Origin: Lysobacter sp. FW306-1B-D06B
GTDB taxonomy: Bacteria; Pseudomonadota; Gammaproteobacteria; Xanthomonadales; Xanthomonadaceae
NCBI RefSeq assembly: GCF_038446665.1
Contig: NZ_CP151802.1
Coordinates: forward strand, 2,728,001-2,792,000
DNA length: 64,000 bases
Direction: 5' to 3'
A model generated the notes under the pieces. That model was not told where the DNA came from. It did not search any database and was given only the letters and a program-made list of their open reading frames with translations. Position 1 is the first letter of the stretch. The number at the start of each line of letters is the position of its first letter. Made by a program: the position numbers and the translations under genes. Below are positions 1 through 64,000 of the stretch, one piece after another.

Positions 1-12
1 ATGCGCGCCGGA

Positions 13-71
13 GGATTCGCCATCCAGGGCGCCACGCCCGGCGAATCCCCACTCCTCATCTCCAATCCGGC
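13..71. repeat. Partial GGATTCG/CGAATCC-type inverted element before der
   Basis: The 80 bases before der hold no gene that can be supported. They contain a GGATTCG (13-19) and a stretch beginning CGAATCCCC (42) that continues with CTCC and CCAATCC. This resembles the right arm of the longer inverted elements upstream of folD and guaA. It may be a short or decayed copy; that assignment is by eye. Confidence 0.4.
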
Positions 72-80
72 TCTTTCACC

Positions 81-1481
81 ATGCTTCCGCTCGTCGCCCT
101 CGTTGGCCGTCCCAACGTCGGAAAGTCCACTCTCTTCAATGCGCTCACGCGCACCCGCGACGCCCTGGTCCATGACCAGCCCGGTGTCACGCGCGATCGC
201 AACTACGGCGTGGCCCGGCCGGAGGGCAAGCGTGCCTTCGCCGTCGTCGACACCGGCGGCATCGCCGGCGAGGACGAGGGGCTGGCCGGCGCCACGGCGC
301 GGCAGGCGCGCGCGGCGGCAGAGGAAGCCGACCTGGTGCTGTTCGTGGTCGATGGTCGCGAAGGCGCCTCGGCGCTGGACGACGACATCCTGGCCTGGCT
401 GCGCAAGACCGCGCGCCCGGCGATGCTGGTGGTGAACAAGACCGACGGCCTCGACGCGCAGTCCGCGATCAACGAATTCGCCCGCTACGGCATCACCGAC
501 GTCATCGCCGTGTCCTCGGCGCACCGCCAGGGCATCGACACGCTGATCGACAGCGTCCTGGCGCGCGTGCCGGAAGAAGGCACGGCCACCGAACTGGATG
601 CCGATCCCGCGCGCATCCGCGTGGCCTTCATCGGCCGCCCGAACGTGGGCAAGTCGACGCTGGTCAACCGCCTGCTGGGCGAGGAGCGGATGATCGCCTC
701 CGAAGTCCCCGGCACCACGCGTGACTCGGTTTCCATCGACATGGAGCGCGACGGCCGCCTGTATCGCCTGATCGACACTGCCGGCCTGCGCCGCAAGTCG
801 CGCGTGGACGAGGCGGTGGAGAAGTTCTCCATCGTCAAGACGTTGCAGGCGATCGAGCAGTGCCAGGTCGCCGTGATCATGCTCGACGCCGGCGAGGGCA
901 TCACCGACCAGGACGCCACCGTGCTCGGCTATGCGCTGGACGCAGGCCGCGCGCTCGTGGTTGCCGTGAACAAGTGGGACGGACAGACCGACTACCAGCG
1001 CCAGCAGACCGAGGCGCTGCTGGCGCGCAAGCTCGGCTTCGTGGACTGGGCCGAAGCGGTGCGCATCAGCGCCAAGCACGGTTCGGGCCTGCGCGAGCTG
1101 TTCCGCGCGATCCACCGCGCACACGCGTCGGCCACGCACGAATTCAGCACCAGCGAAGTCAACAAGGCGCTGGAAGTCGCGTACGAAACCAACCCGCCGC
1201 CGACGGTGCGCGGCCACGTCGCCAAGCTGCGCTATGCGCATCCGGCGGCGAACAATCCGCCGACCTTCGTCGTGCACGGCACGCGCCTGCGCACGCTCAG
1301 CGACACCTACAAGCGCTATCTGGAGAACTTCTTCCGCAAGCGCTTCAAGCTGGTGGGCACGCCGGTACGCTTCGTCTTCAAGGAAGGCACGAACCCGTAT
1401 GAAGGCAAGAAGAACGTGCTGACCGAGCGTCAGGTCGCGAAGAAGCGGCGCATGATCCGGCACGTGAAGAAGGGCAAGTAA
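81..1481 (+). CDS. der: Ribosome-assembly GTPase Der (EngA)
   Basis: Der is a tandem-domain GTPase needed for maturation of the 50S ribosomal subunit. The 466-residue product starts directly with the first G domain: GRPNVGKST sits at about residues 9-17 and is repeated at about 185-193, and each copy is followed by its own DTGG or DTAG (G3) and NKTD or NKWD (G4) motifs. A KH-like RNA-binding domain fills the last 110 residues and ends in the usual lysine/arginine-rich tail. Length and order match the family. No strong Shine-Dalgarno is visible before the ATG. The next gene lies 250 bp downstream, so der is probably transcribed with whatever precedes the window. Confidence 0.97.
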
Positions 1482-1525
1482 CGCAGCAGCGCGCTCGCGC
1501 ATCACGCGAGCGCCTTGGCCGCTGC

Positions 1526-1654
1526 GTCATCCCGGCGATGGCCGGGATCCAGGCCCGTACCGCCTGACGACACATTCCCGCAGAACTGGCTCGCCGGTGT
1601 CCGTCATCTTTCTGATGCGACGCGAGCCTGGGTCCCGGCCTTCGCCGGGATGAC
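1526..1654. repeat. REP-like inverted repeat pair (GTCATCCCGGC family)
   Basis: Two 29-bp arms face each other: GTCATCCCGGCGATGG... at 1526-1554 and its near reverse complement ending CGCCGGGATGAC at 1626-1654. Each arm is itself a small hairpin (CCCGGC/GCCGGG). The same family recurs at 12369-12468, and a single diverged arm lies at 7090-7116. It fills most of the der-mobA gap. Confidence 0.8.
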
Positions 1655-1731
1655 GAAGTGATTGGTCGCCCATGACCTGGTTGGTCTGCGCCTGCGCGGG
1701 TCCCTTCGCGCCGACGCCGTAAACTGCCCCC

Positions 1732-2331
1732 ATGCCGCCCATTCCCGTAAGCGACATCACCCTGGGCCTCCTCGCCGGTGGCCGAGCGACGCGGCTCGGC
1801 GGCATCGACAAGGCCTGGCTCGAACGCGACGGCGTACCGCAGGTCGTGCGCTGGCAACGGCGGTTCGCTCACGAAACCGCCGCGTTGCTTGTCAGCGCCA
1901 ATCGCGATCTGCACCGTTACGAGGCCGCAACCCTGCGCGCCGTAACCGACCGGACGGGGCGCGACATCGGCCCGCTCGCCGGCCTCGACGCGCTCGCGGC
2001 CGCATGCGAGACCCCGTGGCTGCTCACGCTCCCTGTCGACCTGGTCGGCGTAAACGAATGCCTGCTGCCCACGCTCATCGCCGCCGCGCACGAGCTGGGC
2101 GCCTTCGCCGTCGACGATGACGGTCCTCAGCCGCTGGTCGCCCTGTGGCGCGTCGATGCGCTGCGCCGGGCCATGCCCGATGCGCTCGCCGGCAACGGCG
2201 CGGTGCATGCATTGCAGCGCGATCTGGGCATGGCATCCGTGCGCCTGCAGGGCGTACGCTTCGGCAACCTCAACACGCCCGACGACCTCGCCGCAGCCGG
2301 CGTCGTCGCGCAGACGAAACCCCAGGCATGA
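1732..2331 (+). CDS. mobA: Molybdenum cofactor guanylyltransferase MobA
   Basis: MobA transfers GMP from GTP to Mo-molybdopterin to make the bis-MGD form of the cofactor. The 199-residue protein opens with the nucleotidyltransferase signature LLAGGRATRLGGIDKAW (about residues 13-29). Further on are DIGPLAGL and LPVDLVG, the equivalents of the GPL and metal-binding PCD regions of the family. Its TGA overlaps the moeA ATG (ATGA), so the two are translationally coupled. With moeA and moeB downstream it forms a molybdenum-cofactor gene set. The assignment rests on motif, length and neighbours. Confidence 0.93.
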   Translation: MPPIPVSDITLGLLAGGRATRLGGIDKAWLERDGVPQVVRWQRRFAHETAALLVSANRDLHRYEAATLRAVTDRTGRDIGPLAGLDALAAACETPWLLTLPVDLVGVNECLLPTLIAAAHELGAFAVDDDGPQPLVALWRVDALRRAMPDALAGNGAVHALQRDLGMASVRLQGVRFGNLNTPDDLAAAGVVAQTKPQA

Positions 2332-3545
2332 GCGACTTCCCGATCCAGCTTCTCTTCGACGATGCCGTCGCGATCATTCGCGACGTCGCCGCCCGGCACC
2401 GCCTCGACAACGAAACGCTGCCGCTTTCGCGCACCCATGGCCGCATCCTGGCCGGCGACGTCGACGCGCCGATCGCCTTGCCGCCGTTCGACAACAGCGC
2501 GATGGACGGCTTCGCACTGCGGCACGTCGATCTGATGGAGGGCGAAACCGCACTGCGGCTGGTGGACGAGCAGTTCGCCGGACGTGCGCGGGACATCACG
2601 GTGGGCGAGGGCGAATGCGTGCGCATCACCACCGGCGCGCCGATGCCCGCAGGCGCCGATACGGTGGTCATCAAGGAGAACACGCGCGTCGAAGGCGATC
2701 GCGTCATCGTCGTCACGCCGCCGGAAGTGGAGGCGAACGTGCGCCGCGCAGGCGAGGACGTGCAGGCCGGCGAACGCGTGCTGCACGCCGGTGTGCGATT
2801 GACGCCGGCGCGCGTGTCGCTCGCCGCGTCGCTCGGACTGTCGTCGCTGACGGTGGTGCGCAAGCCGACGGTGGCGGTGTTCAGCAGTGGCGACGAACTG
2901 GTCGAGCCGGGTCTGTCGCTGGCACCTGGCGAAATCTACGACAGCAACCGCGAACTGCTGATGGGTCTTCTGCGCGCCGAAGGGTTGGAACCCACCGCGT
3001 GGCCACGCCTGCCGGACGACCCTAAGCAGGTTGAGATTGCGCTTCGCGACGCCGGCTGCGCGTTCGATCTGATCATCACGTGCGGCGCGGTCTCGGCCGG
3101 CGAGAAGGACCACATTCCGGCCGTCATCGCGCAGTTCGGCCAGGTGCATTTCTGGAAAGTGCGGATGAAGCCGGGCATGCCGGTGCTGTTCGGCAGCCTC
3201 GACCAGGCCCGCGTGCTGGCGCTGCCGGGCAATCCCGTGTCGGTGTTTGCGACCTTCCTCGGCTTCGGCCGTGCCTTGATCGACGCGTTGCAGGGCCGCA
3301 CCGAGCCGCGTCAGGTCGAGCGTGCGCAGTTGGTCGCGCCGGTGGAGAAGTCGCATGCGCGGCGCGAGTTCGTGCGCGCGCAGGTGACGTGCGATGAGCA
3401 TGGCGTCCTGCGCGCCGACCCGAACCCCGCCGTCGGTTCGCACCGCCTGCGCGCAGTGGGCGAGTCCAATGCGCTGATCGTGATCCCCGATGGACCACAG
3501 CGTTTGGCGGCCGGTGCCGTGGTCGAGGTCCTGCGGTACGCCTGA
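2328..3545 (+). CDS. moeA: Molybdopterin molybdenumtransferase MoeA
   Basis: MoeA inserts molybdate into adenylylated molybdopterin. The 405-residue start at 2328 is chosen because its ATG overlaps the mobA stop codon and begins MSDFPIQLLFDDA; longer readings run back into mobA. Family landmarks are PPFDNSAMDGFA near residue 53, TGAPMPAGADTVV, the MoCF-binding segment with SSGDEL, GEIYDSN and CGAVSAGEKD, then KPGMPVLFG and LPGNPVSVF. A small C-terminal beta domain ends ALIVIPDGPQRLAAG. It is the middle gene of mobA-moeA-moeB and is separated from moeB by 28 bp. Confidence 0.96.
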   Translation: MSDFPIQLLFDDAVAIIRDVAARHRLDNETLPLSRTHGRILAGDVDAPIALPPFDNSAMDGFALRHVDLMEGETALRLVDEQFAGRARDITVGEGECVRITTGAPMPAGADTVVIKENTRVEGDRVIVVTPPEVEANVRRAGEDVQAGERVLHAGVRLTPARVSLAASLGLSSLTVVRKPTVAVFSSGDELVEPGLSLAPGEIYDSNRELLMGLLRAEGLEPTAWPRLPDDPKQVEIALRDAGCAFDLIITCGAVSAGEKDHIPAVIAQFGQVHFWKVRMKPGMPVLFGSLDQARVLALPGNPVSVFATFLGFGRALIDALQGRTEPRQVERAQLVAPVEKSHARREFVRAQVTCDEHGVLRADPNPAVGSHRLRAVGESNALIVIPDGPQRLAAGAVVEVLRYA

Positions 3546-3573
3546 GACGGGCATGAGGGGCGATAATCCCCGC

Positions 3574-4698
3574 ATGGACATCGAACTCATCGCGCCTGCC
3601 GAGGCCCTGCGCCGCCAGCGCCAGGGCGCGCTCATCGTGGACGTGCGCGAGTCGCACGAACGCGCCACCGGGTACGCCGAAGGTGCGCTGGGCATCGCCC
3701 GTGGCGAGCTGGAAGCCGATCCACGCGCCGCACTCCCGGACCTGGATGCCGACGTGCTGCTGATCTGCCAGAGCGGGCGGCGATCGCTGCAGGCCGCGGA
3801 GGCGCTGGCGACGATGGGCTACCGCCGACTCGCATCGGTCGAGGGCGGCACCACGCGCTGGATCGACGAGGGCCTGCCGATCGCGCGCGCCGAAGGCGAC
3901 CTGGATTTCTACGATCGCTACTCGCGACATCTGCGCCTTCCCGAAGTCGGCGAAGCGGGGCAGCGTCGGCTGCAATCCGCGCGCATCGCGATGGTCGGCG
4001 CGGGCGGGCTGGGGTCGCCTGCCGCGTTCTATCTCGCCGCCGCGGGTGTGGGCACGATCGTGCTGGCCGATGACGACGTGGTCGATCGCAGCAACCTGCA
4101 GCGGCAGATCCTGCACACCGAGGACCGCATCGGCGTGCCCAAGGTGGAGTCGGCGCGCATCGCGCTGTCGGCGCTCAATCCCACCGTGTCGATCGAGACC
4201 TTCCCCGAGCGCATCACGGCGGCCAACGTCGAGCGGCTGATCGAAGGCGCCGACGTGGTGATCGACGGCGCCGACAACTTCCCGGTGCGTTATCTGCTCA
4301 ACGATGCCTGCGTGAAGCTCGGCAAGCCCCTGGTTTACGGCGCCGTGCATCGCTTCGAAGGGCAGGTGAGCGTGTTCGATGCCGGCCGCCAGCGCGGCCA
4401 CGCGCCGTGCTACCGCTGCCTGTTCCCCGAACCACCACCGCCGGAAGCCGCGCCCAACTGCGCCGAAGCCGGCGTGCTGGGCGTGCTGCCGGGCGTGATC
4501 GGGCTGCTGCAGGCGACGGAGGCGATCAAGCTCATCCTCGGCGCCGGCGAACCGCTCACCGGCCGGCTTCTGCATTTCGATGCGATGGGCATGCGTTTTC
4601 GCGAGACGCGCCTGCCGGCAGATCCGGACTGCCCGGTGTGCGCGGCGGGACGGGAGTTTCCGGGCTACATCGACTACGCGAAGTTCTGCGCGGCGTGA
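3574..4698 (+). CDS. moeB: MoeB/ThiF-type sulfur-carrier adenylyltransferase with N-terminal rhodanese domain
   Basis: This 374-residue protein joins a rhodanese domain (residues 1-105, active-site loop CQSGRRS with Cys65) to an E1-like ThiF/MoeB adenylyltransferase. The latter has GAGGLGSPA near residue 142, DDDVVDRSNLQRQILH, and two zinc-binding CxxC pairs, CYRC and CPVC. MoeB adenylates the C-terminal glycine of MoaD, and a fused rhodanese could supply sulfur to the activated carrier. In MoeZ and Uba4 types the rhodanese domain is at the C-terminus; here it comes first. Position after moeA favours a molybdenum-cofactor role. A ThiS-directed role cannot be excluded. Confidence 0.9.
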   Translation: MDIELIAPAEALRRQRQGALIVDVRESHERATGYAEGALGIARGELEADPRAALPDLDADVLLICQSGRRSLQAAEALATMGYRRLASVEGGTTRWIDEGLPIARAEGDLDFYDRYSRHLRLPEVGEAGQRRLQSARIAMVGAGGLGSPAAFYLAAAGVGTIVLADDDVVDRSNLQRQILHTEDRIGVPKVESARIALSALNPTVSIETFPERITAANVERLIEGADVVIDGADNFPVRYLLNDACVKLGKPLVYGAVHRFEGQVSVFDAGRQRGHAPCYRCLFPEPPPPEAAPNCAEAGVLGVLPGVIGLLQATEAIKLILGAGEPLTGRLLHFDAMGMRFRETRLPADPDCPVCAAGREFPGYIDYAKFCAA

Positions 4699-4717
4699 GG
4701 GCCTGATCGCGCCGTTC

Positions 4718-4886
4718 CCTTCTCCCCTTGCGGGAGAAGGCGCCCCCGAAGGGGGGGGAAGAGGGACGCTCGCAGCGCGTATTTCGCGCGTACTTCGAAC
4801 GTCCCACCCCTCTCCCCTGGCCGCCTTCGGCGGCCTGTCCCTCTCAGCTCTGCACTCCCTTCGGTCGCCGCAAGGGGAGAGGGGTA
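4718..4886. repeat. Hairpin repeats of the CCCTCTCCCC/GGGGAGAGGG type
   Basis: The 198 bp between the convergent moeB and the alpha/beta hydrolase are filled by hairpins. CCTTCTCCC/GGGAGAAGG lies at 4718-4740, and a larger pair joins ACCCCTCTCCCC (about 4806) to AGGGGAGAGGGGT (about 4873). A third small hairpin, GGCCGCCTTCGGCGGCC, lies between those arms. Related single hairpins occur at 11026, 54765 and 62480, each after the 3' end of a gene. They may act as bidirectional terminators or REP elements. Confidence 0.7.
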
Positions 4887-4896
4887 ACCACTCGCG

Positions 4897-5667
4897 TCAG
4901 CGCAGGAAATCCGCCAGCGCCTGCTCGAATACCGGATCACCGCTGATCGTGTTGTGCCCGGCGCCGGGCAATTCCACCACTTTCGGTGGCTTGCCCAGCG
5001 CGGCGATCAGGCGGTTCGTGTTGGCCGGCGGCACGACCGTATCGAGCGCGGCGCGCACGACCATCACCTCGCCCTGATAACCGCGCAGGCGACCGACGGA
5101 ATCGAAGCGATCGCGCACGATCCAGCGCACGGGCAGGACGGGGTAGTGCACCTGCGCCACCGCCGCCAGGCTGTCGAACGGCGCCACCAGCACCAGATGC
5201 GACACCGGCCGCTGGCTGGCGACGTAGCTCGCCACGCCGCTGCCGAGGCTGGAGCCGATCACCGAGATCGGCTGGTTCGGATGGCGCGAGCTCACTTCGT
5301 CGAAGACGGCCAGCGCATCGGCGAACAGCGCCGCTTCCGTCGGCTGCCCTCCGCTGGCGCCGTAGCCGCGGTACGACACCAGGTAGACGCTGCGCTCGGG
5401 CAGCAGGCGGTCGAGCATGTCGCGCCGGTGGTGGATGCTTTCGGCGTTGCCGCCGAAGTAGATGACCGGCCGCCCTGCATGCGGGTGCAGCACCCAGCCG
5501 TGCAGTTGCACGTCGTCGCGCGCCAGCGCGAAGTCCGTCTGCGGCACGTCGGTCCGCGTGCCCTCGGGCAGGTAGATCAGCTCGCGCTGCTTGGAGAACA
5601 ACCACGCGCACACCCCTGCGTAACCGAGGATCGGCAACGCAGCCCAGCCCAATAGCTGTTTACGCAT
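4897..5667 (-). CDS. Membrane-anchored alpha/beta hydrolase
   Basis: The 256-residue product begins with a hydrophobic segment (about residues 5-22) followed by KQRELIYLPEG. That is the hallmark of the BEM46/YfhR-like alpha/beta hydrolases, which sit on the membrane with an exposed catalytic domain. The nucleophile elbow is GSSLGSG (about residue 150), an acid follows near VVRAALDTVVP, and the histidine is in ELPGAGHNT. The substrate cannot be told; esterase or peptidase-like activity is a family inference. It starts 3 bp after the stop of the DUF1244 gene, so the two form an operon. Confidence 0.82.
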   Translation of the reverse strand: MRKQLLGWAALPILGYAGVCAWLFSKQRELIYLPEGTRTDVPQTDFALARDDVQLHGWVLHPHAGRPVIYFGGNAESIHHRRDMLDRLLPERSVYLVSYRGYGASGGQPTEAALFADALAVFDEVSSRHPNQPISVIGSSLGSGVASYVASQRPVSHLVLVAPFDSLAAVAQVHYPVLPVRWIVRDRFDSVGRLRGYQGEVMVVRAALDTVVPPANTNRLIAALGKPPKVVELPGAGHNTISGDPVFEQALADFLR

Positions 5668-5670
5668 CGG

Positions 5671-5982
5671 CTACCCCGCGTGTTTGCGTTGCGCCGCCTC
5701 GAATGCGGCGAGTTGTTCCGGCGTGGCCTCGCGCTGATGCTGCGCCTTCCAATGGGCGAAGGGCATGCCGTAGATCGCCTCGCGGGCTTCGTCCTTGGTC
5801 ATCGTGATGCCGCGCTGCTCGGCGGCCTCGCGGTACCAGTCGGCCAGGCAGTTGCGGCAGAAGCCGGCGTTGATCATCAGGTCGATGTTCTGCACGTCGG
5901 GCCGCTCGTGCATGAGGTGCTGGAGCAGGCGCCGGAATGCGGCGGCTTCGATCTGGGTGGTTTCGAAATCGGTGTCGGTCAT
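5671..5982 (-). CDS. DUF1244 family protein
   Basis: This is a small 103-residue soluble protein starting MTDTDFETTQIEAAAF. The conserved centre includes HLMHERPDVQNIDLMINAGFCRNCLADWY, followed by a helical stretch with DEAREAIYGMPFAHWK. This pattern is characteristic of DUF1244, a short conserved family of proteobacteria with no established function. The CRNC pair might bind metal, which is a guess. A longer reading to 6294 would run through the inverted GGGATTC element, so the ATG at 5982 is preferred. The membrane hydrolase follows 3 bp downstream. Confidence 0.82.
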   Translation of the reverse strand: MTDTDFETTQIEAAAFRRLLQHLMHERPDVQNIDLMINAGFCRNCLADWYREAAEQRGITMTKDEAREAIYGMPFAHWKAQHQREATPEQLAAFEAAQRKHAG

Positions 5983-5996
5983 GGGGTTCTCTGGGC

Positions 5997-6088
5997 TTGG
6001 GAATTCGGGATCAGGGATTCGTATGCGCCTTGCCGTGAAGGGAGCGCGTTGCTTTTGCGAATCCCGAATACCGAATCCCCAATCCCGC
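5997..6088. repeat. Inverted GGGATTCGGGATT-type element upstream of folD
   Basis: The left arm (5997-6021) is built from GGGAATTCGGGATC and AGGGATTCG. The right arm (6058-6088) reads CGAATCCC, GAATACC, GAATCCCC and AATCCC, roughly its reverse complement. The unit is a 7-mer related to GGGATTC repeated two to four times per arm. A second copy precedes guaA at 8693-8798 and a decayed copy precedes der. It lies between the divergent DUF1244 gene and folD. Confidence 0.8.
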
Positions 6089-6148
6089 ATCTGAGCGATA
6101 ATGCACGGCCCGACTGTACTCCAGTCGCCTTCAGCCCTACGCCACGGC

Positions 6149-7051
6149 ATGACTGCACCCATGACCCCTCCGGCTCGCATCCTCGACGGCAAGCGCATTG
6201 CCGAGGACCTGCTCGACAACCTCAAGAGCCGGGTCGATGCGCGCGTGGCGGCGGGCAAATCGCGCCCGGGCCTGGCGGTGGTGCTGGTCGGCAATGACCC
6301 GGCCTCCAGCGTCTATGTGAAGAACAAACGGCGTGCGGCGCAGAAAGTGGGCATCCGGGCGATCGACTACGACCTGCCGGCCGACACCGGCAACGCCGAG
6401 CTGCTGACGCTGATCGACGCACTCAACGCCGACCCGGACGTGCACGGCATCCTGGTGCAGCTGCCGCTGCCCGACCGCCGCGACGCCACCGAGCTGATCC
6501 ACCGCATCGACCCACGCAAGGACGTGGACGGCTTCCACCCGGAGAACGTCGGCCACCTGGCCCTGCGCCAGTTCGGCCTGCGCCCGTGCACGCCGCGCGG
6601 CATCACCACGCTGCTGGCCTATACCGACCGCCCGGTGCGCGGGCAAAGCGCGACGATCGTCGGCGTCTCCAACCACGTCGGCCGCCCCATGGCGCTGGAG
6701 TTGCTGATCGCCGGCTGCACCGTCACCAGCTGCCACAAGTTCACTCCGCCGCAGGTGCTGGAAACCTCGATCCGCAATGCCGACATCCTGGTCGTCGCGG
6801 CGGGCCGGCCGGGCCTGATCCCGGGTGAATGGGTGAAACCGGGCGCTGTCGTCATCGACGTGGGCATCAACCGCCTGGATGACGGCCGCCTCGTGGGCGA
6901 CGTGGGCTTCGAGGCCGCCGCACAGCGGGCCAGTTGGATCACCCCGGTCCCCGGCGGCGTCGGCCCGATGACGGTCGCCACGCTGATGCAGAACACGCTG
7001 GAAGCCGCCGAGGCGGCGGATACGGGGCGCGGCTGGACCCAGGCGCGCTGA
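6149..7051 (+). CDS. folD: Bifunctional methylenetetrahydrofolate dehydrogenase/cyclohydrolase FolD
   Basis: FolD interconverts 5,10-methylene-, methenyl- and 10-formyl-tetrahydrofolate with NADP, feeding purine and formyl-methionine synthesis. With the ATG at 6149 the product is 300 residues; an alternative ATG at 6161 gives 296. Conserved segments include [16 protein letters not shown], whose YxxxK holds the catalytic lysine, then [14 protein letters not shown] [22 protein letters not shown], the NADP-binding [15 protein letters not shown] and [15 protein letters not shown]. It is transcribed alone: the upstream neighbour diverges and guaB starts about 170 bp later. Confidence 0.96.
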
Positions 7052-7085
7052 GGCGGGCTTCGGCCCGCGGGTCGACCGCGGCTGA

Positions 7086-8690
<1,605 letters not shown>

Positions 8691-8692
8691 AC

Positions 8693-8798
8693 GGGATTTG
8701 GGATTCGGGATTCGGGATTCGTAGAAGCCCGCCGGGTTCCAGTCCGGTGACGATCGTCTTCGCTGTTGCGAATCTCCAATCTCCAATCCCGAATCCCG
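8693..8798. repeat. Inverted GGGATTC-type element between guaB and guaA
   Basis: The left arm (8693-8721) is GGGATTTGGGATTC followed by two more GGGATTC units. The right arm (8769-8798) carries AATCTCC, AATCTCC, AATCCCG and AATCCCG. The arms are near reverse complements, separated by 47 bp. The element stops 5 bp before the guaA ATG, so the translation-initiation region of guaA lies inside or against it. Second full copy of the element at 5997. Confidence 0.85.
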
Positions 8799-8803
8799 GC
8801 TCC

Positions 8804-10369
8804 ATGACCAATATCCACAGCGACAAGATCCTCATCCTCGATTTCGGCGCGCAGTACACGCAGCTGATCGCCCGCCGCATCCGCGAGATCGGCGTCTACT
8901 GCGAGATCTGGGCCTGGGACCACGATCCGGCCGAGATCGCGGCGTTCGGCGCGAAGGGCATCATCCTGTCGGGTGGCCCGGAGTCGACCACGGAGCAGGG
9001 CGCGCCCAAGGCGCCGCAGGAAGTCTTCGACAGCGGCTTGCCGATCCTGGGCATCTGCTACGGCATGCAGACGCTGGCCGCGCAGCTGGGCGGCGCAACC
9101 GAAGCCGCCGACGCGCGCGAGTTCGGCCACGCCGAAGTCGAGCTGGTCGCGCACGACACGCTGCTGGGCGGGCTGACCGACCACGACGGCGAACCGCGCA
9201 TCGATGTGTGGATGAGCCACGGCGACCACGTCGCCAAGGCGCCGCCGGGCTGGACCGTCACCGCCGTCACCGACCGCATTCCCGTCGCCGCGATGGCGCG
9301 CGAGGACAAGCGCTGGTACGGCGTGCAGTTCCACCCGGAAGTCACGCACACCAAGCAGGGCCAGACGCTGCTGCGCCGCTTCGTCGCCGACATCTGCGGC
9401 TGCAAGACGCTGTGGACCGCGGCCAACATCATCGAAGACCAGATCGAGCGCGTGCGCGAGAAGGTCGGCAGCGACGAGGTGATCCTCGGCCTGTCCGGTG
9501 GCGTGGATTCGTCCGTCGTCGCCGCGCTGCTGCACAAGGCCATCGGCACGCAGCTGACGTGCGTATTCGTCGACACCGGCCTGCTGCGCTGGAACGAAGG
9601 CGACCAGGTGATGGCGATGTTCGCCGAGCACATGGGCGTGAAGGTCGTGCGCGTGAACGCCGCCGACCGCTATTTCAAGGCGCTCGCCGGCGTCGCGGAT
9701 CCGGAAGCCAAGCGCAAGATCATCGGCAACCTCTTCATCGAGATCTTCGACGAAGAGTCCGCCAAGCTCGCCAACGCGAAGTGGCTGGCGCAGGGCACGA
9801 TCTATCCGGACGTCATCGAGTCGGCCGGCAGCAAGACCGGCAAGGCGCACGTCATCAAGAGCCACCACAACGTGGGCGGCCTGCCGGAAGACATGAAGCT
9901 CGGCCTCGTCGAACCGCTGCGCGAGTTGTTCAAGGACGAAGTGCGTCGCCTCGGCGTCGAACTCGGCCTGCCGCGCGCGATGGTGTATCGCCATCCGTTC
10001 CCGGGCCCGGGTTTGGGCGTTCGCATCCTGGGCGAAGTGAAGCGCGAACACGCCGAATTGCTCGCCCGTGCCGACCACATCTTCATCGAAGAGCTGCGCA
10101 AGGCGGATCTGTACGACCGCACCAGCCAGGCGTTCGCCGTGTTCCTGCCGGTGAAGTCGGTGGGCGTGGTGGGCGACGCGCGCGCCTACGAATGGGTGAT
10201 TGCGCTGCGCGCGGTGGAAACCATCGACTTCATGACCGCGCATTGGGCGCACCTGCCGTACGATTTCCTCGGTCGCGTCTCCAACCGCATCATCAACGAG
10301 TTGCGCGGCGTGTCGCGTGTCGTGTATGACATCAGCGGGAAGCCGCCGGCCACGATCGAGTGGGAATGA
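8804..10369 (+). CDS. guaA: Glutamine-hydrolysing GMP synthase GuaA
   Basis: GuaA aminates XMP to GMP using glutamine and ATP. The 521-residue product starts [25 protein letters not shown]. An N-terminal class-I amidotransferase carries the nucleophile in GICYGMQ, with the HPE triad partner in [10 protein letters not shown]. An ATP-pyrophosphatase domain follows with the P-loop LSGGVDSSV near residue 232. The C-terminal dimerisation domain ends PPATIEWE, as in the family. It lies in the same orientation as guaB. The usual ribosome-binding region is replaced by the right arm of a GGGATTC-type inverted element. Confidence 0.98.
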
Positions 10370-10390
10370 GCGGCTTCGCGTGACGGCGTT

Positions 10391-10412
10391 GGCGGGCAGG
10401 GGAAAAGCCCGC
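10391..10412 (+). terminator. Weak hairpin after guaA
   Basis: GGCGGGC (10391-10397) pairs with GCCCGCC (10406-10412) across a 9-base A/G loop, 22 bp after the guaA stop. It lacks a T tract, so it is only a weak terminator candidate. Confidence 0.4.
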
Positions 10413-10453
10413 CATGCGTCGGTTGAACCAGGACGGATCAACAGGGGGAAACA

Positions 10454-10954
10454 ATGAAGAAGATCGTACTGGCGGTCGCACTGATCGCCGCGGCAGCGTG
10501 GTATTTCCATTTCGGGCGCACGATGAACGAGTCGTCCGTCCGCAAGTTCTATGGGGACCAGACCCTCCTGCTGGCGGAACTCGACGGCGAGCCGCTGTGC
10601 AAGCTCATGACCGACGACTATCTGGTGAAGGACGTGTCGTTCAACGGTTCCGCTACCGAGCGCAGCGAGAAGCGGCGTGAGGAGGCCTGCGCCGACATCA
10701 AGCAGTCGCTGACCGTGCTGGGCAAGCTCTCCAACGCGAGCGGCGGCATCCTGCATCCCATATTCGAGCAGAAGATCGACTCCATCGAACTGAGCGACGG
10801 CAACAAGCGCGCCACGGTGAAGGGCGTGTCGATCGGGAAGATCGGCGACATGACGATGGTCCGCAGCCGCTTCACCGAGACGCTGATCCGCCGTAACGGC
10901 AAGATCCTGTCGCAGGGCGGCGAGTCGAAGACCTGGGTGTACGGCGGCGAGTAA
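10454..10954 (+). CDS. Hypothetical exported or membrane-anchored protein
   Basis: I do not recognise this 166-residue protein. It begins MKKIVLAVALIAAAAWYFHFG, a short positively charged N-terminus followed by a hydrophobic stretch, so it is probably exported or anchored facing the periplasm. The remainder is soluble, with two cysteines (in EPLCKLM and EACADIK) that could form a disulfide. A beta-rich C-terminal half (ATVKGVSIGKIGDMTM, then ILSQGGESKTWVYGGE) recalls small NTF2-like folds. An AGGGGGA ribosome-binding site precedes the ATG by a few bases. It sits alone between guaA and a strong terminator. Confidence 0.7.
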   Translation: MKKIVLAVALIAAAAWYFHFGRTMNESSVRKFYGDQTLLLAELDGEPLCKLMTDDYLVKDVSFNGSATERSEKRREEACADIKQSLTVLGKLSNASGGILHPIFEQKIDSIELSDGNKRATVKGVSIGKIGDMTMVRSRFTETLIRRNGKILSQGGESKTWVYGGE

Positions 10955-10978
10955 CCGCGACGCGAGTTGCCGGCCGAA

Positions 10979-11014
10979 CAAGCAAGCCCCGCGAATAGCG
11001 GGGCTTTGCTTTGT
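10979..11014 (+). terminator. Rho-independent terminator
   Basis: AGCAAGCCCCGC, loop GAATA, then GCGGGGCTTTGCTTTGTT form a long stem with a T-rich tail 25 bp after the hypothetical gene. It is the clearest terminator in this part of the window. Confidence 0.85.
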
Positions 11015-11025
11015 TGCCGGTTGCT

Positions 11026-11049
11026 CCCTCCCCTGTGTGCAGGGGAGGG
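11026..11049. repeat. Perfect hairpin CCCTCCCCTG/CAGGGGAGGG
   Basis: A 10-bp perfect stem with the loop TGTG lies between the hypothetical gene and the convergent prpF. It belongs to the same family as the hairpins at 54765 and 62480 and may terminate transcription from the minus-strand side. Confidence 0.7.
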
Positions 11050-11119
11050 TTGGGGAGGGGCACGCCGTCGCGAAGCGGCGGGTCACCCATCTTGCGAAGA
11101 GCTGGGCGCTACGCAGCGC

Positions 11120-12307
11120 TCAGAACGAATCGCCCGGCACGCGCACCGCGCCTTCCATCAGCACGCGTGCGCTGCGGCTCATGATCGCCTTCGTCACGGT
11201 CCATTGGTCGTCGACATTGCGCACCTGCGCGCCCACGCGCAGCGTGCCCGACGGATGGCCGAAGCGCACCGCCTCGCGTTCGCCGCCACCGGCCGCGCGA
11301 TTCACCAGCGTGCCCGGGATCGACGCCGCAGTGCCGATGGCAACCGCGGCCGTGCCCATCATCGCGTGGTGCAGCTTGCCCATCGACAACGCGCGAGCGT
11401 GCAGGTCGATGTCGCCGGCCGCGATGCGCTTGCCGCTGGACGACACGTAATCCTGCGGCGGCGCGACGAAGGCGACCTTCGGCGTGTGCTGTCGCGTTGC
11501 GGCCTGCGCGACGTCGGCGATGAGGCCCATGCGCACCGCGCCGTGCGCGCGGATGGCTTCGAACATCGCGAGCGTCTTCGGGTTGTCGTTGATGGCCGGT
11601 TGCAATTCGGTACCGGTGAAGCCCAGCTCCGCGGCGTCGAGAAAGATCGTCGGGATGCCGGCGTTGATCATCGTCGCCTTGAACGTGCCCACGCCGGGCA
11701 CCTCGAGATCGTCGACGAGGTTGCCGGTGGGGAACATCGCGCCACCGTCCTCGCCGTCGTCGGACGGATCGAGGAATTCCAGCGCGATCTCCGCCGCCGG
11801 GAAGGTCACGCCGTCCAGCTCGAAATCGCCGGTTTCCTGCACTTGCCCGTTGCTCACGGGCACATGCGCGACGATGGTCTTGCCGATGTTCGCCTGCCAG
11901 ATGCGCACGGTGACGTGGCCGTCGTGCGGAATGCGTTCGGCGTTGATGAATCCGTTGGCGATCGCGAACGGACCCACTGCCGAGGACAAGTTGCCGCAGT
12001 TGCCGCTCCAGTCGACGAACGCGGTGTCGATGGACACCTGGCCGTAGAGGTAGTCGACGTCATGTCCGGGCTGGGACGATTTGGAGATGATCACGCACTT
12101 GCTAGTGCTCGACGTCGCGCCGCCCATGCCGTCGGTGTGCTTGCCGTAGGGGTCGGGCGAGCCGATCACGCGCATCAGCAAGGCATCGCGCGCGGGGCCC
12201 GCTACGCGCGCGACGTCCGGCAAATCGTCCAGGCGGAAGAACACGCCTTTGCTGGTGCCGCCGCGCATGTAGGTGGCGGGGATGCGGATCTGGGGTGCGT
12301 GGGGCAT
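11120..12307 (-). CDS. prpF: PrpF, 2-methylaconitate cis-trans isomerase of the AcnD route
   Basis: PrpF works with AcnD in the methylcitrate cycle for propionate: it isomerises the 2-methylaconitate made by AcnD. The ATG at 12307 gives 395 residues beginning MPHAPQIRIPATYMRGGTSKGVFF. The MRGGTSKG segment, which holds the conserved active-site lysine, is the family signature, and GGATSSTSKCVIIS and DWSGNCGNLSSAVGPFAI follow. The fold is the diaminopimelate-epimerase type. acnD is on the same strand upstream, but an SRPBCC gene and a REP-like element intervene. prpB and prpC are not in the window. Confidence 0.93.
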   Translation of the reverse strand: MPHAPQIRIPATYMRGGTSKGVFFRLDDLPDVARVAGPARDALLMRVIGSPDPYGKHTDGMGGATSSTSKCVIISKSSQPGHDVDYLYGQVSIDTAFVDWSGNCGNLSSAVGPFAIANGFINAERIPHDGHVTVRIWQANIGKTIVAHVPVSNGQVQETGDFELDGVTFPAAEIALEFLDPSDDGEDGGAMFPTGNLVDDLEVPGVGTFKATMINAGIPTIFLDAAELGFTGTELQPAINDNPKTLAMFEAIRAHGAVRMGLIADVAQAATRQHTPKVAFVAPPQDYVSSSGKRIAAGDIDLHARALSMGKLHHAMMGTAAVAIGTAASIPGTLVNRAAGGGEREAVRFGHPSGTLRVGAQVRNVDDQWTVTKAIMSRSARVLMEGAVRVPGDSF

Positions 12308-12368
12308 GGCGTATTCGTTCCGTGCTTCTGTTCGAGGTTGTGTCGTTGAAGCTGCCGCGCTGTTTGAT

Positions 12369-12468
12369 GTCATCCCCGCGAAGGCGGGGATCCAACCATC
12401 CGTGGTGTCACGCCTTCCGGAAGAGGTGATGTCGCGTCGCGTTGGATTCCCGCCTTCGCGGGAATGAC
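12369..12468. repeat. REP-like inverted repeat pair (GTCATCCCCGCG family)
   Basis: Arms at 12369-12395 (GTCATCCCCGCGAAGGCGGG...) and 12442-12468 (TTGGATTCCCGCCTTCGCGG...) are near reverse complements separated by 46 bp, each with its own hairpin. The family matches the pair at 1526-1654. It occupies the gap between the SRPBCC gene and prpF. Confidence 0.85.
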
Positions 12469-12495
12469 GGCATAGGATGCGAGGACGGCTTCAGA

Positions 12496-12945
12496 TCACG
12501 CGCCGTCCGGAATCTCCGGCTCCACCAGCTTGGCCAGCATCTCCAGCGACTCCTGCCAGCCCAGGTAGCAAAACTCCACCGGGATCGCATCGGGAATGCC
12601 CTTCTGCACGACGTTGAGTTCGGTGCCGACCATGCCGGACGTCAGCGTGACTTCGACTTCCATCGCGCCCGGCAGATCGGGATTGTCGAACTGATCGTTG
12701 TAGCGCAGCTTCTTGCCGGGTTCGAGTTCCAGGTACGTGCCGCCGAAGGAATGGCTTCCACCGGTGCCGAAGTTGGTGAACGACATCTTGTAGCCACCGC
12801 CCACGCGCGCGTCCATCGAATGCACCTTGCCGGTGAAACCGTGCGGCGGCAGCCACTTCACCATCGCATCCGGATCGAGGAAGGCGCGGTAGATGCGGTC
12901 GGCGGGCGCGCGGATGACGCGGTGCAGGGTGACGGTTCCAGGCAT
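12496..12945 (-). CDS. SRPBCC (AHSA1/START-like) domain protein
   Basis: The 149-residue protein has the layout of the AHSA1 branch of the SRPBCC superfamily. It opens VTLHRVIRAPADRIYRAFLDPDAMVKWLPPHGF, continues with a beta-sheet core containing GGYKMSFTNFGTGGSHSFGGTYLELEPGKKL, and ends in a long C-terminal helix (GWQESLEMLAKLVEP). Members bind small hydrophobic ligands or act as aromatase/cyclase-like proteins; the ligand is unknown. It starts 45 bp after acnD ends and is probably co-transcribed with it. Nothing ties it to propionate metabolism except position. Confidence 0.85.
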   Translation of the reverse strand: MPGTVTLHRVIRAPADRIYRAFLDPDAMVKWLPPHGFTGKVHSMDARVGGGYKMSFTNFGTGGSHSFGGTYLELEPGKKLRYNDQFDNPDLPGAMEVEVTLTSGMVGTELNVVQKGIPDAIPVEFCYLGWQESLEMLAKLVEPEIPDGA

Positions 12946-12990
12946 GTCGTTACTCCTTTTGGGTGCGGAACGAACGAGCGCGGCGCCGCT

Positions 12991-16322
<3,332 letters not shown>

Positions 16323-16328
16323 GCCGCC

Positions 16329-16814
16329 TTACTCCCCGCGCACGTCCAGCCTGTCCTTCGCCAGCTGTTCGTTGAGCTCGCGGTCCAGCATGCGCAGGCC
16401 GAGCTTCGCCTCGTGCCCGAGGCAGACCGACGCGCCGAACATCAACAGCACGCCGATCACCGCCAGTCCGGTCGGCAGCAGATCGAGCCGGTAGCCGAAG
16501 AACGCATCCACGGCGATGCCCAGGCTGGTGCCGACGAAGGCGCTGATCGCCGCGTAGAGCATGCGCACGGAGGCCAGCACGAGGTACGAACGGCGGCGGT
16601 GGATCGCGATGCGCGCTTCCTGTTCGACCCGCGCCGGCCCTTGCGGCAGGCCACGCAGCACTTCGATGTCCGAACGCATCCGGTCCACCACGCGCGCCAG
16701 GCGGTTGTTCGACGAGATCAGCAACGAACTGGCGGCCGTCAGGAAGAAGGCCGGAGTGATCATGGCCGAGACGACGGCGTAATGCGAAGGGTCGATCGGA
16801 ACGGGCGAGGGCAT
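16329..16814 (-). CDS. DUF2721 family membrane protein
   Basis: The 161-residue protein has three predicted membrane segments. The first is AMITPAFFLTAASSLLISSNNRLARVVDRMRSD, a hydrophobic helix directly followed by a conserved N-R-L-x-R-V-V-D-R-x-R segment, the signature of DUF2721. Two further helices (about residues 78-100 and 112-132) are separated by a short loop. The function of the family is unknown. It diverges from orn, whose start codon lies 82 bp away. Confidence 0.85.
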   Translation of the reverse strand: MPSPVPIDPSHYAVVSAMITPAFFLTAASSLLISSNNRLARVVDRMRSDIEVLRGLPQGPARVEQEARIAIHRRRSYLVLASVRMLYAAISAFVGTSLGIAVDAFFGYRLDLLPTGLAVIGVLLMFGASVCLGHEAKLGLRMLDRELNEQLAKDRLDVRGE

Positions 16815-16895
16815 CGATGGGTTCCGTGAGTGCGGTGCGAAGCCGCGGGATGGGCTGCCTGTATGATGCTCCGGACCTCATTCCAGTGCGAGCGC

Positions 16896-17471
16896 ATGGC
16901 GGCCGTCCCTTCTTCGAACGACGAACACCTGATCTGGATCGACCTGGAAATGACCGGGTTGGACACCGACCGCGACTCCATCCTGGAGATCGCCACGGTG
17001 GTGACCGACAAGCAGCTTAATGTGCTTGCCGAAGGGCCGGAGCTCGCCATCTCGCATTCGCTCGCGCGCCTGGAAGCGATGGACGAATGGAACCGCAATC
17101 AGCACGGTCGCTCGGGCCTGTGGCAGCGCGTGCTCGACAGCAATGTCAGCCTGGCCGAGGCCGAGGCCCGCACGGTGGGGTTTCTGTTGCAGTGGGTGCC
17201 GGCGGGGAAATCGCCGATGTGCGGCAATTCGATCTGCCAGGACCGCCGCTTCCTGCACCGCCTGATGCCCCGGCTGGAAAAGCACTTCCATTACCGCAAC
17301 CTGGACGTCAGCACGATCAAGGAGCTCGCCCGTCGCTGGGCGCCCGACGTGCTGGCCGGCGTCAACAAGGACGCCCGCCATACGGCGCTGAGCGACGTGC
17401 GCGACTCCATCGCGGAGCTGCGCCACTACCGCGTCTCCATGGGCCGCCTGGGCGGCCTGCCGGACGCCTGA
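16896..17471 (+). CDS. orn: Oligoribonuclease Orn
   Basis: Orn is the 3'-5' exonuclease that finishes RNA decay by hydrolysing dinucleotides, including pGpG from cyclic-di-GMP turnover. The 191-residue product has the DEDDh motifs: DLEMTGLD near residue 15, the conserved SICQDRRF region, and [11 protein letters not shown] at the C-terminus. The ATG at 16896 gives [21 protein letters not shown], close to the usual length; earlier starts run into the promoter region. It ends 3 bp from the convergent mscS gene. Confidence 0.96.
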
Positions 17472-17474
17472 GGC

Positions 17475-18500
17475 TCAGCGCAGCTCGGGCGGCGTCTGCT
17501 GCTCGGGCGAAGGTGACGACGACGCGGACTGCTGCTCGGGCGAGGGCGACTGCGCCGGTGGCGGCGAAGGGTCGTTGGATGCATCGTTACGAATGGCGGC
17601 CTCGGTGATGCGCCGCTGCGCGCGGATGTCGCGCTGCGCCGCCTGGATGCTGATGCCCGCCTTGTCGAACGCCTTCTTGATGCGCTCGTTGAGATCGCAC
17701 TTGGTCGCGAAGTGGTCCGCGTTGCTGACATGGCAGCGCACGCCCAGGCGCACCGCCACGTCCGCCAGTTCGTACACGACCACGTCGGCCGCCGGCTTGT
17801 CGAGGATGCGCTTGTCGGCGCGCATGATGGCCATGATGGCCTCGCGCGCGGTGTCGATGTCGTCCTCGTAGCCGATGCCGATGATCAGCTCGATGCGCCG
17901 GCGGGTGTCGGGCGTGAGGTTGACGATCGGCGCCGTCGTAATGAGGTTGTTCGGCAGCACGATGGTCTGGTTGTCCGCGCCGCGCAGCCGCGTCTGGAAG
18001 ATGCTCACCTGTTCCACCGTGCCGCTGCTGCCGCCGATCTGCACGACATCGCCTACGCGGAACGGCTTGAGCGTCACCAGCATTACGCCCGAGGCCACGT
18101 TCGACAGCGAATCCTTCAATGCAAGGCCGATGGCGAGGCCGGCGGCGCCGAGGATGGCGATGAACGACGTGGGCGCTAGGCCGAAGAATCCCTGCAGGAT
18201 CGCCATCAGCAACACGATCACCAGCACGATGTAGAGCACTCGGCTGATGAACTGTTGCGAGGTCGTTTCCACGTGCGCCCGCGTCAACGCGCGTCCGGTC
18301 GCGCGCACGACCCATTTCGCGACATGGTGGCCGATGTAGAACACCAGCAGCGCGCCGCCGATCTTGATGCCGACGTCCATCGCCCACGTCCAGAACTGGT
18401 CGGCCGTCAGCGTGCTGATGTGGGCCGGCGGCGCGAGTTCCTTGGTGAAGTCGGGCAATGCATCCTGCAGCAGAGGCTGGGGGCTGGGATTCGCGGACAA
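17475..18500 (-). CDS. mscS: Small-conductance mechanosensitive channel (MscS family)
   Basis: MscS channels release solutes during hypo-osmotic shock. The 341-residue protein has three N-terminal membrane segments, and the pore helix is clear in IAILGAAGLAIGLALKDSLSNVASGVMLV. The MscS beta domain follows with PFRVGDVVQIGGSSGTVEQVSIFQTRLRGADNQTIVLPN. The start is set at a TTG (18500) because AAGGAGG lies exactly 7 bp upstream; the longer reading to 18518 would translate through that site. The last 45 residues are an unusual Ser/Pro/Gln tail with SPSPEQQ occurring twice, dispensable-looking and unlike E. coli MscS. Confidence 0.93.
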   Translation of the reverse strand: MSANPSPQPLLQDALPDFTKELAPPAHISTLTADQFWTWAMDVGIKIGGALLVFYIGHHVAKWVVRATGRALTRAHVETTSQQFISRVLYIVLVIVLLMAILQGFFGLAPTSFIAILGAAGLAIGLALKDSLSNVASGVMLVTLKPFRVGDVVQIGGSSGTVEQVSIFQTRLRGADNQTIVLPNNLITTAPIVNLTPDTRRRIELIIGIGYEDDIDTAREAIMAIMRADKRILDKPAADVVVYELADVAVRLGVRCHVSNADHFATKCDLNERIKKAFDKAGISIQAAQRDIRAQRRITEAAIRNDASNDPSPPPAQSPSPEQQSASSSPSPEQQTPPELR

Positions 18501-18507
18501 AACGGGA

Positions 18508-18514
18508 CCTCCTT
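18508..18514 (-). promoter_or_regulatory. Ribosome-binding site fixing the mscS start
   Basis: AAGGAGG read on the minus strand lies 7 bp before a TTG codon at 18500 and settles the choice of that non-ATG start. Confidence 0.8.
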
Positions 18515-18560
18515 GCAAACGCGCCCGCTCGGCGCGCGATGTAAACGATACAGGCCTTCA

Positions 18561-18591
18561 AAAATACGACGCCCCGCATAAGCGGGGCGTC
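18561..18591 (-). terminator. Rho-independent terminator of ppsA
   Basis: On the minus strand a perfect 10-bp stem GACGCCCCGC/GCGGGGCGTC with a 4-base loop is followed by GTATTTTT. It lies about 50 bp after the ppsA stop codon and insulates mscS. Confidence 0.9.
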
Positions 18592-18640
18592 GCGGCGTCG
18601 CAGATGGTTCAGGCGCGGGTCGCGATGGCGCCGTTCGGCA

Positions 18641-21022
<2,382 letters not shown>

Positions 21023-21179
21023 GCGGGCGATCTCCAGACGATCTGGTAAGAGGGACGGCAACGCACCCGGGCGCGTGGTGCGCGGCGATCCGGATATGAT
21101 CGCCTGCACGCCGAGGGCATACAAGCTTGATTCATCGGCGTTTTTTGTATTGTGAACGGCGAGTTCAGGAGAAAACCCG

Positions 21180-22001
21180 ATGGCAGGCGTGCGTCCCGTG
21201 TTCTATGTCTCCGATGGTACCGGTATCACTGCCGAGACCATCGGCCACAGCCTGTTGACCCAGTTCACCCAGACGCGCTTCGTGACCGACCGCATTCCGT
21301 TCGTGGACAGCGTGGAGCGGGCGCGTGAAGTGGGCGAGAAGATCCGGGCCGCAGCCGAGGCCTACGGCGTGCGACCGGTGGTCATCAACTCCTGCATGGA
21401 CGCCGAAGTGAGCACGGCCTTGGCCGAGAGCGGGGCGCTGATGCTGGACGTGTTCGCGCCCTTCATCGAACCGCTGGAGCGCGAGCTGCACCAGACCCGC
21501 GAGCGCCGCATCGGCCAGGCGCACGGCATGGCGGACTTCGACACCTACCATCGCCGCATCAATGCGATGAACTTCGCGTTGACCCATGACGATGGACAGA
21601 GCATCGACTACGACGAAGCCGACCTGATCCTGGTCGCGGTGTCGCGCGCGGGCAAGACGCCCACCTGCGTGTACCTGGCGCTGCATTACGGCGTGCGTGC
21701 GGCGAATTACCCACTCACCGAGGAAGACCTCGAGCACGACCGCCTGCCGCCGCGCCTGCGGCCTTACCGCAACAAGCTGTTCGGCCTGACCATCGATCCG
21801 GTGCGTTTGCAGCAGATCCGCCAGGAGCGCAGGCCGAACTCGCGCTATGCGAAGTTCGAGACCTGCAAGCGCGAAGTTGCGGCCGCCGAAGCGATGTTCC
21901 GTGCCGAGCGCATCTCGACGTTGAGCACGACGAACACCTCGATCGAGGAGATCTCGAGCAAGGTCCTGACGACGTTGGGGATCCACCGCGAGATGTTCTG
22001 A
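21180..22001 (+). CDS. ppsR: PEP synthase regulatory kinase/pyrophosphorylase PpsR
   Basis: PpsR (DUF299) inactivates PpsA by ADP-dependent phosphorylation of an active-site threonine and reverses this by Pi-dependent dephosphorylation. The 273-residue product opens [25 protein letters not shown], the family signature. A P-loop-like [14 protein letters not shown] lies near residue 155, where most members have VSRTSKTPTS. An AGGAG site precedes the ATG. Divergence from ppsA places enzyme and modifier under one control region, as in many proteobacteria. Confidence 0.95.
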
Positions 22002-22126
22002 ACAGCCGGGCCGGAAGGCCTGGAAAAACCGTCGCGGGGAATGCTTACCGTAGGCCGACCCGTGGCCCCCGTCAACGCTGCCGCGAAGAGGTTGTGCCGT
22101 GTAGCATCGTCTCCATATCGATGCTC

Positions 22127-22645
22127 ATGTCCCAGTCTCTCGCCACCCGCCGCGCACGCATTCCCAGGATCAGCCGCTTCGGCTGGCTGATGGGGCTGTA
22201 CGCTGAAAACCATGTCCGCTTCGAGCGGCTTTTCCCGTCCGCGGCGCTGGCGGTCGGCAGCTACCACTCCAGCGTCGGTGATGGCCTGGATCTGCAACTG
22301 GACGTGATCGAGCGCCACCCGTACACGACCGAGCTGCGTCTGACGTACGCGCTGCGCGATCCGGTCACCGGCCAGCAGGACCCTTCCGCGTTCCTGCGCC
22401 TTTATCACGATGCGCGCCAGCTGGAAGTCACCAACTGCTACGTCGGCCGCCGCTGGCAGGACGTCATCGGCATGTACCCGCCGGCGGCGGAAGTCCTCGA
22501 TCACCGCACGCGGATGAACACGTTTCTCGGAAAGTGGCTCGAGTATCTAGCGGAGCGGGGACATGGTGTGGCAACATTGCGCCCCGTTGACGCCGGGACC
22601 ATTTCCGGCGGCACCGACGAAAAAAATCTGGCAGCGAACGCTTGA
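22127..22645 (+). CDS. DUF1249 family protein
   Basis: The 172-residue protein contains the DUF1249 core (YqiB-like in E. coli): ENHVRFERLFPSAAL, GDGLDLQLDVIERHPYTTELRLTY, then LYHDARQLEVTNCYVGRRWQDVIGMYPP. It is soluble and its function is unknown. A start at 22127 (MSQSLATRR) is chosen; 22121 or a GTG at 22094 are alternatives. The tail after WLEYLAERGHG is about 25 residues longer than I would expect for the family. The promoter of the following tRNA pair begins inside its last codons. Confidence 0.8.
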   Translation: MSQSLATRRARIPRISRFGWLMGLYAENHVRFERLFPSAALAVGSYHSSVGDGLDLQLDVIERHPYTTELRLTYALRDPVTGQQDPSAFLRLYHDARQLEVTNCYVGRRWQDVIGMYPPAAEVLDHRTRMNTFLGKWLEYLAERGHGVATLRPVDAGTISGGTDEKNLAANA

Positions 22646-22671
22646 CGACATCGCTGAACGCCCGCTAGAAT
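22642..22671 (+). promoter_or_regulatory. Promoter of the tRNA-Ala/tRNA-Glu unit
   Basis: TTGACG (22642-22647) and TAGAAT (22666-22671) are separated by 18 bp and lie 20 bp before the mature tRNA-Ala. This is a good sigma-70 match in GC-rich surroundings. Confidence 0.75.
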
Positions 22672-22690
22672 TTTCGTCTTTCCAGCACGT

Positions 22691-22766
22691 GGGGCCATAG
22701 CTCAGCTGGGAGAGCGCCTGCATGGCATGCAGGAGGTCGCCGGTTCGATCCCGGCTGGCTCCACCA
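22691..22766 (+). tRNA. tRNA-Ala (anticodon GGC)
   Basis: This is a 76-base cloverleaf with encoded CCA. The acceptor is GGGGCCA/TGGCTCC, the D-arm has AGCTCAGCTGGGAGAGC, the anticodon stem CCTGC/GCAGG encloses ATGGCAT (anticodon GGC), and the T-arm contains GGTTCGATCCC. It reads GCC and GCU codons. Confidence 0.96.
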
Positions 22767-22808
22767 TCTCCTCACGGAGATGCCGCTGCAAAGTTACAAA
22801 CCAGTTTT

Positions 22809-22884
22809 GTCCCCATCGTCTAGAGGCCTAGGACATTACCCTTTCACGGTAGCGACCGGGGTTCGAATCCCCGTGGGGACGCCA
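22809..22884 (+). tRNA. tRNA-Glu (anticodon TTC)
   Basis: This is a 76-base cloverleaf with encoded CCA. The acceptor is GTCCCCA/TGGGGAC, the anticodon loop is CTTTCAC (anticodon TTC) between TTACC and GGTAG, and the T-arm contains GGTTCGAATCC. It lies 42 bp after tRNA-Ala and is co-transcribed with it. Confidence 0.96.
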
Positions 22885-22891
22885 AATAGTG

Positions 22892-22935
22892 AAACGCAGC
22901 AGGGCTCCGGAAACGGGGCCCTGTTGCGTTTTGTG
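22892..22935 (+). terminator. Terminator of the tRNA unit
   Basis: AAACGCAGCAGGGC pairs with GCCCTGTTGCGTTT around a short GAAA-containing loop and is followed by TTGTG. It lies 8 bp after tRNA-Glu and separates the tRNA pair from the convergent cueR. Confidence 0.85.
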
Positions 22936-23010
22936 TGCCCGTGTTTCAGCAACGACACGTCCGCCAGGCGCATGCCCGACTTTCTGCGTGACGCATGGCG
23001 GGCCGGGCGC

Positions 23011-23511
23011 TCATCGTGCGGGCTTCGCATTCTTCGATGCAGGCGCCGTGCGCTCGACGGTGGCCTCGTGCGCGCGCTTGGCCAGATCGTCGAGGATCGG
23101 GCATTCGGGTCGGTCGTCGCCATGGCAGCGGCGGGCCAGCTCCTGCAGTGTGCGTTGCATCGCCTGCATCTCGGCGATCTTTGCGCTGAGTTCGTCCACA
23201 TGCGACTGCGCGAGCCGCTTCACTTCCAGGCTTGCGCGCGAGCGGTCGTCCCAGAGGCCGAGCAAGGCTTCGATCTGCCGGATCGAGAAGCCCAGGCTGC
23301 GCGCGCGACGGACGAAACCCAGGCGATGCACGTCGGCTTCGTTGTAGAGGCGATAGCCGGCGAACGTGCGGCTCGGCGGCGGAATGAGGCCGATGCTTTC
23401 GTAGTGACGGATCATCTTCGCGCTGACGCCGCTGAGCTGCGCGGCTTCGCCGATGTTGTGCAGGCCCTGTTGCCGGGCGTCGGCGAGTTCGGGTCGTGGC
23501 ATTCGAGGCAT
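23011..23511 (-). CDS. cueR: Copper(I)-responsive MerR-family regulator CueR
   Basis: CueR activates copper-export genes by distorting a promoter with an over-long spacer. The 166-residue protein has the MerR helix-turn-helix (NIGEAAQLSGVSAKMIRHYESIGLI), a long dimerisation helix, and the Cu(I)-binding loop CHGDDRPEC, i.e. two cysteines with seven residues between, as in E. coli CueR C112/C120. The N-terminus is about 17 residues longer than usual and could be trimmed. It begins 18 bp after the P-type ATPase gene, so it is co-transcribed with its own target. Confidence 0.93.
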   Translation of the reverse strand: MPRMPRPELADARQQGLHNIGEAAQLSGVSAKMIRHYESIGLIPPPSRTFAGYRLYNEADVHRLGFVRRARSLGFSIRQIEALLGLWDDRSRASLEVKRLAQSHVDELSAKIAEMQAMQRTLQELARRCHGDDRPECPILDDLAKRAHEATVERTAPASKNAKPAR

Positions 23512-23529
23512 CGGTGGCTCCTTGCGGCG

Positions 23530-25932
<2,403 letters not shown>

Positions 25933-25965
25933 GCTCGCTCCATCGGAATCGGTCCGGATGGGCGA

Positions 25966-25996
25966 AGGATCTGGCTTCCCACCATGGGAAGGTCAA
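25966..25996 (-). promoter_or_regulatory. CueR-type promoter/operator of the copper ATPase
   Basis: On the minus strand TTGACC (-35) overlaps the dyad CTTCCCATGGTGGGAAG (7-bp arms, 3-bp centre), followed by GATCCT as a weak -10 at a 19-bp spacing. Over-long spacing with the dyad between the two hexamers is the classical MerR/CueR arrangement, and the sequence closely resembles known copA promoters. Confidence 0.88.
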
Positions 25997-26072
25997 CGCG
26001 CCACCGAACTCCCCGCCGCCCGCCTGGGGCGGGTGGCGTGGGAAGCCGGTGGCGCGTCGTGGTGGGCATCGG

Positions 26073-26978
26073 TCAGAACCAGAGCCGCAGGCCGGCGAGC
26101 AGGCGTGTGTCCTCGACCGGCTCGCCTTCCTCGCGGCGGTGGTCGGCGGTGTCGCCGTAGGCGCGCTCCCAGCCCACGCCGACGTAGGGCGCGAAGCGGC
26201 GGGTCACCTCGTAGCGCAGTCGCAGGCCCGCTTCCAGCGAGGACAGCCCCGAGCCGATTCCACGGTCCGGATCGTCCTTCCCGTACAGCGTCGCCTCGAC
26301 GCGCGGCTGCAGGATGAGGCGGTTCGTCAGCAGCAGTTCGTACTCCGCTTCCAGCCGGGCCGCTGTGGCGCCGCGCTCGCCCACATAGGCCGTGGCCGAT
26401 ACTTCGAACTTGTACGGCGCCATGCCCTGCACGCCGATCGCCGCCCAGTCGCGCGCGTCGCCCGGCTTGAAGTCGTGCTTCAGGCCGGCCACCACGTCCC
26501 ACCATGCCGAGACGCTGCGCCCGTACAGCACCTCCAGATCGGCCGATTCGGTCACACCGCGCTCTCGTTCGCCTTCGCTGCGCAGCCACAGGCGGTCGGT
26601 ATCGGTGCCGAACCACGCCTGTGCTTCCCAGGCTTCGCCTCGGCCGTGGTCGAGATCGACGGCTTCCAGCCGATCGATCAGCACGAAGCTGTTCCACTCG
26701 CTGGCATGGTGCATGTCGTGTTGGAGCGCAGGAAACGCAGCGGCACGATCGGCGTCGGTGATCGGCGCAATGGGCTCGACAGGCTCGCGCGGCGCGTCCA
26801 TTGCGTGCCCCATCTGCGCGTGATCGTGCGCATCAGCCGGTGGCGTGGTCGGTGCCGGATGCGCATCGTGATCGTGCGTCGTCGGCGGTGGCGTGGGCGC
26901 ATGGGATGCATGCTGCGCCCACGCGGTCGGTGCACCGGCGGCGAGCACGAATGCGAGCAGGGTGTGCGTTCGCCTCAT
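26073..26978 (-). CDS. copB: Copper-resistance outer-membrane protein CopB
   Basis: CopB is an outer-membrane barrel of periplasmic copper tolerance. The 301-residue product has a signal peptide cleaved after APTAWA, then a His/Asp/Met-rich stretch (about residues 22-70, with HDHDAH, HDHAQMGHAM) expected to bind copper. The CopB barrel domain follows, with GRGEAWEAQAWFGTDTDRLW, LLTNRLILQPRVEA and YVGVGWER, ending in LRLWF with the terminal Phe used by the BAM machinery. Its ATG overlaps the TGA of the upstream multicopper oxidase gene (ATGA), so the two are translationally coupled. Confidence 0.93.
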   Translation of the reverse strand: MRRTHTLLAFVLAAGAPTAWAQHASHAPTPPPTTHDHDAHPAPTTPPADAHDHAQMGHAMDAPREPVEPIAPITDADRAAAFPALQHDMHHASEWNSFVLIDRLEAVDLDHGRGEAWEAQAWFGTDTDRLWLRSEGERERGVTESADLEVLYGRSVSAWWDVVAGLKHDFKPGDARDWAAIGVQGMAPYKFEVSATAYVGERGATAARLEAEYELLLTNRLILQPRVEATLYGKDDPDRGIGSGLSSLEAGLRLRYEVTRRFAPYVGVGWERAYGDTADHRREEGEPVEDTRLLAGLRLWF

Positions 26979-28789
26979 GCGCGCTCCTCCACGCGCACTT
27001 CGCGCATCATCCCGGCTTCCATGTGGTACAGCAGGTGGCAGTGATAGGCCCAGCGGCCCAGCGCGTCGGCACGCACGCGGTAGCTGCGTTTGGTGCCGGG
27101 AGGCATGTCGACCGTGTGCTTGCGCAAGTGGAAGTTGCCCTGTTCGTCCTCGACGTCGCTCCACAGGCCGTGCAGGTGGATCGGGTGCGTCATCATCGTG
27201 TCGTTGACCAGCACGATGCGCATGCGCTCGCCATAGTTGAGACGGACCGGCTCGGCATCCATGAACTTCTGCCCGTTGAACGACCAGGCGAACTTCTCCA
27301 TGTGGCCGGTGAGGTGCAGTTCGATCTCGCGCGAAGGCTCGCGTCCGTCCGGATCGTCGAACAGGCTCTTCATCGCCGCATAGGTGAGCACCGTGCGGCC
27401 GTTGTCGCGCAGGCCGATGCCGGGGTCGTCGAGCTTCGGTGCCGGCGACATCGTCTGCATGTCCACCAACGGATTGTTGCGCTCGCTGTCCGGATGCGAC
27501 GGCATGGCGTTCATGCCGTCGGCCATCGCGTGCGTGCCGTGCCCCATGTTGGCGCCGCAACCGCCTTCCATGTCTTTCATGCCCATGTTCGCGCCGCAGC
27601 CGCCCTCCATGCCCTTGGCGCCGTGCGCGTTGTGATCCATGCCGCCATGACCCATGTCGTCCATCGTCAGGATGGGGCGCGGATCGGGCGCGGGAAGCGG
27701 CGCTTCCAGTCCGTGACGCACCGCGAGGGTGCCGCGTGCATAGCCGGTGCGGCCCATGTCCTGCGCGAAGATCGCGTAGGCGTCCTGGCCCGAAGGTTCG
27801 ACGATCACGTCGAAGGTTTCCGCCACGGCGATGCGGAACTCGTCCACGGTGACCGGATGGATGTACTGGCCGTCGGCGGCGACGACGGTCATCTTCAGGC
27901 CGGGGATGCGTACGTCGAAATACGTCATCGCCGAGCCATTGATGAAGCGCAGCAGCACCTTCTCGCCGCTGCGGAACAGACCCGTCCAGTTGCCCGCCGG
28001 CGCATGGCCGTTGAGCAGGTAGGTGTAGGTGTGTGCGTTGATGTCGGAGATGTCGGTGGGCGTCATGCGCATGCGCCCCCACTGGCCGCGGTCCCGCAGC
28101 GTCGCCGACATGCCGTCGCGGGCGACGTCGTCGATGAAGTCACCGACGGTGCGTTTGTAGAAGTTGTCGTGCTCGGCCATCTTCTTCATGCGCCGGAACA
28201 GCGATGCCGGATCCAGGTCGGTCCAATCGGACAGCAGCACCACGTGCTCACGATCGAAAGCAAAGGGCGCCGGTTCACGCGGATCGATCACGATGGCGCC
28301 GTAGAGCCCGGCCTGCTCCTGGAACAGCGAATGGCTGTGATACCAGTACGTACCGGACTGACGGATGTCGAAGCGGTACGTGAACGTCTCGCCGGGATGG
28401 ATGCCGTCGAAACTCAGGCCCGGCACGCCGTCCATGTTGGCCGGCAGCAGGATGCCGTGCCAATGCACGGAACTGGCCACGGGCAAACGGTTGGCGACGC
28501 GAAGGGTGACGGTGTCGCCTTCGCGCCAGCGCAGCACGGGCGCCGGCAGCGAGCCGTTCACGGTCACCGCCGGTCGCGTGCGCCCGGTGAGGTTGACCGG
28601 CGCTGCATCGATGGCGAGATCGAACTGCGTGCCGGAAAGAGTCTGAGGTTGGGGCCCCCGGAACTCAGCGGCCGAGCCGGGCAAATGCCACAGGCCCGCG
28701 CCTGTGGCGACGCCACCGGCCGCCAGGCCTGTGACGAAACGTCGACGAGACGGCGAGGCCGCGCGTTGGCGAAGTGGATCGAACTTCAT
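26975..28789 (-). CDS. copA: Periplasmic multicopper oxidase CopA (copper-resistance system)
   Basis: This 604-residue multicopper oxidase oxidises or sequesters copper in the periplasm. It starts with a twin-arginine signal (SRRRFVTGLAAGGVATGAG). Copper-site motifs are HWHG (about residue 109), YWYHSHS, HPIHLHG and the C-terminal HCHLLYHMEAGM (about 583). Between the second and third cupredoxin domains (about residues 385-440) lies a Met/His/Gly-rich insert, including a tandem repeat in which EGGCGANMG occurs twice. It is distinct from the copA ATPase; copL is upstream and copB overlaps its stop. Confidence 0.95.
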   Translation of the reverse strand: MKFDPLRQRAASPSRRRFVTGLAAGGVATGAGLWHLPGSAAEFRGPQPQTLSGTQFDLAIDAAPVNLTGRTRPAVTVNGSLPAPVLRWREGDTVTLRVANRLPVASSVHWHGILLPANMDGVPGLSFDGIHPGETFTYRFDIRQSGTYWYHSHSLFQEQAGLYGAIVIDPREPAPFAFDREHVVLLSDWTDLDPASLFRRMKKMAEHDNFYKRTVGDFIDDVARDGMSATLRDRGQWGRMRMTPTDISDINAHTYTYLLNGHAPAGNWTGLFRSGEKVLLRFINGSAMTYFDVRIPGLKMTVVAADGQYIHPVTVDEFRIAVAETFDVIVEPSGQDAYAIFAQDMGRTGYARGTLAVRHGLEAPLPAPDPRPILTMDDMGHGGMDHNAHGAKGMEGGCGANMGMKDMEGGCGANMGHGTHAMADGMNAMPSHPDSERNNPLVDMQTMSPAPKLDDPGIGLRDNGRTVLTYAAMKSLFDDPDGREPSREIELHLTGHMEKFAWSFNGQKFMDAEPVRLNYGERMRIVLVNDTMMTHPIHLHGLWSDVEDEQGNFHLRKHTVDMPPGTKRSYRVRADALGRWAYHCHLLYHMEAGMMREVRVEERA

Positions 28790-28884
28790 GGGATGGCTCC
28801 GTGAATCATGAGGATGCGGTCCACGACCGCGAGGCGGCCGGGAACGCAACGTCGGATCAGCACACCTTTGCGGTGTGCACGGAG

Positions 28885-29295
28885 TCAGCCGATAGGTGGT
28901 CGGAGCAGATGCGGCAGCGGCGGAGACGGGCGATCGATCTGACGCGGCTGTGCCCTATGGCGCTCCGGCGGAAGACCGGCCGGAACGGAAAAAATGGCGA
29001 TGGCGGCGGTCGCATGCTGCAGGCAGTCGCAGTTGCAGTGCGAGGATTGGCAGCAGTCCGGAGCACCATCATCCATGCCCGCGGTCGCGCAATCGTCATC
29101 GGCGTGCGCATGCATGGCCGCCACTTCATCGTGTGACGATTCGCCATGACAAGGTGGTGTGGCGGCCTGTTCGCCGGGCGCACTCATTGCCAGATGCGCA
29201 AGTCCCATCTGCGTGGCAGCCGCCGTGTAACCGGTTCCGTTGAGAACCAGCATCAAGCAGAGCAGCGCACGGAGTACGAGATGCGACATTTTCAT
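28885..29295 (-). CDS. copL: CopL-family copper leader protein
   Basis: CopL is the small Cys/His-rich protein encoded just upstream of copAB in Xanthomonas-type loci and needed for copper-inducible expression there. The 136-residue product has a signal-like N-terminus (LVLRALLCLMLVLNGTGYTAAA). A metal-binding centre follows with PPCHGESSHDE, MHAHADDDC and DCCQSSHCNCDC, then a proline/arginine-rich tail. Starts at 29295 or 29289 are equally possible and neither has a clear Shine-Dalgarno. It precedes the multicopper oxidase gene by 95 bp on the same strand. Confidence 0.85.
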   Translation of the reverse strand: MKMSHLVLRALLCLMLVLNGTGYTAAATQMGLAHLAMSAPGEQAATPPCHGESSHDEVAAMHAHADDDCATAGMDDGAPDCCQSSHCNCDCLQHATAAIAIFSVPAGLPPERHRAQPRQIDRPSPPLPHLLRPPIG

Positions 29296-29433
29296 AGTCT
29301 AACGTGTCTGAATAGAGGGGGGAGCCACTCACGGTTGTCTGAACGGGCAGGTATATACTCCAGCGTATGCAAGTGGCCGGCCCCCGCCGGCATCGAATGC
29401 GGCGGCGAAGCCACCGTATTCCAGGAATGATGC

Positions 29434-29439
29434 AAGGAG
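29434..29439 (+). promoter_or_regulatory. Ribosome-binding site favouring a TTG start
   Basis: AAGGAG lies 5 bp before a TTG codon at 29445 and argues for that start over the in-frame ATGs at 29427 and 29430, which have no comparable site. Confidence 0.6.
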
Positions 29440-29444
29440 CCCAC

Positions 29445-30086
29445 TTGGTATTCCAGATTGTTCTCGCCGATGACCACCCCATCGTCTCCAGTGGCGTGCG
29501 GGCGCTTCTGGAACAGCATCCGGGGCTGCGTGTCGTTGCCGAGGCGACATCGCCCGATGAGCTGCTTCGTGTCCTGGAAAGCACCGACTGCGAAGTGATC
29601 GTCACCGATTTCAACATGCCCGGTGAACAGGCCGCGGACGGCCTGAGCCTGCTGCAGCTGCTCGGCCGGCGTTGGCCGGAGCGCCACGTCGTCGTGCTCA
29701 CCCAACTCGCCAACCCCGGCGTGCTCAACAACATTTCGCGCTTGCAGAACGTACGCGGCGTGGTGAGCAAGTCCGACGCGATGAAGGAACTGCCGATGGC
29801 CGTGACCGCTGCCACGGCAGGCCGCAGCTTCCTCAGCTCCACGGTTCGCAAGCAGATTGAATCCGCGCAGGGCGACGCGGCCGATGCCACCTCCACGCTG
29901 TCCAAACGCGAGGGCGAGGTCATGCGTCTGTTCGCGCTGGGTCATACGGTGTCGGAGATCGCCCGGCAGCTCAACCGCAGCGTGAAGACCGTGAGCAGCC
30001 AGAAGGTCGAGGCGATGCGCAAGCTCGGTGTGAAGAGCGATCTGGAGTTCTACGCCTACGCACGCGAACACGGGCTGGGCTCGTAA
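29445..30086 (+). CDS. LuxR/RcsB-type response regulator
   Basis: The 213-residue protein pairs a receiver domain (QIVLADDHPIVSSGVRALL; phospho-acceptor in EVIVTDFNMPG; the conserved Lys in GVVSKSDA) with a C-terminal LuxR helix-turn-helix (LSKREGEVMRLFALGHTVSEIARQLNRSVKTVSSQKVEAMRKLGV). This is the RcsB/NarL layout. The start is taken at TTG 29445; ATG 29427 would add six residues. No histidine kinase is adjacent, so it is an orphan. It diverges from copL, with 149 bp of shared upstream DNA, but no evidence ties it to copper. Confidence 0.88.
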   Translation: MVFQIVLADDHPIVSSGVRALLEQHPGLRVVAEATSPDELLRVLESTDCEVIVTDFNMPGEQAADGLSLLQLLGRRWPERHVVVLTQLANPGVLNNISRLQNVRGVVSKSDAMKELPMAVTAATAGRSFLSSTVRKQIESAQGDAADATSTLSKREGEVMRLFALGHTVSEIARQLNRSVKTVSSQKVEAMRKLGVKSDLEFYAYAREHGLGS

Positions 30087-30117
30087 CTTTTCCCGATCAC
30101 TGTCCCTGTGATCCATG

Positions 30118-30145
30118 CGAAGGCGGCCGATACCGGCCGCCTTCG
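30118..30145. terminator. Bidirectional terminator hairpin
   Basis: CGAAGGCGGCCG, loop ATAC, then CGGCCGCCTTCG form a perfect 12-bp stem between the regulator and the convergent ferritin-like gene, followed by TCGTTT on the plus side. Confidence 0.85.
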
Positions 30146-30172
30146 TCGTTTCGGCCCATGCGCACTCCGCGA

Positions 30173-30793
30173 TCAGTGGCGCTTGAGCATCTCCTCGCGC
30201 GACTGCTCGGCGCGCGACGCGCCAATGGCGGTTTCCACCTGCTTCACCTCTTCGGGCGGCGGCAATACCGCCGGGAAACCCAACGACTGGATCCACAGCT
30301 CACGTGCCCATCCCTTGGTGTGATAGAGGTGATGGTCTTCGTCCTTCTCGACCGCCTCGTGCGCCTGCTTGAGAATGCCGGCGTAGTCGGCGCGCGCCTG
30401 CTGCGCGACCTGGCCGATGAGTTCCCAGTTCGCATGGTCCTTGGTTTCGGCCAGCACCACGCATTCGGCGGCGACCAGTTCGGCGGCGGCCGGCTCGGCG
30501 GTCTTCATCGCCGTTTCGATTGCCTCGACCAGCGACTTGCCCAACTGCGCGACGATCGCCCGCCCGGGGCTCTGCTCCTCGGTGTCCATGCCCAATTGCT
30601 CGAACACACGCGTGAGCACCTGCTCGTGCGTGCGTGTCTCGTCCAGATACTCCTTCCATTCCTTGTGAAGGTCCTTGTTCTGCGCCGCCTTGATCGCGGC
30701 GGTGTAGATCTGGATGCCGCCACGCTCGGTTTCCAGCGCCTGCAGCAGCAACTCGTGGACCTGGGCTGCATCGAACTTCGACGTGCGTGCCAT
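30173..30793 (-). CDS. Ferritin-like diiron protein
   Basis: The 206-residue protein is almost wholly helical and carries the paired Glu/His patterns of a ferritin-like four-helix bundle. These are LLQALETERGGIQIYTAAI, LDETRTHEQVLTRVFEQL, LVAAECVVLAETKDHANWELI and a last helix through LKQAHEAVEKDEDHHLYHTKGW. A diiron centre is likely, with a role in iron handling or peroxide removal, but the family cannot be named precisely. The start at 30793 is set by an AGGAAA upstream. It is convergent with the regulator at 29445 and shares a terminator with it. Confidence 0.75.
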   Translation of the reverse strand: MARTSKFDAAQVHELLLQALETERGGIQIYTAAIKAAQNKDLHKEWKEYLDETRTHEQVLTRVFEQLGMDTEEQSPGRAIVAQLGKSLVEAIETAMKTAEPAAAELVAAECVVLAETKDHANWELIGQVAQQARADYAGILKQAHEAVEKDEDHHLYHTKGWARELWIQSLGFPAVLPPPEEVKQVETAIGASRAEQSREEMLKRH

Positions 30794-31145
30794 GTGCTCG
30801 TTTCCTGTCGTGTGGTGTGACCTTGTTATAGGAATCGGGCATGCCGGCGCGCGTGAAGAACCGCGCAATGATTCGTCAACGCAGCAGCGTCGCGGCGGGA
30901 TGTACGCTGCGCCATGTTCAGGTTTCCAATCCCGCGCGGGGCTGTCCGCGTGGCGTGAAATCGTGGAGGCCCTTGCGCGCGACGCGCAGGGGAGGGGCGG
31001 CGGTGTCAGTCCAACGGCGCCCTGGCGCGCTCGGTCTGCGTCAACGGTGAGTGCCCGGACGCCGCAGGACCCATGTCGCATCGCGCGCGGCCGTGTACAG
31101 TCGGCCGCAGGCGCGGGAGACGCCTGCACGCCCCGGGAAACGCGC
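30794..31145. other. Gene-free gap between ferritin-like and HdeD-fusion genes
   Basis: The 352 bp lie between divergent genes. A TATAAC read on the minus strand (30830-30825) may be the -10 of the ferritin-like gene, without a clear -35. A hairpin GCGGCCG/CGGCCGC with an 8-base loop containing TGTACA lies at about 31087-31108, 38 bp before the HdeD-fusion ATG. No open frame in it looks coding. Confidence 0.5.
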
Positions 31146-32465
31146 ATGGTCCGGCTCGCCATCCTGCTGATCGGAACCCAGGCAGTGAAGCGCCAATGGC
31201 GCCTGCTGCCGTTGCTGGGCGCGCTGTGGATCGCGCTGGGCGCGCTGGTGTTCCTGGATGTATCCAGCGGCGCGCTCGCGATCGCCACCGATGTGCTCGG
31301 CGGCCTGTTCGTGGTGGAAAGCGTCCTCGTGCTGGCGAGCGTCTGGGCCAGCTCGCGCCGTGCGAAGGCCCCGCTGGTCGCGCGCGCGCTCGCCTTCCTG
31401 CTGTTCGGTCTGATGATCATGGACGTGCCGTTCGACCACGGCATTTCCGACAGCGTGCTGTTCGGCCTGGTGTTCAGCGCCGATGGATTGCTGCGCATCG
31501 CATCGGCCTGGGTCGTGCGCTTCCGGCGCTGGCCGGTGGCGATCTTCGCTGCGTGCATCGAGATCGTGCTCGCCGTGCTGATCCTCACCGACTGGCCCTG
31601 GCCGCACCGTTACGTGATTCCGTACTGCATGAGCGTCGCACTCATCATCTCGGGTCTGACGCTGGTGCGGCTCGGGCTGCAGCTCCGCAACCTGCCGGCG
31701 GGCGCGTCGATCACCGAACTGCCGATGTTCCAGTCCCGGCCATGGCATTCGCGAGGCGTTCTGCGCGACGGCGAGCAGCGCGTAGGCGAGGGCGAACTCA
31801 CGCTGTATGTGTGGACCGCGACGGGTTCCATCGAGTCGCCCGTGCCGCGTCCGGTGGTGAACCGTTACATCGCGGCGGTGGACCGCAACGGCGTGGTATC
31901 GACCGGGCATGCCGCACTCGAACTGCACCCTGACGTCTACATCAGTCTGTACCCGGCGGTCGACATCGACCACTCGCCCGACGACTTCGCCCGCCTGTTG
32001 CGTGCGGGCACCGAGAACGACGTGCCCGGCCGCTGGAACGAAACCCACGAGATCGAGGTCGCGAACTGGCGCGCCCCCGATCGTCGCGTCAAGTTCCGCC
32101 GCTACAACGAAGCCTCGCTGCGCCGCTTCTGGCTCGACTACCGCCAGGACAGCACCTACAACCTCACCAGCCGCAGTTGCTCCACCGCGGCTTCGCTCGC
32201 ACTGGAATGCGCGCTGGAAGGCAGCGTCGGCCACCGCCATCCCTGGCGCGCGTTCTTCCTGCTCCTGCTCGATCCCTACCTCTGGCTGGCGGCGATGCTG
32301 CGCCACCGAGGCGTGACGATGGCCTGGACGCCCGGCCTCGTGCTGGACTACGGGCGCGCGCTCAAGCGGGTCGTCGAACGCGAGCACCTGGGCCGCACGA
32401 ACCGTCTTCCGCTGCGCCTGCGCCTGCAGGGCGCGCTGCGCCAGCGCGGAGCCCGCGCGGCATGA
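31146..32465 (+). CDS. HdeD-like membrane domain fused to a putative cysteine-peptidase domain
   Basis: The first 180 residues are six membrane helices of the HdeD/DUF308 type (WRLLPLLGALWIALGALVFLDVSSGALA, LLFGLMIMDVPFDHG and so on), a family linked to acid resistance. After a linker comes a soluble domain with GHAALEL (His255) and, about 90 residues on, NLTSRSCSTAASLALE (Cys345). His-before-Cys is the order of circularly permuted NlpC/P60 or papain-like folds, so a peptidase or acyltransferase is possible. A further hydrophobic segment follows (AFFLLLLDPYLWLAAML). The stop overlaps the start of the MFS gene (ATGA). Confidence 0.72.
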   Translation: MVRLAILLIGTQAVKRQWRLLPLLGALWIALGALVFLDVSSGALAIATDVLGGLFVVESVLVLASVWASSRRAKAPLVARALAFLLFGLMIMDVPFDHGISDSVLFGLVFSADGLLRIASAWVVRFRRWPVAIFAACIEIVLAVLILTDWPWPHRYVIPYCMSVALIISGLTLVRLGLQLRNLPAGASITELPMFQSRPWHSRGVLRDGEQRVGEGELTLYVWTATGSIESPVPRPVVNRYIAAVDRNGVVSTGHAALELHPDVYISLYPAVDIDHSPDDFARLLRAGTENDVPGRWNETHEIEVANWRAPDRRVKFRRYNEASLRRFWLDYRQDSTYNLTSRSCSTAASLALECALEGSVGHRHPWRAFFLLLLDPYLWLAAMLRHRGVTMAWTPGLVLDYGRALKRVVEREHLGRTNRLPLRLRLQGALRQRGARAA

Positions 32466-33613
32466 CGGCGCAGGACAGCGTGCCCGCGCGACGCCGCACC
32501 GCCATCGCGATCGTCGCGGCGGCGTCGATGTTCGGGATCACGTACGGATTGTCGTCTCCGCTGATCGCGCTGGAACTGCAACGCCGAGGCCACGGCGAAG
32601 TGCTCATCGGCCTGAATGCCGCGATGCATGCGCTGGGCGTGCTCACGGTCGCGTGGATGCTGCCGCGCGCCGCCAGCCGGTGGGGAATGCGGCGGATCCT
32701 CATCGTGGCGCTGATGCTGGTCGGTGTCGTGCTGATGCTGTTTCCGGCCAGCGCATGGGTATGGCTGTGGTTTCCCTTTCGCTACGTGCTGGGCATCGGC
32801 TCCGAAGGCGTGCTGGTCACCACCGAAAGCTGGACGAGCCATCTCAGCGACGAGGCATCGCGCACGACGAACATGGCGATCTACACCGCGGCGGTGTCGG
32901 TGGGCCTGGCGATCGGTCCGCTGCTGCTGGGCCATGTGGGCTCCGGCGATGCGGTGCCGTTCCTGATCGGCGCCGCGCTGGCGATGGCGGCCTGTGCGTT
33001 CGTCGTCTTCGACCGCGCGCCGTCGCCGCAATTCGCGCATCGGCCGTTGTCGGGCGGTGTCGTCGGGCTCTTGCGGCATGCGCCCGTGGCGATGGCGGCG
33101 ACGGCGCTCAATGCCGCGCTGGAAACCTCCGGCCTCACGTTCCTGCCGATGTACGCGATGCGGCTGGGCTGGAGCGAGCAGGGGGCGACCGCGCTCGTGG
33201 CGACATTGCTCGTCGGCGCCATCGTGCTGCAGGTGCCGATCGGCTGGCTGGGCGATCGGTTCGATCGTCGCCGTCTGGTGCTCGCGTTCAGTGCGCTGTC
33301 GGCGCTGGGCGCGTTGCTGTGGCCGTTCGCGATCGGCGTCGCCTGGCTCGGGCATGCCCTGCTGTTCGTGTGGGGCGGTGTGTTCGTCGGCATCTACACG
33401 CTGGTGGTGACGATCGTCGGCAGCCGCTATTCGGAAGGCCAGCTGGTGCAGGTGTACGCCGGCATGTCGGTGGCGTTCGGCATCGGCGCACTGCTGGGGC
33501 CGTTGCTGGCCGGTGCGGCGATGCACCTCTCGCGCGATGGGCTTGCGTGGTTCGCTGCCGCGGCGTGCGCCGCGTTCGGGCTGTTCGCGTGGAGGAGCCG
33601 GGCGCCGGCCTGA
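32462..33613 (+). CDS. MFS transporter
   Basis: A 383-residue carrier with twelve predicted membrane helices and the loop motif WLGDRFDRRRLV between helices 8 and 9, an A-like motif of the major facilitator superfamily. It resembles the YcaD-type MFS branch in size and in the VTTESW segment (GSEGVLVTTESWTSHLS). The substrate is unknown. It is translationally coupled to the HdeD-peptidase gene through an ATGA overlap, so the two probably serve one process. The FNR-type regulator starts 135 bp downstream. Confidence 0.87.
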   Translation: MTAQDSVPARRRTAIAIVAAASMFGITYGLSSPLIALELQRRGHGEVLIGLNAAMHALGVLTVAWMLPRAASRWGMRRILIVALMLVGVVLMLFPASAWVWLWFPFRYVLGIGSEGVLVTTESWTSHLSDEASRTTNMAIYTAAVSVGLAIGPLLLGHVGSGDAVPFLIGAALAMAACAFVVFDRAPSPQFAHRPLSGGVVGLLRHAPVAMAATALNAALETSGLTFLPMYAMRLGWSEQGATALVATLLVGAIVLQVPIGWLGDRFDRRRLVLAFSALSALGALLWPFAIGVAWLGHALLFVWGGVFVGIYTLVVTIVGSRYSEGQLVQVYAGMSVAFGIGALLGPLLAGAAMHLSRDGLAWFAAAACAAFGLFAWRSRAPA

Positions 33614-33748
33614 TCGTGCGGGCGCAGGGCATCAGGCGCGCCTTCACGCCGCACATCAGCGTCCTATCGTCGTGCGATGGGCCCGGGCATGGTTGAATAC
33701 GATCCCTAACGGCGCGCCGCGCGCACGCCATCCCTTCCGGTGTGGACG

Positions 33749-34501
33749 ATGGAACAAAGCGTATTTCCCCGGCTGAACCCGCGGGTGTTCTCCAACGATG
33801 GAACCGACTTGCAGTTCTGCACGACCTGCGCGTTCTCCCAGGCCTGCCTGGCCGAGGGAATGGACAAGAGCGCGCTGGCGGAACTGCACGTGCTGGTCGA
33901 GCACGTTGGTCCCTTGCAGGAGGGCGAGTTCGTGTTCCGCCAGGGCGATCCGTTCGACGCCATCGCCGCCGTTCGCGCCGGCACGGTGAAGACCACGACG
34001 ATCGACCGCAGCGGACGGGAGCAGGTGCTCGGTTTCCATCTGCCGGGCGAAGTCGTCGGCCTGAACGCCATCGACGGCAACACCTATCCGTGCAGCGCGG
34101 TCGCGCTGGATACGGTCATGCTGTGCCGCTTCTCGTTCCCGAAGATGTCGATGCTGGCCGGGCGCCTGCCGGGGTTGCAGCGGCAGTTGTTCCGCCTGAT
34201 GAGCCGCGACATCGGCCATGCCTCGATGCTCGCCGGCGATTCCAGCGCCGACGAACGCGTCGCGGCGTTCCTGATCGGACTGTCGCGCCGGCTCGAAGCA
34301 CGCGGGTTCTCGCCGCGCCGCTTCCAGCTGTCGATGCAGCGCGCCGACATCGCCAACCACCTGCGGATGACGCCGGAAACACTCAGCCGCATCTTCCGGC
34401 GCCTGCAGGGCAATGGATGGATCCAGGTGCACGGCCGTGAGGTCGAACTGCTCGACCGTGCACCGATGGACGAACTGGCCGCGCCCCTGCTGGATCACTG
34501 A
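33749..34501 (+). CDS. fnr: FNR-type oxygen-sensing transcription regulator
   Basis: The 250-residue Crp/Fnr-family protein keeps all four iron-sulfur ligands of FNR: Cys24, Cys27 and Cys33 in FCTTCAFSQAC, and Cys126 in DTVMLCRF. It should therefore bind an oxygen-labile [4Fe-4S] cluster and dimerise without oxygen. The recognition helix contains ETLSRIF, whose Glu, Ser and Arg are the residues that read TTGAT half-sites in E. coli FNR. The ATG at 33749 is used; a GTG at 33740 adds three residues. A perfect FNR box lies 1.5 kb away upstream of the alternative oxidase gene. Confidence 0.93.
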   Translation: MEQSVFPRLNPRVFSNDGTDLQFCTTCAFSQACLAEGMDKSALAELHVLVEHVGPLQEGEFVFRQGDPFDAIAAVRAGTVKTTTIDRSGREQVLGFHLPGEVVGLNAIDGNTYPCSAVALDTVMLCRFSFPKMSMLAGRLPGLQRQLFRLMSRDIGHASMLAGDSSADERVAAFLIGLSRRLEARGFSPRRFQLSMQRADIANHLRMTPETLSRIFRRLQGNGWIQVHGREVELLDRAPMDELAAPLLDH

Positions 34502-34516
34502 GGCGGCGATGGCCGC

Positions 34517-35170
34517 TTACAACCGATGCGTGGCCGGCACTTCACTCGAAGACTGGCTGGCGATGGCGTGGTTCACATCGCGATGGCCGGCCTCGTCCTG
34601 GCGGACGGCGATGACGACGTCGCGCAGGCGGGCATCGCGCGGCAGCTGCCAGTAGTCGATGGCGAGCGCCGGCGCGGCGACGTTCTCGATGCGTCCGGCG
34701 TCGATCTCTTCCAGGTAGCGCGTGTAGCTCACGACGGCCTCTTCCTCGAAGTAGCCGACCAACCGGTGCGCCGTGCGGGAAGAGACGATGTACAGGCCCA
34801 GGTAGAACGTGAAGAACAGCGCCTGCGCGATCAGCACCATCATGCGTTCGAACCAGCTCGGCCGCGCGATCTCCATGAAGGTCATCAGGTGCATGCGCTC
34901 GTTGTCGGCTTCTTCCAGCAGCGTGCGGATCCAGCCTTCGTCGTCGCGCATCCAGCGCAGGCAGCGCAGGTGCAGCAGCGCGCCGCCGACCATGCCCGGG
35001 ACTGCGGCGACCGTTTCCAGCACGATCGCGCGATTGCCGTAGCGCTTGGCGAACAGGGTGTCGGCGAAGAAACGCAGGGTGCGGGTGATGCCGTAGGCGA
35101 TGCGGTCGGACAGGCCGGCCACCGTATGGTGGAGTTCGATCGGGATCGCCGGGGTGACGTCGGCTTTCAT
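34517..35170 (-). CDS. aox: Alternative oxidase (AOX)
   Basis: AOX is a diiron quinol oxidase that reduces oxygen to water without pumping protons. The 217-residue bacterial form keeps every iron ligand motif: [13 protein letters not shown] (Glu52), [11 protein letters not shown] (Glu91, His94), [11 protein letters not shown] and [12 protein letters not shown]. Two hydrophobic stretches ([14 protein letters not shown] and [20 protein letters not shown]) allow interfacial membrane binding. A GGAAG site precedes the ATG. It is convergent with the fnr gene, 15 bp apart. The TTGAT-N4-ATCAA box 69 bp upstream suggests direct FNR control. Confidence 0.94.
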
Positions 35171-35238
35171 GGCGGGCTTCCGGGCCGGGCGGGGTGCCGG
35201 CCGATGGCGTGATGATCCGCCTCGCCCAAGGCACCCGG

Positions 35239-35252
35239 TTGATCTACATCAA
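35239..35252. promoter_or_regulatory. Perfect FNR/Anr box upstream of alternative oxidase
   Basis: TTGATCTACATCAA matches TTGAT-N4-ATCAA at every defined position. It lies 69-82 bp before the AOX start codon and just after the stop codon of the HD-domain gene. Centre position and orientation are compatible with activation of aox. Confidence 0.85.
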
Positions 35253-35284
35253 CCCGCCCTTCGATAGCCGGCGGCGGCGCCGTC

Positions 35285-35827
35285 TCACCAGCGCAGCATG
35301 GGCATGGGATTGAGCGGGTGGCGCAGCAGGTGCCGGCAGGAGAAGTGCAGCAACCGACGGTGGAAGCCCTCGTTGGGATAGTGGGCGAACACCTCGCGCC
35401 GGAACGCCCGCGGAATGCCGCCGGCAACCAGGCCGCGCGAGACGTCGGCCAGGTCGGCCAAGCGGAAGGTCTCCACCAGCGTGTCGTCCTGGTACGCGGT
35501 GAGCTTGTGGTGCTGGCCGATCATCTCGTCCACCTGCCAATCGCAATGGCCGTGGCCGTGCGCGTGCACCCAATCGTGCGCGCGTCGGCGCGACGGCGGC
35601 AGGTAGTCCCAGGTGCCGTCCGTCCAGATCCCCAGGTCGTGGAACGCCGCCGCGATGCTGATGGCCCGCAGCACGTCGTCGTCCACGCGCCGGCCGTGCA
35701 TCTCCGCCAGCACGCAGCAGAAATTGGCGACACGGTAGGCGTGGTTGCGATAGGCGGCGAAGTCGCGGCCGAGCTGCGCGGCATGATGCTCGAGCACATC
35801 GTCCAGCAAGGGCAGGGCGGTGAGCAT
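35285..35827 (-). CDS. HD-domain phosphohydrolase
   Basis: The 180-residue protein shows the HD metal-site pattern: His in YRNHAYRVANF, His-Asp in AAFHDLGIW, a following HHKL and the final Asp in LADLADVSRG. HD proteins are metal-dependent phosphohydrolases or phosphodiesterases, often of nucleotides; the substrate is unknown. The start at 35827 has a good GGAGGGG site. It lies between the antiporter operon and the alternative oxidase gene on the same strand; 138 bp separate it from the AspT-type gene upstream. Confidence 0.83.
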   Translation of the reverse strand: MLTALPLLDDVLEHHAAQLGRDFAAYRNHAYRVANFCCVLAEMHGRRVDDDVLRAISIAAAFHDLGIWTDGTWDYLPPSRRRAHDWVHAHGHGHCDWQVDEMIGQHHKLTAYQDDTLVETFRLADLADVSRGLVAGGIPRAFRREVFAHYPNEGFHRRLLHFSCRHLLRHPLNPMPMLRW

Positions 35828-35965
35828 GGTCCCCTCCGGATGAGTGCCGGCCGCAGCCAGTCTACGCGCGCACCCTGCGTTGGCTTTGCCGGCTGTCCGG
35901 TTGTCGTGGCGTCCGTCGCGTGGTGGCGGGGGGCGATGCAGGCGACGCACGGACGTCCATCGCAG

Positions 35966-37654
35966 TCACGCCATCGCCAGCACGATCACGGTGCCCCAGG
36001 TGGTCAGGAGCACGTGCGCGACGGCCACCGACCCGGTATAGCCGATCACCGCGATCGGGCTGTCGGACTTCTCCTGCAGCGCCGCGAGGGCGGCGGTGAA
36101 GGTCTGCGCGCCGGAGATCGCACCCAGCAGCAGCAACGGGTCGATCCGCAGCACGCGCCGGCCGAACCAGAGCCCCAGCAGCAGCGGCGTCATCGTGACC
36201 AGCACGCCGCCGAAGAACAGCCCCACGCCCGACTCGCGCAGGGCCAGCAGGAAATGCGGCCCCGCACCCAGGCCGACCATCGAGACGAAGGCCGCCAGCC
36301 CGAAGGATTGCATCAGCTTCACAGCGGCGTCGGGGATGCGGCCGAACAGCGGGCGACGCGCGCGGACGTGGCCGACCACCAGCCCCGCCAGCAGCGCGCC
36401 GACGCTGGTGCCGATGCTGACGTCGATGCGCCCCACCGGCACGACCGCCAGCACGCCGAACACCGCGCCCAGGAAGATCGCGAAGCCCACGACGATGAAG
36501 TCGGTGGCGTCGCTGGCGCGCACGATCTCGCCCAGTTCGCCGGCCGCGCGCAGTACCGCCTGCTCCGGGCCGACCAGTTGCACCATGTCGCCGCGTTCGA
36601 TCGTCGTGCCGGTGCCGATGGGGATTTGCTGCCCGTTGCGCAGGATGCGCCGCAGGAAGACGGCGCGGACCTCGTCGCACTGCGCGATCTGCGCCAGCGT
36701 GTGCCCGATCCAGCGCGCCTTGCACACGAAGACCTCGTGCGCGGCCATCGGAATGTCGAGCAGGTCGGCGTCATCCACTTCACGTCCGCGCTCTCCCAGG
36801 ATGCCCACCAGCACCTCGCGCCGGCCGCCGACGGCCACCACGTCGCCGGCGTGTACGATGGTGGAGGCATCGGCGTCCAGCAGTACGTCGTCGCGTCGCA
36901 GGCGATACACGAACAGCCGCGCGCCTTCGATCAGGCGTTCGGCGGCGGCAATGGCCAGGCCGGCCATGGGCGCGTCGGCGGGCACGCGGTAGGCGCGTGT
37001 CTCGAAGGGTTGCCAGGCCGATGCGACGCCGGCGCGCTGACGCACGATGCCGTAACGGGCCTCCAGCGCGATCGCGTGCGCCTTCAGGTCGATTCGCAGC
37101 AGCCACGGCCCGATCACGGTGCAGGTCAGGATCACGCCGAGCGCGCCGGACACGTAGCACAGCGCGTCGCCGACGCCGACATGCGCCACGTAGCGGGCCT
37201 TCGTTTCCGCGTCGATGGGCAAGGCCTGGATGGCCTCGGTCGCCGTGCCCATCGCAGGCGATTCGGTCAGTGCCCCCGACAGCATGCCGGCGGCCAGCCC
37301 GGGATCCAGCTGCAGCGCGCTCGCCACGCCCCACGCGACCAGCAACCCCACGGTCGGCATGAACACGGCGAGCGCCGCGAATCGCCAACCGTCGCCTTTC
37401 ATCGCCGAGAGGAAGCGCGGACCGACTTCATAGCCGATGCCGAACAGGAACAGCAGGAACACCAGCGACTTCGCGGTCGCCGAGACGGGCACCTCGAACG
37501 CCCAGCCCAGCAGCATGCCGGCCAGCAGCGATCCGGTGACGCCGCCGAGCACGAAACCTCGCACGCGCACGCCGCCCACGGCGTAGCCGATGCCCAGCGC
37601 GAGGTACACCGCCAGTTCCGGATAGCGCGACAGGATCGACGAGAACCACTCCAT
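35966..37654 (-). CDS. AspT-type aspartate:alanine exchanger family transporter (copy 1)
   Basis: AspT-family carriers exchange an amino acid for its decarboxylation product. This 562-residue copy has the family plan: about five membrane helices, a central pair of TrkA-C (RCK-C) regulatory domains (about residues 200-370, with PMAGLAIAAAERL and GHTLAQIAQCDEVRAV), then a second membrane half. The duplicated membrane motif is seen as FLFLFGIGYEVGPRFL and SMVGLGAGPHFL. It is last in the decarboxylase-AspT-OprD-AspT set, 30 bp after oprD. It is only moderately similar to copy 2, so the two may carry different substrates. Confidence 0.87.
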   Translation of the reverse strand: MEWFSSILSRYPELAVYLALGIGYAVGGVRVRGFVLGGVTGSLLAGMLLGWAFEVPVSATAKSLVFLLFLFGIGYEVGPRFLSAMKGDGWRFAALAVFMPTVGLLVAWGVASALQLDPGLAAGMLSGALTESPAMGTATEAIQALPIDAETKARYVAHVGVGDALCYVSGALGVILTCTVIGPWLLRIDLKAHAIALEARYGIVRQRAGVASAWQPFETRAYRVPADAPMAGLAIAAAERLIEGARLFVYRLRRDDVLLDADASTIVHAGDVVAVGGRREVLVGILGERGREVDDADLLDIPMAAHEVFVCKARWIGHTLAQIAQCDEVRAVFLRRILRNGQQIPIGTGTTIERGDMVQLVGPEQAVLRAAGELGEIVRASDATDFIVVGFAIFLGAVFGVLAVVPVGRIDVSIGTSVGALLAGLVVGHVRARRPLFGRIPDAAVKLMQSFGLAAFVSMVGLGAGPHFLLALRESGVGLFFGGVLVTMTPLLLGLWFGRRVLRIDPLLLLGAISGAQTFTAALAALQEKSDSPIAVIGYTGSVAVAHVLLTTWGTVIVLAMA

Positions 37655-37684
37655 TCGGCCTCCCCCGGTCGCGCGGCGGCGCCC

Positions 37685-39064
37685 TTACAGCTTCGGTGGG
37701 TCGTAGAACACCATCAGGCGGACGTCGTCCAGGTCGGACTCGACGGGTCCTTCCTGTCGCACGTGCGCGTAGCGCAGGCGGATCAGCAGGCCCTGCAGGA
37801 AGCCATCGCCGATGGCCCACTGGAAGTTGAAGTCGTACTCGTCCTTGGCGTATTCGGTCGGCGATTGCGGATCGGAGCCGTCCACGTACAGCGCGTAGAC
37901 GCTGGCGCCCTTGATCGTCTGGAAGGTGTAGCCGGCGCGCAGCAGCCAGGCGTCCTCGCCGTCGCGGTTGAAATCCTCGACCTGGACGCTGGTGTAACCG
38001 GGGTAACCGCTCCAGGGGTTCTGCATGTTGGTGTCGCCGCCGGCGCGCGTGTAAGCCGCGGTGAACAGCGCGCCGCCGTAGCCCAGTTCGGCCTTCGCGC
38101 CCCACTGGTCTGAGGAGAAGTCCGCGCCGCGCAACAGGTCGTCGCCGGCGCTCGACTGGTCGGAGTACTGCAACGCGAACTGCAGCTTCAGCTTCTCGGC
38201 CAGCGGAATTCCATAGCGGGCCTCGGTGTAGAAGATCTGGATGATGTCATCGCTGTAGTAGCCGATCGCACCCACCGAGAAGGCGCCCTTCTTGAAGTTG
38301 GCGCCCAGCGCGTAGACGCCGCGCTCCACGCCGTCCGGCGCGCCCGCGTCCTGCGCCATGGAGACGAACTCGTCGGAGTTGCGCTCCTTGATCTCATCGA
38401 AATACCCGCCGCCCACGCGCCACTCCGGACGCCCTTCGTCGCCGCCGTAGAGGCCCTGCAGGGTGATGGCCTGGAAGGTATTAGGCGTCATGCGCGCGTC
38501 GTTGCGGTTGATGTAGGGCGTGTCGATGCCGCGGCGGCCCAGGCTCAGCCGGGTGTCGTCGTTGATGAGGAATTCGCCGTAGACCTCGCCCAGCACGGTG
38601 TAGCCTTCCTGGCCGGGTTTCAGCAGCAGCGTCCCGTCTTTATCCTCGGGGCCGTAAAGCTTCTGCGAGGTATAGCCCGTCGCGCCGAAGGCGAACCGCT
38701 CGCGGAAGTAGCCGGTCTTGAAGCCGACCGAGCCACCCAGCGCCCACGCTTCGCTTTCGGTGTTGTCGTACTTGTCGCGACCCAGGTAGAACGTGCGCGC
38801 CTGCACGTCCCATTTGGTGTCCTGCCACGCCTTGCGGCGCGTCTCGCGTATCCACGCCGCGCGGTCGCGCGGGGCGAACGCCTCGTCGAGCGGCGTCTGC
38901 CCCTGTTCGGTGGACGACGGCTCCGCCTCGACGTACTCGTCGTCTTCCACGCTGGCAGGCGGCGCGGCCTGCGTCTGCGCATGCGCGGAGCAGGCCAATG
39001 CGATCGACAGCAGCCCACAGGTCGCCATGGGAGCTGCGCGCGCGACAAGACGGTAAGCCTCCAT
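37685..39064 (-). CDS. OprD-family outer-membrane porin
   Basis: OprD-type porins admit basic amino acids, peptides and other small substrates. The 459-residue product has a signal peptide ending SAHAQ, an acidic linker, and a barrel with family segments SVGFKTGYFRERFAFG, LGRRGIDTPYINRNDARMTPNTFQA and YTFQTIKGASVYALYV. The C-terminus is PPKL rather than a terminal aromatic, which is a little unusual. It lies 9 bp after aspT copy 2 and 30 bp before copy 1, which suggests it supplies the substrate of the decarboxylase system. Confidence 0.85.
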   Translation of the reverse strand: MEAYRLVARAAPMATCGLLSIALACSAHAQTQAAPPASVEDDEYVEAEPSSTEQGQTPLDEAFAPRDRAAWIRETRRKAWQDTKWDVQARTFYLGRDKYDNTESEAWALGGSVGFKTGYFRERFAFGATGYTSQKLYGPEDKDGTLLLKPGQEGYTVLGEVYGEFLINDDTRLSLGRRGIDTPYINRNDARMTPNTFQAITLQGLYGGDEGRPEWRVGGGYFDEIKERNSDEFVSMAQDAGAPDGVERGVYALGANFKKGAFSVGAIGYYSDDIIQIFYTEARYGIPLAEKLKLQFALQYSDQSSAGDDLLRGADFSSDQWGAKAELGYGGALFTAAYTRAGGDTNMQNPWSGYPGYTSVQVEDFNRDGEDAWLLRAGYTFQTIKGASVYALYVDGSDPQSPTEYAKDEYDFNFQWAIGDGFLQGLLIRLRYAHVRQEGPVESDLDDVRLMVFYDPPKL

Positions 39065-39073
39065 GGCTCCTCC

Positions 39074-40774
39074 TTATTGCGAAAGCACCATCGCGAAGTA
39101 ACCGAACACGGTGTACAGCACGCCGGACACCGCGTAGCCCACGGGGAATCCGACCCACGGCACCGTGCTGTCGATCTCCTTCGCCGCCTCGCGTGCGGGG
39201 CCGGAGTGCGAACGCGATCCCGCCACGCCGCCCATCAGTACGGCCGGGTTGATCTTGAAGACGTGGTAGCCGATCGCCCAGGTGATGAACGGTGGAATGG
39301 TGCTGGCGATGAAGCCGGCGAGGAAGATCTTCACCGCGATCGAACCGGTGAGCTGCTCCAGCAGCGTCGCGCCGGCGTTAATGCCGACGATGGCGATGAA
39401 GGTCACCAGCCCCAGGTCTTCCAGGATGTTGCGCGCGGCGTTGGGCGTGCTGCCGAAATAGCGCAGGCGCGAAACCACCGACGACACCAGGATGCCCGAC
39501 AGCAGCAACCCGCCCGCGTTGCCCAGGCCCACGGAGAAATCGCCGACGGGCACATTGATCTTGCCCACCAGCAGGCCCAGCACCATGCCCGCGGACAGCG
39601 TGAGCAGGTCGGTCGAGGTGCTCGGCCGCGCGACCTTGCCCAGCAGCCCGGCGGCCTTGTCGACAGCGCTCCTCAGGCCCGTCACGAAGATCACGTCCAG
39701 GCGCTTGAGCGGCGTATCGGCGCCGAACGGCAGCGGCTCGCCGGAGCGTTCCACGCGCGTCACCTGCACCTGGCCGGCGAAGTCCTCCGCCGCCAGCGCA
39801 CGCAGCGGCTGGCCGTCGAACTTCTTCTCCGTCACGAGGATCTCGGCCTGGTCGAGCGGCACGCTCAAGGCCTTCGGGTCGTCGACTTCGGCGCCGATGA
39901 GCCCCAGGTTGTCGGTGAGGTCCTGCAGACGTCCGCCCAGTGCGATGACATCGCCCTGCTGCAGTACGAGGTCCGGCGCGGCGCCGAGCACCTCATCGCC
40001 GCGCCGCACGTTGGCGACGCGATACTGCGGGTACGTCTTGCGCAGCTGGGCGATGCTCTGGCCCGCGGTCTGCGCATTGTCCAGCCGGTAGGCGCGCAGG
40101 CCGCCGCCACGGTAACCGGTGAGCGCGGCGTCATCGACGTTGCGCACGCCGTGCTTGAGTTCGTACTCGCGCGCGGCCTTGCGCGCGTCCACGCCCCACC
40201 AGCGCGGCAGGTATTTGCAGATCAGGATGATGCCGACCGTGCCCCAGATGTAGGTCACGCCGTAGCCGAGGGCGATCATGCCCGACACTTGTTCTGCCGT
40301 GACGCCCGCAGGCAGCTTGTACGCGCCTTGCTCCACGGCCATCTCGGCGGTGCCGATGGCGGCCGACATCGTCTGCGAGCCGGCCAGGATGCCGCCCGCC
40401 GCGCCGGCCGGCAGGGCGAGCATCTTCGAGGCGATCACCACCAGCACCAGGCCGAGGACGGCGCAGATGACCGCAAGGATGGTGAAGGTGATGCCGTCCT
40501 TCTTCAGGCTGTTGAAGAACGCCGGGCCCACGCGCAGGCCCACGCCGTACATGAAGAGGTAGTAGAAGAGCGACTTGGCGAAGTTGTCCAGCTGCAGCTT
40601 CACGCCGTAAGTGGACGCCCAGGTTGCCAGCGCAGCACCCACCACCACGGCCGCGGCGACCATGCCCAGGCCGTAGCCTTTGACCGAGAACTTTCCGACC
40701 AGCACCGCCATGCCGACGGTGAAGAACAGCAGGATGTACGGATTGTCGGCGAGGAACTGAAAGAACCCTTGCAT
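39074..40774 (-). CDS. AspT-type aspartate:alanine exchanger family transporter (copy 2)
   Basis: The 566-residue protein has the same two-half membrane architecture as copy 1. MYGVGLRVGPAFFNSLKKDG is in the first half and GINAGATLLEQL in the second, around central TrkA-C domains (about residues 210-375). AGGILAGSQTMSAAIGTAEMA is the typical AspT glycine-rich helix. Electrogenic exchange by this family, coupled to a cytoplasmic decarboxylase, generates proton motive force. It starts 30 bp after the decarboxylase gene. The substrate is inferred from that partner, not known. Confidence 0.9.
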   Translation of the reverse strand: MQGFFQFLADNPYILLFFTVGMAVLVGKFSVKGYGLGMVAAAVVVGAALATWASTYGVKLQLDNFAKSLFYYLFMYGVGLRVGPAFFNSLKKDGITFTILAVICAVLGLVLVVIASKMLALPAGAAGGILAGSQTMSAAIGTAEMAVEQGAYKLPAGVTAEQVSGMIALGYGVTYIWGTVGIILICKYLPRWWGVDARKAAREYELKHGVRNVDDAALTGYRGGGLRAYRLDNAQTAGQSIAQLRKTYPQYRVANVRRGDEVLGAAPDLVLQQGDVIALGGRLQDLTDNLGLIGAEVDDPKALSVPLDQAEILVTEKKFDGQPLRALAAEDFAGQVQVTRVERSGEPLPFGADTPLKRLDVIFVTGLRSAVDKAAGLLGKVARPSTSTDLLTLSAGMVLGLLVGKINVPVGDFSVGLGNAGGLLLSGILVSSVVSRLRYFGSTPNAARNILEDLGLVTFIAIVGINAGATLLEQLTGSIAVKIFLAGFIASTIPPFITWAIGYHVFKINPAVLMGGVAGSRSHSGPAREAAKEIDSTVPWVGFPVGYAVSGVLYTVFGYFAMVLSQ

Positions 40775-40804
40775 GGCGGCAGTCTCCTTGCGTCCTTGAG
40801 TCGG

Positions 40805-43561
40805 TCAGTGCAGCGAGCCGGCGCGACGGCCGGCCAGTGCAGACGGCTTGATCAGCTTGATGCCCTGCGCGGCGTGGTAGCCGTGGATCTCCTTGACGTC
40901 CAGCTTGCGCATGAACGCGATCGTGTCGGCACCGATGACCTGGCCCGGCACCATGATCGGGAACCCGGGCGGGTAGGGAATGACGAAGTTCGCCGACACC
41001 ATTTCCGGGCCGTCGCGCAGACGCTTGTCGATGTCCTCGCTGCCCAGTCGCACGTACTCGCAGTTTTCTTCGTCGTAGGCCATGAAGAACGCGGGCCGCA
41101 TGTGGCCTTCGTTGCTGGCGCCGTCGGGCTGGTCGCGGAACGCGTCGTGGAAACGGCTGAAGTTCGGCAGGTCCGGAACGTCGGTCATCAACGCGCGGAC
41201 ACGGTCGTCGAACACCGTCCGGTCGAGCGCGCCGCCCTGCGACAGGCGCGATTCGATCTCACGCGACAGGTCGGCCAGCGCCTTGATCAGCAGCGCCGCA
41301 TCGCTGTGCGTGTTGTTGATGTTGGTCTGCACCAGGACGCTGTTGCGCGAGGTCTTGTTGATCTGGATGTCGAAGCGTTCGGCGAGCAGCCCCTTGAACT
41401 GCGTGCCATCGAACCCGGCCGCGCCGCAGATCAGCGTCAGGCGCGTGGGATCGAGCGCGAACTCGTCGTGATCCAGTGCCTCGATCGCGTCCAGCCAGCT
41501 CGAATCCGGCGGGCCGTAATCGCGCAGTCCCGACTCGCGGAACTCCGCGGGGATCATGTCCTCCGGCGTGGCCACGCGGAAGTATTTCGAGATCAGCGGG
41601 TGCGTGTTGATCGCACGGCGGATCTTCAGCGCCAGGTCGGTCATGCGCAGCGTGAGGCCGTAGCCCTCCAGTTCCATCTGGCGCCGCGCAAGGTCGAGGG
41701 ACGCGATCAGCTGCAGGTTCGGCGAGGTCGAGGTGTGCGCGAAGAACGCCTCCTCGAAGGGGCCTTCCACGTGATGGAAGTCCTCGTCCCACACCAGCAT
41801 CATCGAGCCCTGGCGGAACGCCGACATCGACTTGTGCGTGGAATTGGTCTGGTACACGCGGATGCGTACGCGGTCCGGGTCCGGCAGCAGGCGTTCGTCC
41901 AGCAGCGCCGGATCGGCCGGGTCGAACTCGCCGCGCTTGGCCTTCCACGCGGCGTATTCGTCCCGGTAGGCCTGGCTGTGGTAACGCTGCGTGAGCACGG
42001 CGGCCGCGCCCATCGCGGTGCGGCGGCGGTGCATCGGGTTGAAGCGGGCGAAACCGAACCAGGCTTCGTCCCACAGGAAGATCAGGTCGGGCTTGATCGC
42101 CAGGCATTCCTCCATCACCCGGCGCGGGTTGTACATGTGGCCGTCGAAGGTGCAGTTGGTCATGTCGACGACCTTGACGCGGTCCAGCTTGCCGCCGGCG
42201 GCGCAGTCCAGCAGCGCCTGCTTGATCGTGCGCAACGGCACCGCGCCGTACATCGAGTACTGCGTCAGCGGGAAGGCCTCGACGTAGTAAGGCTGCGCGC
42301 CGCTCAACACGAATCCGTAGTGGTGCGACTTGTGGCAGTTGCGGTCGACGATGACGATGTCGCCCGGCTTGCACACCGCCTGCACGACGATCTTGTTGGA
42401 CGTGGAGGTGCCGTTGGTGCCCAGGTACGCGCGCTTGGCGCCGAACGCACGCGCCACGGCATTCTGTGCGCGTTTGATGTTGCCGGTGGGCTCCAGCAGG
42501 CTGTCGAGCCCGCCGGTGGTGGCGGAGGACTCGGCGAACAGAATGTTGGTGCCGTAGAAGTGGCCCATGTCGCGGATCCAGTTGGATCCGAAGATGGACT
42601 TGCCGCGTGCGATGGGCAGCGCATGGAACGTACCGATGGGCCGCATCGCGTACTTCTTGAGGTTGTCGAAGTAGGGCGTTTCGTAGCGGTCGTTGACGCC
42701 GTCGATGATCGACAGATGGATCTCCATCGGCTCTTCGACGTGGTGGAACACGCGCCGCAGCGGCGCGGCCTCGTCGCTGCCGGCGACCGATTCGGGCGCG
42801 CGATCGGTCAGCAGGTACAGGTCCAGTTCGGGCCGCGAGTTCTTGATCGTGCGGGCCAACGTGAGCGACATCGTGCCCGGCCGCACGTCGTCGGCATCCA
42901 GTGACACGTGCCGGGAGACGAAGTCCTTGAGATCGGGGATGTCGTGATGGGAGGAGAATCCGAAGCCGTCGACGAGCACCACGGCCTGCAGGTCGTGGTT
43001 GACGATCATCGCCAGCGCAGCGTCTTCGAAGCTGCCGGCATGCACGACGGCATAGTGGAAGGGATCTTCCGCTCGCCGCATGCGCCGCATTTCGTCCTTG
43101 GAGCGCAACCACTGCGCGGGATCGGCCGGCGTGACCACCAGTACTTCGAAGTAGGGCTTGTCCTGCACGCCGAGGATGTCGGGCGGCAGCGCATCGAGCA
43201 CGTTGCGGTCCAGATCGTCGTCCAGCTCCCAGGCGTTCTCGTCGCGCCGGTAATCGCCCGACAGGATCGCCGAGGACACCTTCTGCACCAGCCGCGCGAA
43301 CAGGGCGGCATCGCCGTCGGCCAGCGCCTGGCGCAGCGCGGCCAGCAGCCGTTCGCCAGGGTAGGCCCAGCATTGTTCAAGCCGCATGGCTTCAGCGAAC
43401 TGCTTGGTGCAACGCTCGCGGCCTTGCGCGGCATTGGCCCCGCCACCGGCCCACGCGCGAGCAGCGGCGTTGAGGTGGCGCCACTGGTCGGCGCGCAGCG
43501 AAGCGGCGACAAGAACGTTGGCAAGTCGCGGCGATTCTTTCTGGGAAGGATCCTGGTTCAT
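40805..43561 (-). CDS. Orn/Lys/Arg-type amino-acid decarboxylase with N-terminal extension
   Basis: A PLP enzyme of the bacterial Orn/Lys/Arg decarboxylase family. At 918 residues it is about 170-200 longer than inducible lysine or arginine decarboxylases. The extra length is an N-terminal helical region (about residues 1-125) before the wing domain (HYAVVHAGSFEDAALAMIVNHDLQAVVLVDGF). The core shows GTNGTSTSNKIVVQAV, IVDRNCHKSHHYG, LIFLWDEAWFGFARF and the PLP-lysine loop TNSTHKSMSAFRQGSMM. The C-terminal domain ends with FVIPYPPGFPIMVPG. Substrate cannot be read from sequence. It leads an operon with two AspT-type exchangers and an OprD porin. Confidence 0.9.
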   Translation of the reverse strand: MNQDPSQKESPRLANVLVAASLRADQWRHLNAAARAWAGGGANAAQGRERCTKQFAEAMRLEQCWAYPGERLLAALRQALADGDAALFARLVQKVSSAILSGDYRRDENAWELDDDLDRNVLDALPPDILGVQDKPYFEVLVVTPADPAQWLRSKDEMRRMRRAEDPFHYAVVHAGSFEDAALAMIVNHDLQAVVLVDGFGFSSHHDIPDLKDFVSRHVSLDADDVRPGTMSLTLARTIKNSRPELDLYLLTDRAPESVAGSDEAAPLRRVFHHVEEPMEIHLSIIDGVNDRYETPYFDNLKKYAMRPIGTFHALPIARGKSIFGSNWIRDMGHFYGTNILFAESSATTGGLDSLLEPTGNIKRAQNAVARAFGAKRAYLGTNGTSTSNKIVVQAVCKPGDIVIVDRNCHKSHHYGFVLSGAQPYYVEAFPLTQYSMYGAVPLRTIKQALLDCAAGGKLDRVKVVDMTNCTFDGHMYNPRRVMEECLAIKPDLIFLWDEAWFGFARFNPMHRRRTAMGAAAVLTQRYHSQAYRDEYAAWKAKRGEFDPADPALLDERLLPDPDRVRIRVYQTNSTHKSMSAFRQGSMMLVWDEDFHHVEGPFEEAFFAHTSTSPNLQLIASLDLARRQMELEGYGLTLRMTDLALKIRRAINTHPLISKYFRVATPEDMIPAEFRESGLRDYGPPDSSWLDAIEALDHDEFALDPTRLTLICGAAGFDGTQFKGLLAERFDIQINKTSRNSVLVQTNINNTHSDAALLIKALADLSREIESRLSQGGALDRTVFDDRVRALMTDVPDLPNFSRFHDAFRDQPDGASNEGHMRPAFFMAYDEENCEYVRLGSEDIDKRLRDGPEMVSANFVIPYPPGFPIMVPGQVIGADTIAFMRKLDVKEIHGYHAAQGIKLIKPSALAGRRAGSLH

Positions 43562-43697
43562 ACCCGTGCTCCGTACGCATGGCGGCGACAAGCTTCTGGC
43601 AGTGCAGGCCAGGGCCGGGCGGCTCACGTGGAGCACGACGGCTCAGGCTAGTGAAAGCAATCCTCGCCAAAGCCTATGCCCGGAAAAATGCAGGGAA

Positions 43698-43717
43698 AAT
43701 TGGCCCTTGGCCCAACA
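43698..43717. promoter_or_regulatory. Shared 20-bp sequence upstream of the decarboxylase operon
   Basis: AATTGGCCCTTGGCCCAACA contains TTGGCCC twice in tandem and an imperfect dyad (TTGG...CCAA). The identical 20 bp recur at 51740-51759 in the same orientation. This copy lies 137 bp before the decarboxylase start codon, in the 197-bp gap that breaks the minus-strand gene series. Confidence 0.7.
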
Positions 43718-43758
43718 ACCGCCGTGCGTGTGAAGGCGCTGCGGCCGCCTCCCGTCGG

Positions 43759-45405
43759 CTAACCGCCCTGCGTGGGCCCGTCCCAATGCGCTTTGGGCAC
43801 GATTTTTGGCGACTCCGGGTCGGCTTCGTAGTTGGGCGACATGATCTGCACGCCGGCTTCGTTGAAGGCGTCCTGGATGTTGGCGTGCAGCGTGCTGCGT
43901 GCGATCAGGCGCTGCTGCACATCGGGAATGCGCGCGCGCAGCACGTACTCCACGTAGAAGTCGGACAACGCCGCCTGGGCGACGAACGGGGCCGGCGTGG
44001 ATTGCACGCCCGGCGTGCGCTGCGCGGCATCGAGCAGCAGCCGGTGCACCTGCCGCCACGGCGCGTCGTAGCCGATGGTCACCTTCGCTTCGATCCACAT
44101 GCCCGGGCCATCGGGATTGCGCGAGAAGTTCTGCAACTTGCCGCCGAGCACGACGTTGTTCGGATAGCTCACTTCCACGCCCAGCGGCGTGCGCAGGCGC
44201 GTGGTGAACAGGCCGATCTGCTGCACGGTGCCTTCGGTGTCGTCGATGCGGATCACGTCGCCGGGCGTCATCGTGCGCGAATAAAGCAGGGTCAGGCCGC
44301 CCGCCGCCTGGCTGACGATGCTGGAGGCGCCCAGCGAGATCATCAGGCCGACGAACACGCTCAGGCCCTTGAACGCATCCGTTTCGGCGCCAGGCAGGTA
44401 CGGGTAGGCCATCGCCAGCGCGAACAGCCAGATCAGCGCGGTGAAGATCTTGCGCGTGGGTTCGGCCAGTTGCTGGTCGATCCCCAGCAACTGGAAGCGC
44501 CCGGCTTCCACGCCGTGGAAGGTCACGCGCAGCGCCTGCGACACCAGTCGGGCGAGGATGAAAATGAGGAACGCGCTGAACAGCCCCGGCAGCGCGGAAA
44601 CGATGGCATTGCCCAGGCTTACGGTGCGCGAGGTGATCCAGCCCGTCATCGCCGCCGCCCACGGCTGCGTGTAAGGGAAGCGGCCGAAGGCGAAACGCAG
44701 CCATTCTTCGAAGGTGAGGGCGACGATCAGCCACATCGCCAATCGCGCCAGCCCGCGCGCACTGGCGATGAGCCCGGCGAGCATCTGCCGTGCGGATTCG
44801 CTCTTGAGTTGCGCCAGCCGCGCGACGACCCAGGCGTCGACCCGATGGCGCACGCGCAGCACCAGCCGGTACAACAGCCACAGCAGCGCGATGGCGGCCA
44901 CGGTGGCCACCGCCACCCAGAGCAGGCCCTGCAGAACGCGTTGCGGCATGCGGGCCTGTTCGCCCGCGCGCACCGCGGTGTCCAGGCGCGTGATCGTCTG
45001 CGCGCGCAGCTGATCCAGGCTCTGGCCGCCCAGCACGTCGCGGTCGGCCGGCACGATCACCGTGACCAGTTGTCCCGACAGGAGGATCGCCACGCCCTGC
45101 GGCACCGCCTGGTAGCCGACCTTCGCCATGCCGGGTTCATCGACGATGCGCGCGATGTTGGCCTGCGCCACCTCCGCGCGCCGCGTCGGTGAGTTGCCGA
45201 AGAACGGCACGCGGAAGGTCACGATGTCGCGGTTGAAGTAGCGCAGCGTCGCCGGTGCGTGGGCAGGCGGGGCGGCGGCGGCCGGTGGCGGTGCGGGCTC
45301 GGGGGCGGGCTGGCGCGCACTCGCGGCGCAGGCGAACGCGGCCAGGGCGATGCCGAGCATCGTCCCCGCGAGATGCCGCATCACGTGGCGGTGGCCGGCC
45401 TCCAT
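43759..45405 (-). CDS. MscS-family channel with periplasmic N-terminal domain
   Basis: The 548-residue protein has a cleavable signal (GTMLGIALAAFACAASA), a proline/alanine-rich linker and a periplasmic domain of about 110 residues. Four to five membrane helices and an MscS core follow: VFVGLMISLGASSIVSQAAGGLTLLYSRTMTPGDVIRIDDTEGTVQQIGLFTTRL, then VEVSYPNN. This is a larger MscS type than the 341-residue one at 17475. A start at 45405 is used; 45381 (MRHLAGTM) is an alternative. It begins 9 bp after the beta-barrel gene, within the multi-gene stress set. Confidence 0.9.
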   Translation of the reverse strand: MEAGHRHVMRHLAGTMLGIALAAFACAASARQPAPEPAPPPAAAAPPAHAPATLRYFNRDIVTFRVPFFGNSPTRRAEVAQANIARIVDEPGMAKVGYQAVPQGVAILLSGQLVTVIVPADRDVLGGQSLDQLRAQTITRLDTAVRAGEQARMPQRVLQGLLWVAVATVAAIALLWLLYRLVLRVRHRVDAWVVARLAQLKSESARQMLAGLIASARGLARLAMWLIVALTFEEWLRFAFGRFPYTQPWAAAMTGWITSRTVSLGNAIVSALPGLFSAFLIFILARLVSQALRVTFHGVEAGRFQLLGIDQQLAEPTRKIFTALIWLFALAMAYPYLPGAETDAFKGLSVFVGLMISLGASSIVSQAAGGLTLLYSRTMTPGDVIRIDDTEGTVQQIGLFTTRLRTPLGVEVSYPNNVVLGGKLQNFSRNPDGPGMWIEAKVTIGYDAPWRQVHRLLLDAAQRTPGVQSTPAPFVAQAALSDFYVEYVLRARIPDVQQRLIARSTLHANIQDAFNEAGVQIMSPNYEADPESPKIVPKAHWDGPTQGG

Positions 45406-45414
45406 GGGCTGTCG

Positions 45415-46230
45415 TCAGAACCGGTAGACGGCGCCAAGGCGAATGCCGCTGTCGGTGAAGTCGAGGTTGCCGATGAAGTCATCGCGCCGCGAGTCGGCTT
45501 CGATCCTGCGCACGGTGTAGTCCAGCGACAAACCGGCCCGCTCCCACGGGAACCACTCCACGCCCAGGCGGCCGAAGGTGATGTCCGCATCGATGTTGTC
45601 GATGTCGGCCGAGAAATAGCCCACGTCCGCCGAGAACCGCCAGTCGTCCAGCGGTGCCCAGCGCCAGCTGCCGCCGATGCTGGGGGCGGGCAGGTCGGCG
45701 TCGACGTCCTCGCGGATCGCGCCGTCGATGCGGTTGCCCTGTGCGTCCACCTGCAGCGATAGCTCCAGGTTCATCCGGTACCAGACCAGGCCGACGCGCG
45801 GGCCCAGCGCCCAGCGGTCATTGTTCACGCCCCACCAGACGTAGTAGAGGTCGTACGCGTCCAGGTCCACTTCGGCGCGCAGCGTGCTCTGCGCCTCGAA
45901 CGTCGTGTCCTCGAAGGTGATCGACCGGTTGGTCGTGCGCGAGGCCGACGCGTCGTCCTGGTAGTAGGACAGGCCGAACTCGTGGTTGTCGAACGGCCGC
46001 CAGGTGACGCCGACGACCGCGACGGTATTGCTTTCGTCCAGGCCGAGGTCGCGCTGTAGGTCGATGCGCGTGCCCGACTCGGTCTCGCCGTCGGCCCGCA
46101 CTTCGGTGTCGAACTCGGTGATGTAGCCGCCGATGCGGGCGCTGAAGGTGTCCAGCGGCTCGATCGCGCGGGCCTGCATCGAGGTCATCGCCAGCAGGAC
46201 TGCCAGGGGAAGGGCAATGCGGGTGTTCAT
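45415..46230 (-). CDS. Outer-membrane beta-barrel protein of unknown function
   Basis: The 271-residue product has a signal peptide (LPLAVLLAMTSMQARA) and then alternating amphipathic strands: TVAVVGVTWRPFDNHEFGLSYY, DLYYVWWGVNNDRWALGPRVGLVWYRM, ITFGRLGVEWFPWERAGLSLDY. It ends RLGAVYRF with the terminal aromatic of BAM substrates. About 10-12 strands are likely. I do not recognise the family. A GGGAGG site precedes the ATG. It lies between the K+ channel and the MscS genes in a closely spaced series. Confidence 0.8.
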   Translation of the reverse strand: MNTRIALPLAVLLAMTSMQARAIEPLDTFSARIGGYITEFDTEVRADGETESGTRIDLQRDLGLDESNTVAVVGVTWRPFDNHEFGLSYYQDDASASRTTNRSITFEDTTFEAQSTLRAEVDLDAYDLYYVWWGVNNDRWALGPRVGLVWYRMNLELSLQVDAQGNRIDGAIREDVDADLPAPSIGGSWRWAPLDDWRFSADVGYFSADIDNIDADITFGRLGVEWFPWERAGLSLDYTVRRIEADSRRDDFIGNLDFTDSGIRLGAVYRF

Positions 46231-46256
46231 GGTGCCTCCCATCGACATTGTGTGGT

Positions 46257-46931
46257 TCAACGTGACTGTGCCGCCGTGCGCAGCCCGACCAGGCGCGCGA
46301 CCATGATCGCCAGGTAGAGCTGCCCGATGATGGCTTCGAAGACCGCCAACCCCCTCATCACCGGCGTGGCCGGCGCGAAGTCGCCGTAGCCTAGCGTCGC
46401 CAATGTGACGAAGCTGAAATAAATCGCGTCTCCCATGGAGACTCCACGGGGCGGCACCAGTCCGCCGGCCAACAGCGAGCCCGGGTCCAGCCGCGCCACC
46501 GCCGCATAGACCACGCCCCAGCACACGCCGATCAGCAGGTAGGCGCTGAGCGCCGCGTACAGGCGTTCGGCCCGGATGCGCACGCTGGCAAGGGAATAGC
46601 GCACCGCGCGGTAGGCCGCGATCAGCGCGATCGCGCCCCACGCCATCGCCGCCGCCACCTGCAGGGCGGTGCCGGGCAGGGTGGTGGAGATCCAGCGCAG
46701 GGCCAGGGCCACGGCGATCAGGCCCCACAGCACGCGGCGCTCGCCCAGCAGCAGGGAGGGGAAGACCGCGGCGACCAGGTTGACCGCCAGGAAGGCTTCC
46801 ATGAGCGTGCGCCCGAACCGCATCGCCTCCAGCAACGGGCCGATGGCGATGGTCAGCAGCAGCGAGAAGAACAGCATCGCGTAACGGTGCTGGCGCAATG
46901 AGGACGGGCTGCGGGAGATCGGCGTGTCCAT
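46257..46931 (-). CDS. Two-TM-pore potassium channel family protein
   Basis: The 224-residue membrane protein has five or six helices and a pore loop FSFVTLATLGYGDFAPAT near residue 180, the canonical TLGYGD selectivity filter of K+ channels. The N-terminal part (FFSLLLTIAIGPLLEAM, FLAVNLVAAVFPSLLLG) is a compact voltage-sensor-like bundle without the usual arginine ladder. No RCK domain is attached. It starts 2 bp after the Ca2+/H+ antiporter gene, so the two ion-handling genes are co-transcribed. Confidence 0.88.
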   Translation of the reverse strand: MDTPISRSPSSLRQHRYAMLFFSLLLTIAIGPLLEAMRFGRTLMEAFLAVNLVAAVFPSLLLGERRVLWGLIAVALALRWISTTLPGTALQVAAAMAWGAIALIAAYRAVRYSLASVRIRAERLYAALSAYLLIGVCWGVVYAAVARLDPGSLLAGGLVPPRGVSMGDAIYFSFVTLATLGYGDFAPATPVMRGLAVFEAIIGQLYLAIMVARLVGLRTAAQSR

Positions 46932-46933
46932 CC

Positions 46934-48031
46934 TCAGCCCGACGCATCCGGCACATAGAAGAACACCGCCGCCAGGATCAGGTACACCGCCAGCAGCTGC
47001 ACGCCGCGCAGCCAGTCGGTGCGTCCGTCGCTGGTGATCTGCCCGGTGATGAGCACCGAGAACACGATCGTCAGCACCAGCCCCGGCCCGAACACCAGCC
47101 CCATCGGATGCGGCCCCATCACGTAGCTCAGCAGCACCAGCAGCGGCGCCACCAGCAGCGCGAGCTGCACGCTGGCGCCCATCACGATGGACATCGCCAG
47201 GTCCATGCGGTTCTGGCGCGCGGAGACGATCGCCGTGGCCTGTTCGGCCGCGCCGCCGATCACCGCCAGCACGAACACGCCGGTGAAGGCGTCCGACAGC
47301 CCCAGTTCCTCGCTCGCCGGTTCCACCGCGCCGACCAGGATCTCGCTCAGCCAGATGATGCCCAGGCTCACCGCCGCCAAGACGATGACCGCCTTCTTCG
47401 GGCTCCACAACGGGCCGTGATGGGCGTGGGCCGCGTCTGCGTGCGATGACGACGCCGTATCGGCGGCCTGCGCCGCCTTGCGCGCGTTGGCGGCGCGACC
47501 GGCGGCCAGCGTATAGCCCACGTTGGCGACGTAGACCAGCAGCAGCGCCACTGCGATCCAGGCGCTGATGGAGTTCAGCGCTTCCCCGGCGTCGGGCACG
47601 ATGGCGCCGTAGCCGGCGGGCATGATCAGCGCGATCACCGCCAGCGTCAGCATCGTCGCCTGCGTGCGCGCGGAGCGGGCGTCGTAACGCTGTTCACCAT
47701 GGCGCACACCGCCCACCACCATCGCCACGCCGAGCACGAACAGGATGTTGCCGATGATCGTGCCGGCGATGGACGCCTTGACCATGTCGTGCAGGCCGCC
47801 GCGCAGCGCCGCCAGCGCGATGATCAGCTCGGCCGCGTTGCCGAAGGTCGCGTTGAGCAGCCCGCCGATGCCCGGCCCGAGACGCACGGCAAGCGAGCCG
47901 GTGGCCTGCGCCATCAGCGAGGCCAGCGGGATGATGCCGGCACCGGCGACGAGGAAGATCAGCAGCGAGCGCTCCGGAGCGAAGTGCTCCAATGCGATCG
48001 CGATCGGCATGAGGATGAGCAGCCATTTCAT
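46934..48031 (-). CDS. chaA: Calcium/proton antiporter (ChaA/Cax family)
   Basis: The 365-residue protein has eleven membrane helices and the duplicated CaCA-family signature: GLLNATFGNAAELIIALAALRGG in the first half and GGAAEQATAIVSARQNRMDLAMSI in the second. A His-rich cytoplasmic loop (SSSHADAAHAHHGPLW) lies between the halves. The length equals E. coli ChaA (366), which exports Ca2+, Na+ or K+ in exchange for protons. It starts 13 bp after the outer-membrane factor gene and is followed by the K+ channel after 2 bp. Confidence 0.9.
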   Translation of the reverse strand: MKWLLILMPIAIALEHFAPERSLLIFLVAGAGIIPLASLMAQATGSLAVRLGPGIGGLLNATFGNAAELIIALAALRGGLHDMVKASIAGTIIGNILFVLGVAMVVGGVRHGEQRYDARSARTQATMLTLAVIALIMPAGYGAIVPDAGEALNSISAWIAVALLLVYVANVGYTLAAGRAANARKAAQAADTASSSHADAAHAHHGPLWSPKKAVIVLAAVSLGIIWLSEILVGAVEPASEELGLSDAFTGVFVLAVIGGAAEQATAIVSARQNRMDLAMSIVMGASVQLALLVAPLLVLLSYVMGPHPMGLVFGPGLVLTIVFSVLITGQITSDGRTDWLRGVQLLAVYLILAAVFFYVPDASG

Positions 48032-48044
48032 CTCGACCGACTCC

Positions 48045-49517
48045 TCACTGGGTGGTGGCGGGTGTGGCGGACTCGTTCGGTAGCGCTTCGTTCGCGGCCA
48101 CGTCCTGCATCTGACCGAAGCTGCCGCCCAGGGCGAGGTGCAGGTCGACGCGCCGGCTCAGGCGTTCGCGTTGCACGCTCAGCAGGGCGATCTCGGCCGA
48201 CCAGGCCGCGAGCTGGCGCTGGCTCACCGCGCGCAGATCGGAGCGGCCGATGCGATAGGCCGATTCCTCCATGCGCGTGATGTCTCGGTTGGCCTGCGTG
48301 GCCTCACTCAGGATGCGTTCGCGCTCGGCCAGCACGCGTTCGGCGTTGAGCGCGTCTTCGACTTCGTCCAGCGCGATGAGCGCACGGCGCGCGTAGTCGG
48401 CCACGGCTTCCTTCTGTTCGGCGGTGCGAAGGTGCACCTGGCCCGTCAGCGCACCACCGGTGTAGATCGGCGCGATCACGGTGGCGGAGGTGCTGCTGAT
48501 GGTCTTTTCCAGATCCTGGCGCGTCTCGACCACCTTGTTGCTGATGCGCCCGTACCCGGCGGAAAGCGAAAGCGTGGGCAGCATCGCCGCCTTCGCTTCG
48601 CCGACGCGGTCGAACGCGGCCGCGACACGGCGCTGCGCGGCGATCATGTCGGGACGACGGTCCAGCACGTCCATCGGAATCCCCACCGGCACCGGCGCAG
48701 GGAAGGGCGTCAACGTGCCGCGCGCGGCCAGCGTCGCGCCCGGATACCGGCCCAGCAGCAGCTCCAGCGCACGCAAGGCCTGGCGATGCGCGAGCTCCAT
48801 CTGCTGCTGCGCGTCCTGGTACGTGGCGAGGTTGGCCTGGGAGATCATGACCTCGCTCTGCGTGCCCGCACCGACGCGCACCCGATCGCCCGACAGATCG
48901 ACCAGCCGCTGGCCGGCATCGGCCATCTCGCCGGCGAGCGCGACCTGCATGCGCGTTTCGTTCACCACGAACCACGCGCGTGCCACGCTCGCGGCCAGCG
49001 ACTGTTGCGCATAGCGGTAATCGGCGCTGCTGGCATCGCGCGCCGCGCGGGCGGCGTTGCGCGCGTAGCGCATGCGGCCCCACAGGTCGATCTCCCAGCT
49101 CAGGCGCAGCATCACGCCGCTGAGCAGGGGCACCAGGTCGGAGATCGGCTTGGAGCCGCCGCGCCCGATCAGCCCGATCGCCGGCTTGAGGTTGGCCTCG
49201 GCCATGTCGACCTGCGCGTTCGCCTGCTCCACGCGCGCGGCCGCCATGATCAGGTCCGGGTTCTTCGCCAGCGCCTCGTGCACGAGCTGGGTGAGCGTGG
49301 GATCGTTGAAGCTCGCCAGCCAGTCCTCGTCGATGCGCGCGGCGCTGACCTGCGCGGACCAGTTCGGCGGAATGGCGACCTGGCCCAGCGCCTGTTCTCG
49401 CACCTCATCGCCGGTGGGCTCGGGCAATACCGCGCAGCCGGCGGCGAGCGTGAGCACGCAGGCGAGCCCCAGCGGAATCGCCTTGGTCGCGCAGTGGCTC
49501 GCCGGGCGCGGGCTCAT
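48045..49517 (-). CDS. Outer-membrane efflux lipoprotein (TolC/NodT family)
   Basis: The 490-residue protein has a lipobox LTLAAGC near residue 28, so it is an outer-membrane lipoprotein. Two outer-membrane-efflux repeats follow, with helical pairs such as TQLVHEALAKNPDLIMAAARVEQANAQVDMAEANLKP and LDRRPDMIAAQRRVAAAFDRVGEAKAAMLPTLSLSAGYG. It is the exit duct of a tripartite pump. It starts 7 bp after the HlyD gene. No inner-membrane pump gene (MFS, RND or ABC) is next to it; the partner is a DUF3302 protein. Confidence 0.93.
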   Translation of the reverse strand: MSPRPASHCATKAIPLGLACVLTLAAGCAVLPEPTGDEVREQALGQVAIPPNWSAQVSAARIDEDWLASFNDPTLTQLVHEALAKNPDLIMAAARVEQANAQVDMAEANLKPAIGLIGRGGSKPISDLVPLLSGVMLRLSWEIDLWGRMRYARNAARAARDASSADYRYAQQSLAASVARAWFVVNETRMQVALAGEMADAGQRLVDLSGDRVRVGAGTQSEVMISQANLATYQDAQQQMELAHRQALRALELLLGRYPGATLAARGTLTPFPAPVPVGIPMDVLDRRPDMIAAQRRVAAAFDRVGEAKAAMLPTLSLSAGYGRISNKVVETRQDLEKTISSTSATVIAPIYTGGALTGQVHLRTAEQKEAVADYARRALIALDEVEDALNAERVLAERERILSEATQANRDITRMEESAYRIGRSDLRAVSQRQLAAWSAEIALLSVQRERLSRRVDLHLALGGSFGQMQDVAANEALPNESATPATTQ

Positions 49518-49524
49518 CGTCGCC

Positions 49525-50706
49525 TCAGTGCAGTTTCAGCACGAGCCAGTCGAGCTTGCTGCCCACCCGCAGGATCACCTTGCGGATGATGTGCAGCAGC
49601 TTGCCGCGTTCGGTGTAGATCGCGCCCTGGCCCTGCGCGCCCATCGCGATGAAGGTGTCGGCGTCGCGCCCGGTCGGACGCAGGCGCACGGCGATGCGGC
49701 CCAGCGGAAGCGGCGTCGTTCCGCTCTGCGGAATCATGCCGCTGATCGGCAGCTGGCCCGTGGCCGAAGCCCAGACGATCGAATCCACCGCGCATTTGAT
49801 GATGCGGTTGGGGTGCGTCTTGAGCGCGATCTCCGCCTCGTTGCCGGGGGCGACGTTGGCCAGTTCGTTCTGCGAGAACATGGCCAGCACGATCTGCTCC
49901 TTCTCCACGAAGCTCATCACCGGCGTGAGCGGCAGGCTGGCGGCGAAGGAACCTTCACGCAGTTGCAGGTTGATGACGGTGCCGTCGGCCGGCGCGTAGA
50001 CCGTGGTCTGCTCCAGCTGCCAGCGCGCCTGGATGATCTGCGCCTTGAGCTGTTCCACCGCCGCGCGCGCCTGCGCCACTTCCGACAGCTGACCACCGGG
50101 CGTCTTCGCCGAGATCTTCTGCTGCACCTGCGCCATCTGCGCGGTGGTGGAGGTCAGTTCCGAACGCAGGCTGGCCGCTTCGGTCTGCGCCTGCTCGTGA
50201 TCGAACTTGGAGCCGGCGCCGGTGGAGGCGAGTTCGGCGGTCTGGCGTTCGCGCTTGATCGCCAGGGCGAGACGCGAATTGAGCGCATCGCGCGTGGAGC
50301 TGGCCTGGCGCAGTTGCTCGTTCAGTTCACGCTGGTACGCCTGCGCGGTGTCGAGCTTGGCCTCCATCTCCGGCAGCTTGGCCTCCAGCGCCGCCAGCTC
50401 CTGCTGGAAGGGCACCGGGTCGATGCGGAACAGCACCTCGCCCTTCTTCACCGGGCGATTGGGCTCCAGCGGAACGGCGATCACGCGCCCGCTCACGCGC
50501 GGCACCACCTGCACCACGTAGTTGATCACGCGCACGTCGGAGGAGGAGGGCGCGACCACGTTGAGGATCAGGATCATCGCCGTCAGCGCGAAGATCGGCA
50601 GCGAGACCACGATGATCTGCGAGACGAAATTCCACGGCAGCCACTTGAACTTGAAGAAGATCAGCCAGACGAAGAACGAGTAGATCAGCAGCAGGATGAT
50701 CTCCAT
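49525..50706 (-). CDS. HlyD-family periplasmic adaptor (YibH/YiaV-like)
   Basis: The 393-residue protein has two N-terminal membrane helices (ILLLIYSFFVWLIFF and VSQIIVVSLPIFALTAMILI) and a barrel-sandwich half motif (VVQVVPRVSGRVIAVPLEPNRPVKKGEVLFRIDP). A coiled coil (about residues 90-210) and the second lipoyl half ending VYAPADGTVINLQLREGSFA complete the adaptor. The double N-terminal helix and the DUF3302 partner match E. coli YiaV/YibH. It lies 3 bp after the DUF3302 gene and 7 bp before the outer-membrane factor. Confidence 0.92.
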   Translation of the reverse strand: MEIILLLIYSFFVWLIFFKFKWLPWNFVSQIIVVSLPIFALTAMILILNVVAPSSSDVRVINYVVQVVPRVSGRVIAVPLEPNRPVKKGEVLFRIDPVPFQQELAALEAKLPEMEAKLDTAQAYQRELNEQLRQASSTRDALNSRLALAIKRERQTAELASTGAGSKFDHEQAQTEAASLRSELTSTTAQMAQVQQKISAKTPGGQLSEVAQARAAVEQLKAQIIQARWQLEQTTVYAPADGTVINLQLREGSFAASLPLTPVMSFVEKEQIVLAMFSQNELANVAPGNEAEIALKTHPNRIIKCAVDSIVWASATGQLPISGMIPQSGTTPLPLGRIAVRLRPTGRDADTFIAMGAQGQGAIYTERGKLLHIIRKVILRVGSKLDWLVLKLH

Positions 50707-50709
50707 GAT

Positions 50710-51297
50710 TCACTCCTCGTCGCCGGCCACAGCGGGCCGTTGCGGCTTCGCGTTGGCATTGCCCATCGCCATCGCCATCTCCAGCGATCGGATGCGGCGG
50801 CGCAATTCATCCACTTCGGCCTGCGATTCGGTGGCGCGAGCATCCACGACGGGCGCCTGCGGTTCCGGTGGCGCGGCGCGTTCAGCATCCTGCAGCGGCG
50901 TGAGCGCATCGCCGCCGTGGCCGTGGCGGTCGTCGACGTCGGTTCCGTAGGCCATGCGGTGCAGCACCGGCTTGGTGTAGGCCCACAGCCAGGCCAGGGG
51001 CCACAGCAGGCCGCCGAAGAACAGCGACAGCAGGCACAGCGTCTTGATTGCGTCCAACTGCGGATGGCGGCGTTTCTCGGCGATCTTCTCCGGCAGGATG
51101 TGCACGATCCAGAACACCGCGATCAGCACCACCGGCACGATGATCAGCGCCAGCCAGGCGACGACATTGGCGGCGGCGTCGAGGGCGTCGCCGCTCAACA
51201 GCGAGGCGTGCGCCAGGGACGGCGCCGTCGCAAGCGCAAGCAGGACGACATGCGGCGCGCAAGCGCGCCCGCGGACATGGCGGTTATCCGGATTCAT
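50710..51297 (-). CDS. DUF3302 inner-membrane protein (YiaW/YibI-like)
   Basis: The 195-residue protein has a signal-like start and two conserved membrane helices around HILPEKIAEKRRHPQLDAIKTLCLLSLFFGGLLWPLAWLWAYTKPV, the DUF3302 signature. A cytoplasmic coiled tail of about 80 residues follows (EVDELRRRIRSLEMAMAMG). E. coli encodes YiaW and YibI next to HlyD proteins in the same way; the function is unknown. Its ATG overlaps the TGA of the receiver gene upstream (ATGA). Confidence 0.88.
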   Translation of the reverse strand: MNPDNRHVRGRACAPHVVLLALATAPSLAHASLLSGDALDAAANVVAWLALIIVPVVLIAVFWIVHILPEKIAEKRRHPQLDAIKTLCLLSLFFGGLLWPLAWLWAYTKPVLHRMAYGTDVDDRHGHGGDALTPLQDAERAAPPEPQAPVVDARATESQAEVDELRRRIRSLEMAMAMGNANAKPQRPAVAGDEE

Positions 51298-51704
51298 GGC
51301 TCTTTCCCCGCGTCGCGGGGCGCCACGCCGCCGCGATGTTCCACCGCTCCCAGGATCGCGCCGATCAGCGACTCGTCGTCCACCGGCTTGCACAGGTAGG
51401 CCTCGGCGCCTCCGTTGAGCGCACGCTGGCGGCCCTCGGTCGTGTCGTTTCCGGTCAGCACCACCACGGGCACGCTGAGCTTGCGTTGCTGGAGCGCGTC
51501 CTGCACGTCGAAGCCGCTCAGCCCCGGCATGTGAAGATCCAGGACCACGCAGTCGGGCGCGCTGTCTTGCGCGTGGCGCAGGAATTCGTTGCCTGATGCA
51601 TAGACCAGGACCTCGAATCCGGCGGACCGAAGCAGGCGGTGCAGCGCACGGCGCACGTCTTCTTCGTCATCCACCACGGCAATGGTGAGCGATCGTCCGA
51701 GCAT
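51294..51704 (-). CDS. Single-domain response regulator
   Basis: The 136-residue protein is a receiver domain with no output domain: acidic pocket VVDDEEDVRRAL, phospho-acceptor in CVVLDLHMPGLSG, Thr in VLTGNDT and Lys in YLCKPVDDE. It probably passes phosphate to, or competes with, the FixJ-type regulator encoded divergently with the kinase at 51938. It is the first gene of the minus-strand set DUF3302-HlyD-OMF-ChaA-K+ channel-barrel-MscS. Its start codon lies 36 bp after the repeated 20-bp sequence. Confidence 0.9.
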   Translation of the reverse strand: MLGRSLTIAVVDDEEDVRRALHRLLRSAGFEVLVYASGNEFLRHAQDSAPDCVVLDLHMPGLSGFDVQDALQQRKLSVPVVVLTGNDTTEGRQRALNGGAEAYLCKPVDDESLIGAILGAVEHRGGVAPRDAGKEP

Positions 51705-51739
51705 CGCCGCAAACCTCGCGCGAGCCGTCCTTCCCCCGC

Positions 51740-51759
51740 AATTGGCCCTTGGCCCAACA
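51740..51759. promoter_or_regulatory. Shared 20-bp sequence between receiver gene and kinase gene
   Basis: This is an identical copy of the 20 bp at 43698-43717, in the same orientation. It lies 36 bp upstream of the minus-strand receiver gene and 179 bp upstream of the divergent histidine kinase. Placement in front of two transcription units of one functional block marks it as a candidate operator. Confidence 0.7.
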
Positions 51760-51937
51760 CACCCTTCATTGCGCACAGGAGTACATTGTTCGGCGCATCT
51801 GCCCCAAACGGATCAAGTGTCCGCGCGGCAAGAAGCGTGCCGACCCGCGCCCTCGCGTTGCGTGGCCGTTTTCGCGTCGCGTCCGCGTTGTGCGGATACG
51901 CAGGAAACGGCGACGTCCCCTCCAGGCAAGGATGACG

Positions 51938-54133
51938 ATGAACTGGGTCGCCCTGACATGGCCGATGCTCGCGGCCGCGAGTCTGGTGCTGGGACTCGTG
52001 CACGGGCTGGTATGGCTGACCCAGAAGCGTCTGGGCGTGCATCTGGCCTTCGCCATCGCCGCTGTGGCGGTCGCCGCGCTGATCCTGCTCGAAATGGCGG
52101 CGCTGTACGCCACCTCGCCCCAGCGCATGGGCGAACTCATCCGATGGATGCACCTGCCGGTGGCCGTGATGGTCGTGGCGATGGTGTACGTGGTGCATGT
52201 GTCGTTCGGGCTGGGCTCGCGCTGGCTGGCGCTGGGCGCGGTGTCGCTGCGCGTCGCCGCGCTGGCCGTCAACTTCGCCAGCCCGGTCAACCTCAACTTC
52301 CGCTCCATCACCGCCGTGGCGCGCACCGAGTGGTGGCAGGCGTCCGTGCACTATCCGATCGGTGAGCTCAACCCGTGGGTGCTGCTGAGCCAGGCGAGCA
52401 ACGCGTTGCTCCTGGTCTATCTGCTCCAGACGATCTTCCGCGGCATCCGGGCCGCCGAGGAGACCCGCAGCTCGGTGCTGGTGATCTGCGGCGGCTGGTT
52501 GCTGCTGATCGTGGTGATGATGACGTCGGCCCTGCTGATGGCGCTGGGCGTGCCGCGCATTCCGCTGACCGCCACGCCGAGCTTCGTCATCGTCGTGCTG
52601 GCGATGAGCTGGCAGCTCGGGCGTGATCTGTTCAAGTCCGAGCGCCTCACCCATCTGCTGCAGGAGAGCGAAGTCCGCCGTCAGCGCGTGCAGAAGGACC
52701 TGGAACTGGCGGCGTCCGCGCCCGGGCTTGGGCTGTGGTCGTGGGACGTGGCGGTCGACGGCTACGTGGAGAACGCAAGCAATCGCGAGATTCTCGGCGG
52801 TGCGCCGGGCGATCTCGACGTACGCAGGGCGCTGTTCGGCCGCACCGGCTCGCCGGGGCGCGAGGCATTGGAGCGCCGCTTCGCCGAGGCGATGCGCCGG
52901 CCTTCCTGGGAGCTGGAGTATCCCATCGTGCGCGACGACGGCGAACGGCGCTGGGTCAGCCTAACCGGCAGTGTCGAAGCCACCGCGGACGGCCAGCCGA
53001 CGCTGGTGCGCGGCGTCACCCGCGACGTGACGCGGCTGAAGAACGAGCAGGAAGTGCTGCGCATCCTGCTGGAAGCCGCACCGAGCGCGCTGCTGCTCGC
53101 CGATGCGCAGGGCATCATTCGCTACGCCAACCTGCAGGCGTCGCGCGTGTTCGGCTATGAAGACGCGAACATGGTGGGCATGCATGTCGATGCGCTGTTG
53201 CCAACGTGCCCGGACCTGCGCAAGTGCGAGCACCATCGACATGACGCGGTGCATCCGATTGCACGCGAAATGGGGCATGAGATCGACCCGGTGGGCGTGC
53301 GCCGCGATGGCACGGAGTTTCCCATCGAGGTCGGATTGAGCCCGCTCACGTTGGCGAACCAGCCGCACGTCGTGGCCTCGGTGACGGATCTGACCGAACG
53401 CCGCGAACTGGAAATGGAGATGGCGATGGAGCGTGAAGGCATCGCGCATCTCTCGCGTGTGACCATGCTGGGTGAGTTGTCGGGCTCGCTCGCGCACGAG
53501 CTGAACCAGCCGCTGGCCGCGATCCTCAGCAATGCTCAGGCCGCCCAGCGCATCCTGCGCCGCGATCCGTCCGACATCGGCGAAGTGCAGGCCATCCTCG
53601 GCGACATCGTCGACAACGACCGTCGCGCCGGCCAGGTTATCAACCGATTGCGCGGGCTGCTGAAGAAGGAGCACCGCGAGCAGTACCCGTTGCTGATGAA
53701 TGAAGTGGTGCTGGAGTCGATCCGCCTGATGCGCAACGACCTGCTCAACCGTCGCGTGGCGTGGCGCATGGATCTCACGCCGGGCATCCCGCGCGTGGTG
53801 GGCGACCGCATTCAGCTGCAACAGGTGCTGCTGAACCTGATCTTCAACGCCTGCGACGCACTTCCCGAAGAGAATTGCGAGCGCATCGTCACCGTGCGCA
53901 CCGTGCGATCGGAACTGGGGGTGTGCACCGAAGTGGTGGACAGCGGGCAGGGCATTCCGGAAGCGATGCTGGAGACGATCTTTCGCCCGTTCGAATCCAC
54001 CAAGCCCAACGGAATGGGCATGGGGCTGGCCGTCTGCCGTACCATCGTGCGGGCCCACGGCGGGCACATCTGGGCGGAGAACCGGGAAGCCGGCGGCACG
54101 CGGGTCTGTTTCGATCTGCCAGGCGTGGAGTAG
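51938..54133 (+). CDS. Membrane sensor histidine kinase with PAS domains
   Basis: The 731-residue kinase has about seven N-terminal membrane helices (residues 1-235). Two PAS domains follow (about 250-360, with GLGLWSWDVAVDGYV; about 375-490, with LLEAAPSALLLADAQGIIRYANLQASRVFGY). The phospho-acceptor helix is LGELSGSLAHELNQPLAAILSNAQAAQRIL, the FixL/DctB-like subtype, and the ATPase has LNLIFNACDAL, VVDSGQGIPE and GMGMGLAV. The start with AAGGA before ATG 51938 is preferred; 51932 is near-equal. The FixJ-type partner follows after 5 bp. The signal is unknown. Confidence 0.92.
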   Translation: MNWVALTWPMLAAASLVLGLVHGLVWLTQKRLGVHLAFAIAAVAVAALILLEMAALYATSPQRMGELIRWMHLPVAVMVVAMVYVVHVSFGLGSRWLALGAVSLRVAALAVNFASPVNLNFRSITAVARTEWWQASVHYPIGELNPWVLLSQASNALLLVYLLQTIFRGIRAAEETRSSVLVICGGWLLLIVVMMTSALLMALGVPRIPLTATPSFVIVVLAMSWQLGRDLFKSERLTHLLQESEVRRQRVQKDLELAASAPGLGLWSWDVAVDGYVENASNREILGGAPGDLDVRRALFGRTGSPGREALERRFAEAMRRPSWELEYPIVRDDGERRWVSLTGSVEATADGQPTLVRGVTRDVTRLKNEQEVLRILLEAAPSALLLADAQGIIRYANLQASRVFGYEDANMVGMHVDALLPTCPDLRKCEHHRHDAVHPIAREMGHEIDPVGVRRDGTEFPIEVGLSPLTLANQPHVVASVTDLTERRELEMEMAMEREGIAHLSRVTMLGELSGSLAHELNQPLAAILSNAQAAQRILRRDPSDIGEVQAILGDIVDNDRRAGQVINRLRGLLKKEHREQYPLLMNEVVLESIRLMRNDLLNRRVAWRMDLTPGIPRVVGDRIQLQQVLLNLIFNACDALPEENCERIVTVRTVRSELGVCTEVVDSGQGIPEAMLETIFRPFESTKPNGMGMGLAVCRTIVRAHGGHIWAENREAGGTRVCFDLPGVE

Positions 54134-54138
54134 CGGCC

Positions 54139-54762
54139 ATGTCCACCACCACCGCACTTGTTCATCTGGTCGACGACGACGCTGGCGTCCTCAAGGCATT
54201 GGCGCGACTGCTGGCAACCGAAGGGCTGGAGGTGTCGCTCAGTCAGTCCACGCGCGAATTCCTGGCCCGTTACGATCCCGAAGTGCCCGGCTGCATCGTG
54301 CTCGACCTGGCGATGCCGGAAATGGGCGGGCTGGAGTTGCAGGCCTTGCTGGAGGGGCAGGGCGTGACCCATCCGGTGATCTTCCTCACCGGTTGCGGCG
54401 ACATTCCCTCTACCGTGCGTGCGATGAAGGCCGGTGCGCTGGACTTCCTGACCAAGCCGGTGGAAGTGGACGCATTGCTCGACGCGGTGCGACGCGGCAT
54501 CGACCTCGACCTGGAAGCACGACGCGTGCGCGATGAGAGATGCGAGGTCAGCGCGCTGATCATGACCCTGACCCCGCGTGAGCGCGAAGTGTTGCGGTAC
54601 GTCCTGTCGGGCCGGCTCAACAAGCAGATCGCGTCCGAGCTTGGCATCGTGGAGAAGACGATCAAGGTGCATCGCGCTCGTGTGATGCAGAAGCTCGGCG
54701 TGCGCTCGGTGGCCGAACTGGTCCGGCTGGCCGAGCGCGCGAAGATTGCGCCGTGTGAATGA
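54139..54762 (+). CDS. FixJ-type response regulator
   Basis: The 207-residue protein has a receiver (VHLVDDDAGVLKALARLL; Asp in GCIVLDLAMPEMGG; Lys in DFLTKPVEVDALL) and a LuxR helix-turn-helix (LTPREREVLRYVLSGRLNKQIASELGIVEKTIKVHRARVMQKLGV). This is the FixJ/TodT arrangement, encoded 5 bp after its presumed kinase. Target sites are unknown; the repeated 20-bp element 2.4 kb upstream is one candidate. Transcription probably ends at the hairpin immediately downstream. Confidence 0.93.
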   Translation: MSTTTALVHLVDDDAGVLKALARLLATEGLEVSLSQSTREFLARYDPEVPGCIVLDLAMPEMGGLELQALLEGQGVTHPVIFLTGCGDIPSTVRAMKAGALDFLTKPVEVDALLDAVRRGIDLDLEARRVRDERCEVSALIMTLTPREREVLRYVLSGRLNKQIASELGIVEKTIKVHRARVMQKLGVRSVAELVRLAERAKIAPCE

Positions 54763-54764
54763 CG

Positions 54765-54788
54765 CCTCCCCCTGCGTGCAAGGGGAGG
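54765..54788. terminator. Hairpin between convergent genes (CCTCCCC/GGGGAGG)
   Basis: CCTCCCCCT and AAGGGGAGG pair with one bulge around a GCGTGC loop, 2 bp after the regulator stop and 10 bp before the end of the convergent hydrolase. Same hairpin family as 11026 and 62480. Confidence 0.65.
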
Positions 54789-54798
54789 GAGCGCAAGC

Positions 54799-55587
54799 TC
54801 ACCGCTTTCCCTGGCCCGCCGCCTTCAGGATCAGATCGGCGATCTCCTTCGGATGCGACACGAGCGAAAGATGGCCCGCATCCACTTCGATCGTGGTTGC
54901 CTTCATGCGCTTTGCGAGAAAGCGCTCAAGATCCGGATTGATCGTTCCGTCCTGGCGCGACACGGCGTAGAACGCGGGCTTGTCGCGCCATGCGGCCTGC
55001 GTGGTGCGTTCGCCGAACAGCGTCGCGGCGGTGGCGCCCTGCACGGCATAGAGCACATTGGCCTTCTGCGGTGCGACACCATTGGCGAAGTAGGACAGGA
55101 ACGCGTCCTTCGACAGCGTGGTATAGCCGTCGTGTGTCTGGATGCCCGCGCGCACCGGGCCGGTGGGGAACTTGCCGGAGAGCGCGACGAAATCCTCGCC
55201 CGCATCCGGCGCACGCGCGGCGACATACACCACGGCGGTGACCTTGGGATCGTTGCCGACCTCGCTGATCACGGTGCCGCCCCATGAATGCGCGACCAGC
55301 ACCGTCGGGCCGTCCTGTTGCGCGAGCGCACGCCGCGTCGCGTCGACCGAATCCTTCAGCGAACTCAACGGGTTCTGCACCGCGGTCACGTTCAAGCCGG
55401 CCGCCTGCAAACGTGGAATGACCTCGGCCCAGCTCGAGCCGTCGGCCCAGGCGCCGTGGACGAGGACGACGTTGCGGGCCGGTGTGACGGGCGCTTGCTG
55501 CGCGACCGCCGGGAAGAGTGCGAACGACGCCGCCAGCGCGATCAACGCTGCGAACGTCCAACGTCGGGTGGAGTTCAACGTGTTCAT
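54799..55587 (-). CDS. Exported alpha/beta hydrolase
   Basis: The 262-residue protein has a signal peptide (WTFAALIALAASFALFPAVAQ), so it acts in the periplasm or outside. Catalytic landmarks are the oxyanion-hole segment LVHGAWADGSSWAEV, the nucleophile elbow AHSWGGTV (about residue 110) and the C-terminal DAGHLSLVSHP histidine. This is the EstC-like branch of small esterases often described as alpha/beta fold hydrolases of unknown substrate. It lies 68 bp after the second hydrolase gene on the same strand. Confidence 0.87.
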   Translation of the reverse strand: MNTLNSTRRWTFAALIALAASFALFPAVAQQAPVTPARNVVLVHGAWADGSSWAEVIPRLQAAGLNVTAVQNPLSSLKDSVDATRRALAQQDGPTVLVAHSWGGTVISEVGNDPKVTAVVYVAARAPDAGEDFVALSGKFPTGPVRAGIQTHDGYTTLSKDAFLSYFANGVAPQKANVLYAVQGATAATLFGERTTQAAWRDKPAFYAVSRQDGTINPDLERFLAKRMKATTIEVDAGHLSLVSHPKEIADLILKAAGQGKR

Positions 55588-55655
55588 GGTCTTGCCTCGA
55601 TGGAGGGCGCCACCGGTGCATCCTTGCACCGGACGACGCGGGGGATCGCGTGTGT

Positions 55656-56486
55656 TCAGCTGCGGATGAAGGCGAGCAGGTCGGCGTTGATGACGTCCGC
55701 GTGCGTGGTGCACATGCCGTGCGGATAGCCCGGGTATAGCTTCAGCGTGGCGTTCTTGAGCAGCTTGGCCGACAGCGGGCCGGCATCGTCCACCGGAACC
55801 ACCTGGTCGTCATCGCCGTGCAGCACCAGCGTGGGCACGTCGATCGCCTTCAGGTCCTGCGTGAAGTCGGTTTCCGAGAACGCCTTGATGCCCTCGTAGT
55901 GCGCCTTCGCGCTGCCGATCATGCCCTGGCGCCACCAGTTGTCGATCACGCCTTCGATCGCCTTCACGCCCGGTCGATTGAAGCCGTAGAACGGGCCGGA
56001 GGCGAAGTCGCGGAAGAACTGCGAGCGGTTGGCCGCAAGCCCCGCGCGCAGGCTGTCGAAGAGGTCGATCGGCAAGCCGCCGGGATTGGCGGGCGTCTTG
56101 AGCATCAGCGGCGGAACGGCACTGATCAACACCGCCTTGGCGACGCGTCCCTTCGGCGCACGCGCGACGTAGCGCGCGACTTCGCCGCCGCCGGTGGAAT
56201 GGCCGATGTGCACGGCACCGCGAAGGTCCAGTGCTTCGAACACGGCCGCCGCATCGGCCACGTAGGTGTCCATGTCGTGACCTTCGCTGACCTGACTGGA
56301 GCGGCCATGGCCGCGACGGTCGTGCGCGATGACGCGGTAGCCCTGGGCGAGGAAGAACAGCATCTGCGTGTCCCAGTCGTCGCTCGACAGCGGCCAGCCG
56401 TGGTGGAAGACGATGGGCTGGGCCGTCTTCGGGCCCCAATCCTTGTAGAAGATCTCGACGCCGTCTTTGGTGGTGATGGTGCTCAT
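55656..56486 (-). CDS. Alpha/beta hydrolase of the non-heme haloperoxidase type
   Basis: The 276-residue cytoplasmic protein fits the cofactor-free chloroperoxidase/esterase branch. It has [10 protein letters not shown] near the start, the oxyanion motif [22 protein letters not shown], the nucleophile in [16 protein letters not shown] (about residue 98), the acid in [10 protein letters not shown] and the His in YPGYPHGM. Perhydrolase activity is known in the family; the natural substrate is not. Several CGTATGA repeats lie in the 100 bp upstream. The exported hydrolase follows downstream. Confidence 0.9.
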
Positions 56487-56590
56487 TGCCTGGTTCTCCG
56501 TGGGGTGGGGTGGTGCAGGAGAAACACTAGGCCGATGGAGGCGGGCGGAACATCGTACGTGCGGTTCGATGCCTCATACGATGGTGTGGG

Positions 56591-56968
56591 TCATACGCGC
56601 GGCGCGGCGAGCGCGCGTGCGAGGCAGCGGGCGATCATCGCGCCGTCCACCGGTTTGACGAGGTAGGCGCACGCACCGCTCGCCATCGCACGTTCACGCG
56701 AGGACTCGTTGGGGAAGGCCGTCATGAAGATCACGGGAAAGCGCCGACCGGCGGCGAGCAGGGCATCGCGCAGCTGCTCGCCCGTCATGCCGGGCATCTG
56801 TATGTCGGTGACCAGGCAGTCGGGATCGCCGGCTTCGGTGTCGCGCAGGAATGCCTGCGCCGAGGGATACGCGCGCACCTGGTACCCCAGCGACCGCGCC
56901 AGGCTCGACAGGGATACTCGGACGCCATCGTCGTCGTCGACGATCACGATGGTGGGGACGCGGGTCAT
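56591..56968 (-). CDS. Single-domain response regulator
   Basis: The 125-residue protein is a lone receiver: IVIVDDDDGVRVSLSSLARSLGYQVRAYPSA, phospho-acceptor in CLVTDIQMPGMTG, Thr in FMTAFPNES and Lys in YLVKPVDGA. It lies downstream of the FixJ-type regulator and kinase at 57080-59664 on the same strand, 111 bp away. This parallels the lone receiver beside the kinase at 51938. It could be a phosphate sink or a CheY-like output. Confidence 0.9.
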   Translation of the reverse strand: MTRVPTIVIVDDDDGVRVSLSSLARSLGYQVRAYPSAQAFLRDTEAGDPDCLVTDIQMPGMTGEQLRDALLAAGRRFPVIFMTAFPNESSRERAMASGACAYLVKPVDGAMIARCLARALAAPRV

Positions 56969-57079
56969 CGGAAGTCCTTCGGTCCGAGAAGCGCGCACAT
57001 GCGTGCTCGACGGCCAGCCTCCTTTATGCCTCCCCGCGGGCGGCGCGGGAATCATACGGAGGTTTGCATCCGCGCCCGG

Positions 57080-57718
57080 TCAGCGCTGGCAGATCCCCAG
57101 CGCCTCGGCATTGCGCACCAGGTCGGCCAGCGTGCGCACGCCCATCTTGCGCATTACGTTGCCGCGGTGGATCTTCACCGTGATCTCGCTCAGCCCGAGC
57201 AGACCGGCGACCTGCTTGTTCATCAGTCCCGTGGCGACGTGCGCCATGATCTCGCGCTCGCGCGGCGTCAGCGTTTCGTAACGCGCGCGCACGCCGTCCA
57301 GCGCCGCGCTGTGTGCCCGTCGTCGCGCATCGCGGTCGATCGCCGCGGCCACGGCGTCGAGCATGTCCTGATCGCGGAAGGGCTTGGGCAGGAAGTCCAC
57401 CGCGCCGGCCTTCATCGCGCGCACCGACATGGGAATATCGCCGTGCCCGGTCATGAAGACGATGGGCAGGGCGATGCCGTGCCGCGCGAGTTCGTCCTGC
57501 ACGTCCAGCCCGCTGATGCCGGGCAGGCGCACGTCGAGGATGATGCAGCCCGGGCCGTCCGGCAGCGTGCTCTGCAGCAGCTCCGCCGGCGAGGCGAACA
57601 GCAGCGTGCGATAGCCGATCGACCGGAACAGGCTGTCCAGCGACTCGCGCACCGCGGTCTCGTCGTCGACGACGACAACCAGCGGCACGGCGGGCGGCGG
57701 CGGAGTTTGCTTGGTCAT
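57080..57718 (-). CDS. FixJ-type response regulator
   Basis: The 212-residue protein has a receiver (VVVVDDETAVRESLDSLFRSIGYRTLLFASPAELL; Asp in GCIILDVRLPGISG; Thr in FMTGHGDIPMSVRAMKAGAVDFLPKPF). A LuxR DNA-binding domain follows (LTPREREIMAHVATGLMNKQVAGLLGLSEITVKIHRGNVMRKMGV). Its ATG overlaps the TGA of the kinase gene (ATGA), so kinase and regulator are a coupled pair. It is paralogous to the regulator at 54139. Confidence 0.94.
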   Translation of the reverse strand: MTKQTPPPPAVPLVVVVDDETAVRESLDSLFRSIGYRTLLFASPAELLQSTLPDGPGCIILDVRLPGISGLDVQDELARHGIALPIVFMTGHGDIPMSVRAMKAGAVDFLPKPFRDQDMLDAVAAAIDRDARRRAHSAALDGVRARYETLTPREREIMAHVATGLMNKQVAGLLGLSEITVKIHRGNVMRKMGVRTLADLVRNAEALGICQR

Positions 57719-59664
57719 GTCGTTGCATCCGGCCGTGCCGTCGGCAGCAGCAGCGTGAACGCGGCGCCGTGGCCGGGTTCGCTTTCCACATGGAGGCGGC
57801 CGCCGTGAGCTTCGGCGATGGTTCGGCTGATCGCAAGCCCCATGCCCATGCCCTGCGGCCGCGTCGTGAAGAACGGATCGAACAGGCGTGCGAGATGTTC
57901 CGCCGCGATGCCGGGCCCGGTGTCGTGCACGCGGATGGCGACCTGACCATCCGACGCAGGCGCGGCCGTGAGCGTGACCATTCGCGGTGCCGGCTGCGAT
58001 GCCATGGCCTGTCCCGCGTTCACCATCAGGTTCACCAGGACCTGCTGCAACTGGACGCGATCGCCGTCGACGGCGGGCAGGTGCGCAGCGATGTCCACGC
58101 GCAGCTTCACCCGCTCGCGGGCGAGTTCGTGCTGCACCAGGCGCGCGGCCTCCTCGACAACGGAGGCGACCTCCATGCGCTGCCGCTGCACGGGGACTTT
58201 CGCCAGGAACGCGCGGATGCGATGGACGATCTCCGCCGCGCGGCGACCTTCGGAAATGATGCGTGCGATCGCGCTTTCGACTTCGGGAAGATCCGGTATT
58301 TCCCGCCGCAGCCAGCGCATGCCGGCCTCGCCGTTGGTCACCACCGCCATCAGCGGCTGATTGACTTCGTGCGCGATGGAAGCCGTCAGCTCGCCCAGGG
58401 TTGATACACGCGCGGCGTGGGCCAGTTCGGTCTGCGCGGTGAACAGGGCGTCCTGCGCCTGCCGCCGTTCCGTGTTGTCGATGACGAAGACCAGCACATT
58501 CGCGTCGCCGTCTTCGGGCGAAGGGAAGGTGATCGCGAAGAGCACCGGCACGCGGCGCCCGTCCGCACCGATGATCTCGGATTCGCCTTCGTGGAAGGCA
58601 TCGCCGCGCGCGAAGGCGGCCAGTGCTTCGCCAAAGGTGCGGTCGCTTTCGCCCAGCAGATCATCGACGGAAGCCGGGTAGGCCGTGCCCACGGCGCCGA
58701 GCATCGCGGCGAATGCGGGATTGACGTCCCGGATGCGCGCGAGGCGGCGCGCCTGGCGGATGAACTGCGGGTGCGCCGCCGCATGCGCTTCGATCGCGGC
58801 GGCGTCCTGTAGATCCAGCGCGTCCAGTTCCGCACGCACCGCGCTCCAGTCCTGTTCCACCACGCCGATGCGGCTGGCGTCGAACATGCGGCGATAGCGC
58901 CGCTCGCTGCGCACGAGCGCGGCGTACGCGGCCTTGCGTTCGGTGACGTCGGTGTGGGTTTCCATCACCGCGACAGGGCGGCCCGCGCGGTCGCGCTGCA
59001 ACACCCAGCGGCTGTCGAGCACGAGCGTGCTGCCCGAACGCGTCGTCTGCTCCAGGGTGCCTTCCCAGCGACCGGTGCCCAGAAGTTCGCTCTCCACCGC
59101 TTCGCGCGGACCCGGATAGCGCGTCTTCAACAGTTCGTCGGCGCGACGGCCCACCGCATCCTCCGGAGGCCAGCCGTACACCTCCTGCGCGGTGCGGTTC
59201 CAGGACGTGATGCGGCCGGAGACATCGCGCACGAAGATCATGTCGTGCGAAAGGTCCAGCAGCATGGCTTGGTCCGACAGCGTGCGCATCGCGCTCTGGT
59301 TCTGCAGTGCGAGCACGGCGGCGATGCCGATCGCGGCCAGGCTGACGAACGCGCGCACGGTCTGTGCGCCGAACGGGGCGGTGCCGTGCATGTCCACGTA
59401 GGCCACCAGCGTGAGTGCCGCGGCGCCGACCGCCGCGATCACGATGTCGCCGCGCCGGTACGTTCGTGCGACCAGCAGCACCGCCACGACATAGAGCACC
59501 GCGACGGCGCCTTCGAGCGTGGTGAACGTATCCAGGGCGAAGATCGCCAGCATCAGCACCGCCGCGGACAGGCGCAGCACCAGACGCAGCCTGCGTTCGG
59601 CCGGAACCGGATGGCCGGCGCGCGAGAGCGCGGAAGGGCGGTGGGGGCGCAGGGTCGAGGACAT
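57715..59664 (-). CDS. Membrane PAS-sensor histidine kinase
   Basis: The 649-residue kinase has four N-terminal membrane helices (about residues 25-120), a PAS domain (LLDLSHDMIFVRDVSGRITSWNRTAQEVYGW) and a second, divergent PAS with a PAC segment (GESEIIGADGRRVPVLFAITF). The acceptor helix is LGELTASIAHEVNQPLMAVVTNGEAGMRWL, and the ATPase has VNLMVNAGQAM, VHDTGPGI and GMGMGLAISRTI. It is translationally coupled to the FixJ-type regulator. The start is an ATG at 59664; the frame upstream of it is non-coding in character. The signal is unknown. Confidence 0.92.
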   Translation of the reverse strand: MSSTLRPHRPSALSRAGHPVPAERRLRLVLRLSAAVLMLAIFALDTFTTLEGAVAVLYVVAVLLVARTYRRGDIVIAAVGAAALTLVAYVDMHGTAPFGAQTVRAFVSLAAIGIAAVLALQNQSAMRTLSDQAMLLDLSHDMIFVRDVSGRITSWNRTAQEVYGWPPEDAVGRRADELLKTRYPGPREAVESELLGTGRWEGTLEQTTRSGSTLVLDSRWVLQRDRAGRPVAVMETHTDVTERKAAYAALVRSERRYRRMFDASRIGVVEQDWSAVRAELDALDLQDAAAIEAHAAAHPQFIRQARRLARIRDVNPAFAAMLGAVGTAYPASVDDLLGESDRTFGEALAAFARGDAFHEGESEIIGADGRRVPVLFAITFPSPEDGDANVLVFVIDNTERRQAQDALFTAQTELAHAARVSTLGELTASIAHEVNQPLMAVVTNGEAGMRWLRREIPDLPEVESAIARIISEGRRAAEIVHRIRAFLAKVPVQRQRMEVASVVEEAARLVQHELARERVKLRVDIAAHLPAVDGDRVQLQQVLVNLMVNAGQAMASQPAPRMVTLTAAPASDGQVAIRVHDTGPGIAAEHLARLFDPFFTTRPQGMGMGLAISRTIAEAHGGRLHVESEPGHGAAFTLLLPTARPDATT

Positions 59665-59906
59665 CAAGGGGCTTCCGCGAGCAGGCCCGGCTGCGCCGGG
59701 CGGCGGCGGCCATGCGCTGCCGTGGCCGAACACTAGCACCCGGCGACACCGCGCAGCCACCGGCGCGCGCGCAGGTAAACCAAGGTATGAGAGGACGAAA
59801 CGATCATCCAATACAGGCGCCGCGACGCGGTGGATAGTCTGGCCATCGCCGGGAATCACCCGGCCATCCCGCTCCCCCACGCGGATGCAGCCCAAGGAGA
59901 CCGTCC

Positions 59907-60422
59907 ATGAATCTGCCCCTCCAGTCCCGCCAGGACGCGCCGTTGCGCACGCGCACCGACATCGGTGCGGCGGCCTCGCGCGACATCGCCGCCGCGCTTA
60001 CCGGCCTGCTCGCGGACACGTTCGCGCTGTACCTGAAGACGAAGAATTTCCACTGGCACATGTCGGGCCCGCATTTCCGCGATTACCACCTGCTGCTGGA
60101 CGAGCAGTCCGACCAGATCTTCGCCATGACCGATCCGATCGCCGAACGCGCGCGCAAGGTCGGCGGGAGCACGCTGCGCTCGATCGGCCACGTGCAGCGC
60201 CTGCAGCGCCTGCTCGACAACGACGCCGACTACGTCACGCCGCAGGACATGCTGGCCGAACTGGCCGACGACAACCGGCGCCTGGCCGGCTTCCTGCGCG
60301 CGGCGCACGGCGTGTGCGATCGCTACAACGACGTCGCCTCGACCAGCCTGATCGAAACCTGGATCGACGAGACGGAGCGTCGCAGCTGGTTCCTGTTCGA
60401 AAGCACGCGCGCGTCGCGCTGA
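59907..60422 (+). CDS. dps: Dps-family DNA-binding ferritin-like protein
   Basis: Dps forms a 12-subunit shell that binds DNA and oxidises Fe2+ with hydrogen peroxide, protecting the chromosome in starvation and oxidative stress. The 171-residue product carries the inter-subunit ferroxidase segment KTKNFHWHMSGPHFRDYHLLLDEQSDQIF and the helical remainder DPIAERARKVGGSTLRSI of the family. An AAGGAG site precedes the ATG. Downstream are a peroxiredoxin (22 bp) and a DsbA-like oxidoreductase (overlapping), forming an oxidative-stress operon. Confidence 0.95.
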   Translation: MNLPLQSRQDAPLRTRTDIGAAASRDIAAALTGLLADTFALYLKTKNFHWHMSGPHFRDYHLLLDEQSDQIFAMTDPIAERARKVGGSTLRSIGHVQRLQRLLDNDADYVTPQDMLAELADDNRRLAGFLRAAHGVCDRYNDVASTSLIETWIDETERRSWFLFESTRASR

Positions 60423-60444
60423 GCTCCCCCGCGAGGAGATCCAC

Positions 60445-60948
60445 ATGCAATCCACCTCTGCTTCCACGGCATTGCCAGCCGGCACGCCCGCGACGCCGTT
60501 CACGCTGTCTTCGACGCCGGACCAGAAGGTCTCGCTGGAGGAATTGCGTGGCAGCCCGGTGATCCTGGCGTTCTATCCCGCGGACTGGAGTCCGGTCTGC
60601 GGCGATCAGATGGCGCTGTACAACGAGATTCTGCCGGAGTTCCGGCGCTACGGTGCGCAGCTGCTGGGCATCTCGGTGGATGGCGTGTGGTGCCACGCGG
60701 CGTTCGCGCAGGAGCGCAAGTTGCACTTTCCGCTGCTGGCCGATTTCGAGCCAAAGGGTGCGGTCGCACGCAGTTACGGTGTGTATCGCGAAGCCGACGG
60801 CACGTCGGAGCGGGCGCTGTTCGTGATCGACGCGCAAGGCGTGGTGCGCTGGAGTCATGTCTCCGCGCTGGGCATCAATCCGGGCGCGGACGGCATTCTC
60901 GACGCGCTCGACAAGCTCGCCGGCAAGGGCGGGGAGGCAGTGCAATGA
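60445..60948 (+). CDS. Peroxiredoxin (AhpC/TSA family)
   Basis: The 167-residue thiol peroxidase has the active-site loop FYPADWSPVCGDQM, with the peroxidatic cysteine near residue 52. A second cysteine in SVDGVWCHAAFAQ could resolve the sulfenic acid. The usual Thr of the PxxxTxxC motif is replaced by Ser. It detoxifies hydrogen or organic peroxides using a thiol donor. An AGGAG site precedes the ATG, and the gene overlaps the DsbA-like gene downstream (ATGA), a likely electron partner. Confidence 0.92.
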   Translation: MQSTSASTALPAGTPATPFTLSSTPDQKVSLEELRGSPVILAFYPADWSPVCGDQMALYNEILPEFRRYGAQLLGISVDGVWCHAAFAQERKLHFPLLADFEPKGAVARSYGVYREADGTSERALFVIDAQGVVRWSHVSALGINPGADGILDALDKLAGKGGEAVQ

Positions 60949-61478
60949 GCCGTCTCACGATTCCGGTCGGCGCTTCCGATCATGCACAAGGCCGCGCGGA
61001 CGCGCCGGTGACGCTGGTGGAATACGGCGATTACCAGTGCCCGTACTGTGGCCAGGCGTACCCCGTCATCCAGGCCGTGCAGCGTGCCATGGGCGATGGC
61101 CTGCGCTTCGTGTTCCGCAACTTTCCGATCACGCAATCGCATCCGTATGCGCTGGGTGCGGCGCAGTTCGCCGAAGCGGCGGCGGCCGACGGAAAGTTCT
61201 GGGAAGCGCACGATCTGCTGTACGAACGCCAGGACGCGCTGCGGCCTTCGGACCTGATGGAGTACGGCGACGGCCTGGGCCTGCGCGCGGTGGACCTGCG
61301 CGAAGCGTTCGAAGGGCGATTCGACGGCAGGATCCAGGCCGATTTCATGGGCGGCGTGCGCAGTGGCGTGAACGGAACGCCGACGCTCTTCATCAACGGC
61401 CAGCGTTACGACGGATCGCCGGACCCGGAGGCCCTGGTGGCGACGATGCGTCGCCTGGTGGGCGGGGCGGGGAAGTAG
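60945..61478 (+). CDS. DsbA-like thioredoxin-fold oxidoreductase
   Basis: The 177-residue protein has a thioredoxin fold with a helical insert of the DsbA/FrnE type. The active site is EYGDYQCPYCGQAYP (CPYC), and the cis-proline loop is NGTPTLFINGQRYDG. There is no signal peptide, so it acts in the cytoplasm, unlike classical DsbA. Its ATG overlaps the stop of the peroxiredoxin gene, which suggests it reduces or oxidises that partner. It is last in the dps-peroxiredoxin operon. Confidence 0.92.
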   Translation: MSRLTIPVGASDHAQGRADAPVTLVEYGDYQCPYCGQAYPVIQAVQRAMGDGLRFVFRNFPITQSHPYALGAAQFAEAAAADGKFWEAHDLLYERQDALRPSDLMEYGDGLGLRAVDLREAFEGRFDGRIQADFMGGVRSGVNGTPTLFINGQRYDGSPDPEALVATMRRLVGGAGK

Positions 61479-61512
61479 CCTGCCGCTCCGTCGGTCGGCG
61501 CGTACCGCCATT

Positions 61513-61525
61513 CATGGAATCCATG
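61513..61525. promoter_or_regulatory. Perfect palindrome upstream of lysR (CATGGAATCCATG)
   Basis: A 13-bp perfect dyad lies 36 bp before the LysR start codon, a usual place for autoregulation. Its core TGGAATCCA recurs in the palindrome upstream of the old-yellow-enzyme gene. Confidence 0.65.
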
Positions 61526-61561
61526 AGTGGACTTGCAGTCATTTGCTGACACCATGACCGC

Positions 61562-62470
61562 ATGCGCTACGACCTGAACCTGCTGCCGGTCTTCCTCGCG
61601 CTGATGGACGAGCGCAGCGTCACGCGTGCCGCGCAGCGGTTGGGCATCACGCAGCCTGCGCTGTCCAATGCGCTGTCGCGCCTGCGCGACATGCTCCAGG
61701 ACCCGCTCTTCATCCGCGAGCGATATGGCATGGCGCCCACGCAGAAGGCGGTGGAGCTCGCTCCGGCGATCGCCGCCGCGCTGGCGAGCCTGGACGAACT
61801 CATCCTGGGGCAGCAGCAGTTCGATCCGGCCAAGGCCGAGCGCCTGATCACGCTGGCGCCCAACAGCTACGTCGAGTTCGTGCTAATGCCCGCGCTCGTC
61901 GAGCGGCTGCGCGAACAGGCGCCGGGCATTCGCCTGCGTCTTACGCCGTACGGCACGGACCTGGCGGAAACCGGCGTGATCTCCGGCGAAACCGCGCTGG
62001 TCCTGGGGCGCGTGATCGATCCGCCCGACAATCTGGTGGTGCAGCACCTCATGGACGAAGGCCTCGCCTGCGTCGTGCGCGCCGATCATCCGGTGGTCAA
62101 CAAGCGTCTGTCGAAGCAACAGTACGAGCAGCTCAAGCACGTGAACGTGCTGCCTCCGGGACGGTTGCGCGCGGGCCTGTTCCAGATGCTCGAGCGGCAG
62201 GGCGTGCGGCGCGAAGTGGCCGTCTCGGTCACGCACTTCCTCGCGATCCCGGAGCTGATCGCGGTGACGGATTACTGCGCGACGCTGCCGAACCTGATCT
62301 GCCGTCGCCTCGCGGGCGATCCGCGCCTGAAGGTGTTGCCGGCGCCCGTGGACCTGGGGACGTTTCCGGTGGAGATGGCGTGGCACGTGCGATACCGGCA
62401 CGACCCCGCGCATCAGTGGTTGCGTTCGCTCGTTGGCGACGTGGTGCGCGAGCTGCAGCGCAGGCGCTGA
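61562..62470 (+). CDS. LysR-family transcription regulator
   Basis: The 302-residue protein has the N-terminal winged helix-turn-helix (LLPVFLALMDERSVTRAAQRLGITQPALSNALSRLRDML) and a periplasmic-binding-like effector domain (about residues 90-300). NodD/PcpR-like features include DPLFIRERYGMAPTQKA. The effector is unknown. It is convergent with the old-yellow-enzyme gene, with a perfect hairpin between them. The shared TGGAATCCA palindrome suggests it regulates itself and that enzyme. Confidence 0.92.
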   Translation: MRYDLNLLPVFLALMDERSVTRAAQRLGITQPALSNALSRLRDMLQDPLFIRERYGMAPTQKAVELAPAIAAALASLDELILGQQQFDPAKAERLITLAPNSYVEFVLMPALVERLREQAPGIRLRLTPYGTDLAETGVISGETALVLGRVIDPPDNLVVQHLMDEGLACVVRADHPVVNKRLSKQQYEQLKHVNVLPPGRLRAGLFQMLERQGVRREVAVSVTHFLAIPELIAVTDYCATLPNLICRRLAGDPRLKVLPAPVDLGTFPVEMAWHVRYRHDPAHQWLRSLVGDVVRELQRRR

Positions 62471-62479
62471 GTCGCCGTG

Positions 62480-62503
62480 TCCCTCTCCCGTGCGGGAGAG
62501 GGA
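62480..62503. terminator. Perfect bidirectional hairpin between lysR and the reductase gene
   Basis: TCCCTCTCCC, loop GTGC, then GGGAGAGGGA form a perfect 10-bp stem 9 bp after the lysR stop and 11 bp before the reductase stop. It belongs to the dispersed CCCTCTCCC hairpin family. Confidence 0.75.
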
Positions 62504-62514
62504 CGGACCGTGCG

Positions 62515-63618
62515 TCAGGCCGCGCTGGCAAGGTCAGGTGTACCGCTGAAGACCGTATAGCCTTCCGCGCCGCCACCGAAGAACGCCGAAGCGGGGGCTT
62601 CGAACAGCGGCGCATTCGCGCGCAGCTTGGCGACCAGGTCCGGGTTGCCGATGAACGGCTTGCCGAAGGCGATCATGTCGGCGCGTCCGGCGCTCATCGC
62701 ATCGATGGCCGACTGCCGGTCGTAACCGTTGTTGGCGATGTAGGTGCCGCCGAAGGCCGCGCGCAGTGCCTGGAAGTCGAATGCGTCCGCGCCGTTTCCA
62801 TCATGCAGCTGGCCCTCGACACCGTGCAGGTAGGCCAGGCCCAGATGACCGAGTTGGCGGGCGAGATAACCGTGCGTTTCCACCGGCGTGCTGTCCAGCG
62901 GCGTGTTGCCCACGGCCGTGGAGAGCGGGGACAGTCGCAGCCCCACGCGGTCGGCGCCCCAGACGCCCGCGACCGCTTCCACCACTTCGATGGGCAGCCG
63001 CGCGCGGTTCTCGATGGAACCGCCATAACGGTCCTCGCGCACGTTGGTGCTGTCGCGCAGGAACTGTTCGAGCAGGTAACCATTGGCGGCGTGGACTTCC
63101 ACGCCATCGAATCCCGCCTCGCGGGCCCGCAACGCGGCGGTGCGATAGTCCTCGATGACGGCCGCGATCTCGTCCAGCGTGAGCGCACGCGGCATCGACG
63201 GGACTTCGAATCCATTCTCCGTGAACACATTGCCGCCCGCCTGGATCGCGGAGGGCGCGACCGGCGCGATGCCGTTCTCCTGCATGCTCACGTGCGACAT
63301 GCGGCCCACGTGCCACAGCTGCATGACGATCTTGCCGCCTTCGGCATGGACGGCGTCGGTGACGCGGGCCCATGCATCACGCTGCGCATCGGTGTAGATG
63401 CCCGGGGTGTAGGCATAGCCGCGACCCTGGCGGGAGATGTTGGTCGCCTCGGTGATGATCAGGCCCGCCGAGGCGCGCTGGCGGTAGTACTCCACGGCGA
63501 GCGGTGTGTGCACGCCGTCCATGCCTGCGCGGGACCGCGTGAGCGGGGCCATCGCGATGCGGTTGCTGACTTCGATCGCGCCAATGCGGGTCGGGGAGAA
63601 GAGAAGCTCGGCGGACAT
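62515..63618 (-). CDS. Old yellow enzyme-family FMN ene-reductase (NemA-like)
   Basis: The 367-residue TIM-barrel flavoenzyme reduces activated C=C bonds, quinones, nitro compounds or N-ethylmaleimide with NAD(P)H. Conserved features are the start LFSPTRIGAIEVSNRIAMAPLTRSRA, the substrate-binding HAAN pair in VEVHAANGYLLEQFLRDSTNVREDRYGGSIENR, and the FMN phosphate loop ANNGYDRQSAIDAM through GKPFIGNPDL. The ATG at 63618 is used; the frame continues upstream but without family similarity. A CTGGATTCCAG palindrome lies 68 bp upstream. Confidence 0.94.
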   Translation of the reverse strand: MSAELLFSPTRIGAIEVSNRIAMAPLTRSRAGMDGVHTPLAVEYYRQRASAGLIITEATNISRQGRGYAYTPGIYTDAQRDAWARVTDAVHAEGGKIVMQLWHVGRMSHVSMQENGIAPVAPSAIQAGGNVFTENGFEVPSMPRALTLDEIAAVIEDYRTAALRAREAGFDGVEVHAANGYLLEQFLRDSTNVREDRYGGSIENRARLPIEVVEAVAGVWGADRVGLRLSPLSTAVGNTPLDSTPVETHGYLARQLGHLGLAYLHGVEGQLHDGNGADAFDFQALRAAFGGTYIANNGYDRQSAIDAMSAGRADMIAFGKPFIGNPDLVAKLRANAPLFEAPASAFFGGGAEGYTVFSGTPDLASAA

Positions 63619-63685
63619 TGCAGTCGGTTCCTTGGTGGGGTGACCGAAGCATGAGCGCCGCGCTGGCATTGATCCAATTTATTTA

Positions 63686-63696
63686 CTGGATTCCAG
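63686..63696. promoter_or_regulatory. Palindrome upstream of the reductase gene (CTGGATTCCAG)
   Basis: An 11-bp perfect dyad lies in an A/T-rich stretch 68 bp before the reductase start codon. Read on the minus strand its core is TGGAATCCA, identical to the core of the palindrome before lysR at 61513. A nearby TTGCAT (minus strand) could be a -35. Confidence 0.65.
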
Positions 63697-63730
63697 ATAT
63701 ATGCAAGCGGCATGACTGGAGAGGCGATGT

Positions 63731-64000
63731 TCACGCACCCGCGGGCGAAGGCACGCGCATCGCATCCTGCGCGGCTTCCGCGCACAACCACTGGCAGAAC
63801 GCGTCCACCGCCGGCAGCGAATGCGCGCCCTGGCGACGCACGATCCAGAACGCATAAGCGTTGTCCAGGACCAGCTCGAACGGCTTCACGAGCCGGCCGT
63901 TGTGCAGGTCTTCTTCCACCAGCGGCGCGATGCCCAATGCGACGCCGTGCCCTGCGGCGGCGGCTTCCTGCGCCAGGTAGATGCTGGGAAACACCGGACC
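63731..64000 (-). CDS. LysR-family regulator, C-terminal part (cut by window edge)
   Basis: The last 89 residues of a protein whose start lies beyond the window. VFPSIYLAQEAAAAGHGVALGIAPLVEEDLHNGRLVKPF and a following AFWIVRRQ match the end of the effector domain of GcvA-type LysR regulators. The frame is open to the window edge, so nothing suggests a pseudogene. It is on the same strand as the reductase, 112 bp upstream of it, and is therefore a second candidate regulator of that gene. Confidence 0.82.
   Translation of the reverse strand, partial: GPVFPSIYLAQEAAAAGHGVALGIAPLVEEDLHNGRLVKPFELVLDNAYAFWIVRRQGAHSLPAVDAFCQWLCAEAAQDAMRVPSPAGA

Follow-up and report, generated by a model that had tools for sequence, protein, structure and literature searches.

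Twelve genes on the minus strand, running from 51,704 down to 35,966, lie in the window (the whole 64-kb stretch of Lysobacter sp. FW306-1B-D06B DNA analyzed), and one further gene is a possible member:

51294..51704, minus strand: REC1, a protein with a single receiver domain (Pfam Response_reg)
50710..51297, minus strand: DUF3302 small membrane protein (Pfam PF11742)
49525..50706, minus strand: HlyD-type periplasmic adaptor (Pfam/NCBIfam)
48045..49517, minus strand: OMF outer-membrane efflux protein of the NodT type (OEP; TIGR01845, above cut-off)
46934..48031, minus strand: CAX calcium/proton exchanger (TIGR00378, above cut-off)
46257..46931, minus strand: two-pore-loop type ion channel, K+ channel-like (Pfam Ion_trans_2)
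45415..46230, minus strand: small outer-membrane beta-barrel (Pfam OMP_b-brl, 23.5 bits, below the cut-off of 28.7)
43759..45405, minus strand: MscS-type channel (Pfam MS_channel domains)
40805..43561, minus strand: long OKR-fold PLP decarboxylase, 918 aa, Rv2531c-like (PF01276; PDB 9n0n/9n0o; catalytic Lys, His and Asp kept)
39074..40774, minus strand: AspT2, AspT-family exchanger adjoining the decarboxylase (PF06826, Asp-Al_Ex; TIGR03802 398.3 bits, cut-off 546.95)
37685..39064, minus strand: OprD-family porin (PF03573)
35966..37654, minus strand: AspT1, second AspT-family exchanger (PF06826, Asp-Al_Ex; TIGR03802 532.6 bits, cut-off 546.95)
35285..35827, minus strand: 180-aa protein, possible member (HD-type motif by eye; no Pfam match)

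Organization of the locus

The initial annotation had counted eleven-plus same-strand genes; twelve are found, and the families it named were matched by profile searches, the barrel below cut-off. Its spacing of mostly 0–30 bp holds for all gaps but one: from upstream to downstream they measure −4, 3, 7, 13, 2, 26, 9, 197, 30, 9 and 30 bp, and the 197-bp gap between the MscS and decarboxylase genes holds an operator-like site of its own. Because of this site, the run is best read as two units, REC–DUF3302–HlyD–OMF–CAX–K+ channel–barrel–MscS and decarboxylase–AspT2–OprD–AspT1; a single operon was rejected on account of the gap with its site and the separation of the units in relatives.

Family searches found no inner-membrane RND, MFS or ABC pump component at the locus, where DUF3302 alone precedes HlyD–OMF, and a single tripartite pump of any of these types was rejected on this ground. 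Directly downstream of the run lie the gene for the 180-aa protein, a homologue of which closes the REC1…MscS run in genome G411, and then an alternative oxidase (AOX) gene. AOX was rejected as a member: just one of the 47 loci has it close to the decarboxylase, and it has its own perfect FNR-type box. It is a separate unit.

A shared operator-like site and candidate regulators

The site and the divergent regulatory genes are placed as follows:

51742..51757, minus strand: operator-like site reading TTGGGCCAAGGGCCAA, in the divergent gap between REC1 and the kinase; conserved before the REC1 operons of relatives
43700..43715, minus strand: operator-like site upstream of the decarboxylase unit, identical TTGGGCCAAGGGCCAA
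51932..54133, plus strand: PAS histidine kinase divergent from REC1, candidate sensor (Pfam PAS, HisKA, HATPase_c)
54139..54762, plus strand: FixJ-like response regulator, candidate activator of the site (Pfam Response_reg and GerE, a LuxR HTH)

As both units carry the identical site, we take them to be co-regulated through it, which is what the sequence says. The site pattern has three matches in the 4.24-Mb genome, all preceding module or DUF3300/DUF2950 units; the third precedes OmpA-like–DUF3300–DUF2950. Across 16 related genomes, 36 of 44 distinct site places precede module genes, scattered ones included (reversed-pattern control, 7 places), and seven of the other eight lie under long ORFs. 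Of 22 Xanthomonadaceae loci, 14 have a strict site no farther than 600 bp upstream of the decarboxylase unit (none in 200 shuffle sets), and in the other 8 none was found within that distance. The 39 module sites are all followed by T at +1, with T at +2 in 34; TA stands 22–25 bases past the site in 28 and at 15–21 bases in none, and a sigma-70 consensus scan gave 0 promoters versus 1.1 expected. Outside Xanthomonadaceae, the pattern was not found apart from single two-mismatch matches. A 12-mer search found no common site in the Verrucomicrobiota and Rokubacteria loci, and the idea of one there was dropped.

The divergent pair has the FixLJ-type composition, a PAS kinase with a receiver/LuxR-type HTH regulator. 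This pair, the common site and its third genomic target, and the 180-aa protein and AOX genes downstream go beyond the initial annotation.

The decarboxylase and its AspT-type exchangers

The decarboxylase, initially described as Orn/Lys/Arg-type, does match PF01276 (major domain, 220 bits versus a cut-off of 27), but it is a long form related to Rv2531c (PDB 9n0n, 9n0o), with 743 bits over residues 12–913, nearly the full length. K576 (PLP lysine), H409 (stacking His) and D497 (pyridine-N Asp), whose roles are assigned from alignment to AdiA/LdcI/SpeF, are invariant in 34 homologues. Given the long form and changed motifs, an ordinary Orn/Lys/Arg decarboxylase is doubtful; the activity of Rv2531c itself is given as not known in an excerpt of PMC12910592.

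For comparison, loci were grouped by decarboxylase identity to the window protein (group A, at least 55%; group B, more distant). They were drawn from one pattern scan favoring close relatives, genome draws and plasmids (6 of 392 records taken) and are related, not random. Duplicates (L001, L026, L038, L039, L042, L044, L048, L049, L050, L051, L066, L071) were dropped before counts; L024, whose frames are broken in a draft sequence, did not enter an earlier locus comparison and was counted by pieces in the 47-versus-18 comparison. AspT is present at 47/47 group A loci versus 0/18 group B control loci, and PF06826 in 34/34 group A genomes versus 0/14 group B genomes; among 247 Xanthomonadaceae genomes, the long decarboxylase occurs in 20, PF06826 in 20 and both in 19. 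Judged by this linkage, the core of the module is the decarboxylase with an AspT-type exchanger. Each of CAX, SulP, PPK2, AspD and DUF2950 is non-significant versus group B alone, at p values (0.05–0.18) that are generous because the loci are related.

The initial annotation had proposed one coherent module, to be given up if its genes did not co-occur elsewhere. The neighborhood does recur in other genomes, and with the common site and the AspT tie this indicates that the genes belong together, albeit as two units of a wider regulon and not as one operon.

Both exchangers score under the cut-off of TIGR03802, the aspartate-alanine antiporter equivalog. An Enterococcus AspT with adjoining AspD (aspartate 4-decarboxylase) was aligned in place of Tetragenococcus AspT, whose substrate-contact arginine is reportedly named R76 in a paper's title. 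In other phyla the decarboxylase–AspT core is patchy and at times accompanied by AspD (TIGR03801), which is found in 8/34 group A genomes and inside the cluster in 10/47 group A loci, and therefore links it to the known Asp:Ala system; the order in Rhizobium sp. T1473 is decarboxylase–aspT–aspD, and the replicon concerned has a single AspT place. AspD was found neither in the window genome nor in any of 18 Xanthomonadaceae genomes, and the parallel first drawn with lactic acid bacteria extends here to the exchangers but not to AspD.

Proposed function and relation to known systems

We favor, with moderate confidence, the view that the locus is the center of a multi-operon stress regulon with a decarboxylation–antiport core, a second unit for ion and envelope functions, and activation by the PAS-kinase/FixJ-like pair. 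An amino acid would enter through the OprD porin; an AspT-type exchanger would take it in and pass the decarboxylation product out; and the long OKR-fold decarboxylase would remove CO2 inside, consuming one proton. If electrogenic as in AspT, whose exchange chemistry (PMC9508256, in part) we use as support, such exchange would yield proton motive force and a higher internal pH without respiration. DUF3302–HlyD–OMF, the Ca2+/H+ exchanger, the K+ channel, the barrel and MscS would look after ion balance and envelope export under the same conditions, presumably low-oxygen, energy or acid stress, and the PAS-kinase/FixJ-like pair would probably activate both units via TTGGGCCAAGGGCCAA. As substrate, an acidic amino acid (aspartate or glutamate) seems to us the most likely.

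It is possible, though rather unlikely, that the regulon answers another cue (envelope, osmotic or metal stress, for example) and that the decarboxylase and AspT export or interconvert a metabolite such as an osmolyte instead of generating proton motive force. MscS, the K+ channel, CAX and the tripartite-type export parts would suit such a role, and no cue is established for Xanthomonadaceae; it fits less well with PPK2 adjoining SulP under the same operator-like site in G562 and G546, with an HdeA/B-family gene, an acid link seen near one Rhizobium locus only, and with FixK/FNR-type boxes in one genus. These boxes (19 versus 0.2 expected) lie at the module promoters of L053–L056, four loci of one non-gammaproteobacterial, alphaproteobacterial-type genus, and were not found in the other six alphaproteobacterial-type loci. 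Across the window, TTGAYnnnnRTCAA is matched strictly just once, upstream of AOX at 35239; none was found at the module promoters, that of the decarboxylase included. Low-oxygen control is suggested in that one other genus only.

We consider it unlikely that the decarboxylase has a basic amino acid as its substrate, most likely arginine, in an acid resistance resembling AdiA/AdiC or AaxABC with the AspT-family protein as antiporter. The OKR fold and Pfam family of the enzyme speak for such a substrate. Known OKR enzymes use basic amino acids, with which OprD porins are also associated, and source labels call homologues 'arginine decarboxylase'. In lysine and ornithine decarboxylases, the Glu of the VxEK motif faces the side chain. 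The window protein lacks this Glu, reading INKTS (Asn) where LdcI has VEKTG and SpeF PEKCD, and has LPxARG in place of PGHxGG, changes that argue against a basic substrate; AdiA, however, is likewise without an acidic residue at this position, and the Asn is therefore compatible with arginine. The genomic context tells against arginine: in 10 of 47 loci AspD is part of the cluster, and no APC-family antiporter was found among the ORFs scanned at 34.5–59.9 kb. The characterized AspT relatives, as far as the available part of PMC9508256 goes, carry Asp, Ala, Glu or succinate.

That the units are mere neighbors, an efflux/ion-homeostasis operon and an unrelated amino-acid operon kept adjacent by drift in one family, is improbable: the 197-bp gap, the wide separation of the units in G411, G562 and others, and the 24/47 decarboxylase loci without DUF3302 are in its favor, but the separated units both keep the site, DUF3302 is near 23/47 group A decarboxylases versus 0/18 in group B, and DUF3302 with HlyD is near the decarboxylase in 3/4 Verrucomicrobiota loci and 5/10 alphaproteobacterial-type loci versus 0/18 controls.

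Returning to the decarboxylation–antiport regulon, we tentatively extend it to a broader scheme, in which we place less confidence. A regulon patchy over several phyla would conserve energy at low oxygen through a new acidic-amino-acid OKR-fold decarboxylase with AspT; it would recruit PPK2, a SulP transporter, DUF3302–HlyD–OMF export, ion channels and the nodule-induced DUF3300–DUF2950; and it would be controlled by a FixJ-like regulator via a new operator in Xanthomonadaceae, with FixK-type control instead in the alphaproteobacterial-type genus. We found no description of this regulon in the literature searched.

The proposal offers a testable function for a large family of decarboxylases, of which the only member with a solved structure has no known activity, and ties that family to AspT exchangers. 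It also assigns the uncharacterized families DUF3302, DUF3300 and DUF2950 to a single regulon marked by a defined site, which makes the regulator and signal open to direct test. If it is true, aerobic soil bacteria gain an energy-conserving decarboxylation module.

In lactic acid bacteria, AspT exchange coupled to a decarboxylase generates proton motive force. The window resembles this AspD–AspT system in tying an AspT-family exchanger to an intracellular PLP decarboxylase, with proton motive force predicted; it differs in that the decarboxylase is a long OKR-fold enzyme, AspD being absent here though present in 10/47 related loci, and in its additional parts, namely a porin, another AspT-family exchanger and an ion/efflux unit. 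The enzyme resembles the Rv2531c-type long decarboxylase over nearly its full length (743 bits), whereas linkage to AspT marks the subfamily to which the window protein belongs. AdiA–AdiC, CadA–CadB, GadB–GadC and chlamydial AaxABC also pair a decarboxylase with an exchanger, and AaxABC includes a porin as well, but their exchangers are APC-family and those of the window AspT-family. AaxABC is treated in the abstract of PMC2720952. The PAS kinase and FixJ-like regulator recall the FixLJ/FixK and FNR regulons, and one other genus has boxes of FixK/FNR type on its module, whereas the module promoters of the window lack such a box and bear another site. Finally, the DUF3300–DUF2950 pair of root-nodule bacteria, for which an excerpt of PMC4653623 gives no functional hint, is here the third target of the site and joins a regulon.

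Gene order and conserved neighbours of the decarboxylase

The genome of Lysobacter sp. FW306-1B-D06B (one contig, 4,235,567 bases) carries twelve minus-strand genes running from the single-receiver protein REC1 to AspT1, one of two AspT-family exchangers (PF06826). The initial annotation had described a same-strand run with mostly 0–30 bp spacing; the common strand and the generally close spacing stand, but one gap is far wider (REC1 to AspT1: −4, 3, 7, 13, 2, 26, 9, 197, 30, 9 and 30 bp).

51,704 to 35,966, minus: twelve-gene run, REC1 to AspT1
51,932–54,133, plus: PAS histidine kinase, divergent, upstream of REC1
54,139–54,762, plus: receiver-LuxR regulator, divergent, upstream of REC1
51,742–51,757: operator-like 16-mer (the site), REC1/kinase gap
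43,700–43,715: the same 16-mer, gap before the decarboxylase
Downstream of AspT1: gene for a 180-aa protein, no Pfam match
35,239–35,252: perfect FNR-type box, between the 180-aa gene and AOX
34,517–35,170: alternative oxidase (AOX, PF01786), downstream of AspT1
33,749–34,501, plus: Crp/Fnr-type regulator gene, adjoining AOX

Near the kinase/regulator pair, at 56591–59895 on the minus strand, lie another PAS kinase and a single receiver with a FixJ-like frame in between.

Decarboxylase homologues were drawn from one genome-contig scan (24 loci), genome draws and plasmid records, and were split by their identity to the window's enzyme into group A (at least 55%) and group B (at most 50%). With duplicates removed, 10 kb either way of the decarboxylase was compared at 47 loci of group A and 18 of group B. 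The proposal that these genes belong together is borne out: AspT lies near the decarboxylase at 47/47 group A loci vs. 0/18 group B loci, and the other partners likewise occur within 10 kb in group A (OprD at 30 of the 47 loci, HlyD 26, DUF3302 23, the outer-membrane efflux protein 21, the barrel 15, MscS 14, DUF3300 12, the K+ channel 11, the Ca2+/H+ exchanger CAX 10, aspartate 4-decarboxylase (AspD) 10, SulP 8, DUF2950 8 and PPK2 6), each at 0/18 in group B. AspT is on the same strand and at most 400 bp 3′ of the decarboxylase at 45/47 group A loci, and is the next gene in tblastn maps at the other two (L014 and L069). Receiver-type matches number 30/47 (REC1) and 31/47 (regulator) in group A vs. 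1/18 and 2/18 in group B; the two models cross-match.

A different conserved cluster surrounds the group B enzymes (e.g. loci L030 and L078): ATP-grasp (PRK06524; 18/18), C45 acyltransferase (17/18), carbon-nitrogen hydrolase (12/18), GABA transaminase (8/18 vs. 2/47 in group A) and SSADH (5/18 vs. 1/47).

AOX was considered as a module member and rejected, as it lies near the decarboxylase at 1/47 group A loci and has its own perfect FNR-type box; with the Crp/Fnr-type regulator it looks like a separate low-oxygen unit.

An operator-like site and its putative promoter context

At up to three mismatches the 16-mer has 4 matches in the window (1.66 expected), the two exact ones being the gap copies. 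Among Xanthomonadaceae, 14/22 loci have a strict site no more than 600 bp ahead of the decarboxylase, against none in 200 shuffle sets, and at some loci it precedes a REC1 gene that itself stands in front of the decarboxylase; outside this family the search gave nothing beyond single two-mismatch matches.

The pattern TDGGNCCWWNGGCCAA occurs at 3 places in the window's genome, the third (3,716,388) preceding an OmpA/DUF5666-like gene, DUF3300 and DUF2950 (locus L112, C1:3713175–3716537, and L112:10519–12012). A second histidine kinase, with an N-terminus resembling that of the window kinase, adjoins this third site. A study of root nodules found DUF3300 and DUF2950 to be induced and always together, and gave no clue to their function (PMC4653623). 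Across 16 genomes the pattern gave 46 rows at 44 distinct places (reversed pattern, 7), of which 36 were assigned to module genes, including decarboxylase units, REC1 units and OmpA-like/DUF3300/DUF2950. The 36 also include places before CAX-channel (G012, G604), SulP-PPK2 (G562, G546), AspT1 alone (G467) and, in a genome without the long decarboxylase (G600), REC1-DUF3302-HlyD-OMF; 7 of the 8 places outside module genes fall under long ORFs.

We aligned 39 module sites, which come from related genomes and are not independent. Bases set by the search pattern carry no weight, but the flanking positions are independent of it: T directly follows the 16-mer in 39/39 and stands at the next position in 34/39; TA follows 22–25 bases past the site in 28/39, with none at 15–21; and TAnnnT stands at 23–24 bases in 20/39. 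The site resembles one bound by an activator around −43. Scanning for the sigma-70 consensus gave no match; this would be the outcome if an activator stands in for the −35 element, but also if a promoter is absent.

Four loci from four genomes of one genus (L053–L056; same phylum as the window, other class, presumably alphaproteobacterial) hold 19 FixK/FNR-type TTGAYnnnnRTCAA boxes (mean 0.2, maximum 1 in 50 shuffles), which suggests low-oxygen control of the module in that genus. In 4/4, one box lies between the SulP gene and the decarboxylase, one where AspT1 starts, and one between c20 (a gene adjoining PPK2) and DUF3302. Totals are 24 boxes in 945,026 bases for group A and 1 in 318,010 for group B; other alphaproteobacterial-type loci have 0.

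Distribution across genomes

PF06826 is present in 34/34 group A genomes and 0/14 group B genomes. By our table reading, all its matches lie at the cluster in 30/34; in G467, G1198, G1202 and G1259 some are on a different contig. Among 247 Xanthomonadaceae genomes the long decarboxylase occurs in 20, PF06826 in 20 and both in 19; G564 carries an enzyme resembling those of group B (47% identity) and no AspT, and G570 two adjoining AspT genes (L132, C9:59499–62940) without decarboxylase or site.

The distribution of the module is patchy. The long enzyme (above 500 bits) was found in 10/369 genomes of the class, 2 of them at 80% identity or more; a phylum draw gave 17/349 genomes at E 1e-50 or better, 7 of them at 55% identity or more. 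The phylum of G613 has it in 1/240 genomes, namely that on which the search was centred, and the phylum of G615 in 7/79. Lysobacter decarboxylases are about 75% identical to those of loci with Verrucomicrobia or Thermodesulfobacteriota in the title, no less than to some from Lysobacter. We infer that the module was transferred horizontally; some of these cross-phylum loci are possibly mis-binned MAGs.

Substrate clues and relation to known systems

The 918-aa decarboxylase (PF01276, 220 bits) is the single PF01276 gene found by profile search of the genome, and is 100% identical to that of Lysobacter sp. MMG2. Its top relative of known structure is 9n0n/9n0o (743 bits across residues 12–913), of which 9N0O is listed as Rv2531c, a putative decarboxylase with an activity left unclarified there (PMC12910592). 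Alignment to the E. coli K-12 enzymes AdiA, LdcI and SpeF shows that it retains the catalytic residues (lysine, histidine and aspartate), which are invariant across 34 homologues. The VxEK glutamate of LdcI and SpeF, which contacts the substrate side chain, is replaced by Asn, and PGHxGG by LPxARG; all 34 homologues have Asn734 and nearly all have Arg738. These changes speak against lysine or ornithine as the substrate, and less against arginine, since AdiA too has a non-Glu residue (Thr) at that position.

Literature searches on DUF3302, the AspT family, AspD/HdeA, DUF3300/DUF2950 and the site string, with subscription journals mostly outside their scope, returned no description of the system. 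The single parts are of known kinds; as far as searched, what is new is the decarboxylase-AspT pairing, together with the regulon and the site.

AspD (TIGR03801) scores above cut-off in 8/34 group A genomes, seven from the G615 phylum (Rokubacteria) plus G1165, and in 0/18 Xanthomonadaceae genomes. Gene orders are SulP-aspT-decarboxylase-aspT-porin-AspD in Ensifer canadensis; decarboxylase-aspT-aspD, with carbonic anhydrase in front and one AspT place on the replicon, in Rhizobium sp. T1473; decarboxylase-aspT-aspT-cax in Rhodobacter sp. CZR27; and decarboxylase-aspT-porin in Phyllobacterium. An HdeA/HdeB-family chaperone gene (L075:21891–22184) lies ~5 kb past the T1473 cluster. In Tetragenococcus, AspT makes proton motive force with AspD (PMC9508256). 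Because AspD adjoins the module in relatives and the Tetragenococcus AspT/AspD pair works on aspartate, we infer by analogy that the substrate of the module would be acidic.
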